Assembly (NCBI RefSeq): GCF_025602895.1
Contig: NW_026516243.1
Location: 62,001-126,000 of the forward strand
Direction: 5' to 3'
DNA from: Polychytrium aggregatum
Taxonomy: Eukaryota > Chytridiomycota > Chytridiomycetes > Polychytriales
Length of the DNA stretch: 64,000 nt
Each line of letters opens with the position of its first letter. Position 1 is the first letter of the stretch. The notes below the pieces were generated by a model. That model saw only the letters and a list, made by a program, of their open reading frames with translations. It ran no database searches and had not been told where the DNA came from. Below, one piece after another: positions 1 to 64,000 of this stretch. Both the position numbers and the translations under genes were made by a program.

Positions 1-216
1 CCAAGACTCGGTCGGTGCAGTTGATCAATGGAGGGAGGGGGCAAGAATGAGATGAGAGTCGGCAACGCCAGCGAACTTGGATGGCCGATGCCTCAGCCGA
101 TACACCCAGCCCCGTTGCTGTGAGGGATGCTTCGGAATGCCTCCACTTTTGTCAGCCGGTCGCCGAGCGAATGCTAATATTCTTTGCGATGCGTGCATCC
201 GCCACCACTTCCCTAG
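1..216. other. Intronic or 5' sequence of the HECT gene, unresolved
   Basis: This precedes the first recognisable exon, whose acceptor (CCCTAG) ends at 216. A short coding exon could hide here, but no reading frame matches the expected basic N-terminus of Hul5/UBE3C. Confidence 0.4.
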
Positions 217-3200
217 GCCGTGTGGAGAAGCTATTGCGTCCGAGCCCGAGCCAAGAACGCCGAGCGAGCCATCTGGGACCGGATCGCTGGAGTCTCCAAT
301 CCCTGCGACGAATCTGTGCTGCAGCTCGGCAAGCGATTGCTGTTCTTCTTTGATTCCGCAACAGATGCGCAACGGCTGTTGCTGTTTCTAAGAGTCATCG
401 TCGAGGCTGGTGCAGGTATGCATCGTGCGGCAATGTAGGAGTAGCCTCCTTCTCTGCTGCCGCCACCCAAGCACATCTGCTCTCGCTACGAATACAGCAT
501 CTGAGTCTCAGGTTGCGACACAGGCGGACAACCCCGATGCACAGAGATCCTGACCAAGCAGGAGCTGGCTGGGGCATGGCTCCATCAGTTGTCCCGGCTC
601 GTCGAGGTGGTGGTCGTCCTGCTCAAGCCAACGTAAGCACCCATGCTCAAACTCCGAACGCTGGATGGCTGCTGAATGCGACAAAGATTTGACTTGATGA
701 GCTACTCACTTTGCAACCGCTCAGCACGAATGCGAATGTGCTTTGCAGCGAACATATCCTGTTCCTCGAGACCATTTCCGATCCGCAGAGCTTTGTTGGC
801 ATCCCAAACGGCAGGTATGTACGATCTTGTTAGGGACGACGATCGAACGCAACTGTGGATACCTTCCGGCGCTGTCTGGCATTGACCCACCTCCGGCTCT
901 TGTCGTCAGTATCAGTCTGAGCACACTCTTTCGGACAATGCTCCGCATCAACTTGTATGCAACTGCCGGCCTGTACATCCGCTGCCAGATGGTGAGGCCC
1001 CTGGACGCTGTCGTCATGAGCTGTCGCTGGCTCCCACACATGTATTGACTCGCTCCTGTGCATCGGCTTTGCGACGGCTTTATACAGGACCTCCCGGATC
1101 CCCAACGCTCGCCCCACACGTCGTCGTTGCTCCAGCTCCTGCTCGATCTCTACCGACACGCGCCGGATCGGGACGTGGCCCGACAGATTCTCTCGCTTCT
1201 CATCTCGCAAGTCCTGACGCTTCCCTTGGTCTTCCAGCGAATGAGTAGCAGCGACCGGTCCCGATTTATTGGCATGCTGGCCCTCGATGAACTGTTCGAA
1301 ACCATACTTGCACAGCTTGCGAGCCAGCCCGAGTCTTTATCCCTCGCCGATGCCACCAACCTGCTTGTCAGCATCATGGCCATTGGCAAGGATCAGCTCC
1401 AAGGCGCCCCGCTCTCGAGTCAGGTATGCACTGCCATAGCTGTGAACGCTATTAATGGAGAGCGCAGGCCTTTTCTATGGCCTCAGACCCAACCTCGAGT
1501 GGTGACGATGCACATGGTCGAGTTACTGCGACCAAGCGCGGGCTCTCCAACCCAAACGAGTCGCATTTCGCTGCACACCTTGTGTTCCGTTCATGCCTAT
1601 TCACTAAACTCGCGCTTCACGCCAGATACTATATTTCCGAGCCCTCAAATCCGCACTGCTGAGGCTGCCGAGAGGATACCTCGCCATCACGGAGGGATCA
1701 GGTAGCGTGGTTTGCCGGTCGCCAGTGTCATATTTCGGGCGACGGAGTGTGTTTGCCCCAGTTCGAGTGACTCTGGAGGTTGCTCGGCTATCGCTGATGG
1801 CGGTACATTTCTCCTATGCATGCTTTAGAACCAGACGACAGCGACAGCGATAGTGAAAGCGATGACCCGTCCTCCGGCCGTCGCAACCAGCTAGGCACAG
1901 TGGATCCCGCACTTCATCCGCACATTTCTCAGCTCATCCACCCGGGCTTTCTGTCGATCTTGTCGACCCACCTGGGATCGGCTACGCTGTCGGCCGAAGT
2001 CATCAGCGAACTTTGCGCCCTTGTCTGTGTCCTGATCTTCCAGTTTCGAAACAAAAAGTTCCGGATCGTCAACGCCTTCTTGTACAACGGAAGCAGCATT
2101 CTCCGGAATCTCTTGACTTTTGTCATGGGCACGACCATTTCCCGCAAGATCGACGAAACAGCCTCCCTTCAGTACGCTGATGTCGTCGGTGAGTCGCCGG
2201 ATCAGCGGCGTCTGGCTGTGCCAGGTCGCATCCATCTGACAGCATCGGCATAGCTGTGAACACTTTGCCCCCCCCCCATGCCGCTCGCTGGTGACCACAG
2301 CCCTCAACGTGGGCGCCGCGTGCCCTGCTAACATCGGTGCTTCTACAACAGACCCGACTCGGGCGCAAGACTGGGCGGTGCTCCTTTTCTTTGCCGAGAC
2401 ACTTAGTCAAGCCATTATCATCATGGGCGATGATGAGTTCTACGACGATCGCAATCCCGTCAAATCGCACGTGCCGAACATTATCAACATCTTCAAGGTG
2501 TGTTTGCTGTCCACGCAAGAGTCTCCATGAGCATCGCCTTGCCATACCGATGCCCGACTAAAAACTCACCCAGACTTACCCACGCATTTGGTACCGGCAG
2601 CACTGCGCATTTACGATCTATTGGAATGGTGCCTCCGAGCCCGACGGCTACATTGACGGCATGGCTGTTCCCATCAAGTGGATGAACGAGGCCTTCAAAC
2701 TGCTGCTGCACCAGATTTATGCCCGCCAGTAAGTCGGATGAGTGTTAGTGTGCTGTCACCGAGGCTGTTGCTCGAGAACGGTGCTCAAGCGCCTGGTCTG
2801 CCTCGCCCATGTGTCGATGGATTGCCACTACTCACCGGCTCACTTCATGATGATATCGCATCAACGACAGCTCACGACGCGAGTCCCGCCTTCCCGAAGT
2901 CTGGCTGATCTCATCCGATCTGGACACCAACCTGTTCATGCAGCAGGCTGTGCTTGAGGATGTCAACGCCGAGGAGCCCGCGACGCTCTCGCAGCTCAAG
3001 ATGGTTCGCCCGTATCAGGCCGTCCTGAGCAACATACCCTTTGTGATTCCTTTCGAGGCTCGGGTGGCAATATTCCGGGAGTGCATCAACCTGGATCGAA
3101 GGAGGTCTGTCATCTGAGGAGGGTGAGAAGGGGCGGGGTTGCAGCGAGCACTTGTTTGGAAGTACCCCGGTACGCACTCGGCTGCAATCTCCGTCTGTGA

Positions 3201-5588
3201 TCTGCAATGGCTTGTGTGGCTATCCTGACGCTTCGAGCACGAATCCTTCCCATAGAGTTGTTGGAGAGCTTGGATGGATCGCGCCCGCGGCCCAGATCAA
3301 GATCCACCGAAGCTCAGTGTTTGAAGATGGATTCAAGTATCTCCATCCTCTGGGTGCGTTGTTGCGCGACCCGCCCGCAGTACGGGGGACTAAGTGCACC
3401 CGAAATAGCGCCATCGATCATGTCGCAGCCCACTGATCTGTTGCCCAAACTCTGTCTGGCCGATAGGCCCTAATCTGAAGAAGCGAGTGGCCATCTCGTT
3501 TGTTAGCGAGCATGGACTCGACGAAGCAGGCATTGACGGCGGAGGTGAGAAATGCATGGGTCGCGGCACCTCAGCCAGTTTCACGGCGTAAATTCGTTGG
3601 CATTGACACTCTTGTTCTGGGGGCGTCGGATCGGACTGCAGGTGTTTTCAAGGAGTTCCTGACAGCGTGAGTGACTTGCACGAGCATCGCGCTGGCATCG
3701 AGTCAAGTGGCACACAATTCCACCGACACTCCCCGATGCTCCCCGATGCTCCCCGATGCTCCCCGATGCTCCCCGACACTCCCCGATACTCACCACGATC
3801 TTTCCGCAGACTATCGAAACAGGTGTTTGACGACAGCTACGGGCTCTTCATGACGACATCCAAGCATCTGCTCTATCCAACCCCCTGCGTCTTCCGCGCC
3901 GATCGTATGTGCTGTGCAAACTAAATGAATCTGTTGGATGGGAGCCTGTGAGATCGTTAGTATGGCTTGCGGACTCCTGACTCTCCCCCTCTCCCGACTC
4001 TCCCGACTCTCCCGACCTTCCCGATTCTCCCCACTCTCCCGACGCCTATCCACCGCCTCTCGAACATACTCTACAACCACCAGCACAACGGCTCGCCTAC
4101 TACGAGTTCGTTGGTCGGATCCTTGGCAAAGCGCTCTACGACGGCATTCTCCTTGATGTAGGCTTTGCTGGATTCTTCCTGTCCAAGTGGCTGGGTCGAC
4201 AGAGCTACCGTAAGTTTGTGGGGCCGATGGCCTCCAGATGGGCTTGAGGCTCACTTTGCCACAATCAGTTCGTTTAATGGCACTCGACGCACCGCAGACT
4301 CATCTGGTGGTATGATACTTCATGAACAGTGGATGATCTGGCCTCGCTCGATTCGGAACTGTACTCGGGACTGGTGATGCTTAAGGACTATCCCAAGGAT
4401 GTCGAGAAGGACCTTGGCCTGTACTTTTCGATCAACGTCAAAGGTAACCACGATTTTGTATCGATATAACCGCCAGAGATTCCACGATGTTTCCATGGTC
4501 TAATGCCGTCGCACCCCCACTCACCCTCCAGCGGAAACGGGAGAGATCGTCACAATCGACCTCGCCAAAGACGGGTCCGCTATCCCAGTGACCAACGAGA
4601 ACCGGCACCGATACATCTACATGGTGTCGGACTACAAACTCAACAAGCAGTTGGACCAGCAGTGCCAGGCGTTCTTCAGAGGACTGTCGACGCTGATCGA
4701 GCCGCGGTGGCTGAGGATGTTCAATCAGGTCGGGGTGAACCGCCAATGCCAGTGAGGCCTCCTGGAAAGCCGCGCAGTCTTGGTCGATGGCCGCACCTTT
4801 TATTTTCAACTGATCCGTGCGTTTTTTTTTTTTCGTTACGGGTTGATTCCAACAGCAAGAGCTACAGATTCTGCTCGGCGGTGCCAGCACTCCAATCGAC
4901 ATTGACGACCTGCGCAACAACACCACCTATGGCGGCGACTTTCACGAGCTCCACCCGACAATCCGGCACTTTTGGAAGGTTGTTGAAGGCTTCGACAACG
5001 AGCAGCGCCGCAAGCTGATCAAGTTTGCGACGAGCTGTCCTCGGCCACCACTGCTTGGTTTCAAGGAGCTATCGCCCGGATTCAACATTCGATCGGCCGA
5101 ATACGACAATGAGCGGCTGCGTGAGTATTGCTTTGCGCGGGTGTGCCCGTGAGCGACCGAGTGAATGCATCCTTTGGTCGCATGAGTAGACGAAGTGCTG
5201 TGGCATGTGCATCGTGCAGATACAGAGTATGGGCACTACACAGATACGCAGTATGGGCACTACACAGATACATGGCGTGGCTCTGTCGCTGACTGGATAC
5301 GGTTTGTCGCACTTTCCCAGCAACGGCTTCGACCTGTGTCAATCTGCTCAAGATGCCTCCGTATACCAGCGAGGAGATTCTGCGAAGGTAGCGTCTATCT
5401 CTCGCCAAACGTCCAGAGTCTCTTCGGCTGTGGCGTGTGTCTGTCTGCACTGTAATGGCCCTGTGCTGATGATGCTCACAAGCCAGGACCATTCTGTGGA
5501 TTACTGACATGCTCTGTCGCCCTCCTCGGTCTCCTTCAGCAAGCTGCTCTACGCTATCAATGCCGAGGCGGGCTTTGATTTATCATAG
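217..5588 (+). CDS. HUL5: HECT-type E3 ubiquitin ligase, HUL5/UBE3C class (5' partial)
   Basis: Ubiquitin is passed from an E2 to the HECT cysteine and then to substrates; Hul5/UBE3C work at the proteasome in protein quality control. Exons: 217-415, 512-632, 725-814, 910-991, 1088-1423, 1626-1701, 1829-2188, 2352-2497, 2574-2728, 2871-3104, 3256-3353, 3467-3544, 3642-3666, 3810-3904, 4084-4209, 4330-4443, 4532-4728, 4856-5120, 5321-5387, 5540-5588; these give 970 residues plus stop, all phases closing. The first exon reads [16 protein letters not shown], an IQ-like helix as in UBE3C N-termini. Residues 250-530 are helical and include an acidic [11 protein letters not shown] linker. The HECT domain begins near residue 610 ([11 protein letters not shown]) and has [14 protein letters not shown], the [17 protein letters not shown] motif and the terminal [14 protein letters not shown], with catalytic Cys938 at 5335-5337. 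The start codon lies upstream of the window or in an unrecognised exon before 217. UBE3B is less likely, given the N-terminal match to UBE3C/Hul5. Confidence 0.92.
3731..3795. repeat. 10-bp minisatellite in a HECT-gene intron
   Basis: About five to six copies of the unit CCCCGATGCT, with the last copies decaying to CCCCGACACT and CCCCGATACT. It lies in the intron between exons 3642-3666 and 3810-3904 and ends about 15 bases before the acceptor. Confidence 0.9.
3985..4053. repeat. CTCCCGA-type tandem repeat in a HECT-gene intron
   Basis: A degenerate 7-8 bp unit (CTCCCGA) is repeated about eight times in the next intron (3905-4083). It supplies a strong pyrimidine-rich stretch upstream of the acceptor at 4083. 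Confidence 0.85.
5227..5272. repeat. Two-copy 22-bp direct repeat in a HECT-gene intron
   Basis: Two near-identical copies of a unit containing GTATGGGCACTACACAGATA lie in the intron 5121-5320. The second copy differs near its start. Confidence 0.8.
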
Positions 5589-6120
5589 TGTAGCTGCAGC
5601 CCCGGTCATGATGGATGAGGAATACCATCGGGACAGTTGATCTATTCCCCGAACATCCAGTTGTGGTTGGCTACATAGCAACGACAAAATAGTTGCGAGT
5701 CAACATAGCAAAGAAGGCGGAAGACGAGGAGGAAAGGGGAGGAGGAGGAAGAAAATGAGGAGGAAAGGGGGGGGGAGAGGTGTGGAGCAATATGAGCAGG
5801 AGGCAGGAGTGTCAGCACCAGGAGCAGTATGATATGAGGATAGAGGCGTATTGGCAGCAACTCCATTTCCGGGGAGAAAAGAGTTCGATCCATGGCCCGG
5901 GTCGCGTAGCCGAGCGTCACCAATAAATAGCACGTAGCAGCGGGCAAAGCAAATATACATAGAGGTGGCGAGCTGGAGCCATAGAGGGCAGAAATGGAAG
6001 TTGTCCTTTGCGCTTGTGCATTCCAGAGGCCTGCGCAGAAGCAAGGGGTTACGGGAAGCGTCTCCATGGGAGTTGGTGAGCGGCATCTCGCTGAGGGGGG
6101 GGGAGATGGAGATACACGCT
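5589..6120. other. Convergent 3' intergenic region, HECT gene and gene A
   Basis: Both neighbours end into this stretch. It has a purine-rich GGAGGAGGAAG segment at 5720-5780, G-runs near 5767 and 6096, and an AATAAA-like word near 5922 that could serve the plus-strand transcript. No gene seen. Confidence 0.6.
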
Positions 6121-9100
6121 CTACATCCGGGAGGCTGCGGTGCTGAGGAACTCGACGTATCGGGGCATCTCGATGATGAAGATGTCAAAGTTGTGGGCGA
6201 TATCCTGCGGGAAGCTGATGGGATCCTCGAAGTTGTACGAATCAATCTCGGGGTGATCCTTGCGATACTCTTGCAGCGGCACAAAGCCCTGGCGACGCAG
6301 CTGGATGCGATAGGGGTCCACATAGGTCTTGGTGATGGTGTTTTCGGAGAGGTCGCTGTCGACGGTCAGGGGAGAGCCAATGTCGTCGTGGGCGGTCGTG
6401 GTCCGGTCGGACGGCTTGCGGCTCATGAACCAGGCATACCGGCACGGTGGAAAGATGAATCCAGAACTGCGTGCCTGGGCCTCATCCTGCAGAAATTGCT
6501 TGATCATGCGGTAGACCAGCGGGATCATGACACCTCCGGGGTCGTCGTGGCGCCGGTCGATGCGGTGGGTCAGCTGGAAGGTGCCCTCGAGCTGGCGCCA
6601 GGTGCCCGTGCAAAAGGCTCCGATGGCCCTCTCTGAGGATCGAGCGGCGGCGGAATCTTGCATCCGCTTGAGCGCTGCGGCTGCCGGGTTCTCACGGCGC
6701 GCCTTCTCGGCCCGGTACTTTTGCTTGCGCGACTTGATCTCAGGGATGAAGCCTAGCGTCAAATAGTTCTTGCGGTGGGGCTTGGTGGCCGTCAGCATCG
6801 GCAGAATGTCGTGGCTCCAGAGGGTCTCGATGCGGTGGCTGAGTTTCTCAAAGCTCGAAAAGTCGTCAAAATGCTCCATCACGCGCGACTGCCCGAGCTT
6901 CATGTACCACATGTCGACCCACAGACACCGCATCTGGTCGATCAGGGCCTGGATCTGCCCTTGCGACATTGTCACAGGTACGAACGAGTATCCGTCCGAG
7001 TTGAAGGTGGACGAGCTCTCTGCGACCAGCGGCAGGTGCAGTGTCCGGTACTCGACTGAGTTCAGCTCGCCGACTCGGTCGTGCGGCAGCCGGCAGGTCC
7101 GGCGGCCGTTGCCGAACAGCTCGATCGGCCGCCACTTGCCCGTTCGCCAGTATCCACCGCCGCCGCAGTTGGTGCAAAACTGGTACTTTTTCTGGCAGAC
7201 GGCGCAGACCGACTATCGGAGACGCAGATCGAGACCGAGAAGAATAGAGAGCAGGAGGAGAACAGAAGGATAGCAGGAGGAGAGTAGAGGGAGATTCATC
7301 GGCCCGTGGACACGGGAGTATTAGAAGAAGGAAAGAATAGAGTTGGACCGGACACTGCTGCTGGTTTTGGGCATCCAAATACTCGCATTCATTTCAGTTG
7401 AGCGGGCTGGCTGTCCAGACTTACCTCAACGCCGTACTCGGCATGCTTTTCGTTCAGGTTGATGGCGGCAACACCTGTGCCGATGGACTGCTTGCAGACA
7501 TGGCAGTCGATCAGCTGCGGTTGGTCCGGCGAGAAGGGCGCCATTCGGGCACGCTTGGTGCGCATAGCCAGGAGACCGGCGGACAGGACCACCGTACCCG
7601 AGGACGAAGCTTGCTCGTCTCCCCGGTCGCCATGCTCCGAGGCGGCACCCTCCGGCTGCGACTTTTGTGACTCGGTGGTGCAGATGAAGCACGAAAAATC
7701 ACGGACGACCGTTGGGGACAGATGCTGGATCTGCCCGTGGAATGTCAGGGTGATGCGTTGGACAGAACATGACTTGCACGCCAGCACCTCCTCGAGCTTG
7801 CCCTTCTTTTTGGAAAGGTCGTCGAGGTCCAAACCCTTGGGCGAGTCCGACACCGATGTCAAGGTCGAGCCCGAGGGATTGGGCGATGACTCTGGAGCCG
7901 AGGCCATGAGATGGTCCCAGCGCTTGCGCTTGCCAACGAGGCCGGCGGTCGGATCGAGTCCATCAGGCTGCGGCTCGTTGGCGGCATTCGGATCTGTGGC
8001 TGAGTTGAAGCTGGACGAGCCAGCAAGCATATGGCTCGATGGCGAAGCCTGGCCCAAGCCAAAGGGATTAGCGCCAAGCAGCTGGGGTACCGGTGAGCGG
8101 AGATCGGCAAAGGCGGCAGCGGTGACGGGGTGGCTCGATTTCGCGGGCTGGTCGGAGGCGAGCAGAGTTGTGCTGTGGGTGGGCTCTTGTTCAGGGTACT
8201 TGATGCCAAGGGTTTCAAAGAACTGCTGGCTGGTAAGGCTCAGTGGGAAGGACGGGCTCTGCTCGTAGCGGAACTGCGAGCTGAGAGAGAGGGAGAACGA
8301 GTCTTGGCTTGACGACCCATCGCTGTTGGCGTAAAAGTAGTACTCTGGATAGGCCGTTCTCTGGAGCCCTGCAAGTGGCCCTGCAAGTGGTCCCGCAAGC
8401 GGCCCTGCAAGTGGTCCTGCGAATCCTCGCTGGATCGTAATCATTGCGAGTGCGATTGAAATGCGTTGCGAGCGATGTTGCCAAATTGTCGAATTGCAGA
8501 GGTGCAGTTATCGAGAGATAGAAAATGCAGAGATACGTTGAGTCGTGGGCAATCGCAGGGCAGCCAAAAAGTCGTTCGTAAGAAATCAAAAGCAAAACAG
8601 CGAGACAGTGCGACTCGACATCAGGGCAGCTCGCAGCGGACTCGGTACATACCGCTGGATCCGAATTTGGCACGAGGACGGACGGCGGTGCATCGGAAGG
8701 AGCCCACAACTGCGTTGGGGCCGCCTGGGTCGACAGCAGCACGGGGGCCGGATCGAGCCCCGGCAGTGGGCCAGACACAGGGAATTGCGACGACAGCCGA
8801 TCCGAGAGCAGCGATGGTGCCAGCGACGAGGGAGGCGGCGGCGGCGGCGGCTGGATGACGAAAGGGTGGTGCGTCGGGGCCGGCAGCGGCTTGGAAGCCG
8901 AAAACGGCGGTCTCGGGAGGAAGGTCGGCGGGGCCGAGTAGAGATCGGACTGGGCCGGGAGGTTGAGGCCAGGGGCTCGCCCTGGCAAGGACGGCCACGA
9001 TCCAGACGGAGACGGAAGGGCCGGTTGGAACGGGGTCGACGACGAGAGCCTCGATGGGTCCCGCCGAGGCAGTGGCGACATGGGCTCCCGTTGCGGTATC

Positions 9101-9372
9101 GGGAGCGACGAGAAGCCTTGGCTCGGTATGCGCTGAAAGCCGGACTGGAACTCGGGCTGGAATTCGGATTGATATTCATGTTGAAAGTCCGGTTGGTACT
9201 CAGGCGGGATCAGGGGTCGTTGTTGATGCGGATATGGCAGTGCTGACGACGATGCTGCCGACGGCGATGAAGACGACGGCGGACCGGCCGAGGATCGGGG
9301 CTGCCAGGAGGCCGACGGGTTGCTGGCCGGATAGTAATGCGATTGCAGAGGAGGTGCGTTTGGATTGTTCAT
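6121..9372 (-). CDS. Gene A: Cys-rich zinc-module protein, tandem family member 1
   Basis: I do not recognise a characterised function. Exons on the minus strand: 9372-8653, about 8429-7425, 7212-6121; about 938 residues. The second exon's acceptor is uncertain (8429 or 8360) because it falls in repeats coding for Gly-Pro-Leu-Ala. The N-terminal 500 residues are Pro/Ser-rich with a poly-Pro run. Then come CKSC, CFIC and CHVC pairs, and, after the conserved intron, CAVCQKKYQFCTNC with a GGGG loop, WRTGKWRP, ELF and RRTC..H, a layout typical of Cys4 and Cys3His zinc sites. The C-terminal domain has QSRVMEHF, YLTLGFIPE, KYRAEKA, an FCTGTWRQLEGTF core, HRIDRRHDDPGG and DPYRIQLRRQGF. The last resembles the closing motif of GNAT folds, a weak inference. 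A regulatory or acetyltransferase-like role is conceivable, not shown. Start is ATG at 9372. Confidence 0.8.
8342..8429. repeat. 12-bp coding repeat in gene A at an intron boundary
   Basis: Four to five copies of a 12-bp unit (minus-strand GGACCACTTGCA and variants) would encode Gly-Pro-Leu-Ala. Each copy carries a CAG, so the region contains several potential splice acceptors. Confidence 0.8.
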
Positions 9373-12300
9373 CGAGAAATGTGGCTGCAGCGAGCTAAGA
9401 GGTCAAGTGGAAGGAGGTCAGGGACTGAGACAGGGCAGAAGTGGAAAAGGATCGAGGACACCAAGAGCGACGGCAAAATGAGCCGGAAGAGTTGCGAGAT
9501 AGAATAGGAGAGATACAAGGCAATTTGAAGGAATGGCGAGGGCACGCTGCAGGAATGGCGAGGCCAAGCGCAGAGAGAGAGAAGGCGAGCGATGCAGGCC
9601 GGGACAGCAAGGCGGGCAAACGGGTCCAAGGAGAGACCACAGAGCCGGACCAGCGGATCCAGCGAGGTTGTCAGCAGTGGATCCGCAGACGCAATGGGCG
9701 ATCGGGAAGGACGGAGGCAATTTGGGTGGCCGAGAATGGTCGCGGAGGGCGAGTCGTTGATGAGGGCAGCGAGCCGGCACCGACCGAGACAAGCAGAACA
9801 AACGCTGGGTTAGATGCGAGTCCAGCAGAGGTGGCAGATAAGCAAGAGTATAACGACGAGCAGGAACGAGAGTGGGAATGGGGACCGGGACTGGAGCGGG
9901 AATGGAGTGGGAAATGAAGCGGGAAACAGAGCGCAACCGGGATGGGCCGTTTCGAACAACAAGCGAGTGCCGACTTGGAGCGGTTGTCCTGGTGGTCCTG
10001 GTGGTTGTCTGGTGGCCGACCAGTCCAACACAGCAGCGAAGAGCGAGACGGGCCCGGAGGCACATTTGCATGCTTGATGCTTGCATGCAAGCATTCTTGC
10101 ACACCCAGCGCAGGCACATCCGGGGCTCGTCCCAAGGCACATCCGGCACAGCCATATCCACAGACACCTCCTGCCGAATGATTTGCACAACACCGACATA
10201 CCAGACGAGCGAGACGGCAGGACGGCAATTAGGCCACTGCCATCAAAACCAGAGTATGAAGTGGAAAGGGCAGCAGGACCGAGGATGTCCAGCGAGCAGA
10301 TGAAGCGATAGACAGCAGCGCCGACCAGGCGCCTGGGTCCGGTGGCGGTGGGGCTGGTGGGTTTTGGCAAGTGGTACTCCCAGCAGAGGCCTCGTGCCGG
10401 CGAGGTTGAGGGCAGACTGGCCGGGATGCGGGAGCAGAGACGCAAGAGCAGGAGTGATGATGAGCAGGGGTGGGGAAGCGCAGGGCTGGCCGCTTGAACC
10501 GGACAGGAAGTGGTCGGTGGTGCTGGTGGTGCTGGTGGTGCTGGTGGTGGACCAGGAGGAGGAGGAGGCCCGGCACACGGCGCGAGCGGTTGAATCTGCA
10601 AAGGCCCGCGAAGGAACAACCGGGCGGCAGCACTGCCCAGTCCTTGCTGCGGGTGTACCTGCCAAAGGCCGGGCTGGAGAGCGCTCTTGTCGGGCGGGCG
10701 CTTGTTGGGGGAGCGACTCCCACGAACGGCGGGTGGATGGAATGCCGTTCTTGTGCGGGCGAGTGCGCTCTGCTGCGCGGCGAGCTTGTGTCGGTTGAGT
10801 TTTTATTGTTGATGAGTTGGCGGTGGTGTTGATGAGTTGGCAGTAGTGTTGTTGAATTGGTGGTGGTGGTGTTGAATCGGCGGTGGTGTAATCCGCAGAT
10901 TGCTGCTGTAACATACATGTCGCTGCAATCGATTGAATGGCACTGGCGTTGGTCTTGGGACTTGGTCGCCCACGTCCAAGCGCCCCCTCTTCCCCATCCC
11001 GCCACGGCCGCGATGCCAAAACGTGCGCGGACACTGCCACGGGTGCTGAGGCTGCGGGCCGTTGCGCTGGCGACTCGGCCATCTCCAAGCATCGCCGAGC
11101 ATCGCCGAGCATCGTCGCTCATCGTCGCCCATCGCCCAACATCGCCGAGCATCATCCAGTTTCCATCCGGCTTCCATCCAGCATCTACCGCCGGCCTTGG
11201 CTCGAGTGGCCCTATATGCGCCAACAATCAATCTCGTGCTGCGACAAGGTCGCAAGCCCATGGGCGAGGACATCACCGGCACATCGTCTTCTCACCACTC
11301 CCGCATCGGTGCTTGGGGGCAGCCCTTCGAATGGGCCAGCAAAGCCGACGCGCCTGGCTGCACGCAAGGAGCGCCGGCCTTTGCCCCTCGCAAGAACCAA
11401 GCGGGTCTGGGGCAGCCACGATTCCTGGCCGGGGGGAGAAGGGATGCACAAGGGGCCCCTGTTGGGTTGGGGCTGTCCTTGGGCCGATCCCGCAGGCAGG
11501 TTGCTTCCTGGTCGACCAGGACCAAAGCGGCTCCAAGAGGTGGCTCCGGGCTGTCGGGCTGCTCATGGGGGAGGGAGGAGAAGCGAAAGCAGCACGGGCG
11601 ATCGAGGCGATCCAGCCCGGGAACCACTGTGGGCTCAGCTCTGTCAACCCGGCCGATCCAGTGTGCTCGGCGTTGCCACAGCGCAAGCGACGAGCGCAAA
11701 TTTGCTGGCCGGGACCAGCTGTGCGTGAAAACCATGTGCCTTTGGACCCACCCACCTTGACACTCGGCCGCGACTTCTATCGAGATCTGCCTCGTCGCAG
11801 CGCTGTCCCGCCCCTTCCCTGGCATAGCGAGCGCGGCCTGCCGAGCATGTCCAGAGAGTGGGCGCCACCCCGGCATCGTTCCAAGCAGCATCGGCAGCAT
11901 CGGTCCGCTGTGAGTCGGCTTGGGACGCCCGATGTGTCCATTCGAGTGCGCGCCGTCTTGGCCAATGGGGCGAGTCTCGCCATCGTCCTGCACTCAGCTG
12001 CTGCGATCCCCGCACTCTATGAGGACTCGTATTCCTTTCAGCTCTTGTCAAGGTTATATGCCGGATGCTGACGACAAGCCAAGAGCAAAGTAAAGATGGG
12101 GGCATCTCGTTTCGTTTCATTTCATTTTTTCATTTTTTTCATTTTCCATTGTCTGGATAGACTGTACATGGGAGGCACCTCCCTCATCTTCTCTCCGTAC
12201 ACCTGTATTCACACTCATCATCTAATCGCGACATTCACCGATCCGGATCTGGGTTCCTTATTAGATACATCAAAGGCCGTCTTGCACGAGGTCTCGGTAA

Positions 12301-12518
12301 GAGATCCAGACAACTATCCAAAAAAAAAAGAAGGCGGGGTAAGAGCACGACGGGGGGGGGTGTCGTTCCTTCGACCCAAGATCGGGGGAGGGAAGGAAGC
12401 AGTTGCCAAGGTCGAAACGGTGGTGCTGGAGAGCGAGACCAGGATCAGGAGGGCTGCGATGGCACCGTCTGGTAAGACGTCCTCTCGCACTCTCCTTCTC
12501 CTGCTCCGTCCTGGCCGG
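9373..12518. other. Long spacer upstream of gene A, no gene recognised
   Basis: From 9400 to about 10,700 the plus strand is purine-rich, so the leader transcribed toward gene A would be pyrimidine-rich, as in many fungal promoters and 5' leaders. At 10,800-10,900 there are GTTG/GGTGGT repeats; at 11,090-11,165 a CATCGCCGAG-type repeat; at 12,110-12,145 T-rich DNA that may belong to the 3' side of gene B. Long open frames on both strands are low-complexity and unlike any family I know. Confidence 0.6.
11088..11165. repeat. CATCGCCGAG-type degenerate tandem repeat
   Basis: About seven imperfect copies of a 10-bp unit (CATCGCCGAG, CATCGTCGCT and similar) lie in the spacer between genes A and B. 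Confidence 0.8.
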
Positions 12519-15500
12519 TCAACTCTTGGCAATGTTTCGCCTCAGGTATTCAAAGTATTTCGAGATCTCGATCACAAAGATATCATACTGCTGGACTTCA
12601 AGGCGCGAGTCGGCGCCGTGGTCGTCGCAGAACCAGTACTGGTCGACTTCGGGGTGCTGCTTGCGGTACTCTTGCAGCTGCATAAAGCCCTGGCGGCACA
12701 GCTGGATGCGGTACGGATCGACATAGGTTTTGGAGCCGGTGGCCCGGGCGTCGCCTCCAGAGTCGGATCGTCCCGCGTCCAGAGTATGGGCCGCATCGCC
12801 AGTATCGGCCGCCGAGCCCGTAGTGCTGCCTCCCGGAAGCATCTCGGCCTCGGACTTGCGGCTGGCAAACCAGACATAGCGGCAGGCCGGGAACGCAAAT
12901 CCAACCTCGCGTGCCTGGGCCTCATCCTGCAGAAACTGCTTGATCATGCGGTAGATCAGCGGGATCATGATGCCTCCCGGGTCGTCGTGGCGCCGGTCGA
13001 TGCGGTGGGTCAGCTGGAAGGTGCCCTCGAGCTGGCGCCAGGTGCCCGTGCAAAAGGCCCCGATGGTCTTCTCGGGAGGCTTTGCCGGCAGAGGATGGCC
13101 CCGCTTGCTGGAGGGTCCGCCGTCAGACTCGCGCAGGGCTTTCTCGGCACGGTAGCGCTGCTTTCTGTTCTTGTACTTGGAGATCAGCCCCAGAGTCAGG
13201 AAGGACTTGCGGTTGATCTGATGGGTGGTCAGCAGCAGCACAATCTCGTTGCTCCAGATGCGTTCGAGCTGCTGCGAGATCTTGCGGAAGGTCGAGTACT
13301 CGTCAAAGTGCTCCATGACCTTGGGCTGGGCCACTTTGGCCATCATCAGCTCCAGCCAAATGTCCTTGAGCTTCTTGAGGAGCAGGTTCAGCTCGGGATG
13401 CGAGAGCTTGGCCAGGTCCCAGTTGAGCCATTGGGTCGCATTGATGGGCTCGTCTCGCCGGGCGGCCACCGACGCAACCAACGGCAGGCTGCAGGTGGTG
13501 TATTCGATCCACTGGACTGGTCCGACTCGGTCATGCGAGAGGCAGCAAGTCCGGCGATGGCTGGCAAACAGCTCCTTGGGGCGCCATTTGCCCGTTCGCC
13601 AGTATCCGCCGCCACCGCAGTTGGTGCAGAATTGGTATTTCGCGTCGCAATGACTGCAAACCACCTGTGGCAATGGCCAAGTGTTGAATGTATCGCGGAG
13701 AGGAGCCAGACGGCATCGAGCAGATCAAACAGCACTGATTAGACAAGGTACAGCACCCAAGTGTCGCAACCATCACAATCATCACAACCATCACAGCCAT
13801 CACAACCATCACAATCATCACAACCATTACAGCCATCACAACCAGCACAATCATCACAACCATCACAACCATCACAACCAGCACAACCGTCGCCACCGCA
13901 TTACCTCGATGCCGAATCCATTGCTGTGCGAGTGGATCCGCATATTGAGCGCCGCCTTGGCAAACCCGATCGGCTGTTTGCACACATTGCATTTCAACAG
14001 CTCGAACCCCGGCGGCAGACCCGCGCCGGCTCGGGCGGAATGCGTTTCGGCCGGCGACTCGAGCTTGATGTGCTCTCGCCGAGGTGTCTCTGTTGGTATA
14101 TTGCTCTCGGCCGCCATCGCCACCGCTGCTGCCGCTGCTGTTGCTGCTGCTGCGACCGAGCCTGGGATCGGGACACCTAGCGAGAGCACAAGGGTTGGGT
14201 CGGGAGGACCTCGGGCCATCGCCGCCTCCAGTCGTGCGATGCGCTGTTCTTCGCATGCCTGGCACACAAACTGGACAATGAACGGCCGTGGCACGTTGAT
14301 CGTCTTGCGAGAGCCCCCCAGGAATGTGATGCAGGCCTTGGTATCTTGGCAGGAGAGACAGACCAGCGACTCGACCGGATGCGTGGCAGCGGTGTCGGGC
14401 TCCGACGCAACCAGCGCTCCTGGCCCTGGCGAGAGCGCGTCCGGCGAGAGCCCCTGCGGCGGTGCAGACGCACAAGTAAGTTATCGTGGGAACGCACTCG
14501 GCCAGCCGATTCCATGCTGCCGACGACTTGCAAACGCCAGACGCCATCCACTGGACAGTCTCCTGCTCGAAGCCGACCACACTTCACAGACTGCACGGAC
14601 TGCACTCGGACACGTTCTCGTGAGAGATGACCGACTCCATCCCCGCCCCTCAGGTTTAAATCACAGCCGGGCTGCATCGCCGCCTGTCTTGACCTCGCCG
14701 ACTGGTACCCTCCGCCAGTCGGCATGAACCACATGCCGAAATATCCTGTGCCTGCCGTCCTACACTACCCCAATCGCATGCCCGATACTGATGACAGTGC
14801 TCTGCTGTGACTCCTGCCCCCGTCATGCCTTTCTGCCCGCATCGTTCCCCGCTCCGACCACACAGACCCATCCCCACACACACTCGCACTTACTTGGTCC
14901 TCGTAACCGACAGGGCTGGGGTGATCGGCGACGGGCTGGCCCAGCGACGAGCGCTCAGCGACCGAATACCACGGCCACGGCGCGACCGGAGAGCCGGTTA
15001 GCGCATCGAGCGACTGGGCAGGCGCGGGCGGGAGCTGCTGATGGACGAGGTGAGCCTGAGCCGCCGTCGGGCCTGGCGATCCGTGGCGAGTGGACGGCAG
15101 CAGCGGCGGCGGCCATGGCGTCCCATGGAGCGGCCTCGTATCTGACCCCGAGGGCAACACCAACTCGACGGCTTTGTTGTCCACTGGCAGGGGCATGTGA
15201 TGGCTTGGACCGTGGGACCCTTGTGGCGGGGTCTGCTCGGCAAGGTGGTCACGGCGGTGGTCCTGATTGACGGCGGTGGTTCCCATGTCCCGCGGTGAGG
15301 GCACGAGAGTCGGCCGCCGGTTTGCCGTTTCCGAGGCCACGGTTGAGAAGGGGAGGGGAGGCAGCAATAAGCAGATCCCAGACAACAACGACACAAAAAA
15401 AGGAAAGAGAAACAAGGGTTGGTTAGGCGGATGGACAGCGGTGAACGGCACAGACCCTCAAATGCCAAGATGGCGAGTGCCAGAACAGCGAAGCGCTGGC

Positions 15501-16970
15501 ACGACCCCCCTCCCTACAAAGCAAACAAGCCCCTTCGCCAGGACGAAAGGACGAAAGGACAAATCCAACGAGCGATACAGCCGGGTGCTGGTTGTCGCCA
15601 TGAGTAACTCTTACCCAGTATGACGGTGTGTCTGGACGGACAGACTCCTGCCACCGCAGACCCGGGGAGGCCAGACCCAGAGGCACCGGCGGAAGCAGCT
15701 GCGGCTGGGGCTGCAGTGTGTGGAGATGCTGGTGCTGGTGCTGGTGCTGGTGCTGGTGCGGCCGAGGCAGTGCCGGATAATGATACTGAGACTGTGTTTG
15801 GGATTGGGGGTGAGGCTCCAGTTGCGGTTGCGGTTGCGGTTGCGGTTGTGATCGCGATTGCGGTTGCGGTTGCAGTTGGAAGGGTAACTGCGGCTGCAGC
15901 TGCGGCTGAGGTTGTGGCTGAGGTTGTGGCAGTAAAACGGAAGAGGATTGCAGTGGCGGAAGCAACAGCGAGTACTGCTGAAGAGGTGGGACCGGCGAAT
16001 TGGACGGAACAGACCCTGATTCGCGGCTGACGAGAGCTTCGCTGCCCGGACCGAGACTGAGCGATCGATAGTTTTGCCCAATCGACATGGTCTCGGGATA
16101 GCCGTAGCCCGGGCTGCTGGCAAAGTTGCGGTCGAGGGCAGGGTGCGGATGGTCCTGGGAACGAAATGAGGCGGTCGATGGCTTGTCTAGTCCTGGGTCG
16201 TGGTCTGAGCCTGGCTTGGATGCATACGCTGGGCCGGCGACCCACACAGACCCAGAGCCGAGGGTCGAGGAAGGATCCAGCGACTCTGATTCGTAGCTGC
16301 CCCTGACGGAACCAGCCAGTGCCGGCTGCAGATACGACGGTGGCGAATACGGCCACAGCGAAGAATTCCAGTTCAAAAGTTGGGCCTGAGAAAGCTCGAG
16401 CGGGCCGCCGGGCGGGGGCTGAACGAGTGCCTGGGCGGGATGGGCATGGTCCGGGTACTGAATGGATCCCAAATCGAGGGCGGGCTGGTACTGAGCCGAC
16501 ATCCTGCTCCGATCCCTCGAATAGCCAAGGCGATCGACTTGGCCGCGGAGAAGGAACGACGGGCTCGCCAGGGTGTCCAGCGACGAATCGGGCGTCACAA
16601 AGGTATTGACGGGCGCCGGACCGGCAAGGACGGAATTGCTGGAGACTGTGGCGTCGGGGGTGTATGCACCGTGCGAATACTCGGGTCCAAAGAGCGGATG
16701 TCGGTCCATGGGAGGAGCAGTTGGATGGATGCGATGCAGAGACGGCGATGCGTTTGTGGGGTGGTGTGCAGGCGACAGGCCGGTCGGAGCAAACGGGACA
16801 GCATCCCGAGTCGCAGCCAGCGGATAGTGCTGCTGGAACAGCGCAGCACGGCTGCCGTCCTCCCGAGGCAGCGGGTAGTGGGTCTGGCTGCTTACAGATG
16901 AATTCCCCCAGTGAGAGCTGGATGCATCGGCAGGGTCCTCTTCTGGGTGGAATGGAGATGGGTGCTCCAT
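12519..16970 (-). CDS. Gene B: Cys-rich zinc-module protein, tandem family member 2
   Basis: Function unknown. Exons on the minus strand: 16970-15615, 15262-14894, 14453-13905, 13664-12519; 1139 residues plus stop, all phase 0. The first 570 residues are low-complexity, with alternating Gln-Pro and Gln-His runs. Three CxxC pairs (CLSC, CQAC, CNVC) precede the conserved intron. The last exon opens with CSHCDAKYQFCTNC, then GGGG, WRTGKWRPKELF and RRTC. The C-terminal core keeps KVMEHFDEYSTF, FCTGTWRQLEGTF, HRIDRRHDDPGG and YRIQLCRQGF; SRVMEH of the paralogs is PKVMEH here. A poly-Ala run sits between CQAC and CNVC. An in-frame ATG at 17309 would add 113 residues, but a good acceptor with a CTAAT branch site near 17,055 suggests an intron, so 16970 is preferred. 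A further 5' exon is possible. Confidence 0.78.
13768..13889. repeat. 9-bp CATCACAAC satellite in an intron of gene B
   Basis: About thirteen copies of CATCACAAC/CATCACAGC fill roughly half of the intron 13665-13904. On the transcribed strand this reads GTTGTGATG repeats close to the 5' splice site. Confidence 0.9.
15718..15935. repeat. Coding microsatellites for Gln-His and Gln-Pro runs in gene B
   Basis: GCTGGT units (minus CACCAG) encode a Gln-His run, followed by GGTTGCGGTTGC-type units that encode Gln-Pro runs. All stay in frame within exon 1 of gene B. Confidence 0.85.
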
Positions 16971-17976
16971 TGTCGGAGCCGATGCGACGGTGGGAGACGA
17001 GACGGACGCAACGACTGCTGTGCTCTCTCTTGATGGAGGTGTATCCGGGACCTGCAAGCGAGGCAATACATTAGCACATGTGCCGGGAGACAAAAAGTAT
17101 CCGGGCGGTAGATTGGGGAAGGGGGCGTGGACAGCCAGGTGCCAGCGATGGGGGGAGAGTGCCAGCGAACGAGCACCAACAGACAGGCGCCCGCAAATGG
17201 GTGCTGTACGATCGACAGGCTCAGCGAGAGCCGAGATGCGCAGATTGGACGGAGACGAAGACGAGACCGAGTGCAGGCGGGGTGGGTGAATCTGCTGGGC
17301 CTGGGACATGAATTGGTGCGGAAGCGTGGTCGGTGCGAGCGAGGGCGATGGGGGGGGGCGTGGAGGGAAGGGTGCGAACCGGGGACCAGACGCAGCAAGG
17401 GACCAAACCAGAGCGATGGGGGAGGCGGGTACCTATGCGATTGATCTTTGGCGACGATCCGAGACCGGTCCGACAGGGGGTGGAGCCGAAACAGGAACTT
17501 TATAGCAGATGCGACGGAGCAGTCGACCGACAGCCGAATCGCGGGATTAGATGGACAGGCGGCGAATGGACAAGGACGGGCCCGAGGCGAGGAGGCACTA
17601 CCATCGAGCGCTTTTTTGGGGAGAGGGAGGGCGAGCGAGCGAGAGGAGAGCGAGAAAGAAAGCGCCGACAAGCGGGAGGGGCCGAAGAAAAGATCTTCAG
17701 GAATCCGAGCCGGCACGGAGTGCGACATAGTTAACGTTGTTACGCGCAGCAAGGGCGAGTAGGCCCATCCATGGCCTTGCTGCGGGCGGCGACGGGTATA
17801 GCGCGGGCGGCCAATGGCATTGTGCGGCCAATACCGGCTCTGGCTCCGCGACACAGACGCAGCAGCAGCACGAGCGATAGAGATAGAGATAGTGATGGCA
17901 ACGGCGACGGCAACGGCAACAACAGCAGCGATGGCAACAACACGAACAAGGGCAGGAACAACACCAGCATCAACAT

Positions 17977-18029
<53 letters not shown>

Positions 18030-18030
18030 A
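17977..18030. repeat. CAACAG hexamer repeat
   Basis: About nine uninterrupted CAACAG units lie roughly 1 kb upstream of the gene B start codon. They are not part of a supported coding exon. Confidence 0.9.
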
Positions 18031-21000
18031 GCAGCTGTGCAGTATTAAGAGCCGCCGGCAGTAACAACCCTGCAGCACGAACGAGGGCCTTTTGTTGGCC
18101 CTTTCCGCTTTGTCCTGTACCGCCAGCAACAGCACTTGACCACAACAACACTTGACCACAGCGCCAGTACTTAATCACAACAGCACTACTTAATCACAAC
18201 AGCGGTTAATCGCAGTACTAACTGCGACCGAGCGTTCGGCGGTGCACATTCGCTGCTTTCCACCCCGCAGAGGCAATATACACACATCCCTGCCCCCCCC
18301 GTTCTGGCCAAGGCCGGGGTTAATGCCAAGCGACGGTCTCGACATGGCCGTTGTTCGCACACCCGTCTCGGCGCAAAGCTTTCACCCCCTCGGTCTCCCC
18401 TCGGTCTCCCCTCGGTCTCCCCCTCCCACGCACGATCCCACGCACCAGCCCATGCCGCCCATCCAAACCCATGTGCCGTCCTGGGTTCTCGCTCGCAGAG
18501 CCGCTCGACCCGGCTGCATCGCCCGGCCGCTGCCCCGACGACGGGCGCAATCGGCGCCCAGCTTTCCTCCCCACGGCTGCTTCGGCGGTGCTGGGCCGAT
18601 CCATCTTGGCCACGCAGCCCTCCCCCCCGGCAGGCAAGGCCCCGCGAGAACCGCGTGAGCCCAGGGCCGAGGCTTTGTCTCGGCCTATATTGCGTCTTGT
18701 GCGCCCCGTGCAATCTCGGCAGGACCAGTTCGATTGGTACGCCCTTGCATTTTGTTTGCGCTTTCCTCTTTTTTCGGGTCCTTGCCTCGTCGCAGCCCGC
18801 AAGGGCCGCCGCCGTCACCAATCAGCGGCTGCAGGCGGCTGCCTCCTGAGCCGGGGGGCGTAACGCACACAGCCAAGGCAACCAGCCGAGTGTGTCCTTT
18901 CCTGGCAGTCTCGGCCTGGGAGAGCACTCGACTGCCCATCGGAGAGCACCCGGCTGCGCCTGGAGTGCACCGACTGATACAGCTCGCATGGAGCGCACTC
19001 CCTGGGCCTGGATACAGCAAGCATGAGCCCTGCTCCCCCCCCCAGGCCGTCCAGGGCCTCGGATCCGACCCACTCGCAAACTGCCGCTGCCGTGGCCGGC
19101 GACCTCAGCACCCAGCATGCGCGCCTGCAGGCCGTCCTCTACAACCTTGCTGGCGGATTTCAGTGTCTGTGGCTGCGGGTGGGAGCGCTGCGTCTGCTGT
19201 CGCCCTTGTGCATTTCCTCGGCGCTCGCCCAGCAATCCAGCCAGCTCGGGTGTGCTCGCCCACGCCCAAGAGCCACCCTCTGTTCAGCCCTGAGCCTCCG
19301 CCTCGCCTCGCCTCGTCTCGCCAAAAGTGCTCACCCTTGCACAGCACAACACCGTGTCTGGTCGGGCTTGCCCTGGGCCCGTCTGCTGAACCGGCACTGG
19401 CCGTTGTTTCCCACGTTCGTCGTCGACTGGATAGCCTAAATCGCAGCCAAGGCGGCCTTCTTGGCTGAATGGCATTAACAGCCGGCCGCACACCTTGCTG
19501 CTCTCCAACCCGGCCGCAAGAACCACTCGTGGTAGACCGCCCGCGAGCAACAAGCCGCACGACGGGAATATGCTGGGTCTGGTAGGCACAAGGCGGGGAG
19601 CCTCGGCGCGATTCGGCCGTGGACCAGCACGGGTCCGACAAGGTCATGGCGGGCGGTGGGGCGAGCGGGCGCAATGCGATGCAAGTCTGCCATGCGATGC
19701 GATGCAAGTCTGCCATGCGATGCGATGCGATGCAGTCATGGACAATCCTGTCACATACCGATCGACATCTTGCAGATAACGAACGGACACACTCCCCGTA
19801 GCCCTCCCGATAATGAACTGGATCCCAATGCACCTTGGTCGGGATCATGTCGCAGCCGTGACGAGCACCAGCTTGTTGTCCAGTCCCATTCCATTGCGGC
19901 ATGCGACCAAAGTGCCACTGCCTCCGTGGCTGGCTTCTCTGCAAGCTTATCTGTCAGTCGTCTCCATCTCAAGCCGCTCGTTTGTCCTGCCGGCAACTCT
20001 GTTACTGCCATTCCCATCGCCTTCAGAGTTCAGCCAGTGCCTCATCGGTCACCCTCCTGCTCCTCCTCCTCCTCCTCCTCCAGACGCCACTCGGTGGATC
20101 CAAGATGGTGTCATTGCCCAGCCCGAGCCGGTGCCACTGCCCCAATTCAAGCGAGGCGCCGCGGTGCCGTTTCGAACAAAGTGCCACCCTTCTCCGTCCA
20201 TGCGAAACCACTCGGGCTGTTTCATCTCACTTCAGCACATTTCCGGCTACCCTTATCTCTAGCTCTTTGCCGCTGGTTGTTGGACACAGCCAAATGCCCA
20301 TCACCAGGGCTTCAGCTTCGTCTCCTCCTCATCCCCCCCCAAAAAAAAGAGTGTCCTTGGGACAAGGCATCGCTCTCGCGACCAAGCAAACAAAACGACA
20401 CATGCGCATCTCCCTTCCTTCGGCCGCATGGGCGAGGGCACACATCCGCCGAGAATCGTCCATGTCCATGTCCATCTGATGTCCATTCAGCACACACACC
20501 CCCTTGCGACAAGACGCTGGTCGTCGCGAACCATTGGTGGTGCTCGACATGTTTGCGTCGGGTTTCCTTTCTCCCCCCACGACGCCCGCGCTGCTATCCT
20601 TTCGGCTTCCTGGCGAGATACCGCTCCACACTGACGAAATGGGCTCTCGATACTCTCGCAGCGAGGTGCACATCGTCGTGGCTTCTGGTAGAGGCTCTTC
20701 GGGCTCTCGTCTCCCTCCTCTTCCTCCCCCCACACCAGATCTGCCCATGCGCATTTCGGGTGGGCAAGTGTCTGCTGGCCTCGTATGATCTCCGCGGCTT
20801 TGTGCTGGGTGGGCTTCGTCCCACACTCACCTTCGCCAGGAGCTGGTCCATGACCATTGTTGCTTCGGTCACATAGGCGTCGCCGCTTTCCGGTTTTGCT
20901 TCTCCTCCTCCTCCTCAAAACCCTCTTTCTCGCCATCGCACCCGCGATCGTTGTCGCCGGGATTGCGTGTGCCCCTCCTGCTCAGCGTCGTCTCTCGGTC

Positions 21001-22325
21001 CGGTCTCGCAGAGGCACACCGGATCAGTCCGCCTCCTCCTTCTCGTACCCGCTCCCGTGTGGCGGCCACTGGCCACACTCCACCGCCGTCGGCTTCTGAT
21101 CGGCCAATGCTCAGACAAAGCTCAGACAAAGCTCTCCTCCTCCGTCCATCTCTGCGATCCACCCGCCCGCCTCCGAGCACATTGCGTGCACATCATGTCA
21201 GCTGTGCACCACTTCCTCGTTCGTTTGTAAAGGTGGCATGTGCTGAGGCATAGGGCACTCACCCGCCCACCTTTATTTTCCTTTCCTGTCCTTTGGGTGA
21301 TGAGGATCCCTCCCTTCCTCGGCTCGAGCACTGAACCAAACTACATTCTGTGTCGCCTTTCCCACAGACGTTTCATGACAGGGGGTGGCTCGATCGATGG
21401 GACCTGGCGAGGCGAGGAGGCCAGCGGTCGGGCGGTGCCGGAAGAATTGCAAAACTATGTACATGTGCGTTGCTCCTGCCGTCCAGCCCCACTGGTTGTC
21501 CACGAAACCCGCACGTCTGCTTGCACAAAGAGCCGGCTTATCCCTTGGCAAGGCCCAATTCACACGGTCCAGGGCGCTTGCGACCATGGGTCCCGCGGGA
21601 GAGGGTGCAGGCGAGGGCGAGAGACGCGGGGTGGGCTGGAGCCTGCCTCGTCTCGCTGCCGACGACATGGCCGTCTCGCCCACCCCGCTCCCAGGCCCTC
21701 TTGCAGGGCCCGGAGGGACGCCAAATGAGAAAGACTGCCATGGGTTCGTCGCTGCCGCGCTGTCGCAGGCACGCCCCGGCCCGGGCAGAGCGGCCGCCAT
21801 TCCTCATCTTGATCGTCACAGCACCCGGTCGGTCGATCGGTGCGGTGTGGTGCGGTGCGGTGCTGCACAGCAATCTGCCTTGGGTGCTTGTGCTTGCGCC
21901 GGAGGATCGTGCTTGGTCCATTGCAGGTTTTGCATATCCACGGTATGTCTCGCACGTCCATCGTATGCAGAGGCATTCTTCCAGACGAGTATAGATCGAC
22001 GGATCCTGTCGAGCCATTGGCGATGTCGGCTGTCTGCTCGGGTTGCTGCTTTGGCTGTCCCATCCGACCAGTCGCGATCCCATTCAGCTGTTGGTTTTTG
22101 CCTTTGGGCCGCCGGCCATATTCCCACGCCCCTTCTTGATCAGTTTGCGGCCACTCGGTGTCCTGGCTTGTGCCGTGTCTTAATGCAGTCGTGGTCTCGA
22201 CAGGTGCGACCAACTAGGCTCAGCTCAGCTCGGCCCAGCTCGGACCGGGGCCGAGTCGGCTCAGCATGCGGATGCGACGAACCGACCAACATGGGCTATG
22301 GGATCCTGTCCCTGCTCACCCGGCC

Positions 22326-22385
22326 AGCCAGTCAGTCAGTCAGCCAGTCGGTCAGTCAGTCGGCCAGTCGGTCTGCCTGTCCTCG
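22326..22385. repeat. AGTC/GGTC-type tetranucleotide repeat
   Basis: Degenerate CAGTCAGTCAGCCAGTCGGT units about 0.5 kb downstream of the gene C stop codon. Confidence 0.8.
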
Positions 22386-22865
22386 CTCAGTAAGTCGGTC
22401 TTGACGCTGTCCTTCTTGGACGACCCAGCTGAGTTGGGTGGGCGCTGATGAGATAGATTGGGCTGAGCTCCTCCTTGGCCGTGTGCGACGCATCCACCCC
22501 TCCCGATTGGTGTTGTGCGGACGATACCCGAGGGAGGAGGGGCCCAGGTCGATCCCGGGCTGATATGGAGTGGGCCGGACTGCATTGGTTGCGCTGGTTG
22601 CTGGCCTTATCGGTGGCAGTTGGATCGCTCCGATGAGACACTGTTATCGTTGGGTGGGTTCTCATCTTGGATTCAGCCGTTCTTGCCGCCGGTGGAGAGC
22701 GAGGGAGAGGAGGGGGGCGAGGAGAGAGAGAGAGAGAGAGAGAGGCGCGATTGGAACTCCTCGGAATCCAACCGAGCATGTTGAGATGATGGAGTCGGGA
22801 GTTGCGAGCCGGGGAGACCTCTCAGTGCCAAGAGGGAGGAGCCGCAGACTCACCGCACCCATCCT

Positions 22866-25800
22866 TCACACCATCATCGACACAGCCGAGTCCAGATAGT
22901 CCACAAACTTTGCAATCTCGACCACAAAGATGTCAAAGTTGTGAAGCACCTCAGGTGGATAGCTGTCGTCTTCAAAGGTATAGTCGTCGGCCTCGGGGTG
23001 TCGGAGACGGTATTCTTGTAAGGGCAGAAACCCTTGTCGGCGAAGCTGGATCCGATACGGGTCCACAAAGGTCTTGGCCAGATTGCTTTCGTTCGCGGTG
23101 GGGGGCATGGTGGCATGGGCCGCGGGCGCTCCCGAGGCGATGCGTTGTGGAACGGGCTTCTTGAGCGAGCTTGGGGTGGACCGAGGCAGTTCCGATGGAC
23201 CTTGGCTCTGCCCGGCGTCATCGTTGTCGCTGGCGAGAGCGGCGACGGTGGTGGTGCTGGTGGTGGTGGTGGTGGTAGGTTGGGCAGTGGCTTGCGACGG
23301 CAGACCAGGCACCTCGGGCTCGCTGCATATCGGCTGCATGTCACCCGAATGCTCGGTCGCCACGCCGCTCTGTGCATCGGATTCGGTGTCGTCGCCAAAG
23401 ATGGCCGAGGTCAGATCCGAAGACTTGCGGCTGACAAACCAGGCGTACTTGCACACCGGGAAGATCTTGCCCCCAGCTGCTTCGTGGCGAGCTTGCTCCT
23501 CGTCCCGCATGAACTGCTTCATCATCCGCTGCAGCAGCGGCACCATCATGCCGCCGGGATCCTCGAGTCGCTTGTCGACTCGATGGGTAAGTTGGAAGGT
23601 GCCTTCGGTCTGCCGCCAGTTGCCAGTGCAAAAGCCGCCGATGATCTTGTCGTGCGACTTGCGACCCTTGTTTGCCGCCGACAGACCGACGGCCGATGAC
23701 GAGGACGAGGACGAGGACGGGCCCAGGAGAAGCGACCCGGCCGATGACGACGACGCCAGCGACGACGATGACGACGATGCCATTGCCGACAGAGTCTTCT
23801 CGCGCTGGGCCTTCTCGGCGCGGTACCGCTGCTTGCGCGAGATCAGCTCCGGAATGAAGGCGATCGTCAGATAGCCCTTTTGGTTGTCCTTGCGCTGGGT
23901 CAGCAGCGGCAGGATGTCGCGGATCCACATGGCATCCAGTCGCTCTGTGATCTTCTCGAACGTGGAGAAGGATTCAAAGTGCTCCATCACCCGCGACTGC
24001 CCGAGCCGAAGCAGCCCCACGTCCGTCCAGATGCCATGCATTTGCTCGAGAAGCAACTGTCGCTGCCACTGCATAAAGTCTTGGTCCGACGACAGGCCCG
24101 TGATGGTCTGGCTCTGGACATTGGCAGTGAGTGGCAGCGCCCAGGTGACGTACTCGATCTCGTTGACTTCGCCGATGCGGTCGTGCGGAAGTCGGCAGGT
24201 TCGGCGGGCGTACCCAAACAGCTCGGCCGGTCGCCACTTGCCCGTGCGCCAGTGGCCGCCGCCACCGCAGTTGGAGCAGAACTTGTACTTTGTGGTACAC
24301 GGATCGCACACGAGCTGCCAAAACGGAGAGAGGGTAAGTGCAGGACGGCGGTGTGAGAGGCATGGAGAAAGCAGTGCGCGCTGCCGGGGTGGCGATCGAC
24401 ATGGGCGGCGATGCAGGCAGCAGCTTATCGCCCACCTCGATGCCGACGGCGTTCTTCTTGGATCGCAGGCTTTCTTCCTCGATGGCAACCCGCCCAAACC
24501 CAAAGGCTTTCTTGCACACGTCGCAGGTAAAGTACTGGTCTTGGTCATGTTCGTATTTACGCTTCCGCTTCGAGGCGCCGATCAGCCGCGAGGCGAGCGG
24601 CTGCCCAGACCTGTCTGGGTCGTCGAGCCCATGGTCTTGATTCAGATCCTGCGGGACTGCTTGGCTGGGCGCTGTTCCGTTGCTTGCTTGATGGCACGAC
24701 ACACAGTCGAACTGAGAGATGATGCTGTGCGAAACGAAGGCTCCGGACGCCTTGCCGAACAAGAACGCCTGGCCTTTCTTTTGGTTGCATCCGCGGCAAA
24801 GCAAGGCTTCCTCGAACTTGTTCTTGCGGGGCGCCGACTCGACACCCCCGGGCGGGTCGCTCTTTGTGGACGCCGAACCTGGCACTTCGGCACCGAGGTA
24901 AGCCGCATCGGGCGGAGAGGTTCTCGCGGCATGTGCCAGAGTCGGCCGGACATCGGACTGAGGATCGGAGACTGTGGACGGGTGGGGTGCTGGTGGTCGG
25001 GCAGAGTCGTGGGCGAGGCTCTTGGTCGACCAAGATGGCGGCACTTGCGATATGGCCTGGTTCCGGAGCTGGCTTTGAGAGTGAGGATCCGGGTAGACGT
25101 CGGTCCAGTCGGAGCGAGTACCCGAATACGATGCAGATGTTTGCGGAGGCTGCAGTGCCGAGAAGATGCCGGGGCCGGCCGCTCTCTGAGAAATGAACCA
25201 ACAGATGAATGGACGAACGGATGAATGGATGAACGGGCAGAGGCGTATGTGCAAGACCAAGAAGCAACCTCGATCGCAATTCCCCCGCCTGGCAGCGTTC
25301 TCGGAATCAACTCGGAGCCCAAGAAACACTCCTGCTGTCGACACCGACTTACATGTTGCGACGGAGCCTCGAATGCGTCCCGAGGATCGGCCAGATTAAT
25401 CGGATGCAGCGGCTCTCGTCCCGAGCGAGGTGCAGGGGCGGCATACTGTGCCAGAGTGCTCCAGGATGCCGGAGGAGACGAGTGCAAGCCATCGCCAGCA
25501 GCCGGACCCGAGGGCCGGGCAGCGGCCAGGGTATAAGACGACAGGCCCGGTGGCAGGGCTGACGAGGAAGGGCGCAGGTCCGAGGAGCCATGGTGGTACG
25601 TTTGCTGATACGGAGGCTGGTGCGGCGGCGGATATGGCTCCAGCGAGTACTTTTGCGGGTGCTGGTGGAGCGATGGCGGACGGCCAGAGCCGGATGTTAT
25701 CGGGTCGGCCAGTGGCGGAGGCAGCCGCCTCAGCGTCGAGGATTCGTTTACAGGCAACGGACGATGGGCAAAGGCATCGATCGAGTACGCCGAGAGCGAC

Positions 25801-26120
25801 GAGGCCGGCGCTCGGTCCCGGGCATAGCTGGCCGGGCGTTCGGAGATCCGTGGAGGTGGCAGAAGAGGAGGAAGGGACGAATCGCCGGGTCGGCCAGGGC
25901 CGAAAAAGTCTCGAGCACGGAGAGGCAGCAGCGCGGACGGAGGCGAGTCGCCTGGATAGAAGGCCGGCGGATGCTGGTCGTCTCGCCGGAAGGGCAGCTG
26001 GCCAAAGGACAGAGGATTACTCGGCAGCGGGGCGGCCGGTCGGCGATGCAGATCGTTGGGTACCTCGGCGGGATCGAGCGGGCCGTATGGGTTTTGATAA
26101 GGGTGGTTTGGGATAGACAT
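22866..26120 (-). CDS. Gene C: Cys-rich zinc-module protein, tandem family member 3
   Basis: Function unknown. Exons on the minus strand: 26120-25353, 25185-24436, 24314-22866; 988 residues plus stop, all phase 0. The N-terminus is Pro/Ser/Tyr-rich. CRGC, CVSC and CDVC pairs follow, with basic KRKRKYEHDQ before CDVC. The last exon begins LVCDPCTTKYKFCSNC, then GGGG, WRTGKWRPAELF and RRTC. Family motifs follow: QSRVMEHFESFSTF, YLTIAFIPE, KQRYRAEKA, FCTGNWRQTEGTF, HRVDKRLEDPGG and DPYRIQLRRQGF. Two insertions set it apart: a poly-Ser stretch before the FCTG core, and a Thr-rich linker before the final motif. The 5' splice site of the last intron is GTGGGC. ATG 26120 is chosen; an in-frame upstream ATG at 26210 would add 30 residues of leader-like sequence. 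Confidence 0.8.
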
Positions 26121-28242
26121 GGCGGCGGGGGCGGCGGGAAAAAAGAAAGGATATACAGCGGCGAGTTGGATCTTGGATGGCGGGATGAGTGTCCAAGGAT
26201 AGGGGGTCAACGCACAATCAGCAGCGAGACCACCAGGGGTGGATTGTGGGGAGGGACGCCAGCTGGGCGAGAAGAACGATTGCTGGCTGTGGAGAGGGGC
26301 ACTGATGGAATCGCAGATGAGCGGGGGAGGTCGCAGGACTGGTTCTCCAGCAAAGGTGTGTACTCAGCCCAAAGAAGGAGAGGGGCGACAGACGGGAAAG
26401 AGTGGGTGCGAACAGAGGTAAAGAAGCGGATCGGCTGCAACAAGCAGACGAACGGACGGAGCAGGACAGCAGACAGAAGCGGGGGGGGGGAAATCGACTG
26501 CAGACGGTGCCGTGGGGCCGAATCGTCAGTGGGGATGGGCAATATACAGCCGCAGAATCGGAGCAGAGGCGAATGGGGACTGGTGTGGGAGACGGGGAAG
26601 GGCAGGACAGGGGAGCGTTGCAGGTCAGAAAGTCACGACTGAATGCCCAATCCAGGAGACCGAGTGTTCCAGAACAGAAGAGCACAGAGGAGATGCTGTT
26701 GGTGGGGCTTTATACCGCCGTCGCGGGGGGGGGGCACTGGAGTATGAGGGTGGTAGGAGCGACCAGTGGCCGGCTGGAATGCTGAGGATCGGCGATCGCG
26801 AGGCGGGTGAGCCAGGCGAGCGACATGGGGGGAATGGGGCAGAGCGGCGGAAGGGAATGGGATGGGGACGGGGGTGACGAGCCGAGATGGGCCCGGAGAG
26901 GCCGTGGTCGGTGCAGCAAGGGATCGGGCGGCGGACGGCAGTTGAACGGCAGTTGAACGACAGTTGAACGACAGTTGGACAGAGGGGGGGGGATCGACCG
27001 TGAGAGGGTGGGGAACAAGGCTGGCAACGGGGAAGGAAGTTGGTCGAAAGTGGCGGCTGGGGTGGGGTGCGGCGCCGGAGATGGGCATTGGTGGGAGGGA
27101 GATGTTACATGTTGCAGCCGGTCGTTGTCGAGCTGCGGGTGGTTGTTAACTTGCGGTCTCGCAGCATGCAGTTGTTAAATTGCAGGTAGGACGCTGCTGG
27201 GGTGGTCGTTGGTCGTTGGTCGTTGGCAACATGTGCTTCTTCTGCCGCATGGACCAAATTGCCGGGGGGAGACCACGCCGAAGGATTTGCATCTGAGCCA
27301 GCGCCGTCAACAAACACTGGACGGGGGAACGGCGACGGGGATGCGGTGGACGAGGGCCACGCAGGTACCAAAGGCACATCGTGGGGGGGGGAGGGAGCGA
27401 GATGCTGTTATACGGCGGGACAGACCGGGTGGCTCCTTCCCCACTTTACCCCGCTGGGTCCGCTGGGTCCGCAATCGAAGCGGCATCGTTGGATATACAC
27501 TCGTTTGGGAGTAATCACATCGCCTTTGAGAGTCATTGCATCGGATGCACCTCGATGGAGGCAAACAAGGCCAAATGCTTCCTCCGGGGAAATGCACCTC
27601 CGACCGCTGATGTCGGCCTGCCCGTGGTGCAGCCGGCCTTTGGTGGTTCAGAGCACAAGGACTCCATGGCGACCATCCTTTGGCTGTCCTGTGTGCACCG
27701 GCATGCCGCCCGGCCCCCCCCCCAACATCCCCGTCGAGAGGATGAGGGGTGGAATTGCCTTGTGGTTGTGCATCCACCATGGGCCTTGCCGATGCCACCG
27801 ACGGATCACCTCACCCGAACGGCCGAGCGATTCAGCGGCATTGCAGCGTTCACGAAATGGTACGTGTGGCATGCAGCGTTCACGAAATGATACGCCATGA
27901 TTATCCGCACTTGTGTTTTCCTCTGTGGTTGCCAGTTGCGGGATTGGTCGTGTGTATTCGGTGAACCAGAACGAAGAGCCACCAGTCCTCGACCGGGTGT
28001 CGCATTTGCTTCGCAACTGCTCACATATACCGACAAAGACAGTAACAAAAAAAAAGGACCTATTTGGGAGACGGAAGGACCCGAGAAATAGTCGGAGCGA
28101 TTTTAGGGACTAGGCCAACAGTCGTAACAATTTTTAGGGATCGAGAGGTGGTCGGAATACCGATGGGCGGAAATAAAGGAAAGAAGTAGAAAAAAAAAGA
28201 GGAGGGAGGGGAGGGGAGAGTGTCAAGCAACCAGGCTCGAAA
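26121..28242. other. Spacer upstream of gene C, no gene recognised
   Basis: From 26,150 to 27,090 the plus strand is G/A-rich (pyrimidine-rich leader toward gene C), with G-runs near 26,482, 26,728 and 26,985. GTTGTTAA and repeated GTCGTTG words lie at 27,105-27,235. From 27,430 to 27,800 composition turns C/T-rich on the plus strand. A duplicated segment around GTTCACGAAATG occurs at 27,849 and 27,879. The part next to gene D is A-rich (28,040-28,200). Confidence 0.55.
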
Positions 28243-31200
28243 TTAGGATAACGGGGCAGCGGTTTCTAGGAATTCAAGAAAGCGAGTCAACTCAGTCACA
28301 AAAATGTCAAAGCTCAGCGGATTCTGGCCGGCATAGGACCCGAGATCGGCCGTAAACTTGTACTGGTCCACCTCGGGATGCTCGAGCCGATATTCGTGCA
28401 GCGGCAGAAAGCCCTGGCGTCGAAGCTGGATGCGGTACGAGTCGACATAAGACTTGAGCGACTCGGTTTCTTTGGCGAGCACCGACGACGGCTGCTGCTG
28501 CTGCTGCTGCTGTTGCTGTTGCTGTTGCTGGATTTGCAGTTGGTGCTGCTTCTCCTGGCAAGGCTCCCAGCTGGCGGTGCTTCCGGTCTCGGAGCAGGAC
28601 GGGTGCTCGCACGACTTGCGGGCCATGAACCAGACGTAGCGGCACTTTGGGAGGCCGTGTCCGGCACGCTCCATCTCGGCTTCGTCTTGCAGGAACCGTC
28701 GGAGCATCCGGTGGATCAGCGGCAGCATCATGCCTCCGGGGTCGTCGTGGCGCCGGTCGATCCGGTGGAAGAGCACAAAGGTGCCCTCGAGCTTCTTCCA
28801 GTAGCCCAGGCAGAACCCGCCGACGATGGTCTCGGACCGCTTGCAGGCATCGGGGCTTCCAGAGCCGTCGATGGTGCCTTCGACCTCGCCATCGCCGCCC
28901 TCGCCAGCGATGCCTGCTGCCAGCGAGGCCGTCACCGCCCCCCGGGTGATGCCTGAGCTAACCGTCGTAAGGCCGTAGTTTTCTCGCTTGGCCTTCTCCA
29001 GACGGTACTTTTTCTTGCGCGAGATGATCTCGGGGATGTAGCCGAGCGTCAGGTAGCCCATGCGGTCGGCGCTGGAATCACACAGGAGCGGATCAATGTC
29101 GGCTCGCCAGAGATGCTCGATCTTGGTCTTGGTCTTGTCAAAGGTCGACAGCCGCTCGAAATGCTCCATCACACGGGACTGAGCCAGCCGGACGAGACCG
29201 AGCTCGATCCAGAGCTGGTTCATCTGGTTATAGATCTCATGGTGGGCGCCGGCGGTGGTGCCCTGGCCGCTGGCCATGGCCAGGGGCAGCTGGTAGGTGC
29301 TAAAGTCGACGTGATAGCTGTTGCCCATGCGGTAGTGCGACAGTGCGCAGGTCTTTCGGCCGTTCTGGAAGAGCTCGGCTGGCCGCCACTTGCCGGTGCG
29401 CCATTGACCGCCGCCGCCGCAGTTGGTGCAGAACTGGTACTTTGACTGGCACGGGGAGCAGATGAGCTGCAGCCAGGGATGGGGGGAGGGCGGGCAGGTT
29501 AGAGATGGGATCGCAGAACGATGGCAGCGCTGACGATGTGTCTCGGATCGAGACGAAAGGAGTGCCCGGTTGCTCCATGGCGCCGTTACCGAAACCAGAC
29601 GATTCCCCAACGAACCAACAGCACACCTCTGCTTTGGCTCGACGATCCCGTTCAGCCGCACAAGCACCCAGCACCCAGCACACATGCATCCGCCCGCACA
29701 ACCCACCTCGACGCCAAACTTGTTGTTGCGGTGGTAGATATCAAAGGAGAGCCGGCCCGAGCCAAACGAGCGCTTGCAGATGCTGCAGTCCAAGACCTGG
29801 TCGCGATTCGGGTAAAACTTTTTGCGACGGGAGGTCCTGCGATGGCTCTTGACGGGGGTATGGATCATCGGCAGGGACAGGGACAGGGACGACGCCGACG
29901 ACGTCATTGTCGATGCCAATGCCAATGCCGATGTCGATGTCGATGTCGATGCCGATGCCGATGCCGATGCCGCCTGGGTATCGTACAGCAGCTCGGGGTC
30001 CATCGGGGGCACACGGCAGTTCGAGCAGTGGAAGCGGCTGATTGCCGGCTGCGGGAATGACTGGGCGTCGCAGTGGAGCAGAAAGAGTGCCTGGTAGCTG
30101 CAGCTGCCGCATCCGAGCACCTCCTCGATCTGCTTGTTTTTCTTGCCGGGGGTCTTGGGTCCGCGCGGCGCCGCGGCGGCAATGGTTGTGGCTCCTGTGA
30201 CTGCTGTGGCATCGTCGGGCGACGACCGGGTCGAGAGAGGAACTGTCGGGCTCTTGACCATGGCATCGATCGCGGATGAGGACGAAGACATGGAGCCACG
30301 CTTGGCGCTCTGCACCAGGACGGTGTCGCCGTACCAGTCGACGAGCCGAGGCAGTTTGTTGGAGCCCTGGATGGACGGCTCGGGCCCGCGCTTGTGCAGA
30401 CCCGTCTTGAGGGCCTCACTCCCAAGAGGATGGCCGAAGGAAATGAAGCTGGGAGGATCCAGACTGGACATGCACGGCGAATGGTACTTTTGCTGGACTT
30501 GACCGACGACGGCGTGCGGGGAGCCGGGATGGGGTGTCTCGACTGGTGAAGGAAGCGGCGGTGTTGCAGGACGGAAGCCGTACAGATGCCGATGGGAGGA
30601 GCCCGAGGGCGGCGAGTCCAGCGGCGTCGCAAAGGAGCCGCGGGGATAGCCAGTGGAATAGCCGGTGGAATAGCCGGTGGGGACAGGGAGCGTGCGGGCC
30701 AGGTCCGAGGGCGAAGGCGAAGGCGAGGACGATGCCGACCAAGAGAGTCTGTAGGGATGGTGCTCGGGCTGGGACGAGTATCTTGGTCCATGTGGATCTG
30801 TTGGGGAGCCACCCCCATAGACAGGATCCCACGGATGGCGAGTGGGCCGAGGATGGGCGGAATGGGGCGACGGCTGAAGGGCGCAGGATGAAATCGCGAG
30901 TGTGGCATGTCGGTGCGGGGGGGGGAGTGTATGTCCCGATGGGATGCAAGAGCGGTTTGTGAGATGCAATGCAAGAGCGGGATGCACAAGACATGCATGC
31001 AGGCAAGCGTGCGGATACAGGTCGAGCTAACGACACCACAGCCGAGCAAACACCACAGCCGAGCAGGCGAACAAACACAAGCGAGTAACCGGGCGATCGC
31101 AGCGGCAAGGACACCCAAAGGACCAATCGTCGCCGCGACTGCAGCCTCGGAAGCGATTCCCACCCTGGTCGCTCCTGGCCCACCCCCCGCCGCTTCCCAT

Positions 31201-31908
31201 GGCTGCCCCTCCCGAACCAGGACGGGCCAGCCCCGCTCTGGTTCGTCCTTCGCGGCGACAACCCACCCAACACACACGCAGGCATCATATGGCACCGCCC
31301 CGTGGTCTTACCGAAATGGCCGGCAGCGTCGGCGCCGAGTCGTGGCCGGGGTGTGGATGGTGGGGCAGTCCTCGGGCGAGGTCGCCGCCGTCGTTTCTGC
31401 CGGCAGAAACGGGGCTATGACTATGGCCATGGCCATAGCCATCCGATCGGAACACCGGGGCACCAAAGAGAGGCTGGCTTCGATCGACAGGCGACGCCAG
31501 CTCGCTGTCGCGGAAAGTGGCCAGGTCCGGGTAGTTGTGCGAGAGCCGGGTTTCGGGCTGGATGGCCGGCGGGCGCATGGACTCGGGCGACTTGAAGTCG
31601 CCGTGCCCGGGATAATACTTGTGGTCGCCAGAGACAGGATACTCGGCGGGATATCCCGCCGGCCATTTGGGAATCACAGCGGACTCGGGCGAGGGCAGCG
31701 CCGAGTTCTGGTGATGGTATGCTGGCCGATAGGAGGCCGCAGCCGCAGGAGGATCCCGGGAGACAGATACAGACTCGAACGAGAGAGGCGGCGGACGCAG
31801 GTGAGACGATTGGCGATACTCATCAGCAGACCGGACCGCAGGTGAGAGCGAGCCCAGGGATAGCCGGAGGCGAGCGGGCAGATCCTCTGAGGCGTGGGAG
31901 GGAGGCAT
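28243..31908 (-). CDS. Gene D: Cys-rich zinc-module protein, tandem family member 4
   Basis: Function unknown. Exons on the minus strand: 31908-31312, 30873-29707, 29466-28243; 995 residues plus stop. The N-terminus is Pro/Ser/His-rich. CGSC, CSNC and CSIC pairs precede the conserved intron, and an Ala-Ser repeat lies between the second and third. The last exon starts LICSPCQSKYQFCTNC, then GGGG, WRTGKWRPAELF and RKTC..H. The C-terminal domain keeps QSRVMEHFERLSTF, YLTLGYIPE, HRIDRRHDDPGG and SYRIQLRRQGF, but its core reads FCLGYWKKLEGTF, the most divergent version. A poly-Gln run of about 13 residues precedes the last motif. The intron 29467-29706 is 240 nt, has no in-frame stop and could be read through. 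Start is ATG at 31908. Confidence 0.8.
28491..28532. repeat. CAG/CAA repeat coding for poly-Gln in gene D
   Basis: Plus-strand CTG/TTG triplets read as CAG/CAA on the coding strand and give an uninterrupted Gln run inside the C-terminal domain linker. Confidence 0.9.
29915..29976. repeat. GATGTCGATGCC-type coding repeat in gene D
   Basis: Six-base GATGTC/GATGCC units code for an Ala-Ser/Thr-Ser run between two CxxC pairs of gene D. Confidence 0.85.
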
Positions 31909-32047
31909 GGAGTAGGTCGGGGAGGCTGACGGCGAGGATGGGCAACTCCAGGGTCGGGGCGAGTTGTTACGGAGGGGGCCACTCTGGAGGAGCGACGCAC
32001 GACTCGACGAGAAGGGGGTGGGGTGAGACGCAAATGAGGAAGCACTT

Positions 32048-32085
32048 TCGATGGCAGTCGATGGCAGTCGATGGCAGTCGATGGG
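32048..32085. repeat. GATGGCAGTC 10-bp repeat
   Basis: Three to four perfect copies about 150 bases upstream of the gene D start codon. Confidence 0.85.
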
Positions 32086-33435
32086 AAGGCCGGCAGATGG
32101 AAAATGATATACAACGATGGAGCAGTGGCGAGACGCAGTATCCGCAGAGACAGGGCAGTGCCAAGATGGAGCAAACGGGTCGGGCGATCTCGGGAACGAC
32201 GACGCAGGCAGACTTTGGGGGAAGGGTGGCCCTTTGGGGAGAAAGCTGGGGGGTGGTCTCGCGGGAAAGAAAAAGTAGTTTGGTCAGAGAGTGGTGTTGC
32301 TCGGGCCAGGTGCAGGCAGGAGCAAGCAGCGGACTGGAGGACCAGGAAGCGGGCTGGTTAACGACGGGGTGGCTGATATATCTCTGGAGGCGGCGGGGGA
32401 TGTGGCAATGGGCCTGCACCAACCCCCCATGTCGGCGACGAGGCCACAAGGAACGTTCGACATCCTGTGTCGTCTGTTTGGGCGAGGGGCAATCGGAGGA
32501 CAGCCGGGCGAGCCGCTTTCTCCCACCCCCGCGACAAGGCCAAGGCGGCCAAGGCGGCCAAGGCGAGAAAGAAGGCCAGAGTTGGACCCAGCCGACCTGC
32601 CGCGCGTGGGCGCCTGGGGTGGGGAAACCAAGTCGTGCCGGCGGGGAAAGATGGGAGGGGGAGAGTGATCGGCCGGAGCAGTGTTGCCGGGGCGATAAGG
32701 CATGGGCAAAGCAGAAAGATGTCGCCGGGGGGGAACGATGGGGGACGAGCGAGCAGTCGGGGGGTGTGAGATTGTGGGTGTACTTGTGGTTGTACTTGTG
32801 GTAGTAATTGTGGCTTTGTGGATTGGATTCACTTGCAGTCGATATACCATTGCATTGCTGCTGAACTGCCGTTGTATTGCCGTCGCATTGCCTCGGGGGA
32901 TGCACATTCGCTTCCCAGCGGCCACTAACGACTCTCGGACGCTGCGGTGCACATCGGACATGCCCACTATCGCTTTCCACGAACGACTGCCTCTGTCACA
33001 ACGCTTTGCATTCAACGACCATGATCTGCAAGGCCGGTGTCCCTGCATCTTCCCCCCAGCCCAACCAACCGACCAACCGACCAACCAAACCAACCAGCCG
33101 CGTCCCACAGCCAGGCGCAAAAAGAAAGGACGTGCTGCCGAGCCCACCCGAGCCGGGCCGCGATGCTTTGTTGGAGGTGTCGCCGCGAGAAGCAGCGGCT
33201 GGCGCGGTGGGAGGGTGGGTGCAAATCCGGCCGGCTGCTGAAGGGGCTGGGCTCCAACGTGTGTGTACCAGGCGCGGGCAGCAAGGAGGAGGGAAGCGAC
33301 GGCTGTGGTGAAGGTTGTGGTGGTGGACACGGATGCTGGAGCGGTGGATGTTGACTTTCGGATATCGAATGAAGCGCTGAATGCAATACTGAATGCAGTA
33401 CTGAATGGGGTATCGAGTGGAGTATCGAGTGGAGT

Positions 33436-33563
33436 ATCAACACCACTATCAACACCACTATCAACACCACTATCAACACCACTATCAACACCACTATCAA
33501 TACAGGTATCAACACAGGTATCAACACAACTATCAACACCACCATCAACACAGGTATCAACAC
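33436..33563. repeat. ATCAACACCACT-type minisatellite
   Basis: A 12-bp unit (ATCAACACCACT), later ATCAACACAGGT, is repeated about ten times. A weaker GAATGCAGTACT-like array precedes it at 33,370-33,420. Confidence 0.9.
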
Positions 33564-35300
33564 AAGTGTCGACTCCACAGCGCCGGTGCTTTCCCACCGA
33601 GCATCAGTGTCAGTAAACACCACCAGTGCACACCGCTAAAACACCACCACTTCCCACGATCAATGTCGTTGGCCCACAGACCCCCCGCCCCATCGCATCA
33701 TCTCCATCCGCTGGTCGCCCATGCTTGCATCATTCCGTGGCGCCTGTCCATCGTCCTTGCGTCTTCCTGTCCATCCATTCCACCACTGCCGATGTCACCT
33801 CCCGTCGATACCACTCGGCCATCGTCACCTCTTGCCCATCAATGCCACCCAGTGACCCTCCTGGCCGACTGGGCACCTCGGCCCACGCATCCACGCATCC
33901 AGCACACGCATCCAGCCGTTGCTCCACAAGGCCCTGTCGTCCCCTGCCGGCTGCTCAGCACGGGGACGGCCCTGCTGGCCCATTTGCTGCTGCGGCCACA
34001 TGCACCTTGTTCCATGGTGCGGTCCCACCCGCTCGCACCACCCGCCACGACATCCGCTCATCTCATCGCATCGCTTCTTGTTGGTCTCCCGTTCCGGTGC
34101 TGCAAGAGGACAAATTTGCCCGCCTGGTCCTGGATGCTGTCGGCCCTGGCTTTCCCACGGCCAGGATACTCGCTCGCACCGGTCGCACGCCCGTCTTGCT
34201 CCTCCCCTCACATCCATGCTCCTCCTCCCGTCCATGCCTCCTCGAGCTGCTTGCCTCGTCTCTGCTCTTTCCCAGAGGCCTCGCTGTCCATCGCCACCCT
34301 GTGTTTCCGCTGGCGCATCCCCACCCCCAGTGCGAGATGGCTTGTGCCCCGACCGGGATCGGCCTGCCGCTCTGGGCCTTGCTGCCAACAAGCAGCCCGC
34401 CACGGCCTCATGACAGCATCATCCCCCTTGCTCTTCCATCTCATCTCTTTCCTTGTCGCCTCGGGTAACGCCCTGATGGCCGCATCACGATCGTGGGGAG
34501 GGCGCCCGCGCTGCCTGGACTGGGCCATCGCCGGAGCCACTTTTCTCCTGTCGCGGCTGGTGCGCAGGGTGGGTCCTCGCTGCCCACCTCCCGTTCTGCC
34601 CTTTCTGCCTGTTTGCCATGCCGCAGGGCTGCCGTGGTTCCCTCGCCCACCCTTTTTGGTTGTCACAGCCCGGCAGCGCCCAGACAGAGCCAGTGTATCG
34701 CCCCGCGACATCGCCCAGGAATCCCCTTGGGACATCACCAGGTCGTTCGCGGCTGGAGGCAAAGGATCCCCTCACGTCCTTCCTCTTGCTTTTGCGCTTC
34801 CCTGCTCTGGGCAAACGGGAAAGGCTGGGCCAACTGCACCTTGCGGGTGGTGTCGAGCCCGAACCGCAGCGCAAGAGATGACTCCCGCTGGAGCCGGGGG
34901 AGAGAGATAAGCCCTTGCTCTTGCAAAGGCGAAGGGGGAGACATGCGACCCGACTGGGCAGATCATGGCGCAGAGCACCCAGCATCGGGGCCGCAAGCAA
35001 AAGGTCCAGTGCTGCCGGGGCGCTTTGGGGGCTGGCCCCTCGAGGCACCCCCTCGAGGCACCCGCTTGCCGCAAGTGTGTGCAAGTCCCCCCTCCCCCGG
35101 CAGCTCCAGGCCAGCCTTCCTCCCCCAAACCGCCCCTCCTGCTTCTCAAACTGCCTCCCATACCTGCCATTTCGCAGATGGATCAACATGTGTGAGGCAC
35201 ATACTCGGAGGTGTATCGCCGGGCAGTACCGACTGGCCCTTCCCACGTCGTTCTATTCGGTCCATCAACCCTCTTCTTGGGCCACCCGCGTCTGCCGCTT

Positions 35301-37848
35301 TCACACCAGGCGCCCAACGTCGCCGCCCCGGGAGGCCATGTCGGGTTGGTACAGATTGACGAGCTCGGGCCGGTTCTCGGGAACAGCCGGCTGCAGGTGC
35401 GGGTCATAAGCATACCAATAAGTCTGCTCGTGCAATCCCCATTTGCCGCCGCGCCTCCGGAAGCTCTGTGGGTCGTGGCGTGAGAGCGAGCCGTCCGACT
35501 CCATGTCGTCGAGAGCCACAATGTCGCTATGGCCAGCGTTCTCGTCCACAATCGTCACCTCGGCCGTAATGTCGTACGATCGGTGCTGGTTGACAACCAG
35601 CTTCATGTGCCCGACAATCGTCTCGAAGGCGTTGACGGCCAGCGGCTCCTTGAACAAGAACCGCACTTGCTGCCAGTGCGTGCGGTCTGCGCCGGGCGCC
35701 GTCGATAGGTTGATTCCGCCAAGGTCAATGTCGAACCAGCCTGCGATGCCGTGGATGATTCCTGGGACAGACAAGTAAGGTCAGACCCGCCTCGCGTCAA
35801 CCAAACCCGACGCCGTGAATCTGCTGGTCGCAGCGGCGCCTGGCTCGAGCTGGTGGGCAAGAGAGCGACGCACTCACCCGTGTAGGGAATCTTCCACTTT
35901 ATCGGGATCGTCATGTTCTGCAGCTCCTCCATGGAGATGGTGCGAAAGTCCACTGGCAGTGGCAAGCGACGGGCACCGTTGAGTGACTTTGGCGAAGGGG
36001 CATCGACGTTGCCAACCGTGCTGATATGGTTCTTGCTGGTGCTCACTCACCGATATGACGCACGGCCTCGCCGAGCACCGAGCGCGGGTCAAATGCACCG
36101 ACAACCGGCTGGCGGATGTGGATGTGGATGTGGATGTGGATGTGGATGTGGATGTGGATGTGGATGTGGATGTGGATATGGATGTGGATGTGGATGTGGA
36201 TATGGATGTGGATGTGGATGTGGATGTGGATGTGGATGTGGATGTGGATGTGGATGTGGATGTGGATGTGGCCGGGTGGTTAGTCTTCGCTGTCGAGGTT
36301 GCAGGAGCACACGGCCTTTCGTTCCCGTTTCCCGTTGGATGGCCGTCCCAGCTGCATTTCGGGTCACGTACCTGTCCAAAGATCTCTTCCCGAGCGTCAT
36401 CGACCAGCGGGCTAAAGTCGACACCGTAAAAGTTGTCCTGCTCCCAAAACCGGACCTTGGTCATGGTCGTCAGCCACAGGTTGTGATCGGTAAACTGCAG
36501 CAGAGCCAGATGGTGTTGCACACCAAATCCAAAAACGTCAGCCATCCATTCGCTGGGTGCAAGGTCGCCCAGAGCCACATTGTCCTGCTACCCTGAAAGC
36601 CTTGCTTGTTGTGACGGAGGATCGAGCATCTCGCCTTACCGGTGCAATTGCGATTGTTCCAGCACTTGGGATCAGGGTTCCTCCGGGCTTCAGGAAGCGG
36701 TCGCGGGCCACCAGATACGACTCCAGCATGCGTTCATGGACCAGCAGCACGCCGATCGGCTCGCTGATGATGGTGTCGACGAGCGGGATGTCTGTCACAT
36801 CCTCGATCTTGCCTACAGAGGGTCCAGAGACAAAGCAGGATATCGATTGGAACATGGCGAGCCAGACAAGTGCGAGCCCAACGCCGAGTGCGGGATTGAT
36901 GGTGGATTGCAACCAGCCATAGTTACGCCCTCGTCGCCATGCTACCGTCGCCTGTCTGCGTATCCACTCTGGTCTCTGGTGAGCTGTGCGTGGGCTGCCG
37001 ATCCTCTGTCTGTGATGGCTCGACTATCCTCGAGTGGTATGTTGCTGGAAGCTGACCTCACCTTGGATCACCTTGATCCGGCCATGCATCCATGGATTCT
37101 TCGTGATGGCCGCGTCGACCATCTTCTGGATCCTGGTCGCCATTCCAGATGCCTCGACTGCGTACACCATTTTGGCTCCGGCCTGGAGGGCAAAGTACGA
37201 AAGGATGCCTGTCCATCGTTCCGACAACCGATCGTCCCCGAGGCAAGCATGAGCATATGTACCCATACACATACAGACAAACCGTTCCCGGCAGCCGGCC
37301 AAGCCAACAACTCAAGGGCAGCGGGGGCCGCTCTGGCTCGATCGAATACACATCCGGAGCCACCCTCCCCCCGAGGCGGAGAGACGATCGTCGACATTAC
37401 CACTTCCGGCTCCGACGTCCATCACGATCTTGTCCTTGAAGTGGTCGGGTCCATTCTGGGCGATGGCCGACTGGTAAAACGACGTTCGCACCGTGTCCTG
37501 CAGCATATTCTGCTGATGGACAAACTGCGCTGCAGTTCCAGAGAAGCGATCGTGCAAAGCAGAAGCTGGGTGTGAGTGCGCTGACTGGCGGCTGCAACAG
37601 TGCCGATCTGCAGGGCGGCACCGAATCGAGCCGACCGATTGCCCAGGACATTCATTCTTTGGTGCTTGCTCGGCTGGCTGGCTGGCTGGCTGGTTGTCTG
37701 GTTGCGATCCGGGTTTGGATCGGATAGCGCCCCTTGCCGGTGCATCCTGGTGTCGTGAGGCTCTGCAGACTTGGGCCTGCCGCAGCGCCACAGCACGCAG
37801 GTACTCACCGTAGTATGCAAAGTATGCCGGGTCCTTCTCGTTCGACAT
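35301..37848 (-). CDS. CARM1: Type I protein arginine methyltransferase, CARM1/PRMT4 class
   Basis: It transfers methyl groups from S-adenosylmethionine to arginine, giving asymmetric dimethylarginine; CARM1 acts on histone H3 and transcription or RNA factors. Exons on the minus strand: 37848-37809, 37529-37401, 37208-37062, 36812-36640, 36494-36372, 36108-36051, 35952-35878, 35761-35301; 401 residues, phases closing. Visible are the CARM1-type [11 protein letters not shown] helix, AdoMet motif [10 protein letters not shown] (residues 49-57), acidic YAVEAS, double-E loop [13 protein letters not shown] (Glu123, Glu132), APFTD-like strand and THW loop (276-278). SEP rather than SEW, and HGIAGWFD, favour CARM1 over PRMT1/3. 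At 401 residues it lacks most of the long C-terminal activation region of animal CARM1, and the N-terminal PH-like domain is absent. It shares a 318-bp divergent promoter with the glucosyltransferase gene. Confidence 0.92.
36115..36270. repeat. GATGTG hexamer satellite in a methyltransferase intron
   Basis: About 26 units of GATGTG, with occasional GATATG, fill most of the intron 36109-36371. On the coding strand CACATC units run up to a few bases from the splice acceptor of exon 36108-36051, where a polypyrimidine tract would be expected. Confidence 0.95.
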
Positions 37849-38166
37849 GCTGCAGGATGGCCGCTGGAATCCGCTGGATCGCTGGCGATCAGTCGCAAGA
37901 TCAGGCTGGCTTCCGGCTGGGTGCCAGGGCGCAATCGATTCCAAAGGCAGCCCGCGTGTGTGTGTGTGCGTGACTGGGGCGGCGCTGATTGGCCGGGATC
38001 GCGGCGAGACGAGACCGTCCTCGGTCGGGCGAGAGCGTGTGGCCAGGGGCTCTCTTGGGCTGGCTCGGATTCGACAACGGGCTCTGACCATCATCACCCG
38101 GCCTTGCGCGATCGTCGAAAGCAGCCCTCTGCTCCCGCTGGGCCCCTCCGTCGCAATCGCTCCGCC
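37849..38166. promoter_or_regulatory. Divergent promoter region, methyltransferase and UGGT genes
   Basis: The two start codons point away from each other across 318 bases. No clear TATA box was seen; a GTGTGTGTGTGCG run lies at 37,956-37,969. Assignment as a shared promoter rests on gene orientation. Confidence 0.6.
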
Positions 38167-41100
38167 ATGGGCTCTGCCAGATCCTTGATGCGTCTCTGTC
38201 TTCGCAGCTGCCTGCTTCTGTCGCTCGCGCTCTTTGCAGCGCCGGCGCAGGTGTGGGCCGACTCGCCTCCCGTTCGCTCGGCGCTCCTTGCCTGGGATGC
38301 TCCCCAGATCCAGCTCGAGCTTGTGTAAGCCGTCCCAGTGCAATCCAAGAGCATCGAGCCGCATCGCTGGAGGAGGGAAGGGCAGACCGACGATGTGTCC
38401 GACCTGCAGCGAGTACTCTGGCGCATTCACCGACACGATTGTCTGATGATGCTCACGCTATCTTATCCCGCATTGCCGTCGTCATGCCTGTGATTACTCA
38501 TCGACGATACCCGCTCAACGATGCCCTCTCCCCCTCGGCGATGCATGCTCGACGGGATCACACTTGGAAACTCAAACGCATTGACATGTCTCCAGCGAGC
38601 AACTCTATGCCACACAGGGCTCTGCATTTGTGTTTCCCCTGGTCTCGCAGTGGGCAGAGTCGGGTCTCTTTGCCTCGCAGGACTCTCCCAAGCACCTCTA
38701 TCAGCGGCTGATCGACGCCGTCGCTGAGCTGATCCCAGAAAACGATTTGTCGATGCTCAAGCTCTCGCTGGCCATCCATGAAGCCGCCCCCGCCATCCAA
38801 GCGTACCACCACTTTTACAACAACACCGTGCTGCCTGCATTCCAGTCGCGCGGTGGGCAATCCAAGTTTGATCCCGAGTGCGCTGTTTGGGCCGATGTCA
38901 AGGGCCGCCAGGCATGCTCGGTCGCCGCCTTGGATGACCTGATCAAGAACGTCGGGCAGCTCAATGGACATTTGTATGTGCGGCATGTGGACAGACTCTT
39001 TGTACTGCTCCTTGCAGCGCACAGCCGATTCCAGACTTGTCGCCAGCCAGCTAACTAACCCGATGCAAACTCGAATTACTCGTCCAATCTGCCATCAAAA
39101 ACTCGTGCCGCCGCTCTGCCCCTCCACCAGCCCCGAGGAGCTCCCCCTTGACCATATCTACGGCAAGACAGGCTTCCCGCTCGTTCTCTACGCCAATGTC
39201 GCAGCCGAGAGCTTCGCCCCGCTCCACAAGCGACTGATCCGCCTTGCCGACTCGGGTGCCTTCCGGTACATCCTGCGGTACCGCCCACCTGCGCACTCCA
39301 CCGCCGAGCGGCTGCATCTCTCTGGCTATGGAGTCGAGCTGGCCATCAAGAGCACCGAGTACAAAGTCACCGACGACCGCGATGTCGCCGAAGGTGTGTA
39401 GGGAACTCATGGGCCGATGCCGATGGGTGGCTGTCGGTGCTGATCAACATCCGTCCAGGCGAATGAACGGCCGCTGAGACCAAGGAAGCACTCGATTTGC
39501 CGAGCTCGTGCTCCGAATAGCAATGGCCAGAGCCGTGCATGTCATGGATCCAAAGCTTTCCCTCCTCGGAACCTGAACTGACTCTGTGCATGCGTTTGCA
39601 GGCACCGAAGCCAGCGCAACACCGGAGCGCGTCGATACTTCGAGCGAGCACGCTCTTGATCTGGACGAAGAGACCCCTGTCGTCAAGTCGCTGACCTCCA
39701 AGGATCTGCGCGGTAAGCTCCCTCGAACCAAGCCGCCATTCACGGTTGCTCCAGCGCTGGACAGCCACCTTCCGTTGATCGACTTGCTCGCGCATTCACT
39801 CCTTTATACAATCTGGCGTTTCTGACGATCCATTTCCGCGCCTCGGCGGACTGCTCGCCCCTCCTTAGAGCTGGGCCTGAAGACGGCTCAGTACATTCTC
39901 GACAGCAGCGACCCTCTGTCGACCCTGGCCAAGGTCAGCCAGAACTTCCCAAAGTACTCTCACCGACTCGTCGGCCAGGCTATCAACGACACCCTGCGTG
40001 ATGAAGTTGGACAGAACCAGGTCACGATCATGAACGGCGGAACCAGCGCCTTGTGGCTCAACGGAATCGAGCAGGACATTGAGCGTCTTGACATCTATCG
40101 GTAGGTGCACCTCCAGCCTCAACGGTGTGTCCATATATGTCTCTGGCACGATGGCTGGGGCGCCATGAGGCAGATCCAATTCGGCGCCTCGTTCATGCTG
40201 CCTCTTCCCATCGGCGGACTCCTTTGCTCCGTCTCACTCGCTCGTCCTGACAACCCCTCCCATCGTTCCTACCTTGGACCCCAAGCCTGATCAAAACCAT
40301 TCGATCCGAGTCCAAGATTGTATCGAGCCTCAAGTCGCTTGGCCTGACCTCCAAACAGTCGGTCGACCTCCTGACGACGTCGCTGGTGGACACGTCGACC
40401 CCACAGGGTCTGCCTTGGGGCGAGAGCTTTGACGTGCGCGATCCCAACGTGCTGTGGTGGAACAACCTCGAGAAGGACTCTCGATACATTCACTTCCCCA
40501 ACTCTCTTCGAGAGGTACGACCAACCTCCAGTGGGCAATCGATGTCGACTTCTGGATCGTATGGCCTGGCGACTGGTTGCATCGAGTCAAAGCCGAGTGA
40601 AACGTGCCTCCGCTCGAAGCGAGATCCGGGGCGGCCTCTCTATGCCACCCCCCCCCCGACAAATCACCCCATCTGGTCACTAACTCAACACTGTTCTTGT
40701 ATGCGCCGGCGCTAGCTTCTCCACCCGTCCTACCAACAGGGTCTCCGGTACATCCGAAAGAACATTTTTTCCGTCGTGATCTGTGCCGACCTCTCCTCCA
40801 CCGACCACCTGCACATCCTCAGCGAGACCCTGGACTTTGTCGTCAAGGGCGTGCCTCTCCGATTTGGCTTCATACCACTGGCAGGCGACGACGAGACTTG
40901 TAAGCAACGACTCGGCCTTCAGTCCACAGCAGCGTGATTGAGACTCTTGTTTTGGCAGGAGAAGGGCGGAGGGACCAAGGTGGGAACGTGCGCGTCCGCG
41001 GACACCGTTTGCTGACTCGATTGTACTCCTTGTGCTCGCTGCGCCAGCAACCCTGGCCGTCAAAGCTTTCCAGGCCCTCTGGATCGCCAACCGCAAGAGT

Positions 41101-44100
41101 CGGAAGCATCAGCGGCACTATATCGAGCAGGTGCGATCGCTATTTCACTAGCTGGTTGCTTGTATGCAGCCTTGATCGGCAAAGTCGTCGCGGTCGGCAG
41201 GATTGGACGACCAGAGCTAACTTGTACCCACTGTCGTGTGTCTGATGCCGATCGGCTGTATCCCTACATCTGTACCCATGGGTGCATCTCATACTACTCC
41301 ATGATCTGGCCTGAACGCACCAGTTGCACAAGCATCTGGTCAGTGCAGCCGCCGGATCAGTGTCGAAGGACGAGATTGTCGACTCGATCCACGCCATCTT
41401 CAAGGACATGACCGGGACCGCCCTTTCCAGCGCGCTCGCTGAGCACAAGGATGAGATTGACGCCTACATGAGCCAGATCCACGAGTTCCAGTCCAAGTTT
41501 GGACTGTCGCGCAAGGGCGGTATGTTCTTGAATGGAAAGTATATCGACCTGGACGAGGTAAGCAGCACCGCCAGTTGCGAGCCGGCTCGGGGGCATCGTT
41601 GACTCGAGAATGACTTTATTCATTTGTCCTCCTTCGCCTCTGATCGCTCTCCACCCCCATCTACAGTCCTACCAGCAGGCCATGATGCAGGCGTATTTTA
41701 CCCAGCTCGAGTGGCTGACCCAGCAGGTTCGTTTCCCTCTCAATGTTGCACGGCGTCGGCATCGATGTTCTTGACCTTGTCCAAGCGTGCCGCACCGCTC
41801 TAGCCCCTCATCTTGTCCGGTGCAGGGCTGACGCTTCGCATGTGGCCATGTAGATCTACACCCGCCAAGTGAGCGACAGCACAAAGTCTCTGTACAACTT
41901 CTTCCTGGGCCTCCCCGGCGTCTTCAAGCGGCGCAACCCATACATCTTCACCTCCGAGGCGCATCCGCTCCGAATGGTGAACCTGATGGGTCTCAAATCC
42001 GAAGAGCACACCAATCGCTTCGATAAGCTTGTCTATCTTACCGGCGTCGAGGCGCCTCAAGCTGACGACAGTGCTGAAAAGCCCGAAGCCAAGGCCCCGA
42101 GCAAGAGTGGTAGCGATGTCTCCCTTGTGATCATCTCTGATCTGGAGTCTCAGGATGGAGTTGACTTGGCTCTCGAAGCACTGGAATATGTGGTAATGAC
42201 TCGTTAGAACCGGCACTGCCGCTCCCGCTCAAGCCAGTTGCTGGCATTTCTCTGGCTGGGGATCCGATTTGCTCCGTTGTCTGGTCTGCTCGCCTTGATT
42301 GCTCACGACGATTTGCATCGACTCTGCCCCGTTGCGCTTGCTCTCAGCGCGGTGCACCCGACGTCCGCGTCAGCTTCGTTCACAACCCTCGGCAGCCCAC
42401 CAAGGTACTCAACATCAATCAGGCTCTTGGCCGTCACGACGGAGGCGCGCTGGAGCGTATCAACCATGCCAGCGAGATTCTCAAGCTTGGTCTGGCCTCG
42501 ATTCGCGCCGACCACGATGACGCCGTGCCTTTGCTCAGCCAGAGCTTTGTGACGGAGGAGTTGGGCCTGAACTCTGGCGATCGCGCCATCCTGATTAACG
42601 GTCGAGTAAGTGTTGCTGAGAGAAGCCAATGGCCGGGACGAGTCTGTTTGTGGCTGCCTCAAGAGACAGCTAATCTGCCGGGTCCAGTATCCCGGGCAGC
42701 CAATCTCGGCATGCATTGGTTTGCCATACCCTGCCTTCGTTTCTGATGCGCCTTCATTGGATGCTCTAGGTGGTCGGACCGCTCGCTCCCCAGTTCCAGT
42801 TCGCGGCCGAGGACTTCAAGACCCTAGTCCAGGCCGAGCTCCAGCAGCGCATCGGCACGGTTTCCAAGAAAGTCCGTGGGATCCTGGGCGATAGCAGACC
42901 TGCGTAAGCAATGATACGGGTCTGGCTCCTGCCGTCCCTTTGCACCATGATGGAAATGCAGCTTGGACTTTCTCGCAAGCGCCAATGACTCACCAGATCG
43001 TCGCCTCGCTTTGCATTCTGTCGATCGATACGCGGTTGCGTGACTCTGCAGTGATGAAATCTCGTCGATCATCCAGAAAGTGACATCCCTGGCTGGCGCT
43101 GTTGCTGCCGAGCCCGCCGGACTCTCCGCCACAGTGCAAGATCGGGCCTCGGCTGGAATTCTGGTCCAGTGGAAGGACAATCACTCGTATGTATCTCTCG
43201 CCCATCAGGTGGGGATGGTGTGCCTCTGCAGCGTCGCTGACACTTTCTCCGTTGTGACTCGCTCGCGCGTGGCTGCCTCAGTGCCTTCCAAGTCGGAGAT
43301 GCCGATTCTGCCTCAATCCACATTATTGCGGTCTTGGATCCGGTCAGCAAGGAGGCCCAGAAGGTCTCGTCGATCCTGAGCGTGCTCTCCAAGCTCGGCG
43401 GGATTCACATCAAGGTCCGGATGAACCCGCAGCTTAAGCTTGTGGATGTGCCCCTGATCCGATTCTACCGCTACGTACTCTCGCCCGAGCCTGCTTTTGA
43501 CGACTCTGGCGCCGTCGCCAGGGTCTCGGCAGAGTTCTTCAACATGCCTGTGGATCCCCTGCTCACGCTTGGCATGGACGTTCCCGGGGCCTGGCTTGTC
43601 ACCGCCGTGGAGTCTGTCCACGACCTCGATAACATCAAGCTCTCCAAAGCCAGCTCGGTCGAGGCCACCTTTGAGCTCGCGCATATCCTGACCGAGGGCC
43701 ACGCGCGGGAGATTCCTGGAAATCGCCCGCCCCGTGGCCTGCAGTTTATCTTGGGAACCGAGTCGAGTCCGGCTATGGTCGACACCATCACCATGGCCAA
43801 TCTGGGCTACCTGCAGTTCAAGGCCAACCCGGGTGTCTGGCGGCTGGGTCTCCGCGAGGGCCGCAGCCACGAGCTCTACACGATCGAGGGCGCCAGCACC
43901 AGCAGCACCTCGACCTCGACCGGAGCCAGTGACAAGAACGGCGTCGTCCAGGTCGTTCTCAATTCGTTCGAGGGCGTCACGATCTACCCTCGAGTGCGCA
44001 AGCTTCCAGGGAAGGAGAAGGAGGATGTTCTGCAGCCCGAGAAGCAGCCCGAGGCAAACACTGGCTTGTGGGCATCGCTCAAGTCGCGGTAAGTGGCATC

Positions 44101-46203
44101 GCGAGTCGATAGGCACAATGTGCAATGTGCAATGTGCAATGTGCAATGTGCAATGTGCAATGTGCAATGTGCAATGTGCAATGTGCAATGTGCAATGTGC
44201 AATGTGCAATGTGCAATGTGCAATGTGCAATGTGCAATGTGCAATGTGCAATGTGCAATGTGCAATGTGCAATGTGCAATGTGCAATGTGCAGTATGCAA
44301 TGTGCAATGTGCAATGTGCAATGTGCTTCGGTCATATTTCGCATCCCCAGCCCCTCCCCGCTGGAGTCGGTGATGGCATGACATCTGATCGGCTCGGTCC
44401 TGCATGGTACTCTCAGGGTCTTTGGCGCCCCCGCCAAGAACGCAACGACCATCAACGTCTTTTCGGTCGCCTCTGGTCATTTGTACGAGCGCTTCCTCGG
44501 CATCATGATGCTCAGCGTCGTCCAGCAGACACAGAGTCCCGTCAAGTTCTGGCTGATCGAGAACTTTTTGTCTCCAAAGTTCAAGGTAGCATTTGCGACT
44601 CTGTTTGAGCGAGCGAAGCACATCATGGTCTTGGAAGATGCAGCATGATGCAGTGTCGCTTTTGTGGATCCTGCATGGTGGAGGGTGGACTGCATATCGA
44701 ATATCGAATCCATGGTTGGTTGCGATGCTCATCAGCTTCGACATTCACTCCTACCTCCCGTCGCACTTGCACTATCCGACAATCAGAACTTCCTGCCTCA
44801 TCTCGCGCGAGAGCACAAGTTCGATTACGAACTGGTGACATGTGAGTGTTCGTCCAGACAGTCGCTGTTGTTGCACCCCCCCCCTCAACGCTTTGCTGCG
44901 AGTGCACCGATCCGACGGTGCTGCAATCCCGGCCCTCCGAGCTGCAGCATTTGGTAGCCAATAACTCATCCTGGCCGCACGTCCCCTTAGACAAGTGGCC
45001 CCACTGGCTCCGAGCGCAATCCGAGAAGCAGCGCACGATCTGGGGGTGAGTCGATGGATTGTGTGGCTGGTCTGAAGGTGTGCTGTCTCGGAAGCATCCG
45101 CGACACTCGCCTATCCCGACTAAATCCGTCTTTCTATCGCCCTCCCATGCCCGGCACCGCACAAGATACAAGATCCTGTTCCTGGATGTCCTCTTCCCCC
45201 TGAGTCTCGACAGAGTCATCTTTGTGGACGCTGATCAGGTATAGTCGCTGTCGGTGTGGTGTATGTCTCGTTTGCAATGGGTGATACTGCCAGGTCGCTG
45301 AGCTGCCTCTTTGGTTGTGTTGCTAGGTGGTGCGAACAGATCTCAAGGAGCTCGTCGAACTCGATATGAACGGCGCCCCGTACGGCTACACCCCCTTCTG
45401 CGACAGCCGCAAGGAGATGGATGGCTTCCGGTTCTGGAAGCACGGCTACTGGCAAACGCATCTGCAGGGCCTGCCTTACCACATCAGTGCCCTCTACGTC
45501 GTCGACCTGGTGCGCTTCCGCGAGATGGCGGCGGGCGACCGCCTGCGCCAGCAGTACCAGATGCTCAGCGCCGACCCCAACTCCCTTGCCAATCTGGACC
45601 AGGATCTGCCCAACAGCATGGTCCACCAGATTCCGATCTATTCTCTGCCTCAGGAGTGGTAAGCTTGAGTGATTCGGCCGGCGATATGTGGGATGCAAGT
45701 GCATGTCGGTGGCAGGAGCCTGCTGGGCTGCCGTTGTGTGAGAGCAGACTTCGGGGTTCTGACCCATATGCTCGAGTTTGCTGACGATTCCGTCGGCTTG
45801 CTAACAACTGTCTGTTTGACTGCAGGCTTTGGTGTGAGACCTGGTGCAGCGACGAACAGCTCAAGACGGCCAAGACCATCGATCTGGTGAGTGTTTGGCA
45901 TCGACGTCACGGGCGATGTGTTGGCCGACCACGACGGCTCTCCAGACATGGCCGAGGCAGCAAAGCCGACGCAAATGATGCACCTTGATGCACCATGGCC
46001 GTTTTGCGGTGCTGTTCTAATCCGACGTGTGAATCTGTAACCGCCAGTGCAACAACCCGCTGACCAAGGAGCCCAAGCTCGAGCGAGCCCGCCGGATCCT
46101 GCCAGAGTGGGAGGGTCTTGACGAACAGGTGCATGCAGTCGAAACCAAGGTTGCGACTGCACAGCAGGACGGCGGCGGTGGCAAGTTCAAGGACGAGCTG
46201 TAG
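38167..46203 (+). CDS. UGGT: UDP-glucose:glycoprotein glucosyltransferase
   Basis: The ER-lumen folding sensor that re-glucosylates misfolded N-glycoproteins for the calnexin cycle. Exons: 38167-38324, 38596-38973, 39131-39393, 39602-39712, 39869-40100, 40286-40514, 40716-40899, 41048-41130, 41324-41557, 41667-41726, 41854-42192, 42348-42605, 42770-42903, 43052-43186, 43282-44088, 44417-44585, 44787-44841, 44991-45045, 45166-45238, 45327-45658, 45826-45886, 46048-46203; 1501 residues, the usual UGGT length. A signal peptide (residues 1-33, ending near QVWA) is followed by [14 protein letters not shown]. Thioredoxin-like domains span about 40-950, a beta-sandwich about 950-1230, and the GT24 domain the rest: [42 protein letters not shown] with DxD at 1316-1318, [11 protein letters not shown] and [11 protein letters not shown]. 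It ends in KDEL (1498-1501), an ER retrieval signal. The start sits in a good context (GCCATGG). Confidence 0.96.
44116..44325. repeat. 7-bp TGCAATG satellite in a UGGT intron
   Basis: About 29 units of the heptamer (CAATGTG register), nearly perfect with one CAGTATG variant near 44,291, occupy most of intron 44089-44416. Seven bases do not divide by three, so all three frames stay open and give spurious Cys/Asn/Val/Gln/Ala/Met peptides. Confidence 0.97.
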
Positions 46204-48273
46204 GCAGACCCGATTCTCTTTGAGTTGGTTGGTTGGTTGGTATGCGACGGCTCGTCCGTTTGCAGTACAGCCAGCTCCGCTTTCCTCTGGGATCAATAGA
46301 ACTCGCACCAGCGACTCTATCTGCTGCTGCTCGTGCACGGCAAAGTGATAGCGGACGTGGATGCCGTCGACATGCCGGGCTTGCCCTGCATTCCCATGCC
46401 AGATGCAGCATGGTTCTGCGGATTGCAGCGACAGCGCGTGCTGCGGAACCGGGGTTTGAGCGGATCGGCACCGACCTGGAAGCGCCTGCCCCCACTCCGT
46501 ATCGCCAGGCACGCCCTATCTGCTCGTGATCAAGCTTGTCGCTGCAGCAGATCCGAGGCAAAGGCCTCCCAGAAACGAGCACAAGCTCCCCTCCCCTGAC
46601 ACAAGCGAGGGACAGGCTGGGAGCACAGCATCACATGCGCTGTCGAGACGATGCAGAGCAGGGTTTCGGCTGCAGCAACGCACTGAGGCGTGGTGCGCTC
46701 CAAGGACATCTGTATAAGATGGACGCCAGGCGCAGGATGCTGCAGCCGCTGATGCCGATCGACGACAGCAGGTGGATGCAGAGCCATGAGGGAGGGGGAG
46801 CATGTCTGTTTCTGCAAGACACGGCTGGCACACACTGCGGCCGCACCACACGCAATATTCCCGCGAGCGCAACACAAGCACCGAGGACAGGAGGCGAAAA
46901 CCTTGAGCCGCAACAGCTTCCCGACGAACCCAGAAAGCGAATGCTGAGCAGCAGGCACAAGGATGCGATCGCTCCGCCTTTCTTTTTCTTTGTTGGCGGG
47001 AGGGGGTGCGCCACCGCCGCATGAGCACCGACAAGTTCGCGTGGGCAGCGACGATCTCTGGCAGCGAGCACGGACAACAGAACGGGCAGAGGCACCGTGG
47101 CGACCCGGGGGGTGGGAAGGGTGGAAGGATGGGAGGCGGAAGCCGCCGACGGACAGATGCCCGAGCATGGGGTCGGCCTGTAGCCACATGAATCGCAGCG
47201 AGCGACGATCGCCTGATGCGCAACGGCAGCAGAGGCAAGAGCGGCAACCGCCCATGCAGCCAGCCGAGTCAGGCGCACAGAATGCAGCGAGGAATGCCGC
47301 GGGCTGGGCGATTGCCCCGGGCATCAGCAACAACAGCAGCAGCAACAGCAGCAGCAACACCAGGCGGCTGGTAGTCGGCTGCCGCTGCCGCCAGTGCGCT
47401 TTCGCTTTGCATCCATCTGCTTTCTGCATTTGCCGGCAAGGCAGATGCAGGAGCAGGACCTGACCCCTGTGGACTGGCCGGCTGAGCCAGTGGGGGGGGG
47501 GACGAGGCGGCAGCCAAAGCAGAAAGGCGCTGCAGCCCGACCAAAGCCGACAGGACCGAGGCCAAGCCGGAGGCCGAGCGGGAGGCCGAGCTCGACAGGG
47601 AGGCAGGACGGCGGCGAGACGGACACGTTCGAAGGATTGCTTATCGCCCGAGGGGGGGGACGACGGAGAGCGCAATCGGTCTCCACCACACCCGCCACCC
47701 GCGGACACGGATAGACGGTGCTCCTGCGGCTTCGACTGCCGGCATAACTGGCTGGTGGTTCCAGCTGGAACCCGGTGGTGGCGGCCTGATGCGGTGGGCA
47801 GCGCAGACGCCCGGCGATGCTCGCACCAGACGGCCGCAGAGCAGTGGCGCGCCAGCGACAAGTACCCTGTGGTGCACACCAACCCACCGGCGGTTCACAC
47901 GCACCTCAAGGCCTGCAACAAGCGCAATTCGCACTTCCATTTGCACCGACACTCGCATTTGCACCGACACTCGCATTTGCACCGACACTCGCACCGCCCG
48001 GCCAGGTGGCGGCCGCCCGCGCTGGTCGCACCGGCCAGGAGTGGCAGCCGCCTGCCCCGTCGCTGGCCCAATCGATCTCGGGTCTGTATGGAGGAGCGCT
48101 TGTCGTATCGCCGCAAGCTCAGCAGGCTCGTCGGCCGTTGCCCATTTATAACGGATGCTCGCTGCGGGCCTGCGCCGCCTCGTCTTTCCCCGACCGTCTC
48201 TCGATCTGCCTCGGCCCTCCAACCTCCCCCTCTCGCCCGTGCTTGGCCGGCGCTTTCCTCTTTCTCTTCAGCA
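46204..48273. other. Spacer between UGGT and the first Zds_C-like gene
   Basis: The left part is 3' sequence of UGGT. From about 46,940 to 47,690 the plus strand is G/A-rich, with G-runs at 47,497 and 47,652 and a CAGCAA repeat near 47,330-47,360. From 48,140 on it is C/T-rich, like a leader for the downstream gene. A 450-codon minus-strand open frame (47,882-46,530) has coding-unlike composition and no known domain. Confidence 0.5.
47935..47998 (+). promoter_or_regulatory. 18-bp repeat with GCATTTGC words upstream of Zds_C-like gene 1
   Basis: Three tandem copies of an 18-bp unit (CATTTGCACCGACACTCG), plus a partial one, lie about 280-340 bases before ATG 48274. The same CATTTGC word recurs upstream of the paralog at 58,352. 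A promoter role is inferred. Confidence 0.5.
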
Positions 48274-49567
48274 ATGGGCTCTCCGATTGCGTTCCTGGCC
48301 CGGTCGGTGGTTTCCAACTTCAAGGACCGGGTCCGTCCCCACAAAACCGAGCCGCTCGAGCTTGTTCTGCGGCCAGCCGACGGCAGCGACCAGTCGCCGA
48401 TACCTGCAGTGCACGACCACGACCACGACCAGACCGTCTGCATCAAACAGGCGCCAATCCCTGCGAGTCCCCGACCTTCTCACAGCCTGCCTATGCGGCC
48501 CACGAAGCTGCGTCGCGGCTCGGACAAGAAGGCGCCGATGGACAGCAAGTCCAGTAAGTCGCCTTTCTCTTTTGCGGTGTGTCTGAGGAAAGAAAAGATG
48601 CGTGGGATCCCTCCATGTGCGATCCCTGCGTGTGAGATTCTCCGTGTCTGTTCATGCACATCCGCCACGCTTGCGTGTCGGGGCTTGAAAAGGAGCACAC
48701 CCCTCCCTCGGAGTGCCCCAGGCATGATCAAAAGTGCCGCGGCCGATATCGTGGTGGTTTCGGGGCCTCGGTGTTGCTCAACCTTCCTTTCTAATGGCAA
48801 TGCTCTCTGCCTTTGCAGCACCTCCTTACAAAGAGGACATCAAGTACAAGTACGAGGCGCCCACCACCATCGCGGATGAGCCCCTCGAAGTCACCCTCGT
48901 TGCCGGCACCATCACCATCGCTCCGCTACCACCCGTTTGCCTCGATCCGTCCCTCAGCTTTGAATCGGCTCTCGAGCTGCTCAGGAGGCTTCCCATCCAG
49001 CGACTGACCGACCACAGCATGACGCCCTTCACCGATGCGGCCACTGGTCTGCCTCGTCTGCGACTGGACTACGAAGCCTGCATCTACATCCTATCAGCCC
49101 TGAAGCTCGAACGGAGCAGCACACCCTTTCGCAACCAGGCCCTCATCTGGCGGCTCAGATCGCGCATGCTCGTTGCCGATCCGACCATCGATGCCGCTGT
49201 CCAGCTGTCGCAAGAAGTGTTCAAGGTGTGGCCGCATCTGCAGTCGTATTTCCCACGCAACATCAGCAGGACGCTAGAACTGAATGCCGCCGATGAAGTT
49301 CACTCAACGCCATTACTGGTGGCCTCGGTACGGCACCGCCAGAGCAACCGCATGTCCTCGCCGCTGTCACAGCCGCCAGATGAGTCGATCGAGGACAGAA
49401 TCCTGCAGGAAGTGTCGTGCAAACTCTCACTCCTGATGGGCGACGAGGCCACCCTGCCAGCCGAGAAGCAGCCCAGCAACCCCAGTCCGTCGTCCACACC
49501 CCCGCCCCAGCCTCCAGCAAGCAAGCCTGGAATGTGGGCCCATTTTGGTCGAAACCGACACCTGTGA
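48274..49567 (+). CDS. Zds_C-like protein 1 (paralog of the gene at 58352)
   Basis: Two exons (48274-48553, 48819-49567) give 342 residues. The N-terminal 110 residues are basic and Ser/Pro-rich with an Asp-His run (HDHDHD). The middle holds RLDYEACIYILSALKLERS followed by a FRNQALIWRLRSRM helix, then KVWPHLQSYFPR. The pattern ExxIYxLSxLKLxxxxxPxRxQxL recalls the C-terminal domain of the fungal Zds1/Zds2 proteins (Zds_C), which bind and restrain PP2A-Cdc55 in yeast mitotic exit. That likeness comes from memory of the motif, not a search. Here the segment is about residues 175-212, mid-protein rather than terminal. The C-terminus is Pro/Ser-rich and likely disordered. ATG 48274 follows a C/T-rich leader. 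Confidence 0.72.
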
Positions 49568-50709
49568 ACCCTCCCCGGACGGGTCCATACATCCAGGATG
49601 ACGGCGATGCTCTGGCCTGTCGAAAGGACCATCGATCGAAAAACTACCACTGTCGAGCAGGCTTCTCGTACATCTCTATCCTCTGTCCTCTCCGGGAGAG
49701 CCACAAAGAAAAAAAACGAAACCCCCCCCCAAAGCATATCCAGCCAAACCTGCGACCCTTATCTTGCTCACGGAGTGGGCTTGACTCTTCTCTAGGATAC
49801 ATCTCATATCTGCAACCCTTCAGCCCGCTGCTCCCGTCCCCATCCGATCCCGTACTGGTGATTAATCTGGTTGCTCGGCTCAGCCGTTCCGGCTCCATGG
49901 CCCAGATCCCCTCCTCTGCTTTGGCCTATCACCGCCACCTTTTTTTTCTCTCTCTTGACTTTGCTTTCCTTTTTTTTTTTTTTCCTTTCTTTTTGGTTTC
50001 GGTGGCTGTTTTCATCTTTCACAATGCTTGCTTGGGCGGGCTTGACCTGCCCACATGTTCTTGGCCGGTCCTGACACGGCCACTCCTCCCTCGGTTGTCT
50101 TGGTTTCTGTTCCGCATCCATGTTCTATATATATTCGGGACCCGCTCCAGCAATATCGCTATGCGACATCGGAGCGGTCGTGTCTCGCTTGTCAAATACA
50201 GCCTCATTTCAATGACATATGGCGAGAACGCGACACACCCACCCGTTGACCGTCTTCGGATACCGCCGATGCCAGCCACCAAAACTCAGCAGAGCAGAGC
50301 CACCGTCGTGGACATGGATATCCCAGCGAGGGCACATGCGGCACACACCGCCGTACGCTTTTGTCCATTCATGGCGGTCGGCCGGCTGAACCTGCTCATC
50401 CATGGCGACGCGCCCAGCGAGCAGCCGATCCACCGTGTGCGACTCGGCGTGTGCCTGCCACAAACAAACGCGACGCGCGGCACTCTGTCCAACGACACCC
50501 GCGTCTGTGCAACCAGAGCGCGCCAGCCACTCCAGCCACTCCAGCCAGCCTGGATCGATCCGAGATCGGTCCCGGCTTCTCTCCTTGGCATCGGCCTGGC
50601 TTTCGTTGTCGGGTCCAGCATCCCCTGGCGTCTCCAGCATCCCCTGGTGAGCCCAGCATATCCCGGCGTCTCCAGCGTCCAGGACACTCAAGTGCGCACG
50701 ATCGTCGAC
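49568..50709. other. Spacer between Zds_C-like gene 1 and the calpain gene
   Basis: It holds a T-rich tract (49,935-49,995), a TATATATAT word at about 50,126-50,134, and a short repeat of CCCCTGGCGTCTCCAGCAT-like words at 50,620-50,680 just before the calpain start. Open frame continues upstream of ATG 50710, but its composition is not protein-like. The T tract and TATA word may be promoter parts; this is a guess. Confidence 0.5.
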
Positions 50710-53700
50710 ATGGAGGAGCGCTTTGCAGTTTCGTCCGAGTCTCAGCCGGCCCCGCCGCAGACCCGCTCGCTCAAGGAGATGTACAAGGAGGCCTTCCGTC
50801 TCGCAAACATGGCCGTCGCTGCCGATCAGGCTGGCGATATGGGTTTGGCGACGACCTTGTACAAGGAGACTGTCGAGGTGGGCATGCGGACGGCATCTGG
50901 ATGAACATGGCGCTTCTGTGTTTGAGCGGTGCCGGTCAACCTGGGCAATCAGAGCAGCGGCGATCCAGGCCGCACATCTCTCCCATCCAACCAAGACCAT
51001 GACCAAGACCGTTGCCATGACCAAGATCATGGCCATGATCATGCATGCCTTCCACAACTCACATATCGACCATGCCGCTCTCTGTTCCGCCCATCCGAAT
51101 TAACGCCAAATCAATTATAATCAATCGACGCTCTTGCCCCAGCTTCTCATCGAGATCTACGAAGGTAATCGCTGGGCTTGACATTGGATGGCATGGTGTC
51201 GCCGCTCACCCCCCGATTGAGGGCGGCTTTCCAGTCGCTGACCTTGGACCCGGCCGACAGGAGAAAAGCCCGAGGACAAGAAACAAAAGGCTCTGTCGAG
51301 GGCAAACGAGTACGTCTCGAGGCTCGAGACTCTCAAGAGCATGGGGAAATGGACCAAGAGCAGACCCTCGGCCACGCCGCTCGAGCACATCTGCCAGCAA
51401 GCGCAGGTAGGCAACCGGACGACATTCAACTCGCTCACGGCCGGCGCCCATTTCTGCATCGCAGGGTCGTAGCCGCTCGCTCGCTCGCTCGCCATTGAGA
51501 TCCTTTGTTTGTTCATTCATCTCTCTGGCCTACCCATGTTCAGTTTGCTTACGAGCAAGCCACGGAGCTGGACCAGTCCGAGAGCTTTGACGAAGCCGAG
51601 CAGTCGTACCTGGTCGCCATACAGATATACCAGAAGGCAATCGAGAGTACGTGCCATGTATTTCGACAGCAGACTTGCATCCACCGCATGGATGTTCAGC
51701 TGCCTGTGTTGCTTGCTGCAGGGGATTGCCACTGTCCCGAACCCGTTGCATCTCAGAGTTTGTTCTGCGGGAAGCGTGCACTCCCCCCCCCTCCGACCTG
51801 TGTCCGTCAATCCCCATTTCAGCTGATCGGTCCTTGATTCCTGTTGATTGCAGTGGGCCCCGACAGTCCTGTCCTGAGTGATTTAGTCAAGCGGCTCGAG
51901 AATCTCCAGAAACGAGCCGCCGAGCTGGCACTGAACCGCGTTGTGGTCGATCGTAAGTCGGATAGTGCACCATGATCAGCCGGATTCCCTTACTTCCTAT
52001 TGCTTTTGCGCCGGAAGCCTGATTCCAACACGATCGCATGCTAACGACCCGCAATCTGGACCAGGCCTGGGCTCGCTGATGGTCTCCACCACCCTGCCGG
52101 TATCTCGGCATGCACCGCCGGGGAGTGAAGGCCCAACTCGCCTCTCCGAAGCCGAGTTGGAGGTCATCAAGGGCTCGTCCGTAGTCAACGGCCGGATCTA
52201 TCCGCCCTGGCTCGAGACCGACAAAAAGGAACGCTTTGCCTTTTCCAGGGCTTTCGAGGACCCCGACGGCCTCCTGGCCATGTCGGATCAGCAGATCGAC
52301 AAAGCCGCGGTCTGGAAACGACCGGCCGAGTTCATGTCCAAGCCGACGATCTTCTCGTTCATCTCCGGCACGACCCTCATCCAGGTATACAGCCCCTGTG
52401 TGTGTGTGGAGTCCTTTGGCTGGATGTGGTGTGGTGTGGCTCTGACTGTGGTTGAGGTGTGGTCTAACCTCTCTTGCCTATTTGTGCACACCGCGGGTGG
52501 ACAGGACACCATCACGGACTGCTCATTTGTGTCCTCGCTCAGTGTCGCTGCCAATTACGAGCGCAACTTCAAGGAAAAGGTATCAGTATCGTGAAGCAAG
52601 CGAATCGGAACCTTGCCCCGGCTTGGTAGGATGCCACGACTCCCACCTAACCGCCCCTACTTGTTGTTGCCCAATCGACCCATGTCGCCGCTCGACATGT
52701 GCCGTCCAGCTCATCACCAGCTGCATCTTCCCACAAGATAAAGACGGGAGACCCATCTACAATCCCTCTGGCAAGTATCTCATCCGACTGAGATTCAATG
52801 GCGTCGAAAGAAAGGTAACGCTGAATAACAGAATGTCTCCTGCAGGCCTCAATGGTCGCCGCGGCCGTCAATTAGGTTCGCCCCCACACTCCCAAACACA
52901 ATCTCTGACGCTAGTGTTATCCGCCATTTAGATAGGTATGGTGCCCCTTGACTTCGCTGCTATTGCCGATCAAATCTCGAGTGCCAACGCGGCGTGAGAA
53001 CATGCCAAAAATCCAACCCCGTATCGCCCTGCGAACTTTACAGTTGTGGACGATCTTCTACCTGTCGTCGGCGACAGTAAGTACTGTCTGCGTGTTGGGC
53101 ACCGTTGCGCGCCGCTCGTCGCCGATTTCGGCTCTGCTTTTGGCGGTTCGTGAGAGATGGCTTCGACGTGCGCTGATGCGCCAACACATATGGGTTGCGA
53201 TCTCAATAGGTGCGCTGGCGTGCACGTACTCGACAAACAAGAACGAGCTGTGGGCCAGCCTGATCGAGAAGGCCGTAAGTACACCGGCAATATCCGAAAC
53301 AGGAGATGTGGGGGGGGGGAGAATGGAGTGTCCCGTGCGGATGAACACTACTGCCTCGGCCTTGCTCACACATGAACGCCCTCAACAATCCTTGTGTCGA
53401 TGCGACAGTACATGAAGCTCGCTGGTGGATATACCTTCCCAGGATCGTAAGTGCTTTCTCGTCCGCCACGAGCACCGATAGATGCCCAGGAGAAGGCTTG
53501 TCATTTGGGAATTCGGTACGGACACTGATTTCCATTTAACACCTGTACGTGTTTCTGCTGGCACAGCAACTCGGGCATCGACCTCTATGGTATAATCGCG
53601 GCACCTGGACTGCTTGACTGCTAGGCGCGACAGACTGCTACAGAATCATGCGATGCAGGTTCATAAGATCGCAACTCACTCTCGCCTACGAATCCACTGC

Positions 53701-56700
53701 ACAAATGAAATTCCCTACCCCGTAGCTCTGACCGGCTGGACGCCAGAGCATCTCTTTATCAACGAGTGAGTAGCGACGTTTGCAGTATCGAGTCCACCCC
53801 TTATCATGGCGACTTCAGTCAGGATCGATATGCGAGCTTGGTGCTGTGGAAGGTTGCTGGCTTCGTCTCTCCCTGACTCACCCCTCCTGCGTCTGCATAC
53901 GCTTCTTGCCGCTGCTCGTTTTACCACAGTGCTTCATTCGACCATGAGAAGCAGTGGAAGGCCCTCTACAATGGCCATGACAAGGGCAACATCCTTGTGA
54001 CCATTGCCACGGTATGTGTGATCGTCGTGCTCAGTCGCTCGGGCACATCTAGCGCTCGTGGAGCATCGGCACCGGCACCGGCACCGGAACTGGGCAGCTA
54101 CGCCAACTCATGCTGCGATCTGGATCCTCATCAATCAAGGGAACCTACACCGAAGAACACGATACCATGGGGCTCGTTCCCGCGCACGCTTATGCTGGTG
54201 AGGACCAACACTTCAGCAATCCATGAACGAGCAATTTTGCCCCATGTCCCATGATCTTGACTGATATCGAATCTTCCCTGTTGGGAATGCACCTAAGTCT
54301 AGTTCTCAAGATCAAAGAAGTGCTCGGCCACCGCCTGCTCCAGGTGAGCACCACAGATTGCTGCTGGACGAGTTTCACCGACTCCATAAAAGCATTCTGA
54401 CAAGCTAAACTCTACGTCAGGTCAAAAACCCATGGAGCCACAAGCGATGGAAAGGTATTTCCCGAGCACCAGCCGTGTCCGGATGTGCTGTGGTTTGGTC
54501 ATGAGCGTGGTCCACCGTTGCTGTTTGACACGGTTTAGTGTCGATGGGGAGAGGGATTCTATCGGCGCACATTCCCTCCGAAAAGGTTCGTCCAGTCCAG
54601 CCAACACCCCTTTGCTGCTTCATGCTCCGTGTCCAGGACCCTTCTCGCATATGGACCATGTCCGCTGGACCGACGATCTCAAGCACGCCCTCAACTACGA
54701 CCAGCTCGGTGCACGTCAGATCGATGACGGGCTGTTCTGGATCGACTTTGAGTCGGTGTGCCGATACTTTGAGTGTATCCACATCAACTGGTATGGGAGC
54801 CACTGGAGCAGTTTTGCCGCAGCCTTGCCGCAGCAAGCGAAAGCATGGCAGGGCATGGGCGTGAGCTTTCGGGCGGACAGTCATTCTTCCCCTTGGCTCA
54901 TTGCGCTTTTGTCTTTGGCAGGAATCCCAAGCTCTATGCCTACAAGCAAAGCACCCATTTGTAAGCGCCTGTGGGCCTGATGTGGGACTCGTGTGTATAA
55001 CGGTGTGCCAGAGTCGCTGTGGCAGCTTCCCTCTCTCCCCTCCCCACTCCACTAACGCATCGATACCACACTCTTCATCAGCACATGGTCTCTCGGCCAG
55101 GGCCCGTACCGAGACCGGTACAATCTGGGTGTGTTCTTGCGCATTTCTTGACACGCCATCAGCCTGATTCACAATCGGCTTGTTCTGGATGGCCCTGTAC
55201 TCACAGGCTCTAAGGGGGCCAGAGTCCTCATCCTTGTTTTCAACTGACGTGCTTGCTCATGTTGGCTCCTCTACGCTTGGACAGCCCTGAATCCGCAGTA
55301 CTGCCGTAAGTATCCCCCCCATGTCGGCAGAGGTGTCGGCCATATTGCTCCTCATCGAGTACTGCGCCTTGATACTCGTTCGCTGATATCAATGTCCGGC
55401 CTGACGATAGTCAAAGTCAACAACTCTACTACCGAGCCTGTGGAGGTTCTCATTCTCCTCACCAAGCACGTCACTCGCTTGGTACGTTGACCCTCCCTTA
55501 TCGTCCAACGAAGTTCCATGCCCAAATCCTCGATGCTTGCTCAGCAAACGCTCGGCAAACGCTTGACCCTGCCGTATGTTGACTGTGATATCTGGGCGAC
55601 AGGAAGACAACACCGACTTTATCGCTGCCCATGTGTTCGGCAACGGCAAGAAGAAGCGCATCTACTATCCATCCAATACGGTGCACAAGGGCGTGTATAT
55701 GAACAGCCCGCACAATCTGGTAAGGGGCGCGGAGTACCGAATGGACAGTGGTACACGACCGCCCCACGCTGCATTGGTTTCGAGGACGGTGCCGTCATCA
55801 TTGGCGATGCCACGTAGAGCCGAAGGACCAAGCCTGATGCCGCCCACACTCTCGGCCGGGATTGGATAGGTCCGCCTTATGATCAATCCAGGCCCGCACG
55901 CCTATGGAATCGTCATTTCACAGCACCGCCAGACGCAGGCCCTCAGCTTCAGCCTGAAGGTCCAGAGCCTCTTGCCGTTCTCGATGACGACCATCTCCGA
56001 CCCTCCGGGCACGCTGGAGCAGCAGGTGACCGGTAACTGGGAGGACGAGAATGCCGGCGGATCGATCAGCCACTGGACACACATGAACAATCCCAACTAC
56101 CGCGTCTCGATTCCTGAAGCCACCTCGATGGTGGTGATGCTGGAAGGGCCAAACGACGTCCCGATCAACATCAAGATCCTGCGTGGAGGGCAGCGAGCGG
56201 CGCAGTAAGTCAGGTTTCCGACGATGAATGGCCAATAAGAGAATGCGGCGCTGACGATTCGCATTCCTCCTGCCCACAGCATCACGAGCTCCAGCGACAT
56301 TGTTGTGTCGTCTGGCGACTACCGCCATGGATTCTGCTACCTTGAGCTTGCAAACATCAACGGTGAGTGCCGGTTGCCCCTGCATTATTGTGCAGATTCT
56401 GTTGGTTCTGAACCTTGGCCCGATTGAGCACCCATATCTGCGATCCACCAGGGGGCCAGCAACGCTCCGTGGATGTTCGAGCAATGATCTGGCAACGCAG
56501 GCTCATCAACAACCTCGCCGACATACAGCGGGCGAGTACACCCTCATTCCGTCAACCTTTTCGCCGGGACAAAAGGGGCTCTACGTGCTCACGTTCAAGA
56601 CCAAATGCCCGTTGACGATCACGCCGATCCCGCTCGAGGGCCATGTAGGTGCCGGAGCGAGAGGAAGCGGCATCGGCACCTGGGCCGCTTCGCTGCTCCT

Positions 56701-57612
56701 GCTGCTTTTGTTGGCCTTGTCGCTCTGGCCAGACATATGGTTCGCAGACAAAGTTGCCTCTCACATATCTGCCTGACGATGCACTGTCACTCCCTTTGCC
56801 AGGGCATGATCAAGCGAGTGTTCAAGTCTCAATGGTAAGTCCCGGAACGCCGGTCCTCTGTCATACCGAACAACTCGGACTGACAACAGCGTCCGGGCCT
56901 GGTGTCGCCATGCAGGATCCCCGATGTCAACGCCGGAGGCAACTCACAGAGCCCCAACTATCACAAGAACCCAAAGCTCATTTTGCGGGCCACGAAGCCG
57001 ATGATGTTCAAGTGAGTGTGCGGGGCGTGGGAAGGCTGTGGACGGACGCCAAGCACGGGTCCTGCTCAGCCAAGGCAGTCCATACAATCGATGCAACCGC
57101 CCGACCAGCGCCGTCTGCCCGCCTGGGTCTGGTGGCTCACTCACAGGCTCTTGCCAATCCACCCGATTTGTTGGGCAGGACTCGACTCATCGTCCCAAAC
57201 GGCAAGCCGCCGCTGCCATGGATCAACGCCGCTGTGTTTGTCCACGACCGACAGGCCGAGCATGGCCTGGGAGCCGAGATCGCCAACTCGGGCCCGTACG
57301 CCCAGCTCGCCCAGGGCGTGTCGATGCACTTTGCCGTCCCAGCCAGCCAACACGGTGGGTATCTGGCTGCTCGCATGTGGCTGATCGCATGTGGCTGGCC
57401 CAGCGCACGAGGACATTGCCCCGCACACCCATGAGACCCTCCAGACCACCGAAAGCTACTGACGCTGCACTCGGATTCGCCGAAAATCCCACCTTCCCTC
57501 CCCACCCACAGAATGCATCGTTCTCTTTGCGACATGGGAGCCGCAGGCATCGCCGTTCGAGTGGTGGGTTTACACCGACAGCGACGAGTACGAGATTGTC
57601 GAAGTTCGATAG
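50710..57612 (+). CDS. CAPN7: Calpain-7/PalB-type cysteine protease with tandem MIT domains
   Basis: Non-classical calpain; in fungi PalB/Rim13 cleaves the pH regulator PacC/Rim101 with ESCRT-III, which MIT domains bind. Exons: 50710-50877, 51144-51165, 51261-51406, 51544-51646, 51854-51952, 52065-52384, 52505-52579, 52710-52814, 52932-52935, 53044-53076, 53210-53274, 53409-53446, 53567-53589, 53726-53765, 53930-54011, 54140-54197, 54303-54343, 54421-54454, 54637-54790, 54922-54960, 55082-55128, 55285-55305, 55411-55481, 55603-55719, 55870-56204, 56280-56362, 56529-56644, 56803-56834, 56916-57011, 57179-57354, 57512-57612; 947 residues, all phases closing. MIT helices lie near 18-60 and 113-147. 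The protease core has TDCSFVSSLS (Cys292), VPAHAYAVL (His457) and VKNPWSHKRW (Asn477), a complete triad. Beta domains follow at about 545-635, 636-813 and 814-947; the last two share an NAGG...NP.Y pattern. That is one domain more than I expect for animal CAPN7 (813 residues). Confidence 0.92.
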
Positions 57613-58351
57613 AACGTTCCGGCTGCAACAAGGTGGGCTTGCCCTGTTGTACTCTGGTGCGACTGTGCAGACCGCGGTGGCAGCACGGCACAAGACGATG
57701 GCTGTGGACGCAAACGCCGCTTGGTGGCCGTGGCGCTTGTTGGTTCTGGCAAAACTGGGCGGGGGGGTATTGTGCTGAAGAAGAAGAAAACATTGAACTG
57801 CAGCGCAACACGACCGAATCGAGAGCGAGCGAGCATAGAGTGCTGGAGGAGGAGGAGCGAGAGACCCGGCATAAATGCATCGATCAAAGTGCAATTCACA
57901 CCGAATATCATCCGTAACAACACACCGAATATCATCTGCGACGATACAGTCGACACACGGTTGACTGCCAACAAAGCGCAATTTGCTCGCGCTGTTTGTT
58001 TGCCCCCCCCGCCCGCTGCCCTGTGCCTCGGCCGCTTTCGTTGTGGCCGGTTTTCGGCTTGGGCAATCGCCTGTCCCGCCTCTCTTCCCTCTGCGCTTCC
58101 GTCGCCGTTGATCGACATCGACATCTGCATCGACATCTGCATCTGCATTTGCATTTGCATTTGCGTCGGCATCTGCATTGCGTCGTATCCGCATCCGCAT
58201 TCCTGCCGGTATCCGTCGGCCAAGGCGCCTCACCCCGTCGTTCCACCGCCCACAATCCACACCGGCCCTCCAATCTGCCCTGGCGCCTCTCCAAGCCGTT
58301 AAGGTTTTACTCCCCCGTGCACGTTCTGCCACCCATCCCTCGCTCTTGCCC
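57613..58351. other. Spacer between calpain and Zds_C-like gene 2
   Basis: It contains 3' sequence of the calpain gene, a G-run near 57,764, a C-run near 58,004, then the CATCTGC/CATTTGC repeat region at 58,108-58,178 and a C-rich leader. No gene seen. Confidence 0.6.
58108..58178 (+). promoter_or_regulatory. CATCTGC/GCATTTGC repeat upstream of Zds_C-like gene 2
   Basis: About nine hexamer-like units (GACATC, TGCATC, TGCATT), ending in three head-to-tail GCATTT words, lie 175-245 bases before ATG 58352. They include ATTTGCAT, an octamer-like word. Shared CATTTGC words with the promoter of the paralog at 48,274 suggest a common cis element. Confidence 0.5.
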
Positions 58352-59359
58352 ATGCCCAACATCATCACGACGTTCATCAAGACGCTCTCGTCGAGGTCGG
58401 CGAGGTCCAAAGGCTCAGCCGCCTCCCGAACCTCGCCCGTTGGCTCGGCCGAGGCCGCCCAGAGCCAGGGCGCCGTCGTCCGGAAGATCTCGGCCCCCAA
58501 GAAGCGTCGAGTCAGCTTCTCCAAGGTCTCGTCCTCGCAGTCGTCCCAGGTCCGTCGCCGCCGCTCGGTTTCCAAGCAGAGCGACGACACCCTCGTCGAC
58601 TCCCAGAAGCTGCCCATCGCCTCGCCATGCGTCGATTCCGACCTTGAGGACTTTCGGTTCTTGCATCCGTCGTCGTTCGACATCCATCTCGCCGCGATCG
58701 AGGGCATCCATGTCTCGTTCGTGGAGGCCATCAACATCCTGCTTGCCCAAGTCGCCAGAAGCAAGCAGCGCCGCCGCGAGCTGCCACCGCCGCCGCAGCC
58801 CTACTACGAGCCCATCTCTGGCTACATCCGCATGCGCATCGATGAGGAGGTGTTGGTCTATCTCCTCATCGAGCGCAAAATCTCCCGGCAGATTCCGCTG
58901 CTGCACCAAGTCTTGCTCTCTGACCTCGTCAACCAGATGGTTGCTGCGGACGCATCCATCGTCGAGACCCTGGAACGCCGCAAGGACATTTACCGTCTGT
59001 GGCCGCATCTGCGCCGTCACTTTCTCTGCGCCCCTGCTGTCCCGTCCGGGCCAGCCCAGTCAAGCGATTCTCTGGCACCAGGCACAGCCCGTCCGTCGGA
59101 GACGGTGCTGCCATCCCTCGCAGCGGTGTCTCCTTCGCCGCCTGTCCCGACAGCAACCTCTGCCCCAGAGTCGAGCCCGGCCGCGACCATCGCTGCCAAG
59201 CCATCTCCATCCAACGAATCCGTGGGCGGACCCATCTTCCAGTTGGCTCAGTCGATAAGGCAGCGAAGGTCGTCAAGGATTCCGTCGCCCCTGCGCAACG
59301 CTGCGTTTTCGGATGAGGAGCTGCTTCTGATTCAGTTGGTGGAACTGGAAAGCTGGTAA
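58352..59359 (+). CDS. Zds_C-like protein 2 (paralog of the gene at 48274)
   Basis: A single exon encodes 335 residues. The N-terminus is Ser/Arg/Lys-rich (KKRRVSFSKVSSS, RRRRSVSK), a possible phosphorylated or nuclear-targeting tail. The conserved middle (about 115-220) has SFVEAINILLAQV, then MRIDEEVLVYLLIERKISR, a HQVLLSDLVNQMVAADASI helix and RLWPHLRRHF. It aligns with the gene at 48,274 through the E..(I/V)Y.L....K....P...Q.L pattern and the WPHL motif, so both derive from one duplication. The same pattern recalls Zds_C, remembered rather than searched. The C-terminal third is Pro/Ser/Ala-rich. The frame stays open upstream to 58,178, but ATG 58352 fits the compact leader and matches the paralog's arrangement. 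Confidence 0.75.
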   Translation: MPNIITTFIKTLSSRSARSKGSAASRTSPVGSAEAAQSQGAVVRKISAPKKRRVSFSKVSSSQSSQVRRRRSVSKQSDDTLVDSQKLPIASPCVDSDLEDFRFLHPSSFDIHLAAIEGIHVSFVEAINILLAQVARSKQRRRELPPPPQPYYEPISGYIRMRIDEEVLVYLLIERKISRQIPLLHQVLLSDLVNQMVAADASIVETLERRKDIYRLWPHLRRHFLCAPAVPSGPAQSSDSLAPGTARPSETVLPSLAAVSPSPPVPTATSAPESSPAATIAAKPSPSNESVGGPIFQLAQSIRQRRSSRIPSPLRNAAFSDEELLLIQLVELESW

Positions 59360-60194
59360 TGAAGAGAGCCGGCCGACTGGGGAGCACCAAGATGCCGGCC
59401 CGATGGACATACTACCGGCACCCGTCAACAGCTGAACTCGATCCGGATCAGCACTGCATTCAACACTACATTCATATCCTCGCCGACATCACCCTCACCT
59501 GCACGCCATCGACATTCCTGGGTCGGATTGGTATTGTTCTGCCGACTGCCTGTTACCGGCCTGTCTGGGCTACCCATAGCACCACGGTCGACAAATGGCA
59601 TCGACCGCCCTCACGAGGTCGTGGCCGCCAACCGCCCGCGGATTGACCCCGTATCGGGATCCGATAGCTCGGGCGGTGGCATTCGATTGCCCGGCGCTCC
59701 GCTCTCATCCGTTCTCGCAGACTCTCCGTCTCTGGACAAAGTCCGGGCCTGCGTGTTCTCGAAGCAGCCGATGGAAGAGCAGCTCCGTCGGCGCTACTGA
59801 GTATCACCATCATCCCTCCCTCCCTCCATCCCTCCGGCGGTTACTTCCTATTTTTTTCTTGCAAGCACATCTCATATTCCAATTTGCTCGTTCGATTCGA
59901 TGTACACACACACACCCTGCCCCCAACTTGAATATCCCGGCCCGTTGTCGATTGTCTCAGGTGTGGTTTGTCTTGATCCCAAGTGAATGATTTTCGTCCT
60001 TGCCCCCTCATCGTCATGCTTGTCGCTGCCTTGATACCATTGAAGATGCACATCGCACCAACCCCGATGTGCATCGGAGCAATACACTCGACATTTCCGC
60101 AAACACATGGGCGGTGCAACGGGTCGACACGATAGGTCGAGGTAATAGGTCAAGGCGATCGACCTCCAGTTTGAAGTGTGTTCTGGAGCGATTG
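59360..60194. other. Convergent 3' region, Zds_C-like gene 2 and methyltransferase
   Basis: Both flanking genes end here. It holds a CCCTCCCTCCAT run (59,815-59,835), a T-rich word at 59,848-59,858 and an ACACACACAC run near 59,906. Short open frames lack recognisable features. Confidence 0.6.
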
Positions 60195-61250
60195 CTAATC
60201 TCGACCCGACGAACCGGCAACGGCGGCATCGGGGACGACGCCATCGGGACCAAATATCCTTCGCAGCTGATCGATGTGGGCCGGCGAGATGCCGCAGCAG
60301 CCGCCTACGAATCCAACGAGCTCGTATCGCTGGGCCCACTCCGCCGCAAAGGCCGCATAGACGGCGGGTGTGATCGTCTGGCGTACATAGGCAGGCTCGG
60401 GGTTGTCGGCCATCGTCCATCCTTCGGGCACAGGCTCGAGGGCATTCGCAAAGGCTCCCAGGGCAATGCCACTCCCCCGCAGGCCGTCGGCGAGGTCGCT
60501 TCCGATCGAGTCAAAGGCGGCAGCGACGGACTCGGGTGTGCAGCAGTTGACCAGAATCGCTGCGAGGAAGCTCGGGGGTCCCCGAGGTCGCTCCAGAACG
60601 GCCAAAGCCGCCTGGTCAAAGCTCTCGAGACTCCGTAGCTTGCCCTCTGTCTGGATGGTGAAGGAGGCCAGGACGGGCCGGGCGGGGATGTGTCCAAAGG
60701 CCTGGTCAAAGGCATCCAGAGCCATCGCCATTTCGCCAATGGACGAAATCGTCTCGATGACGAAGCCGTCGACAAAGGGCGAGAGCGCCTCGATGATCGA
60801 CACATAGATCGGGATGCACTCCTCCGGGGCCCCGACGAGGTCGGAGCGGTAGCTCTCCATCAGCGGCGGCAGCGACCCATAGATCGCAACGGAGCGGTGC
60901 GCCGGCGACGAACGATAGTGGTTCTCACGAGCCTCGACGGCGAGTCGACCGGCGACAGCGACGTATCGAGGAATGTCCCTGGGATCAAAGGTGTTGCCGG
61001 GGGAGATGCCATAGTTGTTGACGGTGATGATGTCGGCACCGGCGCTCATGAAGGCCTCGTGAACCTTGCGGACCTGCGGGTGGTACTTTTCGTCGGCGAT
61101 GCAGAGGCCCGACCAGAGGATGCGGCAGCGAGGGTCTTTGCTGGGATCGGTGCTGGGATCGATCAGGGGCACAGTGCGGTTGTGGCCGAGCAGCTCCTCG
61201 CCGGTCCCTCCGTCCAGGATCCGGATCTTGCGCTGGACTGCGTTGAACAT
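60195..61250 (-). CDS. Homocysteine S-methyltransferase family protein
   Basis: Zinc enzyme that moves a methyl group to homocysteine to make methionine; fungal relatives Mht1 and Sam4 use S-methylmethionine or S-adenosylmethionine. One uninterrupted exon gives 351 residues. The N-terminal ILDGGTGEEL is the family signature. Zinc-binding Cys candidates are in VNCCTPE (236/237) and FVGGCCGISP (318/319), the classic pattern of one Cys after the strand and a Cys pair near the end. GADIITVNNYG replaces the usual T(N/S)TYQA-like segment, so the substrate may differ. ATG 61250 is taken; the frame continues upstream to 61,313 without another ATG. It is divergent from the reductase-like gene. Confidence 0.92.
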   Translation of the reverse strand: MFNAVQRKIRILDGGTGEELLGHNRTVPLIDPSTDPSKDPRCRILWSGLCIADEKYHPQVRKVHEAFMSAGADIITVNNYGISPGNTFDPRDIPRYVAVAGRLAVEARENHYRSSPAHRSVAIYGSLPPLMESYRSDLVGAPEECIPIYVSIIEALSPFVDGFVIETISSIGEMAMALDAFDQAFGHIPARPVLASFTIQTEGKLRSLESFDQAALAVLERPRGPPSFLAAILVNCCTPESVAAAFDSIGSDLADGLRGSGIALGAFANALEPVPEGWTMADNPEPAYVRQTITPAVYAAFAAEWAQRYELVGFVGGCCGISPAHIDQLRRIFGPDGVVPDAAVAGSSGRD

Positions 61251-61649
61251 GGGGGTCGTTGGCGAAGATGGAGTTGGCGGGTGAAGTTGTTGATTGCGAT
61301 GGTGAGTTGACACGATCGATGGATGCGCCGGTGAGATGGAGGGACGGATCGCGACGATCGACAGAGACGAAGTGAGTCAGTGATGATGATTTGGATCCGT
61401 GCAAATGATGAATTGAACCCTGCGAATGATGATTTGGATCCGTGCAAATGATGAATTGAACCCTGCGAATGATGAATTGAACCCTGCGAATGATGAATTG
61501 AACCCTGCGAATGATTTGAATCCGTGCAATGATTTGAATCCGCGCGGACGCATGGCGCAATCGGGCTTGGTCGTCCTCCACATGTGCTTTCCCCCCCCCC
61601 TTGCTTTTCCTGTTTGTCCATCTCTCTCCCTCATCCGCTCAACCTCAGC
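61251..61649. promoter_or_regulatory. Divergent promoter region with degenerate repeats
   Basis: 399 bases separate the two start codons. Most of it is a tandem array (61,384-61,530) of units built on GAATGATGAATTGAACCCT and GATGATTTGGATCCGTGC, followed by a C-run at 61,592. A role in transcription is inferred from position. Confidence 0.6.
61384..61530. repeat. Interspersed 18-20 bp repeats in the divergent promoter
   Basis: Two related units alternate: one ending TTGGATCCGTGCAAATGATG, the other TTGAACCCTGCGAATGATG. Together about seven to eight copies. Confidence 0.85.
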
Positions 61650-63145
61650 ATGTCCCAAACCTCTTCCAACCTCAAAGTCCTGATTGTCGGCGCCGGAGCC
61701 GTGGGCCAGGTTCGTCTCGTTCGTCGCTATGGGGGCAAGGTCATGGCTGTCTATCCTGAGCATCGACATGGATGACTTACCAGGGTTCTGCGGCTCTTCT
61801 CCCCCCCCCTCCACAAGATCTATGGACACCATCTGCACCTCGGTGGCGCCAACGTCCACTTCCTCGTCCGGGACTATCAGGCAGAAGGATTCCGCACCAA
61901 GCCGATGCGACTGCATCGCATCCGTGCTCCTGGGGAGGGCCTCTTTTCCAAGAAGGAGACCAAGACAACGCTCCTGGCCTTGCCGCCCGACGCAATCCAC
62001 AGCCAGAAGGATGTGCAGGACAAGTCACTGCCCAAAGTAAGCCGTCGTTGCCAAAGGGCCGCTCGATGCATCCACTTGCTCGATGCATCCACTTGTTCGA
62101 TGCATCCATGTGCCATGCAACCACCACTATCTCTGCTCTGCTCGCACACTTCCCTGGGGCAGAATACATCTCCAGGCGCATCGGTTGGCCAGCAGTGTCG
62201 CCCGGGTCGGCACCAATGCCGCCCCAGTTCTTCTCGCACCTACTCACCCAACGACCATACTCTCGCTCCCGCCAGGACTTTGACTGTATCATCATAACGG
62301 TGTCGTCGAACGCCCTTCGTGGCCAATGGATCATTGACCTCATCAAGCATATCCAATCCTCGGCCGTCATCTATAGCTTCGGCCCTTCCTTCCACGACGT
62401 CGAGTTTATCAAGCGCGAATGCAACATCGACACCGAGCGAGTCGTCCGCTCCTCCATCAGCGTCGTCGCCTGGCAAGCCCCGCTCCCGAACGAGCGCTTC
62501 AGCCCGATTTCAGAGCAAGAGTTTCAGGTTGGAGCAGCGGAGGGCGCCAATGCCCTCATTGCCTACTTCTCAGGCGGCCCCCAGGGTCTCAGCAAAACCG
62601 ACAACGCCGACACCGAAGCCACCAGCAAGCAGCTGATTTCGTACTTCAATACCGGCGGGCTCCCGACCCAGCCCGTTACCAACCTTCCGCAGCTCAGCCG
62701 ATTCATGGTCGGGGTTCTGGTGCCTATCCTTATCGGACTGCAAAGCGCCGAATGGAGCTTCCAGAAACTGAGCCAGGACCGTGCTCTGCTCAACAAGACC
62801 GTCCGGGCCTCTCGCGAAGGCATCAACCGCATCCGCAACATCTACAGCGTGCCCGATCTCGGATGGGCCCTGTGGTTTGCCCACGCCCTCATCTTTGCGA
62901 CGACACTCCGGATCGTCATGTTTGTGCTGCCGCGCATCGCCAGCTTTGACATCGAGACCTTCCTGGGATACCATTTCACCAAGGTGCAAGACCAGACGAT
63001 CCTCCATGCCGAAGAAGAGCTCGCTGCCGCCCATGCCGCCGGTCGCGATGATCTCGTCCTGGATCTGGTGACGCTCTTGAACACCAACCCGCGCTGGCTC
63101 GAGCAGCAGTCCCAGAAAGCTTCGGCTGCCTCCGACGAGCAGTGA
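61650..63145 (+). CDS. Ketopantoate reductase-like NAD(P)-binding protein
   Basis: Exons 61650-61709, 61818-62036 and 62276-63145 encode 382 residues. The N-terminus LKVLIVGAGAVGQIYGHHL carries the Rossmann GxGxxG motif (14-19), followed by GGANVHFLVRDYQAEGF, typical of the ApbA/PanE N-terminal domain. That enzyme makes pantoate with NADPH in the vitamin B5/CoA pathway. The expected DCIIITVSSNAL strand, equal to the D..IVTVK region, starts exon 3. The C-terminal half does not show the usual ApbA_C motifs and has a hydrophobic segment near 305-335 (WALWFAHALIFATTLRIVMF), so it may be a membrane-associated relative rather than true PanE. The first intron has donor GTTCGT and a C-rich acceptor tract. 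AATAAA lies 123 bases after the stop. Confidence 0.85.
62063..62112. repeat. CTCGATGCATCCACTTG repeat in the reductase-like gene intron
   Basis: Three copies of a 17-bp unit (GCTCGATGCATCCACTT, last copy GTTCGATGCATCCATGT) near the start of intron 62037-62275. Confidence 0.85.
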
Positions 63146-63965
63146 TTGCGGCGGATTGAGTGGTTTGCGACACGATGTACACTTAATTCAGGCGGAAATG
63201 GGACACTTGCCCATAACCCATATGTCAGCGTAGTATGCGATGGCATGCGTCAAGCAAAGCCACAAGAAATAAAACAGATCACTTTGGCAGCCCCCGAGTG
63301 AACACCGCCGGTCGCTCTCCGGTCTCCACAATCGACCTGCACACTGGTCTCGGAGTGCCAGCGGTGAATGGTGCTCTTGGACACAGGTAACGTCTCTCAG
63401 GCTATGAATGACAGTGTAACACCGCTTCACAGAATGACCAAGGCCAGCACGCGATGGTATTGAGTAACAAAATACTTGATCAATGGTCATCATCAAGGGT
63501 GTCTCGTTTATAATTAAATCGCCTGTAATTGTGGTGTGGTGCTGCCGATGGGGCAGTTGACTTTGGCATCGCAGGTGGCAGCGGTGTTTTGTGGCAAGTA
63601 TCGGTCGGCATGCGCCTTGGTGCTGGAAATATCAAACAGGACAGTGCCTTTTGCAAAGATCTTGAATACATGGGTCTGTTCAAGAACCGTTCCTGGTGGC
63701 TGTCATGGACGAATCGCACTTTGGAACATGGCCGCAGCGGTCCACACAGCGCCGCATAGCCCCGGAATGGCGCACTCTGACTCGAGCGCTGTCCGACTGA
63801 CTGGCGAACCGACTGGCTGGCTCCAAGGAGACGAAGCAAGAAAATAGCGGCTCTGACGTTTATTTGAGACGGGAGACATGCAGAGAGAAACGATAGACAC
63901 AAATACGCAGGCTCGGAGCTAGACCCTCGTCAAAGATGTAAAGACACCCACCGATCCCAAGCGGC
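63146..63965. other. 3' flank of the reductase-like gene, no gene recognised
   Basis: It contains a polyadenylation-like word at 63,268 and lower-GC sequence than elsewhere. A 140-codon minus-strand open frame (63,902-63,480) has no recognisable motif. Confidence 0.55.
63268..63273 (+). terminator. AATAAA polyadenylation-type signal
   Basis: Canonical hexamer 123 bases after the stop codon of the reductase-like gene, in the right orientation. Confidence 0.5.
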
Positions 63966-64000
63966 TTATTGCTCCGACTCAGCGAGGGGCTCAAGCTCCT
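63966..64000 (-). CDS. Possible C-terminal end of a gene entering from the right
   Basis: On the minus strand the window edge reads ELEPLAESEQ followed by TAA at 63,966-63,968. The acidic short tail looks like a protein C-terminus converging on the reductase-like gene, but ten codons cannot prove it. Confidence 0.25.
   Translation of the reverse strand, partial: ELEPLAESEQ

Follow-up and report, generated by a model that had tools for sequence, protein, structure and literature searches.

What do the four related genes that lie in tandem between positions 6121 and 31908 of the window (the whole 64,000-nucleotide stretch analysed here) encode, and have they been kept for a purpose? The initial annotation described them as a leftward array of paralogous zinc-module proteins, A to D, of unknown function, whose retention might point to distinct roles. 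The minus-strand frames of all four translate to the motifs it listed, and the proposed span holds at both ends, with gene A ending at 6121 and the likely start codon of gene D at 31908. The final exons occupy 6121-7212 (A), 12519-13664 (B), 22866-24314 (C) and 28243-29466 (D), and protein identity to A is 54-55% for B, 57-58% for C and 50% for D. A DNA pattern for RTGKW was seen six times at up to one mismatch, against a chance expectation of 0.64, and four of these six are exact matches in the array. The C-terminal motifs are likewise shared by A-D, apart from LEGTF, which reads TEGTF in C.

Exons or parts of exons can be placed for each gene, all on the minus strand. In gene A, exon 1 (8653-9372) has a probable ATG at 9372, is delimited by its open frame and a donor at GCG/GTATGT, and encodes a disordered, P/S/Q-rich N-terminus. 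Exon 2 (7425-8429, with the acceptor at 8430 picked by eye) carries, besides a disordered region and a basic patch, cysteine module 1 (7680-7778) and, from 7505, the CxxC that opens module 2; exon 3 holds the remainder of module 2 (to 7081) and a GNAT-like domain (about 6124-7059). The last exon of B similarly encodes CxxC-x6-CxxC-GGGG..TC-x3-H followed by the GNAT-like domain. Upstream exons running from module 1 to the donor lie at 13905-14384 (B), 24436-24822 (C) and 29707-30135 (D), and N-terminal exons, whose 3' limits are approximate, at 15600-16970, 25560-26120 and 31400-31908, with probable ATGs at 16970, 26120 and 31908, respectively. The further CxxC pairs that had been noted upstream are thus accounted for in the upstream exons of all four genes. 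The intron of gene D at 29467-29706 stays open in the frame of both flanking exons.

At a threshold of E 0.01, Pfam matched none of the eight long frames amid the A-D copies or the two past D, where small or unfamiliar genes may still lie. An arginine methyltransferase gene adjoins the array (35301-37023, minus strand), with a PRMT_C match in 35301-35780 and a frame at 36538-37023 that is PRMT-like by eye, without a Pfam match; a long simple repeat at 36064-36273 would encode (His-Ile)n in one frame of the minus strand. Farther along lie a UDP-glucose:glycoprotein glucosyltransferase in several plus-strand frames (38585-45662; Pfam matches at 38585-39058, 43241-44092 and 45327-45662) and a homocysteine S-methyltransferase on the minus strand (60195-61376).

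The window is a piece of an assembly of 64.7 Mb in 418 contigs, and searching that assembly showed that the array is one part of a larger family. Protein searches with C, A, K and H as queries each returned the identical 12 loci, a count to be read as a lower bound (at least 12): the array A-D, which stands as described, and another eight that are dispersed, E-K and M. Contig C346 carries the array, of which C49 has a second copy, and because the array blocks (19.7 and 8.3 kb) are 99.6% and 99.4% identical, the two contigs look, from their sequences, like two haplotypes. Nine of the 12 loci are present on two contigs, and G, H and I on one. The last frame of gene F measures 428 versus 414 aa on contigs C386/C387 (L017/L018). 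Since the genome also holds Fungal_trans domains (11 matches) and radial-spoke protein (four matches), the most likely host is a flagellated fungus of which two haplotypes were assembled. The assembly gave no match to either of two rRNA probes, perhaps because rDNA is absent, masked or divergent at the probes.

The member loci differ in gene structure and in relatedness. In A-F, an intron interrupts module 2 at an identical place, in phase 0 and with GT..AG borders, immediately behind G(V/I/T)E, with two codons left before the next CxxC; G-K lack it and can be read from module 1 through to the end in a single frame. Member M (L045 on C312, and C368) is, on this reading, interrupted within module 2 in both haplotypes: the protein search meets a stop, and in the one haplotype's sequence that was read the frame is lost past FCTE, so that the interruption is either an intron or a broken gene. 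In a tree of the other 11 members, A-E form a clade (98/99) without a firm internal order, and a second group comprises G, H and J (100/98); the remaining groupings are unsure, as the tree program warned of long branches.

These proteins share two cysteine-rich modules. Module 1 has the form CxxC-x24-28-CxxC in all 11 members read, and module 2 that of CxxCK, 24-68 residues, CxxC-x6-CxxC-G(G/A)GG, 18 residues and TC-x3-H, again in all 11, with RTGKWRP showing no variation in any of them. Together the modules offer 12 conserved presumptive zinc ligands (11 Cys and one His; four in module 1 and eight in module 2), which agrees with the earlier proposal that the Cys pairs form zinc modules, and from these residues we infer that three zinc ions could be bound. 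Across the ten pairs among A-E, the zinc part is the least changed portion of the last exon (Ka 0.14-0.28); Ka is 0.30-0.60 for the GNAT core and 0.52-0.78 for the linker. A heptad-like helix can be seen by eye at the N-terminus of G, H, J and M. The zinc modules match no named fold.

Sequence searches bear out the earlier statement that no known family could be assigned. Pfam was scanned with the last exons of A, B and C and the D frame (E up to 10) and with exon 2 of A and the frames of G-K (E up to 1), and nothing in these frames rose above the cut-off; the best E was 0.022 (COG2_C, in B), and a zinc-ribbon model grazed B at E 4.5, under the cut-off. Among sequence and profile searches of the PDB, the best match was schistosomin (E 0.15, over 17 profile positions), which we rejected as chance. 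Pattern matches in viral contigs (27) and in bacterial and archaeal genomes (42) included none that was confirmed as family. Three family motif strings occurred in none of the papers searched, and general literature searches found no paper recognisable as treating the family.

Structure prediction of the last exon, proposed in the initial annotation as a check, gave a candidate fold. Models of A and B, built from four-sequence alignments, predict the GNAT N-acetyltransferase fold for the C-terminal region, and Gcn5/PCAF rank high among the structural matches listed. The models share the strand and helix order of the GNAT superfamily, and GF closes helix 4 in most family members, as in GNATs; they depart from it in large predicted inserts, namely a charged helix that separates strand 2 from strand 3, and a low-complexity stretch that lies between strand 5 and helix 4. 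Mean pLDDT is 54.6 (A) and 50.5 (B), and the zinc part was modelled with poor confidence (about 30-63). On these models the C-terminal domain probably has a GNAT fold, which can narrow the label 'unknown function'. The likeness does not extend to sequence: no GNAT match appeared in the Pfam scans of the A-D and G-K frames, and an own-genome search with PF00583 gave 22 matches, none of them at the 12 family loci. Aligning the family by hhalign to 10 own-genome GNAT segments from these 22 gave probabilities below 1% in four runs without a positive control, a null result that either counts against the GNAT reading or reflects low power.

If the fold is that of a GNAT, is the cofactor site also present? 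One review gives the GNAT P-loop consensus as Q/R-x-x-G-x-G/A and describes one inactive GNAT domain without the P-loop Gln/Arg (PMC4964394). At the predicted loop between strand 4 and helix 3, which in A reads D-R-R-H-D-D-P-G-G, none of the 11 members matches this consensus; the four matches in B, E, F and I all lie at other places. Because the consensus is missing from the expected loop, we do not file the family as a canonical GNAT enzyme. DPGG itself is limited to A-D, with DPHG in F, DIEG in E and KIGG in K as equivalents and none in G, H, I and J. At the position four ahead of the G of the GF motif, nine of the 11 members have Leu and F has Tyr, while I could not be placed. Several own-genome GNATs have Tyr there, and Tyr at that position is catalytic in some GNATs. 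We read these loop and GF-motif residues as a putatively altered cofactor or ligand site, and a pseudo-enzyme, an acyl-CoA sensor or an unusual acetyltransferase are all possible roles for a domain modelled in this way.

Three known kinds of protein offer comparisons. In MYST and ESCO proteins, a zinc finger lies N-terminal to and near a GNAT-fold domain, which is the order predicted here, and no Pfam match to their finger or catalytic domains was found in the A-D and G-K frames scanned. Zn2Cys6/Fungal_trans factors resemble the family as a fungal gene family with a Cys-rich module and long disordered parts; their ligand spacing is not that of the family's modules, and they too gave no Pfam match (last exons of A, B and C, D frame, A exon 2 and G-K frames). 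The nearest system that the family could, by analogy, work like is Spt10 of yeasts and moulds, whose finger sits after its GNAT domain. In the 11 members read, the 11 Cys and one His of the two modules precede the GNAT-like domain, and identity with Spt10 is rejected because the ligands and, by the layout just given, the order differ. What the two share is a GNAT-superfamily domain and a zinc module united in one fungal regulator; the B. bassiana protein has a GNAT domain at residues 84-228 and a His2-Cys2 finger, and Spt10 substrates are reported to be still obscure (PMC8619123).

A role as chromatin or promoter regulators appears most likely because of the disordered N-terminus, basic patches, zinc modules whose basic loop with its Trp is invariant, and GNAT-like fold, together with the heptad-like helix of G, H, J and M. 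We put at about even the chance that A-D belong to a 12-locus family of probably nuclear regulators that join a zinc module to a GNAT-like domain without the canonical CoA P-loop and alter transcription. The long low-complexity N-terminus read from the sequence would precede zinc modules in which three zinc ions may support a basic surface that includes Trp (WRTGKWRP, R(R/K)TC), and this surface could contact DNA or chromatin. The GNAT-like domain would have an atypical role in acyl-CoA binding, in interaction or in sensing, or else would transfer acetyl groups by an unusual mechanism, and its action might change transcription at the sites bound by the zinc modules. Every step past the predicted fold is one that we infer.

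The alternative that survives best, at somewhat less than even probability, is that the proteins act as sequence-specific transcription factors whose GNAT-like domain has no catalytic activity and serves for dimerisation or cofactor recruitment. The lack of the P-loop consensus in all 11 members fits this, as do the stronger constraint on the zinc part, the heptad-like helices seen by eye and the low-complexity N-termini, which resemble those of many transcription factors. However, many polar residues are kept near the would-be cofactor loop in A-D, and the Asp at 219 in 10 of 11 members, with a basic residue two positions later in nine of 11, suggests a bound ligand.

Rather unlikely, in our estimation, is that A-D are active histone or protein acetyltransferases with the DPGG loop as an atypical P-loop and a zinc module responsible for substrate recognition, the task of the zinc parts of MYST enzymes. 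The predicted fold and the high rank of Gcn5/PCAF speak for such activity, as does FC.G.W..(L/T)EGTF.L.HR.D.R..DPGG, strongly conserved across A-D, yet DPGG is confined to these four of the 11 members and Leu replaces Tyr before the GF motif in nine. Active GNATs with atypical P-loops have been described (PMC4964394). We consider it improbable that the models wrongly make an unrelated alpha/beta domain look like a GNAT, with both halves of the family new; the low pLDDT, the four-sequence alignments and the want of sequence evidence for GNAT would fit such an artefact.

The array also bears on whether the copies are kept. Haplotypes were compared over 12 exon parts, which do not cover all bases of each gene (for gene B exon 1, 15700-16970). 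Allelic indels occur in three of these parts, with a length of 3 bases in exon 1 of A and of 6 bases both in exon 1 of B and in exon 3 of D, and the other nine parts have none. This triplet-only pattern, which was not set against a tally of indel lengths from outside the exons, upholds the earlier view of intact copies. The seven gap-free exon parts, when translated, differ by one amino-acid change in total. Over the whole last exon, the ten A-E pairs have Ks of 0.89-1.49, near saturation, and Ka/Ks of about 0.3-0.6. Because allelic indels are triplet-only and Ka is below Ks, the sequences support A-D being real, maintained genes. The gene D frame at 28243-31026 has 927 versus 929 aa in the two haplotypes, which is the 6-base exon 3 indel, and a poly-Gln stretch in that exon may be its site.

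One tract shows that A and B have not diverged evenly. At 6489-6618 on the minus strand, in the GNAT core, they share a stretch of high DNA identity with 80 exact bases: three blocks of 40 columns together have 115 of 120 identical positions, compared with an identity of 43-88% in the remaining blocks (at least 36 compared positions each), and the runner-up stretch, at positions 886-965 of A exon 3, reaches 69 of 80. A-B Ks is 0.53 in the GNAT core versus 1.70 in the linker. The simplest reading is that A and B probably underwent recent gene conversion here, and the shared tract argues for this part of the GNAT core being held alike in both. That the array consists of decaying or mobile-element-derived copies without function, as its tandem arrangement and the interrupted member M might hint, is highly improbable and is disfavoured by the triplet-only allelic indels and by Ka below Ks, the latter with Ks near saturation.

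More speculatively, the family may represent an undescribed class of fungal regulator, in which a three-zinc DNA or chromatin module is coupled to a re-purposed GNAT-fold domain. This domain would sense a phosphate-bearing metabolite such as an acyl-CoA, either in place of protein acetylation or in addition to it, and the class would have expanded in a zoosporic fungus and been made partly uniform by gene conversion; we offer this as a tentative possibility. If the regulator reading is true, a family without a model in the Pfam searched would become a set of testable chromatin or transcription regulators of a seemingly flagellated fungus. It would present a new pairing of a zinc module with a GNAT-like fold, in which an acetyltransferase fold would do without the usual cofactor loop while its targeting module would still be strongly constrained.
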